From Canna indica (lineage: Eukaryota > Streptophyta > Magnoliopsida > Zingiberales > Cannaceae), in assembly GCA_034359265.1 (NCBI GenBank), contig CP136891.1, positions 64,394,001 through 64,458,000 of the forward strand: 64,000 bases of DNA, read 5' to 3'. This document shows, piece after piece, positions 1 through 64,000 of the stretch. Under the pieces are notes generated by a model. It made no database searches. It was not told the DNA's origin and worked only from the letters and a program-made list of their open reading frames with translations. The stretch's first letter is position 1, and each line of letters opens with the position of its first letter. The position numbers were made by a program, and so were the translations under genes.

Positions 1-907
1 TTATTGAAGGGAGGAACAGAGGAGGACGCTCTTGAGTGGACTGCTGACGAGTCTCCACGAGTCGGATTCACTCTGATCGTGCGACGATGATTCGCCGTAT
101 GGACCGACTCGGAAGAAGAATGGTTACAACCATTCTTTCTGAAGATGGTGGGAGTGTTATGGTGAAGATTTTAACTTCTTCCCCCGCCATCGGAGGTTCG
201 ACTCTGCGGATCGAAGTCCTCATGAAGATCTGCGAGTCTGACGATGCCGAAGAAGACGACGGCGCGAAGGCCGTTCGGCATCCACAACAGTTGGCACGGT
301 CGGAACCGAAATCTTCTCCCCTCCAAGGACGGGACGATGATTCAGAGCAGAATGATGAAGTTCTGGGAACTTCATGCCTGAAGGTCCGACGTAACATCAT
401 GGCGATATCCATTCCAGAATCTTCTCTCCAGAGTAGAGTTGATTCGGAAGAGCCGAAAGATGAAATTCTGGGAATTTCTTTTCAAAGGGATGGTGGGGGT
501 GATATTGAAGATTTAATAATTTCTGACATGGATCTACGTCAAAAGTCAAAAATTATCCCACCTGAATCGGCCATGAATCGCTCGGATAAAGGTACTCGGA
601 CCGACCCTCTGAATGTCAAATCATTATACCGCAAAGCCAAGCCGCGTGCCAGGCGAGGCAAATGTTTTATCTGCGGTGAAGAGGGGCATTCGCGAGAAAT
701 TGCGAAAAGAAGCAGGGCTACGCCATGAAGATCAAAGTTCCTGAAGACCGAGCATAGGAATGGAACCCTGCTGAATCATCGAGTGGTGCAGTGGCGGACC
801 GCGAGGACGAAACCGCCGCAGTTATCGTTTGCAAGAGTCGGAGGCCGACGGATGAGCCGACGACCCCATTATTAGAGGGGACCTACAATCACATGGGATC
901 CCTGTAG
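1..907 (+). pseudogene. Type B pararetroviral acidic/zinc-knuckle ORF, broken
   Basis: Coding remnant of the small type B pararetroviral unit. It starts at the window edge, so its 5' part is missing. The readable frame (87-728) is rich in Asp, Glu and Ser and ends in a basic stretch followed by a retroviral-type CCHC knuckle beginning CFICGEEGH. Compared with the copy at 10,597-11,214, one T is missing near position 690, so the last Cys/His positions are out of frame. A TAG also replaces a CAG near 755. The original stop is at 905-907. The knuckle is close to that of the type A capsid domain, so a nucleic-acid-binding, capsid-like role is inferred. The rest of the protein matches no family I recognise. 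Confidence 0.65.
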
Positions 908-1169
908 TTTGATTCTGTATGTCGGGCAATTATTGTATTGCTAGCCCGACGTGTCTTGTAAAGACAGGTGGTATCCCGTCTGTGTCGTGTCAAGGTCACT
1001 TCCAACTTGTGGATAGCCATCACTTAGTGGACGATGGGGCCCAATGAGCACCCGCACTAAGGATGAGCTTCCTTCGCAAGGAAGCAACCTTCAGTCTATA
1101 TTAAGAGTCTAGTTCGGAAGGTGCAGAGCAGACTCGAGAACCGAGTAGTTCTACTCTTCCAAAGTAGCA
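908..1169 (+). promoter_or_regulatory. Type B intergenic region and pregenomic promoter
   Basis: Non-coding region after the type B ORF. In order it has a CAATTATTG palindrome (927-935), the box GTGGACGATGGGGCCCAATG (from 1,027), a repeat of the form CTTCCTTCGCAAGGAAGC, a TATA-like CTATATTAAG (about 1,096-1,105), and a GC-richer stretch that would be the transcript start. The box is common to all promoters in this cluster. Near 1,170 the sequence switches to a type A promoter in the opposite orientation, so the two promoters face each other. Promoter identity is inferred from position and TATA spacing. Confidence 0.6.
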
Positions 1170-1668
1170 GGAAAGAGACAGAAAAGAAACGCGGAATCGC
1201 GGGAGGAAAGAGACAGGAAAGAAACGCGGAATCGAGGGATTGTCTTCTCAAAACAACTACGGGCTACAATGAACGCTGAGTTGGAATGAGAAAATGGAAA
1301 GCTTAACTTGATTAAAGTAGTAGGAAATGGTTACAATATGGAGAGTAGAACTGCTCGGGTCTCGAGTGTATCCTGCAACTCCGAACTAAATGCCTTATAT
1401 AGGCAGGAGGAAGCTTCTCGAGGAAGCTCAATAATGCAGTGCGGGTGCTCATTGGGCCCCATCGTCCACTGGATTACTGGCTATCCACAGTAAGATTCTT
1501 CATTTACAGCTAACTTGATAGGACTTCACACAATTATTGTCCTATCTTTACAGCTCATAGACTAAGACGTTACTAGCTTTACAACTCACAGGCTCAATTA
1601 TTGTCCTTCACGGTCTCCTGGTGCTTGTTGGTTCTTATCTCTTTGCCTAGTATATGTTGCTTTGTCTA
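1170..1668 (-). promoter_or_regulatory. Type A promoter P1 and 3' non-coding region
   Basis: Read on the minus strand, this follows ORF4. It has two CAATTATTG palindromes (1,595-1,603 and 1,531-1,539), the GGGGCCCAATGAGCACCCGC box, a GAAGCTTCCTC repeat, and a TATATAAG TATA box at about 1,395-1,403. The leader start runs toward 1,175. The PBS normally found just downstream is missing because the fragment ends at the junction with the type B promoter. The same region is seen at 17,717, 22,202, 26,462 and 30,271. Confidence 0.65.
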
Positions 1669-2058
1669 CTATTGCAAAGTGACTTGTGACATTAGAACCA
1701 GGTTTTTGATGTGATGCTCTACTGGTCCAAGAGCATCTGATGCCCAGTTATCCTTTGTTGCTGCTTGCTCTAATCTAGCTTTCTGGAGATAAGCCATTGC
1801 AAGTAGCTTGCCAACTTCTTCGATCGCTCTCATTGTTTGGGCCTTGTGGATTTCATAAGCTTCTCGTGCCCATTGGTGACTTTCATCTATCGTCCTTGGA
1901 TATTTGAACAGAAGGTCACCCATTAAGCGTTCCAGGTCTTCAAGGCCGTTCACACCACTGAGTACTGCCCAGTATTGAGCAGTAGTAATATCCTTCCTTA
2001 TTTTTGGCGACGTATCATGGTGGATAGTCATTAAGCCTTTGAGATTATCTAGAATCAT
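1669..2058 (-). pseudogene. Type A ORF4 (small protein downstream of RT)
   Basis: A small helical, soluble protein of 129 codons here. It is encoded just after the polyprotein and before P1. It has no membrane segment and no motif I recognise. Its position matches ORF4 of rice tungro bacilliform virus, but I see no convincing sequence likeness and no function can be given. Compared with 21,791-22,201 the last residues differ, because an indel near 1,694 shifts the C-terminal frame. Conservation of the frame in three copies argues that it was a real gene. Confidence 0.6.
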
Positions 2059-2134
2059 TCCGCAAAATTGAACAAACTATTAATAAGATAACAGTGGAAG
2101 TTTAGAGGGTTTCCACTCCCCTTTCATGTCTTCT

Positions 2135-4272
2135 TCAGTTGTCGAGGGCCGGATATTTTCCCTTTCTTAGGGAATCCGCATCTAACCATCTTTCTGGTTC
2201 TTTCGGTCCTTCAGTAGAATTTTCTTCTACATAGAGGAAGGGCAAGAATGGTTTTAACCAATCTTGATTTGTCTTGTTCCTTGCATACGAGCATTCAGGC
2301 TGCTCATGATTGTGATTGTTTTGAGGTTCTGGCTCTGGAGTAGCCGTGGTCACAATGTTTTTCTTCTCTTCTGGGTTGATCTGACTCAAAATTTCTTGAT
2401 CTTCTTCCTTTGAATTTGTGGGAACTGAGTTTTCGTCTTGAACGAGATTGGGTTGCTTGTTTGAACGAGATTGGCAGTCAATCTTGATAATGCATCGGCT
2501 AGTGTGTTTAATTTGCCATCGATGTGTTCAATCTTGTAAAAGCTTATTATGGCTTGACAGTCTGTTCTGAGAGTTATTTCTCCGTGGTCAAGGTAGTGGA
2601 TTTTGAGGGCTCTCAAAGTTTCCATACACGCATGTATTTCTGCGTCAATTGTAGACTTGACAGTTGGAAACTTGCCACTGGCATAAGCACATACTTTCTC
2701 TGTGCTTTTGGGGTCATGCTTTTTATTCTTCCACTTGTATATCCCTCCCCAACCTTTCATGCATCCGTCTGTTTCTAGAATTATGTATGCATCAGGTGGT
2801 GGTAATTCTAGATCAGGAAGTTTCTGGACTAAGTCTTTAATTCTCGCAATCAGTTGCTGATCTGATTGTTTAATTCGCTTGTCTCCGTGAGGGCTTGTTT
2901 TAGAATACAAAGGTCCTAAGAGAGTCCCTAAATTAGGGATGTAGGATCTGGCATAGTTGAGTATCCCAAGCCATGATCTGAGACCAGCCTTACTCTTCAA
3001 TTGCTCCTCATTGAAATTGATTATTTTCTTAATTATGTGAGGTTGCAGTCTTATCTTATTGCTACCAATAATTGCTCCCAGAAACTCTATTTCTTTGGTA
3101 GTTATTCTCATCTTAGAAGGAGAAAGAACTAATCCCCACTTCTCGCAAATAGCTAACATCTTTTCTAGATGCTTACCATGTTGCTCCTCATTGTCTGAAA
3201 AAACCAGTATATCATCTATGTACACAGCTATGAAGTTTTCTGTCCCTTGGAAGCACTGGTCCATTTTTCTCTGAAATATGGCTGGAGCATTTTTCAATCC
3301 GAATGACATTACCAGCCATTCATACAATCCTCCTGGTACTATAAAAGCAGTCCAGGGTATTGATTCTGGGGCCATTGCAACTTGGTGGAAGCCGCTCTTG
3401 AGGTCAAATTTAGAGAATATTCTGTTATTTCCTATTCTCTTTAAAATTGTATTTATACCTGGCAGGCTGTATTGATCTTTGTAGGTGTTGTCGTTAAGGG
3501 TCCAGAAATTAAATACCAATCTTTCTTTTCCCTTTACTTCTTTCTTTGTAATTGGGTCAATACTGGTGCCTGAATTTACCATGATTGTCATTGTCCTATG
3601 GCGGCTTGTGCTGGGCCTAATCACACCGATCTTCAGTAATGCCTTAACATGTTTATCAAACTGTTCATTCATTGCTGGTGTCACATGTTTAAGGGGCTTG
3701 TCTTGTATTGTCAGATCCGGGTTAATGATTTCAAGTTTGCATGTGACTTGGTTCTTGGCCCAATGCTGAATTAGATTCTCTCCAATGAATCCTTGATCTT
3801 TTAGCCTTTGCAAAAGGGGGCTAAATTTCTTCTTGAACCATTTTGACTCTTCATAAGAATCGTAAGTCACTGCCCTCTTAACTTCTAGGTATTCGTCCTC
3901 TGAGAGGCATAATTCCTCTATGGCAGCACTTGCTGTCAGCTCAGTATCTATCCTTGTAGTAATCGTTGTAACATTCTTATAAAATGTGACAGTCTGCTCT
4001 TCAATTCTGACTCCTCCCTGTAGAGCCCTTATGAAATTACAGCCGATTAGCATTTGAATTCCATCTCCTTTACCCATTGGGAAGGCATAAGTGAACGAAA
4101 TTCTGAACTTGTTTTCTTCAATAGCCATTTGGCCACTCTTGAGTCTCAATCTGGCCACTTGCTGTGAATTTACCTCATTGATCTGAATAGGGTAAGCGCT
4201 TGGTTCTAGCGCCTCTGGTGGTACTGCGTCCTGATTTATACAACATACCGTAGCTCTCGTGTCTAGAATAGC
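2135..4272 (-). pseudogene. Type A polyprotein: protease, RT, RNase H, tail (copy 1)
   Basis: Replication part of the pararetroviral polyprotein, which copies pregenomic RNA into DNA. In minus-strand order it has the aspartic protease (about 4,270-4,000), RT with the YIDD catalytic box (about 3,211-3,222), RNase H (about 2,780-2,430) and an acidic tail ending GKYPALDN. The protease active site reads DTR rather than the DTG seen in the copies at 17,040 and 33,750, which should abolish activity. About 0.36 kb of tail and about 0.09 kb of RNase H are missing near 2,435 and 2,533. This puts the surviving tail (2,389-2,135) in another frame. A TAG at 4,273-4,275 separates it from the capsid part. 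Confidence 0.85.
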
Positions 4273-5950
4273 CTAAATCTTGAATTTCTGTATTCCTGGG
4301 ATATCAATTACGATTTGCATATTGTAGAGTCTATTCAAGACCCTTCTTCCCCTCTTTAGGTCAGGAACTACTGAGTGAAGAATCTCTTCTTCTTCTAACA
4401 ATTTATTCGCAGTTTCCCTGAAGAATATCTCTGTTTGTGTTTTGCTGGTGGTGGCTTCTTCAGTAACTATGGATTTTCCTTTTGCAATCTTCCTTTCTAG
4501 ATCTTCTGTCTGATCTAGTCTTAACACATCAAATTTTTCTCCAAGATCCTCTAAATCTTGGCTTAGACGTAGTTCATCTATTTCATCTTTTAACCTCTGG
4601 TTTTCCGCCAGAAGATATTTTGTATACTCCAATAGTTCTCTTATCAGAGCATCTTTGTCGTCATAGGGCGTAAAGTTTGCCTTCTCGATGATGATTTTCC
4701 TGCCCAAGCAAAATCTGGAGCACATTGGGAATACTGTTATCCGACAATTTCTACAGTGAGCTCTCATTCTAGGGTTCGTGGGTTCTTTGCAATAAGTGCA
4801 TTTCTCACAGCCTTTTGTTATTTCAATCTAATTGTCTTCCCATTTGTGAATGCATTCCGTCATTTCTTTGGGAAGTTTAACTTGTGATCTCCATACAAGT
4901 GGTTTTGGCTCATCAGATTCTGATTTTTCTTCAGATACTATAACCATGGCTGTCTCATAAGGTAGATCATTGAGTTCAGTCGTAATTGAGTGCGCCATTC
5001 CCACTTCTCCTTCCGAAAATGAGCATATAGCATCGCTATCCGGCTCATTCTGCTCGACAGAGACAACATCCCAGTTGTCTGATACGTCCAGATTTTCCAC
5101 TATCGCTGCTCTGGCTATATTCCCTTGTTTTCTGCGACAGTCGCGAGCAAAGTGTCCTTCTTCTCCGCAGATGAAGCACTTGCAGCGTCTCACCTTATCA
5201 GCATGTTTTCTCTTAAATACCCTAACATGGGTATCATGAGGCTTTCCTCTATAAGTCTTAGCTTTTCTAAGACCATACTTCTTTTCCTTTTTATAATATC
5301 CAGGGATTGGGATTTTGTTGCATATTGTAAGGTCCTTCAAGCTTCTCTAAAAAGCTGCCCTCTTGCAGTGTTCTTCAAGATATTGATAAGTAAAATGAAT
5401 TCTGGGAAACACCCCTAGGTTGTTTCCTGGGTGTTTTTCAGCAAAAGCTACTTCAATTTCTCTGCCAATAATTGGTGGCATTTTTCTGAAAAATTTCTCA
5501 GAAAGTTCAGGGGAGACATACATCCTCCCTGACTTGGCTGCAAGGACCTTGTAGTCATTAATATACTCAAAAAGGTCTTTGATGTTGGTGCATGATAGCC
5601 TTTCAAGGTCATTGTATGCTCTGGTCTGTTCCTCCGTTGATCCTGTGACCGGATCCTCTAACAAAAACATTCTTCTTATTTGAGATATCACGTTCTGGGG
5701 GTCGTCAGCTATGTTCGTAAGTTCCTCGTATTCATTTGGGAACGCCATCCTCCATTGTATCCAGGTTTTCTTTTTCAGTTTCTCCAAGAAGGTTCTCAAT
5801 GTAACAGATTTTGGACTTGTTGTCAGTCCAGTTTCTCTCGTTTACCAGGTTTAGGGTGATTGACTCCCATCTTGCTATAACGTCACTGTATAGTCCGACG
5901 TTTTCTGGGAGAACTAGTAACACACCTTGGTTTGCTTGTGCTGATGGCAA
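4273..5950 (-). pseudogene. Type A polyprotein: capsid region with zinc knuckle (copy 1)
   Basis: Capsid domain of the polyprotein. The core lies at about 5,950-5,340. It is followed by a basic segment and a CCHC knuckle of the form CxxCxxxxHxxxxC (about 5,136-5,187). Next come an acidic stretch, a second Cys-rich segment (about 4,810-4,690, pairs CxxC and CxxC) and a coiled-coil-like Glu/Leu segment. Breaks are a one-base frameshift near 5,770 (a longer T run than in the 24.1-kb copy), a TAG at 5,347-5,349 and a TAG at 4,828-4,830. Capsid identity rests on the knuckle and on its place between movement protein and protease. Confidence 0.8.
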
Positions 5951-6024
5951 ATTATACCTTTCATCGTGTTGTTTAGAGTATCCTCCCTTTATGTTCTTCA
6001 GTCTTGACTGGATGGTTGGGACAT

Positions 6025-7440
6025 TTATTGCTGACGGTTGTTAGTCCCTGGACGGTACATTGCAGGACCCATTATTGGTTCTGTGGGTCTTGTGAGCGAG
6101 GACTCAGCTGTGGAGAATGCTGCCTCTGTTGTGTTTATGCTTTTGGTCAGCTGCTTGATCATTGGATACTCCATTTCAGCAGCATAAACTGTTTCAAAAT
6201 GGGATGGGTGGTTTTCCTTTTCCTCCCCTCCCCTGTTAAAAAGAATTGGGTCTGACCCAATTTCTTCTTCATCTTCAGATGCATCCCATTTTGGGGGATT
6301 CATCGTCTCATCATCGTAATAGTTGGTTGTTGACGGCTCTTCTACCTGTAGCTGCATCAGGTGCCTGAGAACTTGAAGAACTTCGTCTTCATCTTCGTCG
6401 GATTCCTCTTCTTCCATAGAGTCATCCCACTGGCATGTCATCATTAGGGCCAGTTCCTGTTCTAATGTTTCATCCTCGGAATTCTCAGCTTCAGCTCTTA
6501 CCATATCTGATGTTGTGGTGTAGTCTGAAAATTGCACGGCAAGTGTTCCATTTGTCTGTGACCTTATCATAGCAGTTTGTGGATTATGTTGTGTCGTTAA
6601 TACTGCAGGTCTGATTATCCACTGCCTCCCTTGTAGGCTGGCTGTAGTTCTGACTTGACCAGGAATTGCTCGAATTCCTCTGCTGGCCAGATGGTCGGCA
6701 ACGTGTTGCACGTTATACCGAAAGTTGGTATGGCTGCTATTTGATAGTCTTCCAATGAGTGATCGGGATAATAAGAGGTTGCTTTCACCTCCTTGCCATC
6801 CCTGGTAGCCATGTGTCTCAAGCACTAATTGAATGTGCTCCCTAAAGTCATGGATGCTGATTGTCATATCAGGTGTTGTGTATGCTAACTGAGTGTCAGT
6901 AGTTAGGTCTATCTCCATAGAGCTGATCACAGCTCTATCATCCATCCATCTAGTATCTCTTAATAATACTAGGGCGTTCACGCTTGCTCTTCTTCTATGC
7001 AGGGTGTGCAATCGGATCATAACCATGCCAATATGCAAGTGTTGTAGGCCTTTTTGCACTAGCAGGTTATAACTCTGGTCAGTTATAAAAGGAAGCTCGA
7101 CTTGGGTTCCTTCTGTAACTAGGATTCTCTCATCCGAGTAATGTTGATATACCCTGTGTTGTCTCTCGGACCAACCTGCTTGTTAAAGTGTTTCCGCAGG
7201 TACCTGTTGGGCTCTTTGATACTGAGATACTATCAGTTCAGCCTCAGGATTTAGTTGTGATTCTAGAATTCTTCTAAAGTTGTTTTTGCCTCCGTTGGGC
7301 AGTCTCCTTTGTGCCTCGTGGCGAAGTCGACTTCTCAGTCGGTAACCACGGATTTGGTTATCAATTGTGGGCTGTAAGTTGGACTCCCTTCCAGAAATTG
7401 AAGGTCTTGGTAGTACTTCGGTCCTTGTTATAGAAGTCAT
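6025..7440 (-). pseudogene. Type A polyprotein: movement protein and acidic linker (copy 1)
   Basis: N-terminal part of the polyprotein. The ATG at 7,440 overlaps the ORF2 stop in an ATGA. After a basic N-terminus rich in Arg comes a caulimovirid-type 30K movement-protein core (about 7,100-6,620), which in this family guides the virus through plasmodesmata. A very acidic linker with runs of Glu and Asp (about 6,480-6,250) leads toward the capsid. A TAA near 7,183 replaces a Gln codon. The frame is lost near 6,045 relative to the 24.4-kb copy. The fragment is otherwise collinear with the two other movement-protein copies. Confidence 0.8.
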
Positions 7441-7815
7441 TTTGCTTTTTCTTTTTCGATATTGAAAATTTCCTTAAGGTTTGTGAATACAAAGAGTTTC
7501 CCTTGTGCCTTTGGGATCTTTGGGGCCGATGGTTCTCCTAAACTGAGTTTCTGAAGATCCTTTTGTAGGCTTTCAATTGAACTAGCAAGTTCCTCTTGGT
7601 CTGTTGGCTTTGCTGCCTTCAAGGCTTTGACTTCTTGTTTTAGGATTTTAAGATCTTCCTTGATCTTGACTGTTAGTTGAATCAGAGTATTCAACTGTTT
7701 AAACAATGTTTGTGATAGCTTTTGTGTGACCTCAACTGGTTTAACAAATCCTTCGGCCGGTTGGCCAAGACATTCAGTGGCCTTTAAAGCTTCTATGTAT
7801 GTTGAACTGGCTGCT
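7437..7815 (-). pseudogene. Type A ORF2, 5'-truncated
   Basis: Small ORF preceding the polyprotein. Its stop overlaps the polyprotein ATG. The frame can be read upstream of the first Met at 7,706 as far as 7,815, where the fragment is joined to capsid sequence, so the true start is missing; it is present at 26,198. The protein has a heptad-like Leu/Ile stretch (about 7,690-7,590) and a Lys-rich end. Size, coiled coil and ATGA coupling resemble the ORF2 (virion-associated, nucleic-acid-binding) of badnaviruses. That match is an inference. Confidence 0.55.
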
Positions 7816-8302
7816 CTGGTTATATTCCCTTATTTTCTGCAACAGTCGCGAGCAAAGTGTCCTTCTTCTCCGCAGATGAAGCACTTGCAGCGTCTCACCT
7901 TATCAGCATGTTTTCTCTTAAATACCCTAACATGGGTATCATGAGGCTTTCCTCTGTAAGTCTTAGCTTTTCTAAGACCATACTTCTTTTTCTTTTTATA
8001 ATATCCAGGAATTGGGATTTTGTTGCAGATTGTAAGGTCCTTCAAGCTTCTCTGAAAAGCTGCCCTCTTGCATTGTTCTTCAAGATATTGATAAGTAAAA
8101 TGAATTCTGGGAAACACCCCTAGGTTGTTTCCTGGGTATTTTTCAGCAAAAGCTGCTTCGATTTCTCTGCCAATAATTGGTGGTATTTTTCTGAAAAATT
8201 TCTCAGAAAGTTCAGGGGAGATATACATCCTCCCTGACTTGGCTGCAAGGACCTTGTAGTCATTAATATACTCAAAAAGGTCTTTGATGTTGGTGTATGA
8301 AA
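7816..8302 (-). pseudogene. Type A capsid fragment
   Basis: A separate 0.49-kb piece of the capsid region carrying the conserved knuckle (about 7,844-7,890). At its left it is fused to the ORF2 fragment and at its right to a plus-strand movement-protein fragment. The knuckle is in frame, but a TAA comes soon after it (near 7,830). It is out of place in the type A map, so it marks a rearrangement rather than a viral gene order. Confidence 0.75.
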
Positions 8303-10370
8303 AGTTGGATAATCAGACCTGCAGTATTAATGGCACAACATAATCCACAAACTGCTATGATAAGGTCACGGACAGATGGAACACTTGTCGTGCAATTTTT
8401 AGACTACACGACAACATCAGCTATGGTAAGAGCTGAAGCTGAGAATTCCGAGGATGAAACATTAGAACAGGAACTGGCCCTAATGATGACATGCCAGTGG
8501 GATGACTCTATGGAAGAAGAGGAATTCGACGAAGATGAAGACGAAGATCTTCAAGTTCTCAGGCACCTGATGCAGCTACAGGTAGAAGAGCCGTCAACAG
8601 CCAACTATTACGATGATGAGACGATGAATCCCCCAAAATGGGATACATCTGAAGATGATGAAGAAATTGGGTCAGACCCAATTCTTTTTAACATGGGAGG
8701 GGAGGAAAAGGAAAACCACCCATCCCATTTTAAAACAATTTATGCTGCTGAAATGGAGTATCCAATGATCAAGCAGCTGACCAAAAGCATAAACACAACA
8801 GAGGCAGCATTCTCCACAGTTGAGTCCCAAAAGCACAGAGAAAGTATGTGCTTACGCCAGTGGCAAGTTTCCAACTGTCAAGTCTACAATTGACGCAGAA
8901 ATACATGCGTGTATGGAAACTTTGAGAGCCCTCAAAATCCACTACCTTGACCACGGAGAAATAACTCTCAGAACAGACTGTCAAGCCATAATAAGCTTTT
9001 ACAACAAGTCTGCGCAAAATAAACCTTCAAGAGTAAGATGGATCAATTTTGTTGACTTTGTAACAGGAACGGGAGTTCATATTCATTTTGAACACATCGA
9101 TGACAAATTAAACACACTAGCCGATGCATTATCAAGATTGACTGCCAATCTCGTTCAAACAAGCAACCCAGTATGGATGGATGATAGAGCTGTGATCAGC
9201 TCTATGGAGATAGACCTAACTACTGACTCTCAGTTAGCATACACAGCACCTGATATGACAATCAGCATCCATGACTTTAGGGAGCACATTCAATTAGTGC
9301 TTGAGACACATGGCTACCAGGGATGGCAAGGAGGTGAAAGCAACCTCTTATTATCCCGATCACTCATTGGAAGACTATCAAATAGCAGCCATACCAACTT
9401 TCGGTATAACGTGCAACACGTTGCCGACCATCTGGCCAGCAGAGGAATTTGAGCAATTCCTGGTCAAGTCAGAACTACAGCCAGCCTACAAGGGAGGCAG
9501 TGGATAATCAGACCTGCAGTATTAACGGCACAACATAATCCACAAACTGCTATGATAAGGTCACAGACAGATGGAACACTTGTCGTGCAATTTTCAGACT
9601 ACACCACAACATCAGATATGGTAAGAGCTGAAGCTGAGAATTCCGAGGATGAAACATTAGAACAGGAACTGGCCCTAATGATGACATGCCAGTGGGATGA
9701 CTCTATGGAAGAAGAGGAATCCGACGAAGATGAAGATGAAGATCTTCAAGTTCTCAGGCACCTGATGCAGCTACAGGTAGAAGAGCCGTCAACAGCCAAC
9801 TATTACGATGATGAGACGATGAATCCCCCAAAATGGGATACATCTGAAGATGATGAAGAAATTGGGTCAGACCCAATTCTTTTTAACAGGGGAGGGGAGG
9901 AAAAGGAAAACCACCCATCCCATTTTAAAACAATTTATGCTGCTGAAATGGAGTATCCAATGATCAAGCAGCTGACCAAAAGCATAAACACAACAGAGGC
10001 AGCATTCTCCACAGTTGAGTCCCAAAAGCACAGAGAAAGTATGTGCTTACGCCAGTGGCAAGTTTCCAACTGTCAAGTCTACAATTGACGCAGAAATACA
10101 TGCGTGTATGGAAACTTTGAGAGCCCTCAAAATCCACTACCTTGACCACGGAGAAATAACTCTCAGAACAGACTGTCAAGCCATAATAAGCTTTTACAAC
10201 AAGTCTGCGCAAAATAAACCTTCAAGAGTAAGATGGATCAATTTTGTTGACTTTGTAACAGGAACGGGAGTTCATATTCATTTTGAACACATCGATGGCA
10301 AATTAAACACACTAGCCGATGCATTATCAAGATTGACTGCCAATCTCGTTCAAACAAGCAACCCAGTATG
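8303..10370. repeat. 1,195-bp tandem duplication of a chimeric pararetroviral block
   Basis: The block starting at 8,303 recurs from 9,498, an offset of 1,195 bp. The second unit is incomplete. The abnormal joint between the acidic linker and RNase H (AGTTGAGTCCCAAAAGCAC, near 8,820 and 10,015) is identical in both units, so the joint formed before the duplication. Confidence 0.75.
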
Positions 10371-10465
10371 TATTGAAAGGCATCTGGCAGATTTAGAGGG
10401 AGCATTGACTGAGGCAAAGGAAGCTCCCCCAAAAGTTATTCAACAACTGTGTTTGGCTATTGGGT
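8303..10465 (+). pseudogene. Scrambled type A fragments: movement protein, capsid N-part, RNase H
   Basis: Plus-strand patchwork of type A coding pieces. The order is end of movement protein plus acidic linker (8,303-8,822), RNase H (8,826-9,171), movement-protein core (9,172-9,497), end of movement protein plus linker again (9,498-10,016), and RNase H plus the start of the tail (10,020-10,465). Each change of piece jumps about 1-3 kb on the viral map. Open frames cross several joints by chance, for example 8,820-9,452, but this should not be read as a designed fusion protein. The last piece ends inside a type B intergenic region. Confidence 0.75.
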
Positions 10466-10596
10466 CCCATCGTCCACTAAGAGATGGCTATCCACAAGTT
10501 GGAAGTGACCTTGACACGACACAGACGGGACACCACCCGTCTTTACAAGACACGTCGGGCCAGCAATACAATAATTGCCCGACATACAGAATCAAA
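10466..10596 (-). promoter_or_regulatory. Type B intergenic region, truncated
   Basis: Remnant of the non-coding region following the type B ORF on the minus strand. It keeps the CAATAATTG palindrome (10,569-10,577) and part of the GGGCCC box but has lost the TATA box. The neighbouring fragment is joined inside the box near 10,466. Confidence 0.55.
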
Positions 10597-11838
10597 CTAC
10601 AGGGATCCCATGTGATTGTAGGTCCCCTCTAATAATGGGGTCGTCGGCTCATCCGTCGGCCTCCGGCTCCTGCAAACGATAACTGTGGCGATTTCGTCCT
10701 CGCGGTCCGCCACTGCACCACTCGATGATTCAGCAGGGTTCCATTCCTGTGCTCGGTCTTCAGGAACTTTGATCTTCATGGCGTAGCCCTGCTTCTTTTC
10801 GCAATTTCTCGCGAAATGCCCCTCTTCACCGCAGATAAAACATTTGCCTCGCCTGGCACGCGGCTTGGCTTCGCGGTATAATGATTTGACATTCAGAGGG
10901 TCGGTCTGAGTACCTTTATCCGAGCGATTCATGGCCGATTCAGGCGGGATAATTTCTGACTTTTGACGTAGATCCATGTCAGAAATTATTAAATCTTCAA
11001 TATCACCCCCACCATCCCTTTGACAAAAAATTCCCAGAATTTCATCTTTCGGCTCTTCCGAATCAACTCTACTCTGGAGAGAAGATTCTGGAATGGATAT
11101 CGCCACGATGTTACGTCGGACCTTCAGGCATGAAGTTCCCAGAACTTCATCATTCTGCTCTGAATCATCGTCCCGTCGTTGTAGGGGAGAAGATTTCGAT
11201 TCCGACCGTGCCAACTGTTGTGGATGTCGAACGGCCTTCGCGCCGTCGTCTTCTTCGGCACATCGTCAGACTCGCATATCTTCATGAGGACTTCGATCGG
11301 CAGAGTCGAACCTCCGATGGCGGGGGAAGAAGTTGAACTTCATCATTCTGCTCTGAATCATCGTCCCGTCCTTGGAGGGGAGAAGATTCTGATTCCGATC
11401 GTGCCAACTGTTGTGGATGCCGAACGGCCTTCGCGCCGTCGTCTTCTTCGGCATCGTCAGACTCGCAGATCTTCATGAGGACTTCGATCCGCAGAGTCGA
11501 ACCTCCGATGGCGGGGGAAGAAGTTAAAATCTTCACCATAACACTCCCACCATCTTCAGAAAGAATGGTTGTAACCATTCTTCTTCCGAGTCGGTCCGTA
11601 CGGCGAATAATCGTCGCACGATCAAAGTGAATCCGACTCGTGGAGACTCGTCAGCAGTCCACTCAAGAGCGTCCTCCTCTGTTCCTCCCTTCAATAAATT
11701 CTTCAAAGGCAAATCCTTTTTTGACTCAGGCTTCTCTTCTGGATTCTTCGCCAAGTCCAAGTAATCAAGGCTTCCAGTCGCAACTAAATCGTACTTCCGG
11801 TTCCTCAGTCGGTTGGTCAAAACTTTCAAATCTTTCAT
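10597..11838 (-). pseudogene. Type B acidic protein with capsid-like zinc knuckle
   Basis: Best copy of the type B coding region. It begins at a Met at 11,838 and shifts frame near 11,540. It carries a Trp-Leu-x-Pro-Phe-Phe motif that resembles motifs in the type A polyprotein tail and the type C protein. The 3' part (11,214-10,597) is open and has an intact CFICGEEGHFARNC knuckle preceded by Arg-rich sequence. A segment of about 0.19 kb is duplicated in tandem (near 11,145-11,540), and a small insertion in one unit breaks the frame. No movement protein, protease or RT is present. The function is unknown; nucleic-acid binding is inferred from the knuckle. Confidence 0.6.
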
Positions 11839-12271
11839 TCAGGTGCCTTCTCAGTTAAGAACCCTCAGATCTGATCCGGGTGCCTTCTTGATCAGCGATC
11901 GTAGCGTACTTTTCTTTATGGGTCGATCTTTCAAACCTTTCAACCTTAAATTTGGGTGCCTTCTTGGAATTACGGACGTAGGCGGTACTTTTTCTTCCTC
12001 CTCAGGAATACTTTTTCCTTATCACGTAAACCAAGTACACGTCTCCCAAATTATTCGGTCTTTCCAATTTTAAAATCGTCCCGAAGAATTTTTCAGCTAG
12101 AACGCATGCCAAGTTCACGTCTCCTGAACTTCCAATCTTGAATTCTTCCGAACCGAACAGAGCATACGGAAAACGAAGAGCTCCGGCGACAAGCCAAGAA
12201 TACTATAATACAAGGCGGAACAACAGCAGAAGAGGATAATACCTGAAAGCCAACACCAGGCTCTGATACCA
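11839..12271 (-). promoter_or_regulatory. Type B leader with tRNA-Met primer-binding site
   Basis: Leader upstream of the type B ORF. The PBS (TGGTATCAGAGC on the minus strand, 12,260-12,271) is complementary to the 3' end of plant initiator tRNA-Met and would prime minus-strand DNA. Downstream lie the shared leader motifs GGGAGACGTGTACTTGG (about 12,033-12,050) and AGAAGGCACCC (about 11,954-11,965). Extra copies of the pair lie near 11,839, 11,878 and 12,113. An RNA-structure or encapsidation role is only inferred. Confidence 0.65.
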
Positions 12272-12660
12272 GGAAAAGGATCGATGAAATAAATTGACGC
12301 AATGAGGAATATTTATAGAAGAGATGGGAAAGAGGGAAGAGCTACAAACTTTGGAAGAGTAGAACTACTCGGTTCTCGAGTCTGCTCTGCACCTTCCTTG
12401 GGCAGCTATATTTATAGCCAAAGATTGCTTACTCCCGAAGGAAGCTCATCCTTAGTGCGGGTGCTCATTGGGCCCCATCGTCCACTAAGTGATGGCTTTC
12501 CACAAGCGGGAAGTGACCCGACAGAGGTCATTCAAGCATCTTTGTATACTCCTAGGGCAATAATTGCCCAACAACTAGTACAAACTTGGGCAATAATTGC
12601 CCGACACATACAGTGCGCACCCATGTGATTGTGGGTTCCTCGCACAAAAGATAACTATGG
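12272..12660 (-). promoter_or_regulatory. Promoter P3 (type B/B2), minus copy
   Basis: Promoter region read leftwards. It has CAATAATTG palindromes (12,591-12,599 and 12,558-12,566), the shared GGGGCCCAATGAGCACCCGC box (near 12,465) and a TATAAATATAG TATA box (about 12,407-12,416). It continues into the type B leader and PBS, so promoter, PBS and type B ORF are contiguous and in the expected order here. This is the left arm of the large palindrome. Confidence 0.65.
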
Positions 12661-13360
12661 CAATTTGTTTCAGCGGTCGCCACTTCCGCTATTGAGCCGG
12701 TTCTCGATTTTGGCTTAATTTCGGGAATTAAACTCCCGAATCCTCCCACCGTCTTCAAAAAGATGAATTAGATTCATCGTCGGCGAGGTTCTACAGAATC
12801 GTAGAATCCTGTACATCATCCTGCTTCGGGCGAACCATCTCCGATCAAGACGAAGCAGATGACCCAGTATTCTACGATTCTGTAGAACCTCTCCGACGAT
12901 GAATCTAATTCATCTTTTTGAAGACGGTGGGCGGATTCGGGAGTTCAATCCCCGAAATTAAGCCAGAATCGAGAACCGGCTCAATAGCGGAAGTGGCGAC
13001 CGCTGAAACAAATTGCCATAGTTATTTTTTGTGCGAGGGACCCACAATCACATGGGCGCGCACTGTATGTGTCGGGCAATTATTGCCCTAGTTTGTACTA
13101 GTTGTCGGGCAATGATTGCCCTAGGAGTATACAAAGATGCTTGAATGACCTCTGTCAGGTCACTTCCCACTTGTGGAAAGCCATCACTTAGTGGACGATG
13201 GGGCCCAATGAGTACCCGCACTAAGGATGAGCTTCCTTCGGGAGTAAGCAATCTTTGGCTATAAATATAGCTGCCCAAGGAAGGTGCAGAGCAGACTCAC
13301 ATAACGAGTAGTTCTACTCTTCCAAATGTTGTAGCTCCCCCTCTCCCTCCTCCATCTCCT
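12316..13360. repeat. 1-kb palindrome of promoter P3 regions
   Basis: Two arms of nearly 0.5 kb (12,316-12,809 and 12,870-13,360) are near-perfect inverted copies around a spacer of about 60 bp. Each arm has a P3 promoter pointing away from the centre and, near the centre, remains of the B2 body. An assembly fold-back is possible. However, the arms differ at scattered bases and the outer flanks differ, which favours a real inversion. Confidence 0.75.
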
Positions 13361-13444
13361 CAATAAATTCTTCAAATCGGCTCTCCTTCAGTCGATTTCG
13401 AAAATTTATTTCGTCGATCCTTTTTCTGGTATCAGAGCTTGGAC
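13020..13444 (+). promoter_or_regulatory. Promoter P3 with primer-binding site, plus copy
   Basis: Rightward promoter with CAATTATTG (13,077-13,085) and a variant CAATGATTG (13,110-13,118), then the GTGGACGATG box (13,191), a TATAAATATAG TATA box (13,259-13,270) and the PBS TGGTATCAGAGCTTGG (13,427-13,442). It drives the B2 body that follows. Confidence 0.65.
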
Positions 13445-14428
13445 TTGATTTCAGGCACATCTTCTGGTAAATTCATATCCTGGATAAGTAATTTTATTCC
13501 GGTTGTAGTAGATAGCGTTCATTTTCCATCTACTTGTTTTGTTCTAAAGAGCTCGTAGATCGTAAGTTCAGGAGACGTGTACTTGGCGTGTACGCGATCT
13601 CGTGGAATTTACTCGGGCAGATTTTAAGACCGAAAGGCTTAAAAATTTGGGAGACGTGAACTTGGAATAGGCGATAAAGGGAACAAATACTCGTGTGGAG
13701 GAAAGAAGTTCGGCTATGATCGTAATTCCAAGAAGGCACCCAAATATAAGAGCCGGAAGGTTTGAAAAATCGACCCATGTAAAGTAAAGATCCGCAACAT
13801 CGCTGACCAAGAAGGCACCTGAACGAATGATCTGAGAGTGGTTCGGACTGATCAAGGAAATGGTATGATACGGCCCGTACTGCATACCGAGAATAACTCG
13901 ACTTAGCAAAGCACCAGAAGACTGAAATTAGAAAGGATTGTATCAATCCGAAAGGATTTATTGATGAGAGATGAAAGAGGAGGATGCACATGAGTGGACT
14001 ACTTCGAGTCTCAGAGTCGGAGGATGACGAGGAGGAGGTCATCATCCTGTACATCATCCTGCTTCAGGCGAACCATCTCCGATCAAGACGAAGCAGATGA
14101 CCCAGTATTCTACGATTCTGTAGAACCTCGCCGACGATGAATCTAATTCATCTTTTAGAAGACAGTGGGAGGATTCGGGAGTTCAATCCCCGAAATTAAG
14201 CCAGAATCGAGAACCGGCTCAATAGCGGAAGTGGCGACCGCTGAAACAAATTGCCATAGTTATCTTTTGTGCGAGGGACCCACAATCACATGGGCGCACA
14301 CTGTATGTGTCGGGCAATTATTGCCCTAGTTTGTACTAGTTGTCGGGCAATTATTGCCCTAGGAGTATACAAAGATGCCTGAATGACCTCTGTCAGGTCA
14401 CTTCCCACTTGTGGAAAGCCATCACTTA
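13191..14428 (+). other. Type B2 mini-unit, 1,238 bp from promoter box to promoter box
   Basis: One full period of a small pararetrovirus-like unit lying between two direct P3 copies. In order it has the P3 box, TATA, PBS (13,427), and a leader with two GGAGACGTG(T/A)ACTTGG motifs (about 13,572 and 13,648) and GAAGGCACCC (about 13,733). It continues with a short body (about 13,946-14,289) and the next P3 box (14,429). The body resembles the ends of the type B coding region joined together with the middle lost. No convincing ORF remains; the longest short frames are acidic and interrupted. It therefore looks like a non-coding deletion derivative with all cis signals retained. Confidence 0.55.
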
Positions 14429-14668
14429 GTGGACGATGGGGCCCAATGAGCACCCGCACTAAGGATGAGCTTCCTTCGGGAGTTAGCAATCTTTGGCTAT
14501 AAATATAGCTGCCCAAGGAAGGTGCAGAGCAGACTCGCATAACGAGAAGTTCTACTCTTCCAAATGTTGTAGCTCCCCCTCTCCCTCCTCCATCTCCTCA
14601 ATAAATTCTTCAAATCGGCTCTCCTTCAGTCGATTTCGAAAATTTATTTCGTCGATCCTTTTTCGGGC
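14290..14668 (+). promoter_or_regulatory. Promoter P3, second plus copy
   Basis: Direct repeat of the 13.0-kb P3 region. It has CAATTATTG at 14,315-14,323 and 14,348-14,356, the shared box at 14,429, and a TATA box at about 14,499-14,508. It breaks off just before the PBS, near 14,668, where a minus-strand P2 region begins. The two promoters therefore point at each other. Confidence 0.65.
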
Positions 14669-15002
14669 TACTAAGAACACTGAGTCGAAAGAGCAGGAGT
14701 GGAAATATATTTTCGAAATAGGATGGAGGAAAATATATTGAAACGGTGGAAGGATTACAATAACAGAAGAGTAGAACTACTTGGCTCTCAAGTCTGTTCT
14801 GCACCTTCATACTAAGACTCTATTTATAGACTAAAGGTTGCTTCCTTGCGAAGGAAGCTCATCCTTAGTGCGGGTGCTCATTGGGCCCCATCGTCCACTA
14901 AGTGATGGCTTTCCACAAGTGGGAAGTGACCTTGACATAGACGGGACAGACTTTAAGTACAATAATTGCCCGTCTTATAAGACACGTCGGGTAGTCGTAC
15001 AA
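14669..15002 (-). promoter_or_regulatory. Promoter P2, minus copy
   Basis: Leftward P2 promoter with CAATAATTG (14,960-14,968), the shared GGGCCC box (near 14,885), a GCTTCCTTGCGAAGGAAGC repeat, a TATAAATA TATA box (about 14,821-14,828) and leader sequence to 14,669. The PBS side is cut off. At 15,002 it is joined to type B coding sequence. Confidence 0.6.
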
Positions 15003-15662
15003 TATCCATTCCAGAATCTTCTCTCCAGAGTAGAGTTGATTCGGAAGAGCCGAAAGATGAAATTCTGGGAATTTCCCCTCCAAGAAGAATGGTTACAACC
15101 ATTCTTTCTGAAGATGGTGGGAGTGTTATGGTGAAGATTTTAACTTCTTCCCCCGCCATCGGAGGTTCGACTCTGCGGATCGAAGTCCTGATGAAGATCT
15201 GCGAGTCTGACGATGCCGAAGAAGACGACGGCGCGAAGGCCGTTCAGCATCCACAACAATCGGCACGGTCGGAACCAGAATCTTCTCCACTCCAAGGACG
15301 GGACGATGATTCAGAGCAGAATGATGAAGTTCAACTTCTTCCCCTGCCATCGGAGGTTCGACTCTGCGGATCGAAGTCCTCATGAAGATCTGCGAGTCTG
15401 ACGATGCCGAAGAAGACGACGGCGCGAAGGCCGTTCGGCATCCACAACAGTTGGCACGGTCGGAACCGGAATCTTCTCCCCTCCAAGGACGGGACGATGA
15501 TTCAAAGCAGAATGATGAAGTTCTGGGAACTTCATGCCTGAAGGTCCGACGTAACATCGTGGCGATATCCATTCCAGAATCTTCTCTCCAGAGTAGAGTT
15601 GATTCGGAAGAGCCGAAAGATGAAATTCTGGGAATTTCTTTTCAAAGGGATGGTGGGGGTGA
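15003..15662 (+). pseudogene. Type B coding fragment with internal duplication
   Basis: A plus-strand piece of the type B ORF. It opens with an out-of-order scrap (15,003-15,080) and then runs collinearly. It shows the same tandem duplication of about 0.19 kb as the 11.2-kb copy, so the duplicated form is a shared variant; the 1-907 copy lacks it. It ends before the zinc knuckle and is followed by about 50 bp of unplaced sequence. Confidence 0.6.
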
Positions 15663-15713
15663 TATCAACCCAGAAAGATGAAATTCTGTAATCTGAAGGT
15701 CGCGTGTTCGTCA

Positions 15714-17716
15714 TGCACCAACATCAAAGACCTTTTTGAGTATATTAATGACTACAAGGTCCTTGCAGCTAAGTCAGGGAGGATGTATGTCTCCCCTGAA
15801 CTTTCTGAGAAATTTTTCAGAAAAATGCCACCAATTATTGGCAGAGAAATTGAAGCAGCTTTTGCTGAAAAACACCTAGGAAACAACCTTGGGGTGTTTC
15901 CCAGAATTCATTTTACTTATCAATATCTTGAAGAACACTGCAAGAGGGCAGCTTTTTAGAGAAGCTTGAAGGACCTTACAATCTGCAACAAAATCCCAAT
16001 CCCTGGATATTATAAAAAGGAAAAGAAGTATGGTCTTAGAAAAGCTAAGACTTATAGAGGAAAGCCTCATGATACCCATGTTAGGGTATTTAAGAGAAAA
16101 CATGCTGATAAGGTGAGACGCTGCAAGTGCTTCATCTGCGGAGAAGAAGGACACTTTGCTCGCGACTGTCGCAGAAAACAAGGGAATATAGCCAGAGCAG
16201 CGATAGTGGAAAATCTGGACGTATCAGACAACTGGGATGTTGTCTCTGTCGAGCAGAATGAGCCGGATAGCGATGCTATATGCTCATTTTCGGAAGGAGA
16301 AGTGGGAATGGCGCACTCAATTACGACTGAACTCAATGATCTACCTTATGAGACAGCCATGGTTATAATATCTGAAGAAAAATCAGAATCTGATGAGCCA
16401 AAACCACTTGTATGGAGATCACAAGTTAAACTTCCCAAAGAAATGACGGAATGCATTCACAAATGGGAAGACAATCAGATTGAAATAACAAAAGACTGTG
16501 AGAAATGCACTTATTGCAAAGAACCCACGAACCCTAGAATGAGAGCTCACTGCAGAAATTGTCGGATAACAGTATGCCCAATGTGCTCCAGATTTTGCTT
16601 GGGCAGGAAAATCATCATCGAGAAGGCAAACTTTACGCCCTATGACGACAAAGATGCTCTGATAAGAGAACTATTGGAGTATACAAAATACCTTCTGGCG
16701 GAAAACCAGAGGTTAAAAGATGAAATAGATGAACTACGTCTAAGCCAAGATTTAGAGGATCTTGGAGAAAAATTTGATGTGTTAAGACTAGATCAAACAG
16801 AAGATCTAGAAAGGAAGATTGCAAAAGGAAAATCCCTAGTTACTGAAGAAGCCACCACCAGCAAAACACAAACAGGAATATTCTTCAGGGAAACTGCAAA
16901 TAAATTGTCAGAAGAAGAAGAGATTCTTCACTCAGTAGTTCCTGACCTAAAGAGGGGAAGAAGGTCTTGAATAGACTCTACAATATGCAAATCGTAATTG
17001 ATATCCCAGGAATACAAAAATTCAAGATTATGGCTATTCTAGACACGGGAGCTACGGTATGTTGTATAAATCAGGACGCAGTACCACCGGAGGCGCTAGA
17101 ACCAAGCGCTTACCCTATTCAGATCAATGGGGTAAATTCACAGCAAGTGGCCAGATTGAGACTCAAGAGTGGCCAAATGGCTATTGAAGAAAACAAGTTC
17201 AGAATTCTGTTCACTTATGTCTTCCCAATGGGTAAAGGAGATGGAATTCAAATGCTAATCGGCTGTAATTTCATAAGGGCTCTACAGGGAGGAGTCAGAA
17301 TTGAAGAGCAGACTGTCACATTTTATAAGAATGTTACAACGATTACTACAAGGATAGATACTGAGCTGACAGCAAGTGCTGCCATAGAGGAATTATGCCT
17401 CTCAGAGGACGAATACCTAGAAGTTAAGAGGGCAGTGACTTACGATTCTTATGAAGAGTCAAAATGGTTCAAGAAGAAATTTAGCCCCCTTTTGCAAAGG
17501 CTAAAAGATCAAGGATTCATTGGAGAGAATCCAATTCAGCATTGGGCCAAGAACCAAGTCACATGCAAACTTGAAATCATTAACCCGGATCTGACAATAC
17601 AAGACAAGCCCCTTAAACATGTGACACCAGCAATGAATGAACAGTTTGATAAACATGTTAAGGCATTACTGAAGATCGGTGTGATTAGGCCCAGCACAAG
17701 CCGCCATAGGACAATG
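15714..17716 (+). pseudogene. Type A polyprotein: capsid and protease fragment (copy 2)
   Basis: Plus-strand type A piece running from the capsid core through the CCHC knuckle (16,121-16,172), the second Cys-rich segment and the Glu/Leu-rich stretch, into the protease with an intact DTGA active site (17,040-17,054). It ends where RT should begin. Breaks are a TAG near 15,957 and a frame change near 16,967, where one frame stops and the protease frame takes over. At 17,716 it is joined to a P1 region, so RT and RNase H are absent. Confidence 0.8.
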
Positions 17717-18041
17717 GCAAATAAAGGAAGAATCTTACTGTGGATAGCCAGTAATCCAGTGGACGATGGGGCCCAATGAGCACCCGCACTGCATTATTGA
17801 GCTTCCTCGAGAAGCTTCCTCCTGCCTATATAAGGCATTTAGTTCGGAGTTGCAGGACACACTCGAGACCCGAGCAGTTCTACTCTCCATATTGTAACCA
17901 TTTCCTACTACTTTAATCAAGTTAAGCTTTCCATTTTCTCATTCCAACACAGCGTTCATTATAGCCCGTAGTTGTTTTGAGAAGACGATCCCGCGATTCC
18001 GCGTTTCTTTCCTGTCTCTTTCCTGGTATCAGAGCCTTGTG
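17717..18041 (+). promoter_or_regulatory. Promoter P1 with primer-binding site, plus copy
   Basis: Rightward P1 with the shared box from about 17,758, a TATATAAG TATA box (17,827-17,834), a long pyrimidine-rich leader start and the PBS TGGTATCAGAGCCTTG (18,024-18,039). What follows is not type A ORF2 but the leader and ORF of type C, so P1 was also used by type C. Confidence 0.7.
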
Positions 18042-18285
18042 TTCCTTATTTCTTCGTATGATCTTGGTATACCCTAATTCTTAATTTGCTAAGTCGAGAG
18101 GCTGTTCATTTCGTTCGTTCTTCTTCGTTGATCTTGAGAGCTTGAGATCGGAAGCTTGGGAGACGTGTACTCAGAGTAGGCGATAAAGTTGGGAAAAAGT
18201 ACTCGAGAGGAGGAAAGAAGTACCTTTACGTTCGTAATTCCGAGAAGGCACCCAAGTGAAAGATTGAAGAGCTCTAAAGGTTCGA
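18042..18285 (+). promoter_or_regulatory. Leader with shared element (type C, copy 1)
   Basis: It carries the conserved leader element. GGGAGACGTGTACTC (about 18,158) is followed by GCGATAAAG, AAAAAGTACTCGAGAGGAGG, CGTAATTCCGAGAAGGCACC (ending about 18,254). Short self-complementary pieces around GTAC suggest a hairpin. Confidence 0.55.
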
Positions 18286-18495
18286 TTGAGGAAACGACTG
18301 AGATTCAGCCTAGAGACTGCAAAAGGAAGAATTTCTTTGAAAGATCTAGAAGAAATTAAACCGGAGAGCGTCTATCTACTTCAAAATACATGGAGATGGA
18401 GAGGAAGGCAGAAGCAGCAGACGGACTCTCTACAAGTCTCGCATGGGATGATTTCTACGATGACCTCGACGAGGACATGCAGGTTATCTTGCAAC
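18286..18495 (+). pseudogene. Type C ORF, 5' fragment
   Basis: The first 0.2 kb of the type C coding region. It includes the acidic start that is read from the Met at 18,390 and is the same as in 27,231 onward. It is cut at 18,495, where a type B leader begins. It shows that the P1-PBS-leader-type C order occurs naturally in one piece. Confidence 0.55.
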
Positions 18496-18792
18496 TTGCA
18501 AGGATATTCCTGGTATCAGAGCCTGGTGTTGGCTTTCAGGTATTATCCTCTTCTGTTGTTGTTCCGAATTATATTATAGTATTCTTGGCTTGTCGCCGGA
18601 GCTCTTCGTTTTCCATATGCTATGTTCGGTTCGGAAGAATTCAAGATTGGAAGTTCAGGAGACGTGTACTCAGACTGAGCTCTGAGATCTGTTCGGGAGA
18701 CGTGAACTTGGCATGCGTTCTAGCTGAAAAATTCTTTGGGACGATTTTAAAACTGGAAAGCCCGAATAATTTGGGAGACGTGTACAATGCAA
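18496..18792 (+). promoter_or_regulatory. Type B leader with primer-binding site, plus copy
   Basis: Plus-strand version of the 11,839-12,271 leader. It has the PBS TGGTATCAGAGCCTGG at 18,511-18,526 and GGAGACGTG motifs near 18,658, 18,701 and 18,773. It is fused at its end to a 0.1-kb scrap of type A capsid sequence (18,793-18,900). Confidence 0.6.
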
Positions 18793-18913
18793 GAGAGCAG
18801 CTTTACAGAGAAGCTTGAAGGACCTTACAATCTGCAACAAAATCCCAATCCCTGGATATTATAAAAAGGAAAAGAAGTATGGTCTTAGAAAAGCTAAGAC
18901 AAGAAAAAGCAAA

Positions 18914-19904
18914 ATGACTTCTACAACAAGGACCGAGGTACTACCAAGACCTTCAATTTCTGGAAGGGAGTCCAACTTACAGCCCACAATTGATGACCAA
19001 ATCCGTGGTTACCGACTGAGAAGTCGACTTCGCCACGAGGCACAAAGGAGACTGCCCAACGAAGGCAGAAACAACTTTAGAAGAAGTCTAGAATCACAAC
19101 TAAATCCTGAGGCTGAACTGACAGTATCTCAGTATCAAAGAGCCCAACAGGTACCTGCGGAAACACTTTACCAAGCAGGTTGGTCCGAGAGACAACACAG
19201 GGTATATCAACATTACTCGGATGAGAGAATCCTGGTTACAGAAGGAGCCCAAGTCGAGCTTCCTTTTATAACTGACCAGAGTTATAACCTGCTAGTGCAA
19301 GAAGGCCTACAACACTTGCATATTGGCATGGTTATGATCTGATTGCACACCCTGCATAGAAGTAGTGCAGGCGTGAACGCCCTAGTATTATTAAGAGATA
19401 CTAGATGGATGGATGATAGAGCTGTGATCAGCTCTATGGAGATAGACCTAACTACTGGCACTCAGTTAGCATACACAGCACCTGATATGACAATCAGCAT
19501 CCATGACTTTAGGGAGCACATTCAATTAGTGCTTCAGACACATGGCTACCAGGGATGGCAAGAAGGTGAAAGCAACCTCTTATTATCCCGATCACTCATT
19601 GGAAGACTGTCAAATAGCAGCCATACCAACTTTCGGTATAACGTGCAACATGTTGCCGACCATCTGGCCAGCAGAGGAATTCGAGCAATTCCTGGTCAAG
19701 TCAAAACTACAGCCAGCCTACAAGGGAGGCAGTGGATAATCAGACCTGCAGTATTAACGGCACAACATAATCCACAAACTGCTAGGATAAGGTCACGGAT
19801 AGATGGAACACTTGTCGTGCAATTTTCAGACTACACCACAACATCAGATATGGTAAGAGCTGAAGCTGAGAATTCCGAGGATGAAACATTAGAACAGGAA
19901 CTGC
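18914..19904 (+). pseudogene. Type A movement protein (copy 3)
   Basis: Starts at the polyprotein ATG (18,914) and contains the Arg-rich N-terminus, the 30K-type movement core and part of the acidic linker. A TGA near 19,340 replaces an Arg codon. At 19,904 the linker is joined to RT, skipping capsid, protease and the start of RT. A few scrambled bases at the joint (19,905-19,965) carry short repeats of the RT start, consistent with template switching or end-joining. Confidence 0.75.
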
Positions 19905-21714
19905 TTGGTATAAATACAGCCTTAACGACAACACCCACAAAGATCAATACAGCCTACCAGGTATAAATACAATTTTAAAGAGAATAGGAAACAGCGGAAT
20001 ATTCTCTAAATTTGACCTCAAGAGCGGCTTCCACCAAGTTGCAATGGCCCCAGAATCAATACCCTGGACTGCTTTTATAGTACCAGGAGGATTGTATGAA
20101 TGGCTGGTAATGCCATTCGGATTGAAAAATGCTCCAGCCATATTTCAGAGAAAAATGGACCAGTGCTTCCAAGGGACAGAAAACTTCATAGCTGTGTACA
20201 TAGATGATATACTGGTATTTTCAGACAATGAGGAGGAACATGCTAAGCATCTAAAAAAGATGTTAGCTATCTGCGAAAAGTGGGGATTAGTTCTTTCTCC
20301 TTCTAAGATGAGAATAGCTACCAAAGAAATAGAGTTTCTGGGAGCAATTATTGGTAGCAATAAGATAAGACTGCAACCTCACATAATTAAGAAAATAATC
20401 AATTTCGATGAGGAGCAATTGAAGAGTAAGGCTGATCTCAGATCATGGCTTGGGATACTCAACTATGCCAGATCCTACATCCCTAATTTAGGGACTCTCT
20501 TAGGACCTTTGTATTCTAAAACAAGCCCTCACAGAGACAAGCGAATTAAACAATCAGATCAGCAACTGATTGCGAGAATTAAAGACTTAGTCCAGAAACT
20601 TCCTGATCTAGAATTACCACCACCTGATGCATACATAATTCTAGAAACAGACGGATGCATGGAAGGTTGGGCAGGGATATGCAAGCGGAAGAATAAAAAG
20701 CATGACCCCAGAAGCACAGAGAAAGTATGTGCTTACGCCAGTGGCAAGTTTCCAACTGTCAAGTCTATAATTGACGCAGAAATACATGCGTGTATGGAAA
20801 CTTTGAGAGCCCTCAAAATCCACTACCTTGACCACGGAGAAATAACTCTCAGAACAGACTGTCAAGCCATAATAAGTTTTTACAACAAGTCTGCGCAAAA
20901 TAAACCTTCAAGAGTAAGATGGATCAATTTTGTTGCCTTTGTAATAGGAACGGGAGTTCATATTCATTTTGAACACATCGATGGCAAATTAAACACACTA
21001 GCCGATGCATTATCAAGATTGACTGCCAATCTCGTTCAAACAAGCAACCCAGTATGTATTGAAAGGCATCTGGCAGATTTAGAGGGAGCATTGACTGAGG
21101 CAAAGGAAGCTCCCCCAAAAGTTATTCAACAACTGTGTTTGGCTATTGGTAAGATTAATAGCCTGCTGACGCATTCTCACCAAGCACTTATGGCAACATA
21201 TCCCTGGGATGATGAAGAACTTATTGCTGAAGCACTTATGGCAGCATCTTCGTGGGAAGAAGAGTATGATCTGAATGATCCAGATAACCCTGGAATTATA
21301 GGAGAAATCTGGGCACTTGAAAGAGAAGAAATTCAAACGGAACATGAAGTTAACCCACCTCCTTTTTGGGATTATCTACCTATATGGGATGAACATATTA
21401 GCTATATTCAAGAAGAAAACTCAGTTCCTACAAATTCAAAGGAAGAAGATCAAGAAATTCTGAGTCAGATCAACCCAGAAGAGAAGAAAAACATTGTGAC
21501 CACGGCTACACCAGAGCCAGAACCTCAAAACAATCACAATCATGAGCAGCCTGAATGCTCATATGCAAGGAACAAGACAAATAAAGATTGGTTAAAACCA
21601 TTCTTGCCCTTCCTCGATGAAGAAGAAAATTCTACTGAAGGACCGAAAGAACCAGAAAGATGGTTAGATGCGGATTCCCTAAGAAAGGGAAAATATCCGG
21701 CCCTCGACAACTGA
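19905..21714 (+). pseudogene. Type A RT, RNase H and acidic tail (copy 3)
   Basis: A long open frame (20,044-21,714, 556 codons) with the RT palm including YIDD (20,197-20,208), the connection and RNase H (about 20,620-21,020). An acidic tail follows with repeated Trp-Asp-Asp and Trp-Glu-Glu units, then EQPECSYA, a Trp-Leu-Lys-Pro-Phe motif and the end GKYPALDN. The RT N-terminus is lost. The tail goes beyond RNase H and is fully present only here and at 31,188. I find no family name for it. Its resemblance to type B and C proteins suggests a structural or accessory role. Confidence 0.85.
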
Positions 21715-21790
21715 AGAAGACATGAAAGGGGAGTGGAAACCCTCTAAACTTCCACTGTTATCTTATTAATAGTTTGTTCAATTTTGCAGA

Positions 21791-22201
21791 ATGATTCTAG
21801 ATAATCTCAAAGGCTTAATGACTATCCACCATGATACGGCGCCAAAAACAAGGAAGGATATTACTACTGCTCAATACTGGGCAGTACTCAGTGGTGCGAA
21901 CGGCCTTGAAGACCTGAAACGCTTAACGGGTGACCTTCTGTTCAAATATCCAAGTACGATAGATGAAAGTCACCAATGGGCACGAGAAGCTTATGAAATC
22001 CACAAGGCCCAAACGATGAGAGCGATCGAAGAAGTTGGCAAGCTACTTGCAATGGCTTATCTCCAGAAAGCTAGATTAGAGCAAGCAGCAATAAAGGATA
22101 ACTGGGCATCAGATGCTCTTGGACCAGTAGAGCATCACATCAAAAACCTGGTCCAGTGTCACAAGTCACTTTGCAATAGTAGACAAAGCAACATATACTA
22201 G
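21791..22201 (+). CDS. Type A ORF4, intact frame
   Basis: Open frame of 136 aa starting 76 bp after the polyprotein stop, the best copy of this gene. It is predicted helical, with Trp-Ala and Leu-rich stretches and a Cys-containing C-terminus ending SRQSNIY. There is no signal peptide, membrane segment or metal motif. It sits between RNase H and P1 in every copy. Its start is favoured by conservation of the frame from this Met in three copies. Function unknown. It may have been translated from a subgenomic or spliced RNA, which cannot be judged here. Confidence 0.6.
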   Translation: MILDNLKGLMTIHHDTAPKTRKDITTAQYWAVLSGANGLEDLKRLTGDLLFKYPSTIDESHQWAREAYEIHKAQTMRAIEEVGKLLAMAYLQKARLEQAAIKDNWASDALGPVEHHIKNLVQCHKSLCNSRQSNIY

Positions 22202-22660
22202 GCAAAGAGATAAGAACCAACAAGCACCAGGAGACCGTGAAGGACAATAATTGAGCCTGTGAGTTGTAAAGCTAGTAACGTCTTAGTCTATGAGCTGTAA
22301 ACATAGGACAATAATTGTGTGAAGTCCTATCAAGTTAGCTGTAAAGGAAGAATCTTACTGTGGATAGCCAGTAATCCAGTGGACGATGGGGCCCAATGAG
22401 CACCCGCACTGCATTATTGAGCTTCCTCGAGAAGCTTCCTCCTACCTATATAAGGCATTTAGTTCGAAGTTGCAGGACACACTCGAGACCCGAGCAGTTC
22501 TACTCTCCATATTGTAACCATTTCCAACTACTTTAATCAAGTTAAGCTTTCCATTTTCTCATTCCAACTCAGCGTTCATTGTAGCCCGTAGTTGTTTTGA
22601 GAAGACGATCCCGCGATTCCGCGTTTCTTTCCTGTCTCTTTCCTGGTATCAGAGCCAAGT
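22202..22660 (+). promoter_or_regulatory. Type A 3' region, promoter P1 and PBS
   Basis: Complete type A intergenic region. It has CAATAATTG at 22,245-22,253 and 22,309-22,317, the GGGGCCCAATGAG box (from about 22,387), a TATATAAG TATA box (22,447-22,454), a pyrimidine-rich leader start and the PBS TGGTATCAGAGCC (22,644-22,656). About 30 bp of unplaced sequence then leads into a minus-strand capsid/protease fragment. Confidence 0.7.
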
Positions 22661-22686
22661 ATCAATACAATTTTATACAGCAGAAT

Positions 22687-24285
22687 GTAGAGTCTATTCA
22701 AGACCCTTCTTCCCCTCTTTAGGTCAGGAACTACTGAGTGAAGAATCTCTTCTTCTTCTGACAATTTATTCACAGTTTCCCTGAAGAATAACCCTGTTTG
22801 TGTTTTGCTGGTGGTGGCTTCTTCAGTAACTAGGGATTTTCCTTTTGCAATCTTCCTTTCTAGATCTTCTGTCTGATCTAGTCTTAACCCATCAAATTTT
22901 TCTCCAAGATCCTCTAAATCTTGGCTTAGACGTAGTTCATCTATTTCATCTTTTAACCTCTGGTTTTCCGCCAGAAGGTATTTGGTATACTCCAATAGTT
23001 CTCTTATCAGAGCATCTTTGTCATCATAGGGCGTAAAGTTTGCCTTCTTGATGATGATTTTCCTGCCCAAGCAAAATCTGGAGCACATTGGGCATACTGT
23101 TATCCGACAATTTCTGCAGTGAGCTCTCATTTTAGGGTTCGTGGGTTCTTTGCAATAAGTGCATTTCTCACAGCCTTTTGTTATTTCAATCTGATTGTCT
23201 TCCCATTTGTGAATGCATTCCGTCATTTCTTTGGGAAGTTTAACTTGTGATCTCCATACAAGTGGTTTTGGCTCATCAGATTCTGATTTTTCTTCAGATA
23301 TTATAACCATGGCTGTCTCATAAGGTAGATCATTGAGTTCAGTCGTAATTGAGTGCGCCATTCCCACTTCTCCTTCCGAAAATGAGCATATAGCATCGCT
23401 ATTCGGCTCATTCTGCTCGACAGAGACAACATCCCAGTTGTCTGATACGTCCAGATTTTCCACTATCGCTGCTCTGGCTATATTCCCTTGTTTTCTGCGA
23501 CAGTCGCGAGCAAAGTGTCCTTCTTCTCCGCAGATGAAGCACTTGCAGCGTCTCACCTTATCAGCATATTTTCTCTTAAATACCCTAACATGGGTATCAT
23601 GAGGCTTTCCTCTATAAGTCTTAGCTTTTCTAAGACCATACTTCTTTTCCTTTTTATAATATCCAGGGATTGGGATTTTGTTGCAGATTGTAAGGTCCTT
23701 CAAGCTTCTCCGAAAAGCTGCCCTCTTGCATTGTTCTTCAATATATTGATAAGTAAAATGAATTCTGGGAAACACCCCTAGGTTGTTTCCTGGGTGTTTT
23801 TCAGCAAAAGCTGCTTCGATTTCTCTGCCAATAATTGGTGGCATTTTTCTGAAAAATTTCTCAGAAAATTCAGGGGAGACATACATCCTCCCTGACTTGG
23901 CTGCAAGGACCTTGTAGTCATTAATATACTCAAAAAGGTCTTTGATGTTGGTGCATGATAGCCTTTCAAGGTCATTGTATGCTCTGGCCTGTTCCTCCGT
24001 TGATCCTGTGACCGGATCCTCTAACAAAAACATTCTTCTTATTTGAGATATCACGTTCTGGGGGTCGTCGGCTATGTTCGTAAGTTCCTCGTATTCATTC
24101 GGGAACGTCATCCTCCATTGTATCCAAGTTTTCTTTTCAGTTTCTCCAAGAAGGTTCTCAATGTAACAGATTTTGGACTTGTTCTCTGTCCAGTTTCTCT
24201 CGTTTACCATGTTTAGGGTGATTGACTCCCATCTTGCTATAACGTCACTGTATAGTCTGACGTTTTCTGGGAGAACTAGTAACAC
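22687..24285 (-). pseudogene. Type A capsid to start of protease (copy 4)
   Basis: The longest uninterrupted capsid frame in the window: 22,576-24,285 is open, but its last part (22,576-22,686) is foreign P1 sequence. It has the capsid core (about 24,280-23,740), the CCHC knuckle (about 23,497-23,549), the acidic stretch, the second Cys-rich segment (about 23,180-23,060) and the Glu/Leu coiled-coil-like part. It stops at the start of the protease, before the DTG. The frame is continuous with the movement-protein part upstream except for one TAA at about 24,291. Confidence 0.85.
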
Positions 24286-25802
24286 ACTTTAGTTTACTTG
24301 TGCTGATGGCAAATTATACCTTTCATCGTGTTGTTTAGAGTATCCTCCCTTTACGTTCTTCAGTCTTGACTGGATGGTTGGGACATTTATTGCTGACGAT
24401 TGTCTAGTCCCTGGAGGGTACATTGCAGGACCCATTATTGGTTCTATGGGTCTTGTGAGCGAGGACTCAGCTGTGGAGAATGCTGCCTCTGTTGTGTTTA
24501 TGCTTTTGGTCAGCTGCTTGATCATTGGATACTCCATTTCAGCAGCATAAACTGTTTCAAAATGGGATGGGTGGTTTTCCTTTTCCTCCCCTCCCCTGTT
24601 AAAAAGAATTGGGTCTGGCCCAATTTCTTCATCATCTTCAGATGTATCCCATTTTGGGGGATTCATCGTCTCATCATCGTAACTGTTGGCTGTTGACGGC
24701 TCTTCTACCTGTAGCTGCATCAGGTGCCTGAGAACTTGAAGATCTTCGTCTTCATCTTCGTCGGATTCCTCTTCTTCCATAGAGTCATCCCACTGGCATG
24801 TCATCATTAGGGCCAGTTCCTGTTCTAATGTTTCATCCTCGGAATTCTCAGCTTCAGCTCTTACCATATCTGATGTTGTGGTGTAGTCTGAAAATTGGAC
24901 GGCAAGTGTTCCATCTGTCAGTGACCTTATCCTAGCAGTTTGTGGATTATGTTGTGCCGTTAATACTGCAGGTCTGATTTTCCACTGCCTCCCTTGTAGG
25001 CTGGCAGTAGTTCTGACTTGACCAGGAATTGCTCGAATTCCTCTGCTGGCCAGATGGTCGGCAACGTGTTGCACGTTATACCGAAAGTTGGTATGGCTGC
25101 TATTTGACAGTCTTCCAATGAGTGATCGGGATAATAAGAGGTTGCTTTCACCTCCTTGTCATCCCTGGTAGCCATGTGTCTGAAGCACTAATTGAATGTG
25201 CTCCCTAAAGTCATGGATGTTGATTGTCATATCAAGTGCTGTGTATGCTAACTGAGTGCCAGTAGTTAGGTCTATCTCCATAGAGCTGATCACAGCTCTA
25301 TCATCCATCCATCTAGTATCTCTTAATAATACTAGGGCGTTCACGCCTGCACTCCTTCTATGCAGGGTGTGCAATCAGATCATAACCATGACAATATGCA
25401 AGTGTTGTAGGCCTTCTTGCACTAGCAGGTTATAACTCTGGTCAGTTATAAAAGGAAGCTCGACTTGGGCTCCTTCTGCAACAAGGATTCTCTCATCCGA
25501 GTAATGTTAATATACCCTGTGTTGTCTCTCGGACCAACCTGCTTGGTAAAGTGTTTCCGCAGATACCTGTTGGGCTCTTTGATACTGAGATACTGTCAGT
25601 TCAGCCTCAGGATTTAGTTGTGATTCTAGACTTCTTCTAAAGTTGTTTCTGCCTCCGTTGGGCAGTCTCCTTTGTGCCTCGTGGTGAAGTCGACTTCTCA
25701 GTCGGTAACCACGGATTTGGTCATCAATTGTGGGCTGTAAGTTGGACTCCCTTCCAGAAATTGAAGATCTTGGTAGTACTTCGGTCCTTGTTGTAGAAGT
25801 TA
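24286..25802 (-). pseudogene. Type A movement protein and acidic linker (copy 4)
   Basis: Follows ORF2 with an ATGA-type overlap; here the start codon itself is degraded (ATAACT). The 30K core lies at about 25,430-24,990. Near 25,500 and 25,375 the frame holds stops (TAA and TGA), and from 25,074 it is open to 24,289. The Glu/Asp-rich linker with WDD motifs connects to the capsid. This copy proves that ORF2, movement protein and capsid are contiguous in type A. Confidence 0.8.
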
Positions 25803-26198
25803 TTTTGCTTTTTCTTTTTCGATATTGAAAATTTCCTTAGGGTTTCTGAATACAAAGAGTTTCCCTTGTGCCTTTGGGATCATTGGGGCTGATGGTTCTC
25901 CTAAATTGAGTTTCTGTAGATCCTTTTGTAGGCTTTCAATTGAACTAGCAAGTTCCTCTTGGTCTGTTGGCTTTGCTGCCTTCAAGGCTTTGACTTCTTG
26001 TTTTAAGATTTCGAGATCTTCCTTGATCTTGACTGTTAGTTGAATCAGAGTATTCACCTGTTTAAACAATGTTTGTGATAGCTTTTGTGTGACCTCAACT
26101 GGTTTAACAAATCCTTTGGCCGGTTGGCCAAGACATTCAGTGACCTTTAAAGCTTCTATGTATGTTGAACTGGCTGCTGTAAGGCGCTAGTCGCTCAT
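25800..26198 (-). pseudogene. Type A ORF2, full length
   Basis: 133 codons from the ATG at 26,198 to the stop at 25,800-25,802. The fourth codon is TAG, so this copy is dead at its start; the rest is open. The N-terminal third has the pattern of badnavirus ORF2-like proteins (a short Tyr-Ile-Glu-Ala-Leu stretch and a Gly-Phe-Val element). The middle is a Leu/Ile/Val heptad region and the end is Lys/Glu-rich. It is the only copy with both ends. A virion-associated role is inferred from relatives. Confidence 0.6.
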
Positions 26199-26461
26199 GA
26201 AATGACTCTTAATAGCTTAAGTCTGTATTAAACTGGTTGCTGTTTGAATGAGTTAAATCAAGATTGTAACCTAGGTGTCTTCTTAAGGTTTCGAAGTTAC
26301 GGGAAATCTTTCCTCTTCCTTGAGTACTTTTTCCCTTCCTTTATCTACTACCTTAAGTACACGTCTCCTAAGTTCAATCTAAATTTAAAACAAATAGAAC
26401 AGCATGAGCTTAACACAAGCTTGAAATAGTAAGAGTACCTGAAAATCTAGCTCTGATACCA
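26199..26461 (-). promoter_or_regulatory. Type A leader and primer-binding site
   Basis: About 0.25 kb between the PBS (TGGTATCAGAGC on the minus strand, 26,450-26,461) and the ORF2 ATG. It carries the shared element GGAGACGTGTACTTAAGG (about 26,350-26,369), a GATAAAGGAAGGGAAAAAGTACTC stretch split around GTAC, and AAGACACC (about 26,276). This is the type A version of the element seen in types B, B2 and C. Confidence 0.65.
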
Positions 26462-26885
26462 GGAAAGAGACGCGGAATCGCGGGATCGTCTTCTCAAAAC
26501 AACTACGGGCTACAATGAACGCTGAGTTGGAATGAGAAAATGGAAAGCTTAACTTGAGTAGGAAATGGTTACAATATGGAGAGTAGAACTCCTCGGGTCT
26601 CGAGTGTGTCCTGCAACTCCGAACTAAATGCCTTATATAGGCAGGAGGAAGCTTCTCGAGGAAGCTCAATAATGCAGTGCGGGTGCTCATTGGGCCCCAT
26701 CGTCCACTAGATTACTGGTTATCCACAGTAAGATTCTTCCTTTACAGCTAACTTGATAGGACTTCACACAATTATTGTCCTATCTTTACAACTCATATAC
26801 TATGACGTTACTAGCTTTACAACTCACATGCTCAATTATTGTCCTTCACGGTCTCCTGGTGCTTGTTGGTTCTTATCTCTTTGCC
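26462..26885 (-). promoter_or_regulatory. Promoter P1 and 3' region, minus copy
   Basis: Minus-strand P1 with the TATATAAG TATA box at 26,633-26,640, the shared GGGCCC box (near 26,690-26,705) and CAATTATTG palindromes upstream (about 26,770 and 26,833). It is contiguous with the leader, ORF2 and polyprotein to the left and with the end of ORF4 to the right, which fixes the circular type A map. Confidence 0.7.
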
Positions 26886-27038
26886 TAGTATATGTTGCTT
26901 TGTCTACTATTGCAAAGTGACTTGTGACACTGGACCAGGTTTTTGATGTGATGCTCTACTGGTCCAAGAGCATCTGATGCCCAGTTATCCTTTGTTGTTG
27001 CTTGCTCTAATCTAGCTTTCTGGAGATAAGCCATTGCA
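26886..27038 (-). pseudogene. Type A ORF4, 3' fragment
   Basis: The last 0.15 kb of ORF4, cut at 27,038, where type C leader sequence in the opposite orientation begins. The C-terminal frame matches that of 21,791-22,201. Confidence 0.6.
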
Positions 27039-27126
27039 AGTACTCGAGAGGAGGAAAGAAGTACCTTTACGTTCGTAATTTCGAGAAGGCACCCAAGTGA
27101 AAGATTGAAGAGCTCTAAAGGTTCGA
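27039..27126 (+). promoter_or_regulatory. Type C leader, 3' part
   Basis: It retains GTACTCGAGAGGAGGAAAG and GAGAAGGCACCC of the shared leader element. The PBS and promoter that would precede it are not present here. The equivalent complete leader is at 18,042-18,285. Confidence 0.5.
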
Positions 27127-27230
27127 TTGAGGAAACGACTGAGATTCAGCCTAGAGACTGCAAAAGGAAGAATTTCTTTGAAAGATCTAGAAGAAATTAA
27201 ATCGGAGCGCGTCTATCTACTTCGAAATAC

Positions 27231-28049
27231 ATGGAGATGGAGAGGAAGGCAGAAGCAGCAGACGGACTCTCTACAAGTCTCGCATGGGATGATTTCTACG
27301 ATGACCTCGACGAGGACATGCAGGTCATCTTGCAACTTGGAAGGATCGACTCGGAGCAGCCAGACTGCTCCTATTCCGATGAAAGAAGATCTAGGAGGGA
27401 TTCAGCCCTCATGGCGGTATGCAGCTGGGATGACGACTACGAGCTGAACGCAGAGGACGACCCAGGAGTCGTCGAAAATATCATGACGCTCGGGATGACT
27501 CTCCGAGCCGAGCGCGAGGACTTACCTCCTCGGTGGGACGACTACGATGATGATGACAAGATCATCCTGGACTGGGGTCAAAATTTTAAAAATTCAAGAC
27601 TAGATTCTGACCATCCCACGACCGTAGAAGACAACCGGGGTCAAAATTTTAAAAATTCAAGACCAGATTCTGACCATCCCATGACCGTAGAAGACAACCG
27701 GGGCCAAAATTTTGATAATTTATGTTCTAAGGATGACGACCGCCCCGAGGAAGACGAAAACATGGTGACTCTGTTACCCGCCATGATCATCCACGAGCAG
27801 CCGGAGTGCTCGTACGCGAAGGACGAGGCTATCCTTCGCACTCACCTGTGTCTGCCCCTGATATGGGAGGACACCTATTCAAGTAAAGAATGGGTCGAAC
27901 CATTCTTTTTCAAAGAAGGTGAGGGGAGTTCTGGGAAAAATTTTGAAATTCCTATCCCAAAATCGGAAAATTGGCTGGATCAAGAAGCCCTAGGGAAGGG
28001 AAAATACCCAGCCAGGCAGATTCCAACTGTATATGACCCAGGAGGATGA
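27231..28049 (+). CDS. Type C protein, resembling the type A polyprotein tail
   Basis: Uninterrupted frame of 272 codons, very rich in Asp and Glu, with several Trp-Asp-Asp motifs. A 63-bp (21-codon) unit beginning RGQNF or WGQNF occurs about 2.5 times (27,576-27,725). Its end repeats the order seen at the end of the type A polyprotein: EQPECSYA, a Trp-Val-Glu-Pro-Phe-Phe motif and a Trp-Leu-Asp...GKYPA end. It lacks RNase H, RT and a zinc knuckle. An overlapping frame at 27,127-27,447 is open but looks incidental. I infer it is a free-standing version of the tail. The function is unknown, and its intact state suggests a late insertion. Confidence 0.6.
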   Translation: MEMERKAEAADGLSTSLAWDDFYDDLDEDMQVILQLGRIDSEQPDCSYSDERRSRRDSALMAVCSWDDDYELNAEDDPGVVENIMTLGMTLRAEREDLPPRWDDYDDDDKIILDWGQNFKNSRLDSDHPTTVEDNRGQNFKNSRPDSDHPMTVEDNRGQNFDNLCSKDDDRPEEDENMVTLLPAMIIHEQPECSYAKDEAILRTHLCLPLIWEDTYSSKEWVEPFFFKEGEGSSGKNFEIPIPKSENWLDQEALGKGKYPARQIPTVYDPGG

Positions 28050-28714
28050 ATCTGCCCACGAAAGGAGCGGATGAACGTCCGGGAGATTTCCCATCCCAGA
28101 CTAATTTGAAAAATTAAAACGGCTTCAAGAGCGGAAGTGGTAAAACCGCCGAAACAAATTACCACAGTTATCCTGTAAATTAATTTTGCTTTTGCAGGTT
28201 TGCTACAATTTGGTGCAAGGAAGCACGCTGACGAAGCCTCCATTATTAGAAGGTCCCCACCATCACATGGGCACCTTTAGCTTTGCACTATTTATTATTC
28301 TATGTGTCGGGTAATAATTGTACGACTACCCGACGTGTCTTATAAGACGGGCAATTATTGTACTTAAAGTCTGTCCCGTCTATGTCAAGGTCACTTCCCA
28401 CTTGTGGAAAGCCATCACTTAGTGGACGATGGGGCCCAATGAGCACCCGCACTAAGGATGAGCTTCCTTCGCAAGGAAGCAACCTTTAATCTATAAATAG
28501 AGTCTTAGTATGAAGGTGCAGAACAGACTTGAGAGCCAAGTAGTTCTACTCTTCTGTCAGTGTAATCCTTCCACCGTTTCAATATATTTTCCTCCATCCT
28601 ATTTTGAAAATATATTTCCACTCCTGCTCTTTCGACTCAGTGCTCTTAGTAGCCCGTAGTCGAATTGAGCGACGCGTGTATTTTCCCATTCCCCCTTATG
28701 GTATCAGAGCTAGA
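28050..28714 (+). promoter_or_regulatory. Type C 3' region, promoter P2 and PBS
   Basis: After the type C stop come a conserved segment with GCGGAAGTGG and ACAAATTACCACAG (about 28,127-28,170), the CATCACATGGGC motif (about 28,262), CAATTATTG (28,352-28,360) and the GTGGACGATGGGGCCCAATG box (from about 28,421). A GCTTCCTTCGCAAGGAAGC repeat, a TATAAATA TATA box (28,492-28,499) and the PBS TGGTATCAGAGC (28,699-28,710) follow. Type C sequence and P2 are thus one piece. Confidence 0.65.
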
Positions 28715-28749
28715 TTAACGAAGGATTACAATGACAGAACGGTCGAAAC

Positions 28750-28806
28750 TCTTTGTATTCAGAAACCCTAAGGAAATTTTCAATATCGAAAAAGAAAAAG
28801 CAAAAT
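28750..28806 (+). pseudogene. Type A ORF2, last codons
   Basis: The last 19 codons of ORF2, joined to the P2 leader at about 28,750. The ATGA overlap with the next ORF (28,804-28,807) is intact, the clearest example of this coupling in the window. Confidence 0.55.
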
Positions 28807-30064
28807 GACTTCTACAACAAGGACCGAAGTACTACCAAGACCTTCAATTTCTGGAAGGGAGTCCAACTTACAGCCCACAATTGATGACCAAATCCGTGGT
28901 TACCGACTGAGAAGTCGACTTCGCCACGAGGCACAAAGGAGACTGCCCAACGGAGGCAGAAACAACTTTAGAAGAAGTCTAGAATCACAACTAAATCCTG
29001 AGGCTGAACTGACAGTATCTCAGTATCAAAGAGCCCAACAAGTACCTGCGGAAACACTTTACCAAGCAGGTTGGTCCGAGAGACAACACAGGGTATATCA
29101 ACATTACTCGAATGAGAGAATCCTGGTTACAGAAGGAGCCCAAGTCGAGCTTCCTTTTATAACTGACCAGAGTTATAACCTGCTAGTGCAAGAAGGCATA
29201 CAACACTTGTATATTGGCATGGTTATGATCCGATTGCACACCCTGCATAGAAGGAGTGCAGGCGTGAACGCCCTAGTATTATTAAGAGATACTAGATGGA
29301 TGGATGATAGAGCTGTGATCAGCTCTATGGAGATAGACCTAACTACTGGCACTCAGTTAGCATACACAGCACCTGATATGACAATCAGCATCCATGACTT
29401 TAGGGAGCACATTCAATTAGTGCTTCAGACACATGGCTACCAGGGATGGCAAGGAGGTGAAAGCAACCTCTTATTATCCCGATCACTCATTGGAAGACTG
29501 TCAAATAGCAGCCATACCAACTTTCGGTATAACGTGCAACACGTTGCCGACCATCTAGCCAGCAGAGGAATTCGAGCAATTCCTGGTCAAGTCAGAACTA
29601 CTGCCAGCCTACAAGGGAGGCGGTGGAAAATCAGACCTGCAGTATTAACGACACAACATAATCCACAAACTGCTAGGATAAGGTCACGGACAGATGGAAC
29701 ACTTGCCGTGCAATTTTCAGACTACACCACAACATCAGATATGGTAAGAGCTGAAGCTGAGAATTCCGAGGATGAAACATTAGAACAGGAACTGGCCCTA
29801 ATGATGACATGCCAGTGGGATGACTCTATGGAAGAAGAGGAATCTGACGAAGATCTTCAAGTTCTCAGGCACCTGATGCAGCTACAGGTAGAAGAGCCGT
29901 CAACAGCCAACTATTACGATGATGAGACGATGAATCCCCCAAAATGGGATACATCTGAAGATGATGAAGAAATTGGGTCAGACCCAATTCTTTTTAACAG
30001 GGGAGGGGAGGAAAAGGAAAACCACCCATCCCATTTTGAAACAGTTTATGCTGCTAAAATGGAG
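28805..30064 (+). pseudogene. Type A movement protein and linker (copy 5, best frame)
   Basis: The polyprotein ATG at 28,805 opens a frame that runs without a stop through the Arg-rich N-terminus, the 30K movement-protein core (about 29,120-29,620) and the acidic linker to 30,064. There it is joined to an inverted leader; the frame happens to continue to 30,211 but the extra residues are not viral coding sequence. A 12-bp deletion in the Asp/Glu run (about 29,845) is in frame. This is the only undamaged movement-protein frame in the window; the capsid that should follow is absent. Confidence 0.8.
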
Positions 30065-30065
30065 A

Positions 30066-30270
30066 ATCAAGATTGTAACCTAGGTGCCTTCTTAAGGTTT
30101 CGAAGTTACGGGAAATCTTTCCTCTTCCTTGAGTACTTTTTCCCTTCCTTTATCTACTACCTTAAGTACACGTCTCCTAAGTTCAATCTAAATTTAAAAC
30201 AAATAGAATAGCATGAGCTTAACACAAGCTTGAAATAGTAAGAGTACCTGAAAACCTGGCTCTGATACCA
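30066..30270 (-). promoter_or_regulatory. Type A leader and primer-binding site, second copy
   Basis: Minus-strand leader with the PBS (30,259-30,270) and the shared element (GGAGACGTGTACTTAAGG at about 30,160-30,180, AAGGCACC near 30,085). It is truncated before ORF2 at 30,065. Confidence 0.6.
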
Positions 30271-30713
30271 GGAAAGAAACGGGAATCGCGGGATCGTCTT
30301 CTCAAAACAACTACGGGCTACAATGAACACTGAGTTGGAATGAGAAAATGGAAAGCTTAACTTGATTAAAGTAGTAGGAAATGGTTACAATATGGAGAAT
30401 AGAATTGCTCGGGTCTCGAGTGTGTCCTGCAACTCCGAACTAAATGTCTTATATAGGCAGGAGGAAGCTTCTCGAGGAAGCTCAATAATGCAGTGCGGGT
30501 GCTCATTGGGCCCCATCGTCCATTGGATTACTGGCTATCCACAGTAAGATTCTTCCTTTACAGCTAACTTGATAGGACTTCACACAATTATTGTCCTATC
30601 TTTACAGCTCATAGACTAAGACGTTACTAGCTTTACAACTCACAAGCTCAATTAATGTCCTTCACGGTCTCCTGGTGCTTGTTGGTTCTTATCTCTTTGC
30701 CTAGTATATGTTG
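30271..30713 (-). promoter_or_regulatory. Promoter P1 and 3' region, minus copy
   Basis: TATATAAG TATA box at about 30,448-30,455, the shared GGGCCC box near 30,510, and CAATTATTG near 30,585. A second palindrome is mutated (CAATTAATG near 30,648). It is contiguous with ORF4 and the polyprotein to the right. Confidence 0.65.
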
Positions 30714-31111
30714 CTTTGTCTACTATTGCAAAGTGACTTGTGACATTGGACCAAATTTTTGATGTGATGCTCTACTGGTCCAAGAGCATCTGATGCTCAG
30801 TTATCATTTGTTGCTGCTTGCTCTAATCTAGCTTTCTGGAGATAAGCCATTGCAAGTAGCTTGCCAACTTCTTCGATCGCTCTCATCATTTGGGCCTTGT
30901 GGATTTCATAAGCTTCTCGTGCCCATTGGTGACTTTCATCTATCGTCCTTGGATATTTGAACAGAAGGTCACCCGTTAAGCGTTCCAGGTCTTCAAGGCC
31001 GTTCGCACCACTGAGTACTGCCCAGTATTGAGCAGTAGTAATATCCTTCCTTGTTTTTGGCGCCGTATCATGGTGGATAGTCATTAAGCCTTTGAGATTA
31101 TCTAGAATCAT
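30714..31111 (-). pseudogene. Type A ORF4, interrupted
   Basis: Same start as the 21,791 copy. A TGA or related change near 30,797 ends the frame after 104 codons; the remainder up to about 30,714 is still recognisable. Its spacing from the polyprotein stop (76 bp) equals that of the other copies. Confidence 0.6.
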
Positions 31112-31187
31112 TCTGCAAAATTGAACAAACTATTAATAAGATAACAGTGGAAGTTTAGAGGGTTTCCACTCCCCTTTCATGTCTTCT

Positions 31188-33207
31188 TCAGTTGTCGAGG
31201 GCCGGATATTTTCCCTTTCTTAGGGAATCCGCATCTAACCATCTTTCTGGTTCTTTCGGTCCTTCAGTAGAATTTTCTTCTTCATCGAGGAAGGGCAAGA
31301 ATGGTTTTAACCAATCTTTATTTGTCTTGTTCCTTGCATATGAGCATTCAGGCTGCTCATGATTGTGATTGTTTTGAGGTTCTCGCTCTGGAGTAGCCGT
31401 GGTCACAATGTTTTTCTTCTCTTCTGGGTTGATCTGACTCAGAATTTCTTGATCTTCTTCCTTTGAATTTGTGGGAACTGAGTTTTCGTCTTGAATATAG
31501 CTAATATGTTCATCCCATATAGGTAGATAATCCCAAAAAGGAGGTGGGTTAACTTCATGTTCCGTTTGAATTTCTTCTCTTTCAAGTGCCCAGATTTCTC
31601 CTATAATTCCAGGGTTATCTGGATCATTCAGATCATACTCTTCTTCCCACGAAGATGCTGCCATAAGTGCTTCAGCAATAAGTTCTTCATCATCCCAGGG
31701 ATATGTTGCCATAAGTGCTTGGTGAGAATGCGTCAGCAGGCTATTAATCTTACCAATAGCCAAACACAGTTGTTGAATAACTTTTGGGGGAGCTTCCTTT
31801 GCCTCAGTCAATGCTCCCTCTAAATCTGCCAGATGCCTTTCAATACATACTGGGTTGCTTGTTTGAACGAGATTGGCAGTCAATCTTGATAATGCATCGG
31901 CTAGTGTGTTTAATTTGCCATCGATGTGTTCAAAATGAATATGAACTCCCGTTCCTGTTACAAAGTCAACAAAATTGATCCATCTTACTCTTGAAGGTTT
32001 ATTTTGCGCAGACTTGTTGTAAAAGCTTATTATGGCTTGACAGTCTGTTCTGAGAGTTATTTCTCCGTGGTCAAGATAGTGGATTTTGAGGGCTCTCAAA
32101 GTTTTCATACACGCATGTATTTCTGCGTCAATTGTAGACTTGACAGTTGGAAACTTGCCACTGGCATAAGCACATACTTTCTCTGTGCTTCTGGGGTCAT
32201 GCTTTTTATTCTTCCACTTGCATATCCCTCCCCAACCTTCCATGCATCCGTCTGTTTCTAGAATTATGTATGCATCAGGTGGTGGTAATTCTAGATCAGG
32301 AAGTTTCTGGACTAAGTCTTTAATTCTCGCAATCAGTTGCTGATCTGATTGTTTAATTCGCTTGTCTCCGTGAGGGCTTGTTTTAGAATACAAAGGTCCT
32401 AAGAGAGTCCCTAAATTAGGAATGTAGGATCTGGCATAGTTGAGTATCCCAAGCCATGATCTGAGACCAGCCTTACTCTTCAATTGCTCCTCATCGAAAT
32501 TGATTATTTTCTTAATTACGTGAGGTTGCAGTCTTATCTTATTGCTACCAATAATTGCTCCCAGAAACTCTATTTCTTTGGTAGCTATTCTCATCTTAGA
32601 AGGAGAAAGAACTAATCCCCACTTCTCGCAGATAGCTAACATCTTTTCTAGATGCTTATCATGTTGCTTCTCATTGTCTGAAAATACCAGTATATCATCT
32701 ATGTACACAGCTATGAAGTTTTCTGTCCCTTGGAAGCACTGGTCCATTTTTCTCTGAAATATGGCTGGAGCATTTTTCAATCCGAATGGCATTACCAGCC
32801 ATTCATACAATCCTCCTAGTACTATAAAAGCAGTCCAGGGTATTGATTCTAGGGCCATTGCAACTTGGTGGAAGCCGCTCTTGAGGTCAAATTTAGAGAA
32901 TATTCTGTTGTTTCTTATTCTCTTTAAAATTGTATTTATACCTGGCATGCTGTATTGATCTTTGTGGGTGTTGTAGTTAAGGGTCCTGTAATTAAATACC
33001 AATCTTTCTTTTCCCTTTACTTCTTTCTTTGTAATTGGGTCAATACTGGTGCCTGAATTTACCATGATTGTCATTGTCCTATGGCGGCTTGTGCTGGGCC
33101 TAATCACACCGATCTTCAGTAATGCCTTAACATGTTTATCAAACTGTTCATTCATTGCTGGTGTCACATGTTTAAGACGCTTGTCTTGTATTGTCAGATC
33201 CGGGTTA
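31188..33207 (-). pseudogene. Type A RT, RNase H and tail (copy 6, longest open frame)
   Basis: 659 uninterrupted codons (33,167-31,188). They include the complete RT palm with YIDD (about 32,693-32,705), RNase H with its conserved acidic positions (about 32,270-31,900) and the full acidic tail ending GKYPALDN. The catalytic Asp pair of RT is present. It is separated from the protease only by a TAA at about 33,213. The frame is in better shape than any other replication module in the window, so this may be one of the younger insertions. Confidence 0.85.
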
Positions 33208-33212
33208 ATGAT

Positions 33213-34181
33213 TTAAAGTTTGCATGTGACTTGGTTCTTGGCCCAATGCTGAATTGGATTCTCTCCAATGAATCCTTGATCTTTTAGCCTTTGCAAAAGG
33301 GGGCTAAATTTCTTCTTGAACCATTTTGACTCTTCATAAGAATCGTAAGTCACTGCCCTCTTAACTTCTAGGTATTCGTCCTCTGAGAGGCATAATTCCT
33401 CTATGGCGGCACTTGTTGTCAGCTCAGTATCTATCCTTGTAGTAATCGTTGTAACATTCTTATAAAATGTGACAATCTGCTCTTCAATTCTGACTCCTCC
33501 CTGTAGAGCCCTTATGAAATTACAGCCGATTAGCATTTGAATTCCATCCCCTTTACCCATTGGGAAGGCATAAGTGAACGGAATTCTGAACTTATTTTCT
33601 TCAATAGCCATTTGGCCACTCTTGAGTCTCAATCTGGCCACTTGCTGTGAATTTACCCCATTGATCTGAATAGGGTAAGCGCTTGGTTCTAGCGCCTCTG
33701 GTGGTACTGCGTCCTGATTTATACAACATACCGTAGCTCCCGTGTCTAGAATAGCCTGAATCTTGAATTTCTGTATTCCTGGGATATCAATTACGATTTG
33801 CATATTGTAGAGTCTATTCAAGACCCTTCTTCCCCTCTTTAGGTCAGGAACTATTGAGTGAAGAATCTCTTCTTCTTCTAACAATTTATTCGCAGTTTCC
33901 CTGAAGAATATCTCTGTTTGTGTTTTGCTGGTGGTGGCTTCTTCAGTAACTAGGGATTTTCCTTTTGCAATCTTCCTTTCTAGATCTTCTGTCTGATCTA
34001 GTCTTAACCCATCAAATTTTTCTCCAAGATCCTCTAAATCTTGGCTTAGACGTAGTTCATCTATTTCATCTTTTAACCTCTGGTTTTCCGCCAGAAGGTA
34101 TTTTGTATACTCTAATAGTTCTCTTATCAGAGCATCTTTGTCGTCATAGGGCGTAAAGTTTGCCTTCTTGATGATGATTTC
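33213..34181 (-). pseudogene. Type A capsid end and protease (copy 6)
   Basis: Frame 33,213-34,229 contains the Glu/Leu-rich segment and then the aspartic protease with an intact DTGA motif (about 33,735-33,750) and a following beta-rich region. A one-base deletion near 34,181 separates it from the capsid. The TAA at its end is a single-base change compared with the 17.5-kb copy. Confidence 0.8.
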
Positions 34182-35152
34182 CTGCCCAAGCAAAATTTGG
34201 AGCACATTGGGCATACTGTTATCCGACAATTTCTGCAGTGAGCTCTCATTCTAGGGTTCGTGGGTTCTTTGCAATAAGTGCATTTCTCACAGCCTTTTGT
34301 TATTTCAATCTGATTGTCTTCCCATTTGTGAATGCATTCCGTCATTTCTTTGGGAAGTTTAACTTGTGATCTCCATACAAGTGGTTTTGGCTTAACAGAT
34401 TCTGATTTTTCTTCAGATATTATAACCATGGCTGTCTCATAAGGTAGATCATTGAGTTCAGTCGTAATTGAGTGCGCCATTCCCACTTCTCCTTCCGAAA
34501 ATGAGCATATAGCATCGCTATCCGGCTCATTCTGCTCGACAGAGACAACATCCCAGTTGTCTGATACGTCCAGATTTTCCACTATTGCTGCTCTGGCTAT
34601 ATTCCCTTGTTTTCTGCGACAGTCGCGAGCAAAGTGTCCTTCTTCTCCGCAGATGAAGCACTTGCAGCGTCTCACCTTATCAGCATGTTTTCTCTTAAAT
34701 ACCCTAACATGGGTATCATGAGGCTTTCCTCTATAAGTCTTAGCTTTTCTAAGACCATACTTCTTTTCCTTTTTATAATATCCAGGGATTGGGATTTTGT
34801 TGCAGATTGTAAGGTTCTTCAAGCTTCTCTGAAAAGCTGTCCTCTTGCATTGTTCTTCAAGATATTGATAAGTAAAATGAATTCTGGGAAACACCCATAG
34901 GTTGTTTCCTGGGTGTTTTTCAGCAAAAGCTGCTTCGATTTCTCTGCCAATAATTGGTGGCATTTTTCTGAAAAATTTTTCAAAAAGTTCAGGGGAGACA
35001 TACATCCTCCCTGACTTGGCTGCAAGGACCTTGTAGTCATTAATATACTCAAAAAGGTCTTTGATGTTGGTGCATGATAGCCTTTCAAGGTCATTGTATG
35101 CTCTGGTCTATTCCTCCGTTGATCCTGTGACCGGATCCTCTAACAAAAACAT
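34182..35152 (-). pseudogene. Type A capsid region (copy 6), 5'-truncated
   Basis: Capsid core, CCHC knuckle (about 34,617-34,668) and second Cys-rich segment. The sequence begins at 35,152, where it is joined to a P2 leader, so the start of the capsid and the movement protein are missing. A stop at about 35,107 (TAG) and the frameshift at 34,181 disable it. Confidence 0.8.
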
Positions 35153-35451
35153 TGAAGGTTGTGCATCGTAGCGTGAACCATCGGGAAATTAATTTACACG
35201 ATGAACAGGGGGAATGGGAAAATACACGTGTCGCTCAATTCGACTACGGGCTACTAAGAACACTGAGTCGAAAGAGCAGGAGTGGAAATATATTTTCGAA
35301 ATAGGATGGAGGAAAATATATTGAAACGGTGGATGGATTACAATGACAGAAGAGTAGAACTACTTGGCTCTCAAGTCTGTTTTGCACCTTCATACTAAGA
35401 CTCTATTTATAGACTAAAGGTTGCTTCCTTGCGAAGGAAACTCATCCTTGA
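35153..35451 (-). promoter_or_regulatory. Promoter P2 and atypical leader, edge of the viral cluster
   Basis: Leftward P2 core with its TATA box (TATAAATA, about 35,401-35,410) and leader. Upstream it is truncated at 35,451, inside the CTTCCTTGCGAAGG repeat, where host repeat DNA begins. Where the other P2 copies have the PBS (28,699), this one departs after TTCCCATTCCCC and carries about 50 bp of other sequence before the capsid piece. This is the right boundary of the pararetroviral mosaic. Confidence 0.55.
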
Positions 35452-36050
35452 ATTTACAAGTTCTCACCCACTCCCTCTAAAAAGTGAATATAATCAGCAA
35501 GAGTACGTGGTCCATCCTTCTCTAAATCCATAGAAATGTCACTTATCTTCAAAAATCTGTAGGGTGTTTAGAAATAAAAGGTATGAGTACAATTACACAA
35601 TGAGTGGACAAAAATATAACAAAGGGGAACAAACAAGTTTTAATAATACAATATATATACCACCTGAGTTTGTTGATCAGGGAGTATGAAAAAGTTTGTC
35701 ATTTGAAGAAGTCTGTGTATGATTGAAGAAGTTTGTGTATGATTTGAAGCAGGCTCCTCGTGCTTGATTTGACAAGTTTAGCAAAGTAGTTGAATTTGGA
35801 TTGAAGAAAAGTTTATAAATTTATTAAGTCATTGGAAGAAATTACAATCAAAGAAGTGAAAAAAGGTACTATCTCTATCTAGTCAATATTTGATCAACAA
35901 TATTATTAAGAATTTTGATGTCCGAGAACTATCCTTCATTCGACATAATTCAAAAGTCTCTTTCAACTAATGAATTGTGTATCACTGATCTTTGTCCGTT
36001 TAAAGGATGTAGACCAATAAATATTAAAAAGATAAAAAAAATTATCATTA
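35452..36050. repeat. Duplicated block, left part (first copy)
   Basis: Matches 61,565-62,150 over most of its length, starting AATTTACAAGTTCTCACCC. It is part of a larger duplication that also includes 43,270-44,640 and 62,605-64,000. It is mostly non-coding and AT-rich apart from the RT relic listed separately. Confidence 0.7.
35663..35810 (+). pseudogene. Copia RT relic (first copy)
   Basis: Translating in two frames gives a degenerate piece of copia RT: a PPEFV start, then the LKK..VYDLKQAPRA signature and FDKFSKVVEF. Stops and a short internal duplication (35,703-35,740) interrupt it. It is too short to classify, and it is a fossil shared with 61,795-61,925. Confidence 0.6.
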
Positions 36051-36537
36051 TTTTAAAATAGATTATTACTAGTTATAAGAAGTATTTTAGTACTAAATTA
36101 TCCGAGGATATGCATTTAGAATATCTTATTATTTTTCTATCTGATTAACTATTCAAACTTTTACTCTAGTCATTTGAATTCTTTTTTCTAATAGAATTTT
36201 AAACTCTAATTAAAATTTTGAAGGTAAAATGAACAAATATTTATTTCTTATTAGTATTGATACAATAGATTCAATATTATTTATTAATGCAATGCAATAA
36301 AATAAATAAAGTAGTTAATGAAAATCGATTTAAATTAAATTAATTTTATAATTTTTTATATACTTTCGTGTTACTTGAGAATAAGAGATGAGATTATTTT
36401 ACGTGATAAAATTGATTAAAAAAAAGAGAATATTTTAAAATTTGTAAACGAACAAGGATCAATTGTAACAATCTTTAATATTTATGGACCATTTCAAGAT
36501 CGGGGAAAAGTATATCCAACTTTTTTCTTTTTATTAG
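36051..36537. repeat. AT-rich flank repeated before the hairpin elements
   Basis: The part from about 36,290 recurs near 38,970-39,190 and 40,130-40,390 (shared pieces TTAAATTAAATTAATTTTA and CCATTTCAAGATCGGG). No gene seen. Confidence 0.55.
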
Positions 36538-37362
36538 TATGAAAATTAATAAAATATAAAAATAATATTTTTATGCAAAAATTTTATGATGTATATATAG
36601 GACCTATTGATAATAATGTGGCACGACATGCTGCTGTATCCATCAATAATGACACCTAGGATGATATAAATTTTTGAATGGTAAGAAATTCATGATGAGT
36701 CAACTAGGTGAAAATAAATATGTTAAAATTATTCGAAAATCTAGCATGAGACAAGGGGGTCATTTTTTTTACCAAATATGATTTCCACATGTTTGTGATA
36801 TTTATGAATTTTTTTTATTTGATTTCATTTGTTTATTTTTATGAATATTATTTCTAAATTTTAATTCAATTTTTATTATGTTGTATAGTTGGGCAAGTTT
36901 AGATGTTTGATTGAAGTTTTCGGTAATGTTACAAGGTTGCACAAGAAGTTTATAAGTGATGCAAGTTTAGCAACATTACCGAAAAGTTCAATTGAACACC
37001 CAAATTTTTACCCAACTCTACGACTTAATGAAAATTAAATTAAAATTCATAAATAATATTCATAAAAAAATAAAATCAAATAAAAAAATTCATAAATATT
37101 ACAAACACGTGGATATCATATTTGATGAAAAAGTGGTAGCTCCAAACTCCTACTAATTTTTTTAATAATTTTTTTATATTCATTTTCATTCAGCCGACTA
37201 CCATAAATTTCTTACCATCTAAAAATTGATATCGTTTTTTATGTCATAAGCAAAAATATATACAGCATGTCGTGCCACATAATGATTAGACATATCCTAT
37301 ATATATCTTAAAAATTTTGCATAAAAATATTAGTTTTTTTTATATTTTATTAATTTTTATAC
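36538..37362. mobile_element. Long hairpin (foldback) element 1
   Basis: The whole 825 bp is one imperfect inverted repeat with its centre near 36,955. The left end GTATGAAAATTAATAAAATA is mirrored at the right end. Internal pairs include ATGATTTCCAC with its complement and GGTAATGTTA with TAACATTACC. There is no coding capacity. It resembles a foldback/MITE-like non-autonomous DNA element. If transcribed it would form a near-complete RNA hairpin. No clear target duplication could be assigned. Confidence 0.6.
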
Positions 37363-37363
37363 T

Positions 37364-38030
37364 TGTAATACCACAATTTAGTCTCATATCGGGAGTATAT
37401 TGAATGTGGTGTTGACTTGTAAGGTTTGATGAGTGTGCTACCATCAACTTCAGCTTAAGCATTTTAATTAGGCTAATAGGTTGGCCTATGAAGTTGATGC
37501 GTTAGTTATCCCATCAAACGGGGCGTAACAAAATGGTAGCAGAGCATGACCTAGTCGTAGGCATGGTGAGGAAGCCTACGTGAGAAAAAGCTGCCCGGGT
37601 GATGGGGTGGAGCCGCTACTAGGCTAGGCCTCACATGCCGCCGACTTGGATGTGATTCTGGATTATGTGTTTGACTCGAGTTGGATCTTGACGAGGACGT
37701 CAAGACATAAGTTGGGGAGATTGTAATACCCCAGTTTAGTCTCATATCGGGAGTATATTGGATGTGGTGTTGGCTTATAACGCTTGATAAGTGTGCCACC
37801 ATCATTATGTGTTCGACTCGAGTTGGGTCTTGACGAGGACGTCAAGACATAAGTGGGGGAGATTGTAATACCCCAGTTTAGTTCCATATCGGGAGTATAT
37901 TGGATGTGGTGTTGGCTAATAACGCTTGATGAGTGTGCCACCATCAACTTCAGCTTGAGCATTTTAATTAGGCCAATAAGTTGACCTATGAAGTTGATGC
38001 GTTAGTTATCACATCAAACGGGTCGTAACA
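37364..38030 (+). mobile_element. TRIM retrotransposon with three LTR copies
   Basis: Miniature LTR retrotransposon with 167-bp LTRs at 37,364-37,530 and 37,864-38,030 (TG...CA ends, starting TGTAATACC). A shortened third copy lies at 37,722-37,804. Right after the first LTR comes a PBS-like ATGGTAGCAGAGC (37,533-37,545). Purine tracts GTTGGGGAGA and GTGGGGGAGA precede the other two LTRs. Target duplication ATACT occurs at 37,359-37,363 and 38,031-38,035. There is no protein-coding capacity; it depended on another element's RT. It lies in the linker next to a hairpin element; the uninterrupted linker is seen at 39,993. Confidence 0.85.
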
Positions 38031-38091
38031 ATACTACTTTAAAAAAAATGTATTTACTTTTTCAAATCTTAAAAAGCTCCACAAATAATTT

Positions 38092-38868
38092 TAGAGTGTA
38101 TATATAGGACCTATTGATAATAATGTGGCCCGACATGTTGTATCCATTATTGGTTATGACACCTGGAATATAAATTTTTGGAATGTAAGAAATTCATAAA
38201 GAGTCAACTAGGTAAAAATAAATATGTTAAAATTATTCGAAAATCTAGCAGGAGTTAAGGGGATCATTTTTTTTACCAAATATGATTTCCACGAGTTTGT
38301 GATATTTATGAATTTTTTTATTTGATTTCATTTGTTTATTTTTATGAATATTATTTCTAAATTTTAATTCAATTTCCATTAGGTTGTATGGACAAAAATT
38401 CAAATGTTTGTTTGAAGTTTTTGGTAATGTTACTAGGTTGCACAAAAAGTTTATAAGTGATGCAAGTTTAGCAACATTACCGGAAAGTTCAATTGAACAC
38501 CCAAACTTTTACCCAACTCTACAACTTAATAAAAATTGAATTAAAATTCAAAAATAATATTCATAAAAAATAAAATCAAATAAAAAAATTCATAACTATT
38601 ACAAATATATGAATACCATATTTGGTGAAAAAGTCATTGTCCTAAACTCCTGCTAAATTTTTGAATAATTTTCTTATATTCATTGTCATCCAGCCGACTC
38701 CGATAAATTTCTTACAATCTAAAAATTGATATCGTTTTTGGGGTCATAAGCAACAATATATACAACATGTCATGACACATGATCATTAGACATATCCTAT
38801 ATATATATCTTAAAATTTTTGCATAAAAATATTAGTCATTTTTTATATTTTATTAATCTTGAAAAGCT
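38092..38868. mobile_element. Long hairpin element 2, left end truncated
   Basis: Second copy of the hairpin element. The outermost ~50 bp of the left arm and the usual flank are missing; the right arm is complete. The hairpin centre lies near 38,460. Confidence 0.6.
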
Positions 38869-40417
38869 CCATAAATATTAAGGACTATCGCAATTAGTTC
38901 TTGCTCATTTACATATTTCAAAATATTATCTTTCTTTATTAACTTTATCTGGAAAAGATAATAAAATAAAACAAATAATATAAATAAAGTATTTATTGAA
39001 AATCAATTTAAATTAAATTAATTTTATAGTTTTTTTCATATGCTTTCATGTTACCTGAGAATACGAAATGTAAAAGAAGGTGATATTTTGAAATGTGTGA
39101 ATGGGCAAGGACCAATTGTGACGATAGTTAATATTTGTGATCTATTTCAAGATCGAGGAAAAGTAAATCCAACTTTTTCCTTTTTTATTAGTATGAAAAT
39201 TAATAAAATATAAAAATAATATTTTTATACAAAAATTTTAGGGTGTATATATAGGACCTATTGATAATATGGCACAACATGCTTTATCCATTATTGGTTT
39301 AGTCATGACACCTAGGATAATATAAATTTTTGAATGGTAAGAAATTCACAGGGAGTCAACTAGATGAAAATAAATATATTAAAATTATTCAAAAATCTAA
39401 CGGTCCAAATATGATTTCCACGTTTGTGATATCTATAAATTTTTTTATTTGATTTCATTTGTTACTTTTATGAATATTATTTCTAAATTTTAATTTAATT
39501 TTCATTAGGTTGTAGAGTTGGGCAAAAATTTGAATGTTTGATTGAAATTTTTAATAATATTACTAGGTTGCAAAAGAAGTTTATTACTGATGCAAGTTTA
39601 ACAATATCACCGGAAAGGTTCAATTGAACACCCAAACTTTTACCCAACTCTATAACTTAATGAAAATTGAATTAAAATTCAAAAATAATATTCATAAAAA
39701 AAATAAAATCAAATAAAAAATTCATAAATATTACAAACATATGAATACCATATTTAGTGAAAAAGTGATCGCCCCAAACTCCTGCAGAATTTTTTAATAA
39801 TTTTCTTATATTCATTTTCACCCGCTGACTCCCATAAATTTCTTATAATCTAAAAATTGATATCATTTTTGGTGTCATAAACAAAAATATATACAACATG
39901 TCGTGCCACATAATCATTAGACATATCCTATATATATCTTAAAAAATTTGCATAAAAATATAAATTTTTTATATATTTTATTAATTTTCATGCTACTTTT
40001 TAAAAAAATTGTATTTACTTTTTGAAATCTTGAAAAGTTCCACTATTAAGACTCTCGCAATTGGTTCTTGCTCATTTACATATTTTAGAATATTCTCTTA
40101 CTTTATCAACTTTATCTCCGGTGAAAAAGACAATAAAATAAAATAAATAATATAAATAAAATAATTAATGAAAATCAATTTAAATTAAATTAATTTTATA
40201 ATTTGTATATGCTTTCATGTTACCTGAGAATAAGAAATGAGATTTTTACAACTTTTCCACGGCAAATAAAGTTGATAAAAGAATGTGATGTTTTGAAATA
40301 TGTAAACGAGTAAGGACCAATTGTGACGATAATTAATATTTGTGGACCATTTCAAGATCGGGAAAAGCAAATCCAGCTTTTTTTTATTAATATGAAAATT
40401 AATAAAATATAAAAATG
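38869..40417. repeat. Head-to-tail repeat units with linker and flank
   Basis: Linker plus flank (38,869-39,190) recur at 39,993-40,417, giving a unit of about 1.16 kb that includes a hairpin element. The third unit breaks off at 40,417 after only the first bases of the next hairpin. This fits tandem duplication of a flank-hairpin-linker unit. Confidence 0.6.
39191..39992. mobile_element. Long hairpin element 3
   Basis: Third copy, about 802 bp, with both ends and the hairpin structure kept (centre near 39,580). It is somewhat more diverged, with several short deletions in the left arm. Confidence 0.6.
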
Positions 40418-41252
40418 ACATTGTTAGGGGATCTCAATCCCTATATTTTTTTCTCAAAAAGTTCTACTTCTATCATGTTCTTATCGGCCATAATTATATT
40501 CATTGTTGTTGTTTTCTTCCCAAACCACACCACCTTGTATGGTTGTGGTGTGTACGCAATTGTTAATTGTCTTTTTATGCCTCTCATCATAAAAACTAGT
40601 GAATTCTTGAGATGTAAATTCTCCTCGAACTGTACGTAGGCCTCTAATAATAGAATCTCTCTCTTATTCAACATGAATTTTAAATCTTTTAAAAACAGCA
40701 AAAGCTTCAGACTTCACTATCAAAAAATAAACCTATAATTTTCTGCTAAAACCATAAATGAAAGTGAGCAAATACATCTTTTTTATGTGAAGCCATTGGC
40801 GAAATCTCACATAATAAGTGAAGCCCTTGGCGAAGTCTCAAGGAAGCAATCGCCCATGCGGTGAAGTCGGGTCGTGATTTCTATTTTATTACAAGTACGC
40901 CACCGCATTTAACTTGCTTTAACTTGAGATGTTACAATAAACTTACAATCGGCTAGCATTAGAAAACTAAATATTTCCTATTACCCATCTTGGAACTTGT
41001 TGCACTAACCCCAATAAGCATTGTTGCTCAACAACTAAAAGTTGAATATAAATTTACTTGCTCAAATACCAGTATGAAGTTTTGTTTAAATTGCCTTCAA
41101 AAGTGCAGATGCCAGAATGAAACCTTAACAAATTGATTAACATAATAGCTTTTCTGCAGTAGTCTACAATTTTGGAAGCAAAATATCTAGTTCCTTGAAA
41201 ATTAAAGATAGCAAAGAGGAGTATTATTTAAGATAGGAGACAATATACTAAC
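40418..41252. other. Unassigned sequence between repeats and TBCC exon
   Basis: A minus-strand frame of 86 codons (40,441-40,701) has fairly normal composition but no recognised domain. Near 40,780-40,850 two copies of a GTGAAGCC.TTGGCGAA.TCT unit occur. The TBCC exon expected after 41,253 is not found here, so the gene end is either further left or lost. Confidence 0.4.
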
Positions 41253-41393
41253 CTGTAATTTGTGATTGTCACCAATGATAAGAGACTTCTGATTAACTAC
41301 CAAGTAAAACACACATTCACGACAATTTGAAATGCAAATGAGTTTTGCAGCTGCAATGACCTGTACCCTTTCAGAGTGCTCCATTTTAAAAGC
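41253..41393 (-). CDS. TBCC (C-CAP/cofactor C-like) domain protein, exon C
   Basis: A 141-bp exon, 47 codons, with an AG acceptor before 41,393 and a GT donor after 41,253. It encodes part of a right-handed beta-helix TBCC domain: HSERVQVIAAAK, then SNCRECVFYL and IIGDNHKLQ, which matches my memory of plant TBCCD1-like proteins. That family is related to tubulin-binding cofactor C. It joins exon B in frame across an intron of about 1.66 kb. One or two substitutions from the usual pattern suggest drift. The next exon (expected APYN motif) is not seen. Confidence 0.75.
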
Positions 41394-42158
41394 CTAAGAA
41401 AATTAAGGAAAAGGAAATGGAACTGTTGGTGACAAACAAAAAACAAGAAAAAACGAAGGAAACGACAAAATTTTTATTCCAAATAATTAATGTCAGAACT
41501 TGGTTCATATAACATCTAGTGTAAAATTTAAGAAAAAACAAAGTCAAATGAAATTACCAAGCTGCTAAAATGATGAAGAGAATACCAACCACATATATTA
41601 TCCTGATAAATAACCAAGCAAGAAAGCATTCAACTTTGACAAAAAGAATATAATTTAAAGGACAAAAACAGACAGAGCAAGATGTCAAGGCTTCCATGGA
41701 ATTAAATACTACTAATGCTCAACAACCTGCACCTATATCTTGGTTGATATAAAGTGGGAACACGGCAAAAAATCTAGTTAAAGAGGATGCTCCATGGTAC
41801 AAGACAAGATTTGACAATGAAAACATGTTCGGGTAAAAGTAATTAAATTTGCAATAAAATAGGTAAATGTTACTCTGGTCTGTCATATCATCATTCTCTA
41901 ATTTAGGATGGCCTCAGATCCATTACTACAGAAAATTGAATTTTTCAAACTATATGGTATACACAGTTGACAAATCATTTTATTTCATATAAAAAAACAT
42001 TTCAAATGCAAACCATATTTCTTATCTATTCCCTGTTATTAAGCAAATTTCAATTACACGTTGAATGGGAGAAATATACGTCAACTGATTATATATAGCA
42101 ATAGCCACAAGGAACTCATTTTTTGTAACCAAATTACCATACACAAACAGACGAGTAA

Positions 42159-42352
42159 GGGTCCTTTTGTATGGATGGGTTCAGATGGAAAGGAATGACC
42201 GAAGGAGAGAATAAAAAAGAAACCCAATTTTAAATTTTGAAAAATTCTTTCAAGCTGAAAAGAGTCTAGTTCCTCTTTATTCCCAAAGTCCTACTTGTAT
42301 GTCCTTCCTTATTACTCTCCTCCCCTCCAAATTCCTCCATCCAAACAGACCC
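42159..42352. mobile_element. Tourist-like MITE (PIF/Harbinger type)
   Basis: 194 bp with inverted ends (left GGGTCCTTTTGTATGGATGG, right CCATCCAAACAGACCC) and a TAA target duplication (42,156-42,158 and 42,353-42,355). It lies in the intron between TBCC exons C and B. No coding capacity. Confidence 0.75.
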
Positions 42353-43052
42353 TAAGAATCAGGCTATACAACACCAGCAAGTCTAAAAATAAATGTATTG
42401 ATATATGGAATCAATATATTTCCAGAAGGCACTAAAACATAATGCAGAAGTAGTGTAAAATAGTAGAAGTACTTAATAGCTGATATATTGACATATTACT
42501 TCAATGAAGAAAGGTAAGATCATAGTAGAGCAGAAAGAAATAAACCCAGAATTGAAAGAGAGCATAAGATATTAAGCAAATGACCTAATTGATAAGTACA
42601 AATCATATAAGTTAGCAGTCCCCGAGGTTAATAGAATAACTGACTTGACAAAGTATAGGATTATTACAATGAAGGTCAAAGCACTATCAAACTTGGAGAA
42701 TAACTTACATGCCAGTGGTAGTTAATAGCGCAATAAATGGTAAAAGGAAATGGGATTTTTTGGAAAGAGATTGAATAATTACATTTCAAATGTTAAATGA
42801 TTATGAGCATTTTCTTGTGTCGCTTGTATTCAGTGTTTAGAACCCCAAATGTTGGAAGAATAAAGATAAGTATCCAGTCTAAATACTGCAGTATCCTATA
42901 AATTCACAAGTCTCTGATATATCAGGCCAGCCAGCAAAGGTGTAACAGTGATATGCATAAATCCTATATCTTGGCAATGAAAAATGTTCTTGCACTAATT
43001 TTATTATTCTATCCTGATCAATGGCAACCATAAGGATGTAAATGCATCATAC

Positions 43053-43157
43053 CTTACCAACAGCACCAAGAACAATAGTTGCATCAGAACATCCATAAAT
43101 GGTTGCATATCTCAGAGGTGCTAGCAAGTATATCACCGAGTCATGGCAATTCAACAC
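43053..43157 (-). CDS. TBCC domain protein, exon B
   Basis: A 105-bp exon, 35 codons, with an AG acceptor before 43,157 and a GTATGA donor after 43,053. It encodes CHDSVIYLLAPLRYATIYGC and then SDATIVLGAVGK, typical of the start of the TBCC beta-helix in plant TBCCD1-like proteins. Both junctions are phase 0, and it joins exon C without a stop. It is absent from the second duplicated block, where the sequence begins only in the intron beyond it. Confidence 0.8.
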
Positions 43158-44270
43158 CTACAGTATCATTTTATGCTTAAATAGAAATAAAAATATATCA
43201 TTTCAAGCATCAACCTTAGCTAGATTATGTGAAATTTCAACTTCAGCAACAGAAAGAGTAACAAACGGAATTGATGCAGGGCATGTTAATACATCTACTT
43301 GGCACAAAGCAATGAATATTACAAGATGCAACTATTGAGACTTGTAGTGAGAATGCCAACGTCAATTCAGCATTAACTAGTAAAAGGTTAAAAGGTTAAA
43401 GAGGCAACAGCATAATACATGTAGGAATAAGGTTAATGAGGCATTAACTAATAAAAATGAATACCTCACAGCCTTATGTGTATAAGATATTTTTTTTACC
43501 TCAATTGAAGTCAAATAAAAAAATACTATGAAGTGCAATTGTGCAAAAAAACTATTATGAAGTGTATGAAAACATAAATATTTTTTTTATATTATGTGGC
43601 AGCTTATATGGGACTTAGGAATAAGAAATAATTTTTTAATCAAAAAAATTTACCAGCTATGCTCTAGAGAGGGACACATGGAAGTAGAAAATTTGGCCAC
43701 GTGCAAAAGAATAAACACAACTGCATATTAAATATGTTGAGAACCTATGCGACCAAATGTTACGAAGCCCTACAATACCAGATGTTACCAACATGTACAC
43801 TAGAAAATGTCAAAAGAAAATAATGCTCCAAGAGAATAGAACAAGCGTCATATTTACATCTCCAAATTGAATAAGTGTATACAATTTTAAGTAGTTGGGC
43901 AAGTTATCCTACACCTACAATATCTGAGGATAGGGTTTTGCACATGATGATATGCCATGTATGTAGTGTAATTTCCCGCAAATACCTATCTGCAACTATA
44001 TTGATGCAAGCATCACAAGGTTTGAATTCTTTAAGCACATATTATTGTTTTTAAAGCTATCTTAGAACACTAGTTGGATGGAAAGGCCCTGAAATGAAAA
44101 AAGACTCAGTTCAAGTAGGTCTAGGAATTAGGGCAATTATCACAATGATCTAAACGAGATTAAAAAGAAGAGAATGCAATTATAGCTATATCACTTTTAT
44201 TTCATCTCGCTACAACTGCAGGACTAAGAAGATTGGATGAGTAAATGTAAGTCCAACAATGTGGCCTTAC

Positions 44271-44362
44271 CTTTATGGAAAGCCCCTTGATATCACATGG
44301 CTGCTTCACCATAGAAGTTTTTGATATACCTTCCACAAAAGCTACACTAGACAAGTATGACT
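44271..44362 (-). pseudogene. TBCC domain protein, exon A (first copy, deleted)
   Basis: Minus-strand exon ending at a GTAAGG donor after 44,271. It encodes SYLSSVAFVEG and then VKQPCDIKGLSIK and joins exon B in frame. About 57 bp present in the copy at 63,621 are missing, an in-frame loss. The 5' boundary is uncertain because the upstream side runs into the minisatellite. It probably lies just before the TBCC domain. Confidence 0.6.
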
Positions 44363-44389
44363 TATACAGGCATCGGACAAAAGTTACTG

Positions 44390-44600
44390 AAGAAGGAGGT
44401 CAGGCCAGATCTGGCCGAGAAGAAGGATGGGAAGAAGCGGCCGGGCCAGATCTGGCCGAGAAGAAGAAGAAGAAGAGGGGGCCGGGTCAGATCTGGTCAG
44501 AAGAAGAAGAGGGGATCGGGCCAGATCTGGCCGGAAGAAGAAGAAGGTGAAGAAAGGGTCGGGCTAGATCTGGCCGAGAAGAAGAAGAGGGCGTCTTCAC
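44390..44600. repeat. Minisatellite with palindromic GGCCAGATCTGGCC units
   Basis: Five variants of GGCCAGATCTGGCCGAGAAG with variable GAAGAAG runs. The core is a perfect 14-bp palindrome. Reading frames across it (for example 44,275-44,550) are low-complexity Arg/Glu/Lys and are not taken as genes. Confidence 0.7.
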
Positions 44601-44640
44601 CTGGAGACCAGGGACCTCTTTTCACGTTGGCCTTGCGCAG

Positions 44641-45537
44641 CACGGAGCTCTTCCCATTGCGCGATTGATCTCACGTGACCGAGTACGACCTCCGGGCGCA
44701 GGAACGCCTGTGTGCGCGCTAATAAAGCTGCAAAGTTGGTTTTCCTTTCTCTGGTCACAGAAGTGGACTGAAGCTTTGTTTCATATTTTTATTTTCGAAA
44801 TCTATTATTCATTAAATTATATTATGTTTTTCTTTAATAACAGTAATAGTAACAAGTAATTTAATTAATAAATTAATAAATTTGATTCAAATAAAACACA
44901 CCGTAAATTTGTGTTCATTTAACTAAATTATGTTGGATTGGATAAAAATACTTTTATAAATTTAAATCCGAATTTTTTTAAAATCATAAGTCATCCTTTT
45001 ACGTAGAAAAAAAGTCCATCTAATCTAATAACTCTTTAAACCAATAGGCTAATGGGCTCTCTCTCATCTAAAAATCTTGCCCTTCGTTGTGGATAGCAAA
45101 GGAGTAATAAGAATGATTGTGTCATAATTTCACCACTTTTATGTATGTTTAGGTTCGCTAGTTGTGGTCATTTTGCTATGACATGGGAAGTAAATGAGGT
45201 GTCGTCTTAAGCGATATGGGACAATACACTATTATGTCCCAAGGCTTAAAAGGTGAGCTTTCTTTCTCTTTTCCTCCGCTTAGAGGTTTTGTCCAATATG
45301 CAAAGATGTTATCTCCTAAGGAAGCGAAAATTTTTGTAATTAGTAAGAATGTCCATCTTGAGGCTTTGATGGCTCGATCTCAACCAAAAATGCAAAGACG
45401 GGAGGAGATTCCAGCAAAGATGTATGTAAAGGAATGAATAATTTGAGAGGATCCTCTAATTCATCGTATTACACAATCTTGATCAAATATTCCTTATCTT
45501 ATGAAACAAGTGACCCTCTTCGATATGGTAAGGCTAA
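44641..45537. other. Unassigned spacer
   Basis: GC-rich to about 44,720, then AT-rich. A 73-codon plus-strand frame (45,216-45,437) has a believable composition but no recognised motif and no splice context. I see no supported gene. Confidence 0.35.
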
Positions 45538-46740
45538 GGGGGCGTTTGGTTGTCCGCAAGTGCAAATATTACAAAAAGTATTTAGCAAAAGTCCGCGAAT
45601 AGAATTTGTAATCTACTATTTAGTTGCCTGCAAGTAGAGTTGCACATTCTATTTGCAAGTGTTTAATTAGCCGCAAATGAAAATTGTAATTACACTTGCA
45701 ACTTGTATTTTCGTATCTAAGTCTAATAATTTTGGCACGATCTGATATAGGGGTGATAGTTTTCGGTCCGACTCAATAGCCCAACTCGACTCAGCACGAA
45801 AAAATCGAGTTCGGGCCGGCTTTTATCGAGTTCAGGCCGTTATCGGGCCGACCCGATAATGTCGATCCCTTATTGTGCTAGATTGGGTCAAGTGTTATCG
45901 AGTCGGCCTAACCCGATCCGATAGCTCGATAAACACTTTGGAACAGTATTAAACAGGTTCAAATTTCGTTAATTATCGGGTTTAAAGTCGATTTTAAATA
46001 TTTTTAGTGGTATCGAGCTAAATGGACCGGGTCAACCCCATTACTTTTGGTGTCGAGCCGGGCTGGTGTTTCCGGGCCGGGTCGAGCACGAATATTTTTG
46101 AGCCAAGTCGAGCATGAACTTTTTTGGGCCTGATCGAGCACGAATTTTTCAGGCCGGGCTGAAAATTTAGGTCCGACACAATTTGTCAAACCTCGTCTGA
46201 TAGCATGGCACAATAAAAATCATGATTAGGGAACTCATTATCGTGTCGAACCAGGTGATGTAGGTCTGACCCGGCCTTATAGCCCGAGACTGGCCCAAGC
46301 CCGAAACGGCGACCCTATGCCCATTTGGGTAAAATATGTTTAACATTATTTAATTATTTATCAAAATAAATTAATATTTTTTTATTTTGTATAATATTGA
46401 AAATATAAAAAAAATCTATCAAACGACATCAGATCTAAAATATGAAATTACCATCGCGTTCAGCGTGCGAAATCTACAACTTTGATATTTATCTCATCTC
46501 CATCCGACGACTCTAAGTCGTCAAAATTAATTATTTTTCAATACTTAAATTATTATATTTGATGTCCGCAATCTTGTATTACAGGCTTTTTGAGCTACAA
46601 TTTTATTTACGGCCTACAAATGATATTAGAAATATAAATTGCAACTAGTAAATGCTGCAAAATATTTTTGCAGCAAATCAAATAAATTTATTATCCAAAT
46701 GCTATAATTAAATTTGCACTTGCGGATAATCAAACGCCCC
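45538..46740. mobile_element. Non-autonomous PIF/Harbinger-like element, about 1.2 kb
   Basis: Terminal inverted repeats of about 30 bp (GGGGCGTTTGGTTGTCCGCA at the left, complement of GGGGCGTTTGATTATCCGCA at the right) and TAA on both sides (45,535-45,537 and 46,741-46,743). No transposase is visible. A GC-rich block is nested inside it. Confidence 0.75.
45746..46320. repeat. Nested GC-rich inverted-repeat block
   Basis: The block is rich in CGAGC, GGGCC and CCCGA words and sits inside the AT-rich element. Its ends are loosely inverted (TAGGGGTGATAGTTTTCGG against TAGGGTCGCCGTTTCGGG as complement). It is probably a second non-autonomous DNA element; the superfamily cannot be fixed. Confidence 0.45.
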
Positions 46741-46743
46741 TAA

Positions 46744-49436
46744 AGGTAACTCAAATGCCAATATTTTGATTCTAAAATTTTTGAATTTTGTTATGGTTAA
46801 ACCGTATATTTATCTGGGATTTTTTATTGGGTGAATCTTTGTAAGAACGCATATATTCTCGTGCCAAGAATTTTTTCATTTGAATTGTTATCAAACAAAA
46901 AGGCTTATGCGAAGGATTATCTCGGATTTGATGACATTGAACTTCTAGTTTACAAAAATCATTCTTCTATTCTTTGATTGATTGATTCCTTTGTAAATTA
47001 GCACTCGCATATGGAACTTTTAGAATTTGGAAAATCTAATCTAGAAAATATTATTGATTTAAAGAATGATTTTTTTCCTATATCATTTTGATACGAAGAA
47101 GGATGCTTTAAGAGCTTTAACTTAAGGCTCCTTTTATTTTACTCTTTCATACTTTCAAACAAAAGTCTTGGAGCCACGTGAACTTTTGGTAGAAAGTCAG
47201 TGACACTAAATTTTTTGTAACTTTTATACTCATTATAACGTAAATTTATTTTTTTTCAATCACATAGGGCTATTTTTCATAACATAAGTTATTTATTTAA
47301 AATGACATTTAATAATTTTTTTTAGACTCTTAGAGATTCACGGGGAAAAATTTTTGATGTGTTGTTTGATTAGCAAAAATTATTTTCTCGTTTGATGTTA
47401 GTGAAATTAAAAATTTAGTTTTGAAAATTTTATTTTGGTTTCTAATTTTTAGTTTTCTGAAAATATATTTGGTTAATGAAATCAATAAATATTTATTTGG
47501 TTATAAAAAATAATATTAATTTTTTTAAAATAATTTTAATAGTAATTTACTTTTTGATTAAATAGTAAACTAAATTATATGGAATAGTTTATCAAACTTA
47601 ATACGGTTGTAAAAGAAAGTCACATATTGTATTTGCAAATATTTATTAATATTGTTATAAAATATTTGTAAGCTTTAATTAATTGAGTTATTGTTAATTT
47701 AATATTTTTTTAATTAAATTTATAATTAATTAATAAATATTATATGATTTCAAAAAAATAAGTCCATGGCCTAAAATTAGTTTTGATTAAATTATAAATA
47801 GATTGAATTTAGGAAAGTTGAGTTATTTTAAAATTTAGGCTTGAAATTTATTTTTAAATTAATTAATTTTATTAAAAGAATTTATAATTACAAACTTACC
47901 ACTATATTTTGATAACGAAATCGATAGTTCCGAAACAACAGAAAATAACCTTTTAGTGCTTTCATTTTTAATAAGAAAACTGGTTTCATTGAAACATATT
48001 TTCATTTTGGTTACGATTCAGTTTCATGAAAACGCTGAATCAAATATGTTTTCGTAAGCAATTTTGATTTTAATGAAACTGAAATCATGAAAATAGACTT
48101 GATTTCACTAACCAAACAAACCCTAAGTGTCGTAAAGATTTTTTTCGGATATGATATTTAAAGCTAAAAGATATATCGATTTTGGTATCCACTATAATAT
48201 GAAATTATTTTTAAAATTACATGTGATTATTTTCTTGTAAATGATAATTTTTAAAGTATTATAAATTACATAAATTAATGGTTTTAAGAGCTTTAGAGGC
48301 TTTCGGGTAAAAGTCTTTAAGCTTAGAGAATATACTTTTTTTATCACAGTGCTAAAATTGATAGATGTTTTAGTGTTAAAGATATTCGGAAAATATCTTT
48401 AGACTTTTCCCTATAAGTCTTAAAAAGCCTCGAAAACTCATTAAAAATATAATTAATTTTAGATAACTAAATAATTTCATGTTAAAAAATAGTTATAAGT
48501 AACTGAAAAGATATTTTTATATTATATGAGTACAAAAATTGCATAACATAGTGTCAAATACTTCCCAAAAAAAATGCAGCGTCTATCTTTCTACTGCTGC
48601 ATCTTCACTCCTAATCACACTTAAAATAATACATAACTGAAAAAAGACTTTACCTATATAAAATATTTACTATATAATAGCGTCAAATTTTTAAAATATT
48701 TGAAAGATATTTTCTTTGAGTATAACTAGAAGAATATTATATAAGAAAAATCTAACAAAGTAAGAAAAAAAATAAAACATAATATTATGATAGATGTATT
48801 TTAGATATAAATAAATTTTATATTTAAACTAATGCTAATTAAACCAAAAATTGATATTCAAATTAATACTAATTTATAGTAGCAACGAAGTTATTTTCTT
48901 ATTTTGTGAATTTTTTTATGTATATAAACCCTTGAATCATTTACCTGAGCCATCAATTCAAACTGAATTATTAAATTAGATTTTTTTTAAAACAACTTTT
49001 AGTAAGCGAATTGAAATTCAAACAGAAATTATTCTATTTTTATATAAATATAACATAAAATAAATAACAAGTTAATCAGGAAAATTATATGGATCCATTT
49101 TAAAATAATCTGTTTCTTAGGCTTCATTTCTTTGTTACTCATGTTTTTACCTGCTGCTTCCATTAATTATTTATTCATGTTCTTCACTGAAACTGATACA
49201 TCATTTCTTCATTTACACTGTCAATGAAGAGAAGGCATGGTCGTGAAAAGAAATCTCAAAATGGCAAAAAAATATTTAATCACATATACCTCAATGAATT
49301 AATGATGTACACAAAATAATTCCTTCTTGGTTAACAATCTTCCCTTTCTATGATACACATTCTAATTAACATCATTTCTCCTATGTTCAAATACACAAAC
49401 CACCACCAAATCTGCCAAACCTTTTGCTGCAAAGTT
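46744..49436. other. AT-rich spacer with a possible MITE
   Basis: No gene seen. Within it, 47,359-48,125 has loosely inverted ends (GTTTGATTAGCAAAAA against TTCACTAACCAAACAAACCC), which may be an old MITE. The rest is low-complexity AT sequence. Confidence 0.35.
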
Positions 49437-49444
49437 ACCTCTAC

Positions 49445-50003
49445 CTAGGGGTGAGCAAAATTTATCGATTAACCGACCGAATCGAAATCGAATTAATCGA
49501 ACCGAATTTTTTAAATAATTTTTGGTTTGGTTAACGATTAATAAAAAATGAGTTTTTGATTTTTAGTTCGGTTCGATAAATTAGTCGATCGGTTCAGTTA
49601 ATTACCGAATTAACCGAATATTATTATATATTACATAAAATAGAAATACGTACATATGTTGTGGTTTACTAAAGTGGTTAAGAAAGTTTGTTTTTATCTC
49701 ATTGTTAGTTTTATTTTTTTTATGGTTAGAGATATAGGTTTTGTTAGTGATATACATATCAAAAACTTGGTTTGCTCTAATGGTTATTGGTTAAGGTATT
49801 ATATCTTCATATCATTGACCGGAGTTTGGATCTTGATATATATATATTTTTTCATCATTTTTTTGATAAGTTCGTTAAATTAATTAAATCGAAAAATTCG
49901 ATTAACCGAACCGAATTAATCGAATTTTTCGGTTTGGTAAATAATTAACAAAAATTTTCTAATTCGGTTGGATTAATTAACCGAATTTACAGATGCTCAC
50001 CCC
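49445..50003. mobile_element. hAT-like non-autonomous element, 559 bp
   Basis: Ends GGGGTGAGCA and TGCTCACCCC with an 8-bp target duplication ACCTCTAC (49,437-49,444 and 50,004-50,011). Subterminal regions hold many AATCGAA/CCGAACCGAAT repeats in both orientations. The short frame inside (49,656-49,883) is not a transposase. Confidence 0.8.
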
Positions 50004-50011
50004 ACCTCTAC

Positions 50012-50930
50012 CACTTGCACAGTTACATAGAGTTCATACGTCAACATATGGCACCATTAACCATTCTCAGGCAATTAAGAATATGTGATGAAAACTCCAA
50101 TGGAACCAAAGTGATGAAAAATGAGTTAGTGGTCTTTTTTTTAAAAAAAAAAAAATCATAGAAGGAAACTTCTTTAAGAATATGTTTCATTTTAAAGTAA
50201 TTTGTTTCATTATTCTTATTTTTTTAGAATTTATTATAATGGGCTAAATTTTAAATTATTTGGCCCAAAACTTAAGTTACAAATATATATATATATATAC
50301 ACTACAAATTATAAGTGTGGGGGCAAAATATTTTTTTTTTGAGTGGGGGCAAATAAAAATTTATATAGAGTCCCTTTGAAAATTTTAAATTATCTTTTCA
50401 TATTCAGATGTATCTTCTCTAAGTGGTCGTAAGAAAACTCTAAACAGTGATGAAGAGATGCTGATAGCAGAAGAAACTCATTGCAAAATAGCAAAATCTT
50501 TTCTAAATAAAGACGGAGACATGGTAGGGGAGGCTAGCCATAAATGGCCCCAATTGAACCAATGAGTCTTTTAGCTTGGAATTGTATGCCCTGACAATTC
50601 ATAGTATAAAAGAGATTATAAAATCTTATTTCCTCATTTGTGTTTTCTTGTCAAAAACAAAAAAAAAATCTCTTTTTGGTCAAGTGCAATTCATAAGGGT
50701 TTTCTTGTAAATCTAGATGGCCGAGCTAGAGGGCTGGCTGTGGAATGGCTTGATGATATATATCCAGGTATTAATTCATTATCATTCCTCTTTTTTTATT
50801 CATGCATCCATTAAAAGGCCAAATGATGAAAATAGCGGGGATGTTGTATGCCTACATTTGAGCTCTCCTTAATGATCATTGCAATATCAGCTTGAGCTCT
50901 CCTTAACGATCATTAATGATCATTAGAAGA
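50012..50930. other. Spacer before the Tork-like element
   Basis: AT-rich with an (AT)n run near 50,285 and a repeated GTGGGGGCAAA word (about 50,319 and 50,342). A GATCATTAATGATCATT palindrome lies at about 50,908-50,924. No gene seen. The expected end of the adjacent LTR is missing. Confidence 0.4.
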
Positions 50931-51285
50931 CCAAAATAGAGCTGCTATTATGACCACTATTTCTGGAGTTTGGAGAATTTTGTCAACAATCCCACCGTTC
51001 AGATTGAAGAACAAGGTGTTCCGAATATGCTGACCAAATTTCAGCTCGATCGGACCATGAATGACCCTCCGATTGTTAATTTGATCAAAACTACACAAAC
51101 TAGAAAACTGCAGCTGAGGGTGGGCGAAATTCTCTATTCTACTTCTCCTTCTAAAAACTCTTAACCCTTAAAAATGATTCTTAACCTTGCCCTAAACATT
51201 CATCACCCATAAGTGAGAATAACCATTGGGCTTTCACATGATTTTTGAGCCTTTTCTCCACATAGGAAGGGAGCCCAACCCAACA
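50931..51285 (-). repeat. 3' LTR of the Tork-like element, truncated
   Basis: Matches about 355 bp of the 649-bp LTR at 60,051-60,699, starting (minus strand) TGTTGGGTTGGGC at 51,285. The last ~290 bp are lost. It is preceded on the minus strand by a purine tract GTGAGGGGGAGATT (51,286-51,299), as expected for a 3' LTR. Confidence 0.75.
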
Positions 51286-51350
51286 AATCTCCCCCTCACG
51301 ACTATGTGGACAACCGCCAATCCAGCGATTAAACAACAAACTTTAAACTT

Positions 51351-52393
51351 TCATCTTGGCAAAGATTTTGTCATCATATCTGAACCATTCTCATCAGTGT
51401 GAACCTTCTCAAGTTCTAACAACTTAGCATCCAAAACATCACGTATCCAATGATACCTCGCATTAATGTGTTTGGACCTCGAATGAAAAGTTGAGTTTTT
51501 ATCAAGATGTATAACACTTTGACTATCACAAAATAACACATACATCTCTTGAGTAAAGCCAAGCTCTTGCAAGAACTTTTTCATCCAAAGCATCTCCTTG
51601 CATGCTTCAGTAATAGCAATAAACTCGGCCTCTGTAGTAGACAAAGCGACACACTTCTGTAACTTAGATTGCCAAGCTACAGCATCACCTCCAAATGTTA
51701 TCATATAACTTGAGGAAGATCTTCTGGAGTCAACATCTCCTGCCATGTCTGAGTCAGTATAGCCAACTAGAATGGGCTTCTCATTTTCAAAACATAACTT
51801 CAAGCTAGAAGTACCACAAAGATACTTCATAATTCATTTCACTGCACTCCAATGCTCTCTTCTTGGGTTTGTAAGAAAACGACTAACAGTACCAACAACA
51901 TGAGCTATGTCTGGTCTAGTGCACACCATAGCATACATCAAATTACCCACGGCTGAAGCATATGGAACTCTCTCCATGTCTTTCTTCTCATATTCATTTG
52001 ATGGACTTTGCTTGGAACTCAATTTGAAGTGTGTAGCAAGAGGAGTGCTAACAACCTTAGCTTTCTCCATATGAAACCTTTGCAGCACCGCTTCAATATA
52101 TTTCTCTTGTAACAACCAAAGTTTCTTCTCCTTTCTATCACAGATGATTCTTATACCAAGAATTTGCTTTGTTGGTCCGAGATCCTTCATTACAAATGAC
52201 ATCCCAAGTTGCTTTTTCAATATGTCAATCCTAGAAGCATTTTGACCAATAATAAGCATGTTATCAACATATAATAGAAGGATAATAAAATCATCACTAT
52301 CAAACTGTTTAGCAAAGACACAATGATCAGAAGTAATCTTCTTGTAGCCTTTCTCTCCCATAACAGACTCAAACTTTTTATACCATTGTCTCG
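51351..52393 (-). pseudogene. Tork-like copia: RT C-part and RNase H
   Basis: Second half of the split pol gene of the outer element. It holds the RT palm end (52,361-51,834), where the catalytic box reads YVDN instead of YVDD, then RNase H (51,830-51,351) with YTDSDMAGD, ALSTTEAEF and the final HTDENGSDMMTKSL motif. A stop at about 51,831 separates them. The sequence stops at 52,393 because a plus-strand copia element is inserted; it resumes at 57,081. Confidence 0.85.
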
Positions 52394-52638
52394 TATTAGT
52401 GTAAATAAGTTGTCAGCTCACGCATCCCACTCGTAGTCACCTCACAAGCTACGTCAGCACTCCATTACCGCTTCAACTATGCTTTATAACTAGTTACTGT
52501 TGCTTCCTCTGCTATTATTGTTGCTGTTTGTTGCATTCTGTTATGACGCCTCTAATATAAATACCCCTCAAATGTACTGATTCAACCAAACTTGATAAAA
52601 TGAATAGTTGATTACTTTCCTTCTCATGAGCGTTATTA
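52394..52638 (+). repeat. 5' LTR of the nested copia element
   Basis: 245 bp, TATTAGTGTAAATAAG to GAGCGTTATTA, with a TATA-like ATATAAATA near 52,555. By eye about eight substitutions separate it from the 3' LTR. The PBS TGGTATTAGAGCC follows directly (52,639-52,651); it has one change from the tRNA-Met complement. Confidence 0.9.
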
Positions 52639-52723
52639 TGGTATTAGAGCCATATCTCTAACGAGATTGGCTTTCCACCCCACCTTGTACTTTTTTTCTT
52701 TGCTTCCTTTGCGACACCAAATC

Positions 52724-55700
52724 ATGGCTACTGGAGAAGCGCATATCGCCGATGTCGTCAATCCTTTCACCGCTGGAAGCCAAGTAGTCACTATTAATCT
52801 AGCTGCGCAACTGTGGATCAAGCTTTCCGGCAGCAACAACTATATGAACTGGCAGATCCAGATCGAGCTCTTACTTCTCGGGTATGATCTTACAGCATTT
52901 ATTGATGGCTCGTCTTCTTGTCCGCCTACTAATGATCCTAATCATCGCTTTTGGATTCGACAAGATGGTCTGATCCGCCATGCCATCATGGCATCAGTAG
53001 ATCAGTACATCGTTTCCATTGTCGCTTCTTCATCATCATCATATGATGTCTGGCTACGACTAGCAGCTCAGTTTGCAAACAAATCGCAAACCAGGATCCT
53101 TAGTCTGCACGACTCCTTGTCCAGACTAACAAAAGGGAGTAAATCAATCTCCGAGTACTTTGGTGAGATCAAGAGCATAGCAAATGAATTGTCGATGGCT
53201 GATTCACCCATTAACCCTGCTGCTTTGACAATAAAAATCCTGAGTGGTTTAGGATCGGAATACAACGACATAAGCGTGGCCATACGCTTGCGTGCCACTC
53301 CGATCTCTATTGAAGAACTTTTTGACAAGCTTTTAAATCATGAGACATTTCTGAAGCTTCGGCAGGATACCTCCATTCCATCTGTTCAGTACACAAACAG
53401 ACAAAATAGTTCTGGCTTTTCTGCTACAAAACGACCTCAGTTTTCTTCAAACTAGGAAAATAAGAAAGCTCAGACTCAAAATACAAAATAGAACAACTTC
53501 TTTCGACCATCGAATCCAAACTATCAACAACAACAGAGGGTTAACAATCAGTATAAACCGAGAGTTCAATGCCAAATTTGCAGCAAAATTGGACACTCGA
53601 CTAAAATGTGCTGGTTCAGATTTGCTACTGATAACAATCAACCTCAGCTCAATGTCTCGGAACTGCAACAAAGAAACACTTCCAACTCCTCTTGGATCAT
53701 GGACTCAGGTGCTACACACCATGCGACCTCAGAACCAGATTCTTTACAGTCGATTTCTCAGTTCAACAGTGAACAAAATATTTCTCTTGGTAATGGAAAT
53801 CTAATCCAAGCTTCTCACTCTGGTATGGTTCATTTATATCCAAAATTTAAACTACACAATGTTCTTTATGCTCCAATGATACAAAAAAACCTGATATCTG
53901 TTGCAAAGTTCTGTAAAAATAATCATGCGTCTGTTGAATTCTTCCCTAACAATTTCTTTGTTAAGGACCTCACCACCAAGACTGTGGTCGCACAAGGCCG
54001 GAATGAGGGTGATCTGTATTCCTGGAGTCAACCACATCCAACCATCTTTTCTGCTTCAATTTCTCACATTGACAGCTCTACATGGCATCAACGTTTTGGC
54101 CATCCGCACAACAAAGTTCTTCAATCAATTTTATCCACACTCAAAGTGTCTTCTTCTCATTTCAATTCGTCTCACTGTAATGCATGCTTGTGTAATAAGA
54201 GTCATCGACTCCCCTTCTCTACTTCATTTATTAAAACAAGTAGGCCTCTAGAATTAATCTACTCGGATGTTTGGGGCCCTGCTCCAATTACATCCATTGA
54301 CGAGCATCGTTTTTATGTTATCTTCATCGATCACTATTCCAAGTATACTTGGTTATTTCCTATCAAACAAAAATTCAAAGTCCTCAAAGTGTTTTCATCA
54401 TTCAAACCACTTGTAGAAAACTATTTCAATGTATCCATCAAAAGCTTGTACTCAGATGGAGGAGGTGAATACATAGCTTTATCTTCCTTTCTATCCAAAA
54501 ATGGTATTCAGCAACTATACACTCCACCCTATACTCCACAAAGAGCAAGTCTAGCCGAACGCAAGCATAGACACATCATGGAAACCTCCCTCACTATTCT
54601 TTCTCAACCTGCAGTCCCCCTACAGTACTGGCACTTTGCTTGCACCACTGTAGTTTACCTTATCAACAGGATGCCTACACCTATTCTAAAAAACAAGTCC
54701 TCATTCACTTGTCTGTTCAATGATCAGCCAAACTATTACAACCTCAAAGTCTTTGGGTGTCTCTGTTACCCATGGTTGAGACCCTATTCACATCATAAAC
54801 TTGATGTCAAATCCAAACCTTGTGTCTTTCTCAGTTATTCCACACAACACTATTGTTACAAATGCCTTGATCCCAATAACAACAAAGTCTATCTCTCTCG
54901 GCATGTTCGATTTGTGGAAGATAAGTTTCCTTTCACTTATACTTCCATGAGTCTTCAACGAGTCAATTCATCCACAAGTGACACATGGATGGATATCCTT
55001 CCAAGTTATTCTGGTTCACTTCTGACTCAATCTTCTTCATCTCCCATTGAATACAATTCTATATCTGAGATATGCAGTCCACCTCCTGAAATCAACAGAT
55101 CACCCTTACCAGCTACAATCGGACCAGTCTATGAAGAATTTTCCAGTACCTCAAACACTATACCTACAAACACCATCACCAACACTGCTCCTTCCTCACC
55201 CAGACTCATAACCACTAGATCTCAATCCAACATTTTCAAACCCAAGAAACCTCTCGACTACTCAGCCCTGTTAACCACTGCTACAAACCAAACCATTCCC
55301 AACACCTACAAACAAGCATGCTAGTATCCAGAGTGGAAAGAAGTCATGCAACAAGAATACGATGCATTACTTCGGAGCAATACATGGACACTAGTTCCAG
55401 CTCCACAAAATCAAAACATTGTAGGCTGCCGGTGGATCTTTCGTATTAAACAAAAGCCTGACGGCACAATCGACAGATTCAAAGGGTGACTTGTCGCCAA
55501 AGGATTTCACCAACAAGAAGGCATTGACTTCACCAGCACATTCAGTCCAGTTATTAAACAAGCAACCATTAGAATTGTTCTTGCTCTAGCATCAAAACTC
55601 AACTGGAATCTCTTTCAGTTAGACGTAAACAATGCCTTCCTTCAAGGCGGACTACATGAAGATGTCTTCATGCAACATCCGCTTGGGTTTGTCAATCAGA

Positions 55701-56878
55701 CGCATCCAGAATTTGTCTGCAAATTAAACAAAGCAATTTACGGGTTGCGTCAGGCTCCACAAGCCTGGTTCAATGAACTCAAGTTCTTCCTGCATTCCAT
55801 TGGGTTTCGGAACTCAAAGTCAGACAACTCCTTATTTATTTTGAGAGATTCTAACTCAGTTACTCTTCTGCTGCTCTACGTGGATGATATTATCCTCACA
55901 GGTACTTCAAACATCAACCTAAAAGAGATTCACTCGAAGTTAGCCTCTCGTTTCCCACTCAAAGATATTCAACCTCTGAGCTATTTTCTTGGAGTGGATG
56001 TCTCTAAAACCGACAAAGGAGTTTTCTTGTCTCAACACAAGTATATCTCGGATCTTCTACTCCGAGTAGATATGCAAGAGGCCAACGTTATAAAGACTCC
56101 TTTCTCCTCTTCAGCTCGTCTTCAATTGAATGATGGCACTCCTCCTACTGACGCCAAGTTATTCAAACAAGTAATTGGTGCCCTTCAGTACTTATCATTT
56201 ACTAGACCGGATATAGCATTCTCAGTGAATAAGCTGTCTCAGTTTATGCATCAACCCACTGCCTTTCATTGGCAGTGCTGCAAACGACTGTTGCGCTACT
56301 TAAAAGGCACATACAATCTTGGCATTCTCTTGAACTCAAATCAGAATCTTGATATCAAAGCTTATTCTGACTCGGACTGGGGAGGCGATCAAAATGATCG
56401 ACGATCCACTGGAGCTTACATGGTTTTTATCGGGGATTCTCCTGTTAGCTGGTGTTCAAAGAAACAAAGAACTATCGCGAGGTCCTCCACAGAGGCCGAG
56501 TACAAATCGCTAGCAAATGCAACAGCTGAGGTATTATGGATACTTAATGTTCTTAAAGAAATAAACTACTGCAAATTTTCTACTCCTACGCTGTTGTGTG
56601 ACAATCTTGGAGCTGTTCAATTAACCAAACACTCAACCAACCATAGTCGCATGAAACATATCGAGATCGACTTCCATTTTGTACGTGAAAAGGTTGAAGA
56701 AGGAACTGTTCAAGTGCAACACATACCGGCATCAATGCAACTAGCTGACTCGCTCACTAAAGCAAATTTGCCATCACTGTTTCTGGACCACAGGATCAAG
56801 ATGGGTGTCATCGGACAACCCATCTTGAGGGGGGATATTAGTGTAAATAAGCTGCCAGCTCACGCATCCCACTCGTAG
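52724..56878 (+). pseudogene. Nested copia gag-pol polyprotein
   Basis: One frame with in-frame stops at 53,453, 53,489, 55,322 and 55,487; upstream it is open from 52,667, but the Met at 52,724 is the more typical gag start. In order: gag (52,724-53,540), CCHC knuckle (about 53,570-53,615, ICSKIGHSTKMC), protease DSGA (about 53,703), the GAG-pre-integrase HHCC region (54,070-54,200), and integrase with the D,D,E positions (SDVWG, SDGGGEY, LAERKH). These are followed by RT with YVDD (about 55,878) and RNase H (56,350-56,800). Apart from the stops the frame is undamaged, so it is a fairly young insertion that is not functional as read. Confidence 0.9.
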
Positions 56879-57080
56879 TCACCTCACAAGCTACGTTAGC
56901 ACTCCACTACCGCTTCAACTATGCTTTATAACTAATTACTGTTGCTTCCTCTGCTATTATTGTTGTTGTTTGTTGCATTCTGTTATGATGCCTCTAATAT
57001 AAATACCCCTCAAATGTACTGATTCAACCAAGCTTGATAAAATGAATAGTTGATTACTTTCCTTCTCATGAGCGTTATTA
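56836..57080 (+). repeat. 3' LTR of the nested copia element
   Basis: 245 bp, the same length as the 5' LTR, preceded by the purine tract TTGAGGGGGGA (56,825-56,835). The right edge adjoins the interrupted RT of the outer element at 57,081. Confidence 0.9.
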
Positions 57081-60001
57081 CCTTGGAGCTTGCTTCAAGC
57101 CATATAAGCTTTTCTTCAGTTTGCACACATGATTTTCTTTCCCTTTCACCTTGAAACCCTCTTGTTGTTCCATGTAAATTTCCTCCTCAAGATCACCATG
57201 GAGGATAACAGTTTTTACATCCATCTGCTCTATCTCTAAACCTAGGCTTGCAGCCAAACTCAAAATAGTCCTGATAGAAGACATCTTCACAATCGGTGAA
57301 AAAATCTCATCAAAATCAATCCCTTTTTTCTGTCTAAAGCCTTTAACCACTAATCTGGCCTTATACATCGGAGATGAAGAATTTCCTTCATGTTTCAACC
57401 TGTATATCCACCTATTTTGCAAAGCTTTCTTGCCATTGGGCAATTTCACAAGTTCAAATATTTGATTATCATACAATGACTGCATCTCATCATGTATTAC
57501 ATCAACCCATTTTTGCTTTTGGTTACTGTCCATAGCCTCCTCATAACATTCAGACTCTCCCCCATCAGTCAAGGTCACATACTCATCATAAGAATACCTT
57601 GTTGAAGGTCATCTCTCTCTAGTAGACCTCATGGGTTGGACAACTAGTGGATCTGCATGTATCTCCTGTTGCTGATCAACAACATCATCACTTGGAACAT
57701 CCAAATGATCTTCCATCTACTGGTCATTAGGAATCCAATGGTCATTTTGCTGCATATGATCCTGGGCATAATTCTCTGCTAGTTCTGGTGTAGGTGATAG
57801 CTGAATTGGATCCATATCAATTAAGTCACTGTTCTTGTGATATTCACTCTTCTCTGTCTTCTCAATGTCTTCAATGGTTTGATCTTCTATAAATACTACA
57901 CCTCGGCTTCTCCTAAGCTTCTTATCAATTGGATCATAAAACCTATAACCAAGCTCATCCTGACCATATATACCCAGTAAAGATGCACTGCCTGGTCTTC
58001 ACATCCAACTTAGATCTTTCATCCTTTGGAACATGAACAAATGCTTTGCATCCAAAAACTCTCATAAACAAGTGATCATAAGAGACATTCTTGCCAAACC
58101 AAACATTATCTGGAATATCACTATCTAGAGCAACTACAAGACTCAGATTAATCACATGCACTGCTACATACAATGCTTCTCCCCAGAAGAATTTAGGTAG
58201 CTTAGCTTCAGTAAGCATACACCTAACTCTCTCAATCAATGTCCTTCATCCTCTCTGCCAGACCATTCAGCTGAGGTGTTTTAGGAGGTGTCTTTTCATG
58301 CCTAATGCCTTGCTGCTTGCAATACTCATCAAATGGCCCACAATACTCACCACCATTATCAGTACGAATGCATTTAAGCTTCTTGCTTGTTTGCCTTTCA
58401 ACCAAAATTTGGAATTGTTTAAACTTCTCCAACACTTGGTTCTTTGTCTTCAAAGCATAAGCCCAAAGCTTCCTTGAGTGATCATCAATAAATGTCACAA
58501 AATAGAGACAACCATCAAAAGACTTTTCTTTTAAAGGACCACAAATATCAGAGTGCACCAACTCTAGAAAATCTGATTTCCTTGACGGAGGATGCTTCTT
58601 GAAGGATAATCTTCTCTGTTTTCTAGCCATGCAATGAGAATATTTCTCCAACTCTGCATTCTTTAAACCAGAAAGTACATCCTTTTTAGCTAAACAATTG
58701 AGTCTCTTTTCACTAATATGACTAAGTCTTCTATGCCACAAACTAGAAGCCTCTTTGCTCTCAATCACATTCACACTGTCTCTTAAAACTGTAGTTTGTA
58801 TCACATACAGACTTGAAGTCTTCTTTCCTCGAGCCACAACCAAACTGCCTTTAGTGAGCTTCCATTGTCCCAAGCCAAAACTGTTACAAAAACCATCTTC
58901 ATCAAGCTTTCTAATTGAAACCAAGATTAAGCGGACATCTGGAGCATGTCTAACATCCTTGAGCAACAACTTCATTCCGTTATTTGTCTCTAGGCAAACA
59001 TTTCCTATACCAATCACATTGGCCAAATCATCATTTCTCATCTTAAGCACTCCAAAGTCACTTGAAGTATAAGATGTAAACAATTCATTTCTTGGAGTAA
59101 CATGTAATGAGGCACCACTGTCTATTACCCAATTGGATTCATTTGATGTAATATTAATCATATCCTCATCACCCACAATGATAAGATCATTTGAAGTAGC
59201 AGTAGACACACGATGATCACTATTTTCTTTCTTTTCTTGCTTACCTTTGTTCTCTCTTTTCCAAAGATAGCAATATTTCTTGATGTGTCCCATTTTATGA
59301 CAATGATTACATTCAACATTCTTGTATCTTGACCTCGACTTGATTCTATTATTGCCTCTACCCTTTGGACTTTTACTCTAACTTCTCCCTCTATTTTTTG
59401 TAACCAACATATCTGATTGAGATGAAGAACCTTGAGTCTCCCTTCTCACTTCCTCATTTAGAACACCACCTTTAACAAGTTGCATAGTTACCACACCATT
59501 AGGAGTTGAATTAGTAAGTGAGACCCGAAATATCTCATAAGAATTCAGTAGAGTATTTATCAACCGAAGTCCTTGAACCTCATCTTCAAACTTGATCCCC
59601 ATGCTTGACAATTGATCTAAAACTCATTGAAACTCATTCAAGTGGTCGGATACGGAGGACCCTTCCTTGTATCTTAAATTTATCAACACATTCAACAAGT
59701 ACAACTTATTGTTCCCAGACTTGAAATCATACAAGGATTCAATCTTCTCCCACATAGTTCTAGCATGAGTCTCATTAGCAATGTGATTGTAAACATTATC
59801 TTCCACTCATTGCCGAATAAAACCACAAACTTGCTGATGTTGAAACTCCCATTCTTCATCAGTTTTTGAATCTGGTTTTTGCGTAGCAAACACGGGTAGA
59901 TGCAAGTTTTTGACAAATAATAGATCTTTCATCTTGCCTTTTCATAGATGATAGTTAGTACCATTCAAACACACCATTCTACTTGTATTTGCCTCCATCA
60001 T
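57081..60001 (-). pseudogene. Tork-like copia: gag, protease, integrase, RT N-part
   Basis: First half of the outer element's gene. Gag starts at 60,001 and has stops near 59,943, 59,812, 59,625 and 59,378. The CCHC knuckle ([14 protein letters not shown]) lies near 59,275-59,320 and protease DSGA near 59,120. The GAG-pre-integrase region follows (about 58,740-58,620), then integrase with [15 protein letters not shown] and the Glu in GLAERM. A frameshift lies near 58,235. A stretch with several stops (57,580-57,955) precedes the RT N-part (57,578-57,078), which ends at LYGLKQAPR, exactly where the second element is inserted. The domain order and motifs fit the Tork/Tnt1 type. Confidence 0.85.
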
Positions 60002-60050
60002 TCAAGCAAACTATATCCAATATCGTAAAGAACTTGGCTCTGATACCAAT

Positions 60051-60699
60051 TGTTGGGAATGAAAGCACCAAATTCCATGCTTGCAAGAATATGAGGAGCA
60101 ACAATATACATAAAACAATGACAGTAAATAGCAAATGCTAAAACAACACATAACAACAAGATTTTTAACGTGGAAAATCCTCTCAATGTGAGAGGTAAAA
60201 ACCACGGGACTTGACAGTCCAATCGGCAAGAATCTACTATGATTAAGAGTTGTTTACAATCTCCAAGTTTCAGCCTTCAATGGTTACAAAGACTAACAAC
60301 AAGATCAAGTAATAAACTTCAAATATGAAAAGAAGAGATGAGAAATTTGCCAAAAATAGAGCTGCTATTGTGACTACTATTTCTGGAATTTAGAGAATTC
60401 TTTCAACAATTCCACCGTTCAGATTGAAGAACAAGGTGTCCCGAATATTCTGACCAAATTTCAGCTCGATCGGACCACGGATGACCCTCCGATTGTCAGT
60501 TTGATCAAATCTGCGCAAACTAAAAAACTGCAGCCGAAGGTTGGCGAAATTCTTTGTTCTACTTCTCCTTCTAAAAACTCTTTAAAAATGATTCTTAACC
60601 TAGCCCTAAACATTCACCACCCATAAGTGAGAATAATCATTGGGCTTTCACATGATTTTTGAATCTTTTTTCCACATAGGAAGGGAGCCCAACCCAACA
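60051..60699 (-). repeat. 5' LTR of the Tork-like element
   Basis: 649 bp with TGTTGGG...CCCAACA ends. It is preceded on its left (downstream on the minus strand) by the PBS TGGTATCAGAGCCAAG (about 60,032-60,047), complementary to initiator tRNA-Met. It is more diverged from its partner LTR than the nested element's LTRs are from each other. Confidence 0.85.
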
Positions 60700-60954
60700 T
60701 ATCCGTCCCTACCTACACCTCTTATGATATTTGTTCATGCCTATGTAAAATAGTGGAAAAAAGTCCCACGTTCATCTTTCTTCTACCTCAATAACCAAAT
60801 CCAATATGTATTATTACGAGGAACTGGGTTTCACTATAACAATAAATAAAGGGAATAATTATTCATTATATCTTTCAAAAAGCAATACAATATAAGGATG
60901 ATTTTGAAGTAGCAAACTCTCAGCCAGGGTGGAATCACTTTTACCCCAAAATAC
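60700..60954. other. Unassigned spacer
   Basis: No gene seen. A 65-bp piece (about 60,887-60,953) recurs with changes at about 61,255-61,325 and therefore brackets the RNase H relic. Confidence 0.4.
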
Positions 60955-61207
60955 CATAAACGATTGCAGGTGGCTGTTGTCGGTTACACAACTGCACGCA
61001 AGTTTTGTTGTCAGATTCAATCCTGATTATTCTCCAGCGCTTCGACTTGGCTAGCAGAATGTCATATCTGATTGCTTCAGCTTCTAAAATTATGTCTCCC
61101 ACTTGATGAGATCATTGCCTAATCTTTCATTCTAAAATCACCCCCTGAGGATTACAAACTAGAATAGCTGTAGCACCATTTATGCCTTGCTTAAAAACCG
61201 CTGCATC
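60955..61207 (-). pseudogene. RNase H-like (RVT_3 type) domain relic
   Basis: The minus-strand frame reads DAAVFKQGINGATAILV, then ILEAEAIRYDILLAKS and IRIESDNKTCVQL. This is the D...E...D layout of plant RNase H-like domains found in non-LTR elements and in related host ORFs. Two TGA codons (near 61,138 and 61,123) and no flanking RT make it a fossil fragment. Its origin from a LINE is likely but not shown. Confidence 0.6.
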
Positions 61208-61564
61208 TGGGCAGAAGGGTCAAAGGAAAAAATGCAGATCATATCTAGCAAAAAACAATACGATATAAGGATGACTTTGAAGCGGCAAACTCTAAGTTAG
61301 ACCGAAATCACTTTTACCCCAATGCTACTCCTCCTGCACAAGAAGAACCAATGACAGCAAAGAATATTAGCTTCCAAGTAATCTCCACGTACTAAGATTT
61401 TTTTTTTCTTAGGGAACAAAATAAATAACATACCTTAACAATAAAGAAAAACTAATCTCACTATCGTATGCATCTTCATTTTCTACTCCTATTACCCTAC
61501 TATTTGATTTTCCTCCAAAATAAGGGTTCCAACCTTCTTTTCACTTTCATGCATCAACGCAATA
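61208..61564. other. Unassigned spacer
   Basis: Contains the second copy of the 65-bp repeat bracketing the RNase H relic (61,255-61,325). Otherwise it is AT-rich with no ORF of note. Confidence 0.4.
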
Positions 61565-61740
61565 TGAATTTACAAGTTCTCACCCGTTCCCTCTAAAAAT
61601 GGCCCATCCTTCTCTAATTCCATAAAAATACCACTTAACTTCGAAAATATGTAATATTTAGAAATAAAAGGTATGAGTACAACTACACAATGAGTGGACA
61701 AAAATATAACAAAGGGGAACAAACAAGGTTTTAATAATAC

Positions 61741-61741
<1 letters not shown>

Positions 61742-61772
<31 letters not shown>

Positions 61773-61794
61773 CATATATATATATATATATACC
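61742..61794. repeat. (TA)n/(CATA)n microsatellite
   Basis: About 53 bp of alternating AT with CATA interruptions. The first duplicated copy has only a few repeats at this place (35,650-35,660), so the expansion followed the duplication. Confidence 0.9.
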
Positions 61795-61925
61795 ACCTGA
61801 GTTTGTTGCTCGGGGAGTGTGAAAAAGTGTATCATTTGAAGAAGTCTGTGTATGATTTGAAGCAGAGTCCTCGTGCTTGGTTTGACAAGTTTAGCAATGT
61901 AGTTGAATTTGAATTGACGCAAAGT
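61795..61925 (+). pseudogene. Copia RT relic (second copy)
   Basis: Counterpart of 35,663-35,810 with PPEFV and then VYDLKQSPRAWFDKFS, less damaged (the Trp is kept and there is no internal duplication) but still frameshifted. Confidence 0.6.
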
Positions 61926-61974
61926 TTAAGTTTAGCAATGTAGTTGAATTTGAACTAAAACAAAATTTGTGTGA

Positions 61975-62470
61975 TCACTCGGTGGATAAATTTAATAAGT
62001 TATTGAAAGAAGTTACTCCGATCAAAGAGGTGAAGAAACAACTATCATTGTCGACTACTCAGGATTTTGATGCCTCAAGAATTGTCTTTCATTCAACACA
62101 ATTTAGAAGTCTATGGATTATGTACCACATATTTTTGTCCGTTTGAACGAGATAGATCAAAAAATGTTTAAAAGGTAAAAACTAATATCATTTCTTTACC
62201 AATAATAAGTCTACGGAAAAAATAATGATAAAAGTTTTTTTTAACATTTCTTGCTCTACCTCCTTCAAACGGGTAAAGATCTATAATACATAATCCATCA
62301 ATTGAAAGGGATGAATGAAAAAATAATTATCAGAACATTGAAACCTTTAAAAACATTATTAATCAAATATTGACTAGATAGAGATAATTGTTTCTACAAT
62401 TCTTTATTTAGCCAGTGCAATTTCTTTCAATGACTTATCAAATTCATACATCGATTTATTATATCGTGCT
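61975..62470. repeat. Imperfect inverted repeat
   Basis: The sequence around 61,985-62,110 is present again in inverted form at about 62,280-62,460; for example AATTTGATAAGTCATTGAAA is the complement of 62,430-62,450. The inverted arm is closer to parts of the first duplicated copy (35,820-35,920). Confidence 0.5.
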
Positions 62471-63620
62471 TCAACGGTCACATCAATGGATAGAAACTAG
62501 CACACCTCCTAACAAAAATAAATATATTAATAATCATGCACAAATATTAAAAATATTTCAATCTAAGTTTCTTATACTTGTTTCAACTACAACAATAGAA
62601 AAAGTAAGGGCATGTTAATACATCTACTAGGCACAAAACAATGAATATTACAGGATGCAACTATTGAGACTTGCAGTGAGAATGTCAATGTCAATTTAGC
62701 ATTAACCAGTAAAAGGTTAAAAGGTTAAAGAGGGAACAAAAATAATACATGTATGAATAAGGTTAATGAGGCATTAACTAATAGAAATGAATACCTCACA
62801 TCCTTATGTGTATAAGATATATTTTTTTTACCTCAATTGAAGTCAAATAAAAAAATATTATGAAGTGCAATTATGCAAAAAAAACTATTATGAAGTGTAT
62901 GAAAAAATAAAAATATTTTTATATTATGTGGCATCTTATATGGGACTTAGGAATAAGAAATAATTTTTTAATCAATTTTTTTTACCAGTTATGCTCTAGA
63001 GGGGGCCACATGGAACTAGAAAGTTTGGCCACATGCAAAAGAATAAATATTGTATATACAACTGCATATTAAATATGTTGAGAATGTATGCCACCAAATG
63101 TTACCAAACCCTACAATACCAGATGTTACCAAATGTACACTAGAAAATGTCAACAGAAAATACTGCTCCAAGAGAATAGAACAAGCGTCATATTTACATG
63201 CATCTCCAAATTGAATAAGAAAGTGTATACAATTTCAAGTAGTTAATTGGGCAAGTTATCCTACACCTACAATATCTGAAGATAGGGTTTTGCACATGAT
63301 GATATGCCATGTATGTAGTGTAATTTCCGGCAAATACCTATCTGCAACTATATTGATGCAAGCATCACAAGGTTTGAATTCTTTAAGCACATATTATTGT
63401 TTTTCAAGCTATCTTAGAACACTAGTTGGATGGAAGGGCCCTGAAATGAAAAAAGACTCAGTTCAAGTAGGCCTAGGAATTAGGGCAATTATCACAACGA
63501 TTTTAACGAGATTAAAAAGAATATATTGCAATTATAGCTATATCACTTTTATTTTCATCTCACTACAACTGCAGTAAGAAGATTGGATGAGTAAATGTAA
63601 GCCCAACAACGTGGCCTTAC

Positions 63621-63763
63621 CTTTATGGAATGCCCATTGATATCACACGGCTGCTTCACCATAGATGCTATACCTTCCACAAAAGTTATGCTAGACAAGT
63701 ATGCTGAATTACCAGACATGGATGTCCCCGGAGGTGAACCGCTGTTTTGAGCCCTTGTATGAC
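63621..63763 (-). CDS. TBCC domain protein, exon A (second copy)
   Basis: Minus-strand exon with a GTAAGG donor after 63,621. It encodes a Ser/Gly/Pro-rich start and then AYLSSITFVEG and VKQPCDINGHSIK. It is longer than the first copy by about 19 codons. The upper boundary is uncertain. Because the following exon is not in this block, it is either the end of a truncated copy or the remaining end of the original gene, whose earlier exons would lie beyond 64,000. Confidence 0.55.
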
Positions 63764-63794
63764 TTATGCAGGCATCGGACAAAAGTTACTGAAG

Positions 63795-64000
63795 AAGGAG
63801 GTCAGGCCAAATCTGGCCGAGAAGAAGAATGGGAAGAAGGGGCCGAGCCAAATCTAGTCGAGAAGAAGAAGAGGGGTCGGGCCCGATCTAGTCGAGAAGA
63901 AGAAAAAGAGGGGGTCGGGTCAGATTTGGACAGAAGAAGAGGAAGAGAAGATCAGGCCAGATCAGGCCAGATCAGACCAGAAGAAGAAGAAGAGGGGATC
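63795..64000. repeat. Minisatellite with GATCTGGCC/GAAGAAG units (second copy)
   Basis: Same family as 44,390-44,600 but with more variants (AAATCTGGCC, CCCGATCTAGTC), so the palindrome is less well kept. It runs to the window edge. Confidence 0.65.

What the first reader, a model, noticed from the sequence alone, without database searches (positions are those of the whole stretch)
10466..28714. Helper-and-satellite or segmented pararetrovirus system
Four unit types have different coding content but the same cis signals: a tRNA-Met PBS, a common leader element, a promoter core box and CAATWATTG palindromes. Type A has all replication genes; B and C have one small protein each; B2 appears to have none. 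Promoter, PBS, leader and ORF are contiguous for B (12,660-10,597) and C (17,717-18,495 and 27,039-28,714). Bipartite endogenous caulimovirids (florendoviruses) are described. A family of one autonomous genome plus several small ones using its RT would be a further case, like non-autonomous LTR elements.
Basis: partly seen in the sequence, partly recalled or inferred. Interest (0 to 1): 0.88.

Follow-up and report, generated by a model that had tools for sequence, protein, structure and literature searches.

The report
Mini-circle satellites of a plant pararetrovirus
In the canna genome, remains of a plant virus that copies itself through RNA are mixed with several much smaller units that carry the virus's start signals but no copying enzyme; these units recur head to tail across the genome and look like virus satellites, which is unusual for this kind of virus.

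Summary
Window 1-35,500 is a rearranged cluster of endogenous caulimovirid DNA. Type A carries MP, CP (CCHC), AP, RT and RNase H, and no integrase was found. Small units B (1.85 kb), C (1.8 kb) and B2 (1.24-1.28 kb, no sense ORF of 60 codons) recur elsewhere as head-to-tail units running from one tRNA-Met primer site to the next. A fourth coding type, D (1.64 kb), lies outside the window. The promoter core occurs 556 times, against 0 for a control. C and B frames recur intact and mostly under purifying selection. 5 of 9 C-type tails break off, all 5 at the primer site, as reverse-transcribed DNA would. B, C and (weakly) D proteins match C-terminal tails of A's CP, RT and MP. B and C have exchanged promoters; A's promoters form a group apart. 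Best reading: reverse-transcribed, helper-dependent satellites that began as deletion derivatives of an A-like virus. Helper dependence is inferred. Non-autonomous pararetroviruses and bipartite florendoviruses (5.5-6.9 kb) are in print; satellite-sized or non-coding units did not appear in my paper searches. Host: Canna indica (exact protein match).

The parts
1..1163 (+). B unit, second of a head-to-tail pair; its primer site lies 612 bp upstream of the window, one 1,853-bp unit after the previous one
87..728 (+). B ORF as it stands (213 codons; differs at its 3' end from other copies)
   Evidence: Pfam zf-CCHC was shown on other B copies
988..1163 (+). B promoter region, cut off shortly after the TATA region
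1204..1506 (-). A promoter block ending next to the primer site, joined to B
10597..11214 (-). B ORF copy with CCHC knuckle (205 codons)
11850..12271 (-). B primer site (12271-12260) and leader with the shared element
12260..12811 (-). B2-type 3' region and promoter fused to the B primer site
12806..14667 (+). B2: one and a half head-to-tail units, spacing 1,238 bp, primer site 13427-13438, no sense ORF of 60 codons
14664..15003 (-). C promoter and 3' region piece
15004..15665 (+). B ORF pieces with a 191-bp duplication
17722..18035 (+). A promoter to primer site, fused at the primer site to the C leader
18036..18505 (+). C leader and start of the C ORF (18197-18505 is 98% identical to 27038-27346)
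18511..18785 (+). primer site and B-type leader, block starting at the primer site
20044..21714 (+). A RT/RNase H ORF piece with C-terminal tail
   Evidence: Pfam
22342..22655 (+). A promoter to primer site
22576..24285 (-). A coat protein ORF piece with CCHC
   Evidence: Caulimovir_coat_dom E 1.3e-44
25804..26744 (-). A promoter, primer site and 0.65-kb leader contiguous up to the MP start
27038..28710 (+). C block: rest of the leader, ORF, 3' region, promoter, primer site 28699-28710
27231..28049 (+). C ORF (272 aa), homologous to the A RT polyprotein C-terminus
28805..30211 (+). A movement protein ORF piece
   Evidence: Pfam MP E 7.9e-5, just below the curated cut-off
30259..30560 (-). A promoter and primer site
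31188..33167 (-). A RT/RNase H ORF
   Evidence: RVT_1 E 7.8e-39
33213..34229 (-). A aspartic protease ORF
   Evidence: RVP and Peptidase_A3
35207..35449 (-). C promoter block that ends where the primer site should begin

Best explanation
The locus is a patchwork of integrated DNA from an infecting pool made of an apparently complete caulimovirid (A, about 7 kb by my sum of the blocks, not assembled) and several satellite-sized non-autonomous relatives (B, C, B2; D elsewhere). Each small unit was a circular DNA of 1.2-1.9 kb. It was transcribed from the shared promoter, its RNA was primed by tRNA-Met at the shared primer site, and it was copied by reverse transcriptase supplied in trans, most likely by A. 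The shared leader element, rich in purines, is the best candidate for packaging and/or plus-strand priming. The small units most likely arose from A-like genomes by internal deletion: each keeps a leader, a promoter and the C-terminal tail gene of one A ORF (B: CP, C: RT, D: MP). B2 kept only the signals. Shown: recurrence, unit ends, conserved frames, tail homology (weak for D), promoter exchange between B and C, primer-site ends. Inferred: circular form, trans-replication by A, deletion origin, role of the leader element.
For: Units recur head to tail with the same ends: B 1,853, 1,588, 1,680, 1,816 and 1,922 bp, C 1,788 and 1,810 bp, B2 1,272 and 1,279 bp, primer site to primer site. 556 promoter cores against 0 for the control, with runs of constant spacing among the 100 listed. 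C: 10 different open frames of 234-272 aa at 8 places (one, L051, with a different end), dN/dS 0.23-0.59 in 45 of 45 pairs. B: dN/dS 0.44-0.84 in 39 of 42 rows; frames of 213-217 codons with the same end at 7 places. 5 of 9 C-type tails stop short of the primer site, all 5 within about 5 nt of where it begins. Neighbouring units of one array may be only 88.8% alike (C5), or carry promoters 85% alike of which one is 96% like a chromosome-8 copy; simple chromosomal duplication would not give this. In the promoter tree with only firmly labelled rows counted (56 of 93), starred branches force at least 2 label changes for B and 3 for C. Tail homology. A pieces lie in 14 of 19 B and 7 of 12 C stretches of about 3.4 kb.
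Against: A and the small units share only about 150 bp of promoter at 78-86%, whereas rice partners share nearly whole intergenic regions. A promoters form one group of their own (100/97) and B2 promoters another (93/72), so exchange with A is not shown; the true helper could be an unseen relative. No free circle or expression data were available. 3 of 42 B rows have dN/dS above 1, and overlapping loci are counted more than once there; choosing open C frames favours low values. Some arrays (C5, 3,639-bp period) look amplified in the chromosome. Antisense frames in B2 were not tested for coding.
Confidence: 0.72

Rival explanations
1. Segmented virus: B, C and D are essential genome parts of a multipartite caulimovirid, and A alone could not complete its cycle.
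For: B and C reading frames are conserved over several lineages, and B and C units lie near A pieces. Bipartite florendoviruses exist in print.
Against: A has MP, CP with CCHC, AP, RT and RNase H. B, C and D proteins match tails that A still carries, and B2 has no sense ORF of 60 codons.
Confidence: 0.14
2. Non-autonomous LTR retrotransposons that share a promoter with the virus by recombination.
For: Promoter, R and primer site resemble an LTR plus PBS, and the units multiplied without an RT of their own.
Against: A has caulimovirid MP and CP and no integrase match in the ORFs scanned. Each unit in an array has one promoter per repeat, and a single C unit (L043) has one promoter, opens near the primer site and lies between A pieces. 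Target-site duplications were not searched for.
Confidence: 0.06
3. Ordinary debris: tandem duplications in the chromosome of deleted A fragments, with no independent replication.
For: Some arrays have exact periods (C3, 5 copies at 1,577 bp; C5, 3,639 bp), and L077 carries a broken B frame.
Against: The same unit types with the same ends recur on several chromosomes at differing divergence. There is purifying selection across lineages, mixed lineages within arrays and ends at the primer site.
Confidence: 0.07

Closest known systems
Non-autonomous pararetroviruses eRTBVL2, ePVCVL and ePVCVL2 of rice and other grasses (Chen, Zheng and Kishima 2017, PMC5491270; abstract, Results parts 1-2 of 3 and Discussion part 1 of 2 read)
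   Same: Components without RT (eRTBVL2, ePVCVL) share noncoding regulatory sequence with a partner, exchange it by recombination, and are known as integrated copies.
   Different: Those still encode MP, CP and PR, or MP, PR and RT, and have very similar intergenic regions with one partner. Here units are 1.2-1.9 kb with one tail gene or none, several kinds exist, similarity to A is limited to short signals, and exchange is shown only between B and C.
Bipartite florendoviruses, e.g. OsatBV, VvinBV (Geering et al. 2014, PMC4241990; passages read)
   Same: Two components with common signals, co-integrated in plant genomes; one carries a C-terminal extension homologous to the other's protein.
   Different: Components are 5.5-6.9 kb, complementary, and over 90% identical in the intergenic region; here A has all the domains and the small units are far shorter and more diverged.
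Begomovirus beta- and deltasatellites (recalled; deltasatellite papers seen only as listings)
   Same: Small circles, one gene or none, dependent on a helper.
   Different: Single-stranded DNA copied by rolling circle; here the marks are of reverse transcription.

Membership tests
Caulimoviridae (type A) | RT, RNase H, AP, MP and caulimovirid coat domain | tested here: met
   the best MP match, E 7.9e-5, lies just under the curated cut-off (22.8 vs 23 bits)
Caulimoviridae (type A) | no integrase | tested here: met
   no rve match in the ORFs scanned in 1-35.5 kb; ORFs under 120 aa and three listed ORFs (87-728, 1669-2058, 7830-8228) were not scanned
Caulimoviridae (type A) | tRNA-Met primer site | tested here: met
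   exact TGGTATCAGAGC sites; that this pairs with plant initiator tRNA-Met is recalled
Genus within Caulimoviridae | RT phylogeny with reference genera | not tested
   only best hits: Rhynchospora polyprotein 77% over 73% of the query, sweet potato pakakuy virus 62%, Dioscorea bacilliform virus ORF4 61%
Bipartite florendovirus | complementary components of 5.5-6.9 kb | tested here: not met
   units of 1.2-1.9 kb; A has all domains
Bipartite florendovirus | intergenic region over 90% identical between components | tested here: not met
   A vs small units 78-86% over about 150 bp
Non-autonomous pararetrovirus (Chen et al.) | no RT of its own, several integrated copies with a consistent structure | tested here: met
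Non-autonomous pararetrovirus (Chen et al.) | regulatory sequences homogenised with the RT-bearing partner by recombination | tested here: inconclusive
   exchange between B and C is forced by starred branches, but A promoters form one group apart and are not near-identical to B, B2 or C; 6 of 14 C promoters lie on A's side of the deepest drawn split
Satellite | depends on a helper for replication | not testable with these tools
   no infection or expression data
Non-autonomous LTR retrotransposon | unit flanked by two LTRs | tested here: not met
   one promoter per repeat; single C unit in L043 has one
Non-autonomous LTR retrotransposon | target-site duplications | not tested
   not searched

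The most novel reading that the evidence does not exclude
A reverse-transcribing plant virus kept a lasting swarm of satellites of 1.2-1.9 kb: three coding kinds, each carrying the tail gene of a different helper ORF (coat, polymerase, movement), plus non-coding minimal circles. This would be the first satellite system of a pararetrovirus on the scale of geminivirus satellites, and the smallest unit would define a minimal cis set for pararetroviral replication.
Probability: 0.53. Interest if true: 0.85.

Novelty: new variant of a known kind. Interest (0 to 1): 0.73.

Why it matters
Satellites are known for RNA viruses and single-stranded DNA viruses (recalled); for pararetroviruses the published cases that I saw are larger defective or bipartite genomes. 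If these units are satellites, B2 (about 1.27 kb) shows which signals suffice for transcription, tRNA priming, reverse transcription and spread. The matching of each small gene with one helper tail suggests a path from deletion mutant to lasting satellite. It also warns annotators: one C copy is in the databases as a canna gene.

Tried and rejected
Rejected: 'contiguous C' at 17,717-18,495 (an A promoter); B and C as proteins unrelated to A; confinement to this locus; B2 as a chance tandem of this locus only. Withdrawn on checking: a first count of promoter label changes (at least 5 for B, 3 for A) was inflated by treating 32 unlabelled rows as a group; with them set aside it is 2 for B, 3 for C, 1 for A and 1 for B2.

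A sample of otherwise unclassified promoter cores was cut to 8 places, of which none is a clear B or C unit: 1 is plainly A (L094), 1 B-related (L090), the other 6 have diverged promoters that match A features best, with a C-like leader in 2. So the 556 cores must not be read as 556 small units. Genome searches scored only the best candidates: 40 of 200 for B, 38 of 38 for C, 40 of 42 for B2, 40 of 67 for D, 40 of 784 for A MP. D rows include short matches that may be A pieces. E-values are for comparison with about ten sequences only.
Full report
WHERE. The window is G000:C2:64,394,001-64,458,000 of a 753-Mb genome in 9 contigs. A C-type protein of L045 is letter for letter the database protein 'hypothetical protein Cni_G09750 [Canna indica]', so the host is Canna indica.

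WHAT IS IN THE WINDOW. Positions 1-35.5 kb are a patchwork of blocks, most pairs 94-99% alike, in both orientations. Type A blocks carry caulimovirid coat protein with a CCHC knuckle, aspartic protease, RT, RNase H and a movement protein; no integrase was found in the ORFs scanned. Small blocks B, B2 and C have the same primer site and promoter core and a leader element with purine-rich stretches; the element exceeds 100 shuffles in the pairs of types tested, though less for A vs B (40 vs 29) and A vs B2 (38 vs 30) than for A vs C (73 vs 27). Outside this cluster the window holds copia-type pieces.

CORRECTIONS TO THE FINDING. The promoter at 17,722-18,035 is 98% identical to the four other A promoters and is fused to C's leader at the primer site. 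The promoter at 12,260-12,530 is 94% B2-like (269 bp) and 91% B-like (169 bp). The C block with ORF, promoter and primer site in a row is 27,038-28,710.

GENOME-WIDE TEST. The promoter core with up to 1 mismatch occurs 556 times (282 + 274), the reversed pattern 0 times; the 100 places listed include runs with constant spacing: 5 copies at 1,577 bp, and others at 1,637, 1,786, 1,763 and 1,656 bp. Match rows: B 41, C 56, B2 51, D 42, A MP 45, with only the best candidates scored for all but C. In 65 loci (L009-L073, many overlapping), 18 rows show two primer sites in the same orientation with the distance between them. Complete B units: 1,853 bp (L009 and L011, the same unit), 1,588 (L020-L022, copies of one repeat), 1,680, 1,816, 1,922. 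Complete C: 1,788 (L046 and L060, the same) and 1,810 (L041 and L042, the same). Complete B2: 1,272 and 1,279. Rows that do not fit a plain unit: 857 (L025), 2,198 with an A piece (L032), and 288 with nothing recognised between (L041 and L042). The window's own B2 spacing is 1,238 bp.

ARE THE GENES REAL? C: 10 different open frames of 234-272 aa at 8 places; all 45 pairs have dN/dS 0.23-0.59, dS up to 0.60. I chose frames over 230 aa, which favours intact copies; one of the ten (L051) has a different end, and broken C frames exist. B: 42 comparisons with the window copy 10,597-11,214 give 0.44-0.84 in 39 and 1.08-1.54 in 3, the three being among the least diverged; overlapping loci are counted more than once, and the window copy reads past the stop that the others share. 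Frames of 213-217 codons with the same end recur at 7 places. B2: no sense-strand ATG ORF of 60 codons in 5 of 5 stretches, two of them incomplete units; antisense frames of 84 codons lie in 3 of 5 and of 175 codons in the window copy alone, and were not tested further. L071 has open stretches of 66 and 80 codons without ATG.

WHERE THE SMALL GENES COME FROM. The B knuckle region matches A's CP over 46 aa (48%, E 1e-11) and 113 aa (32%, E 2e-12). C aligns along 240 columns with the stretch after RNase H of A's RT polyprotein (25%, E 1.6e-15). A further type, D (L074, array at C1:9.70 Mb, units of about 1.64 kb), has a 155-codon frame like the tail of A's MP (38% over 79 aa, E 4e-5) and recurs elsewhere. 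These E-values are for about ten sequences; the D match is weak and acidic in composition. Each match is to the tail of a different A ORF, which points to deletion derivatives of an A-like genome; the direction is inferred. Arrays L076 and L077 look like further derivatives, one with A pieces, one B with a broken frame.

MARKS OF REVERSE TRANSCRIPTION AND OF A SHARED POOL. Of 9 different C-type tails before the primer site, 4 run on into it and 5 break off, all 5 within about 5 nt of its first base (places read). This search looks only at 60 nt after the tail; breaks elsewhere in the units exist, and the window's own C tails did not match the motif. The minus strand of a pararetrovirus starts at that site (recalled), so this is what linearised reverse-transcribed DNA would leave. 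In the window too, blocks near 1,204, 18,035, 18,511 and 35,207 end at that site. Arrays join different lineages in register: successive B units on C5 are 88.8% alike, and the C array at C3:34.97 Mb holds two promoter classes 85% alike, one of them 96% like a copy on C8; other arrays have units 98-99.7% alike. In the promoter tree of 93 rows a 100/97 branch splits A with 6 of 14 C promoters from B, B2 and the other C. Counting only the 56 firmly labelled rows, A is one group (100/97), B2 one group (93/72), and starred branches force at least 2 changes for B and 3 for C. Labels rest on the upstream sequence. So exchange is shown between B and C, not with A.

MECHANISM. Shown: common signals, unit ends, conserved frames, tail homology, exchange between B and C. 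Inferred: transcription of a circle, tRNA-Met priming, copying by RT in trans, packaging through the leader element. A is the best helper candidate, since A pieces lie beside 14 of 19 B and 7 of 12 C places after overlapping loci were left out. Against it stands the distance of A's promoter from those of the small units (78-86%). An unseen A relative with the B/C-type promoter is possible; among the 7 A promoters fetched from other lineages I found none.

AGAINST PRINT. Rice non-autonomous pararetroviruses (PMC5491270; abstract, two of three parts of Results, first part of Discussion read) and bipartite florendoviruses (PMC4241990, passages) make the principle known; a 2023 review (PMC10377300, passages) reports bipartite florendoviruses and says that multipartite genomes are not otherwise found among Ortervirales. 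Satellite-sized or non-coding pararetroviral units did not appear in the listings of searches of open-licence papers; other journals were not covered. Hence a new variant of a known kind.

VERDICT. The finding is real, and wider than the window showed. What remains open is helper identity, satellite versus segment, and whether free circles exist today.

Noticed in passing
L045:1172-1918 (C3:34.97 Mb): A C-unit ORF is in the databases as a host gene, hypothetical protein Cni_G09750 of Canna indica (exact match).
   Followed up: yes
L074 (C1:9.698-9.709 Mb): Fifth type D: units of about 1.64 kb in two runs, with a 155-codon ORF like the tail of A's movement protein, and short AP and RT remnants.
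   Followed up: partly
L076 (C2:61.45 Mb): Array with 1,763-bp spacing whose unit holds A MP and RT pieces and a diverged promoter, like a mini-A deletion derivative.
   Followed up: no
L077 (C3:42.980-42.986 Mb): Five promoter cores at exactly 1,577-bp spacing; B-derived unit with a broken frame.
   Followed up: no
L019-L022 (C5:61.97-61.99 Mb): A 3,638-3,639-bp higher-order repeat with two different B lineages, over four copies: probably a B heterodimer later amplified in the chromosome.
   Followed up: partly
27574-27720: 63-bp unit repeated 2.3 times inside the C ORF; C frames elsewhere differ in length.
   Followed up: no
13530-14057: 175-codon antisense ORF in the window's B2 unit, not found at that length in 4 other B2 stretches.
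   Followed up: partly
53606-59293: Ty1/copia-type integrase and RT pieces in the AT-rich part of the window.
   Followed up: no
L092, L093 (C1:38.68 Mb): Two promoters 5.2 kb apart on the A side of the promoter tree, followed by a C-like leader: perhaps another component.
   Followed up: no
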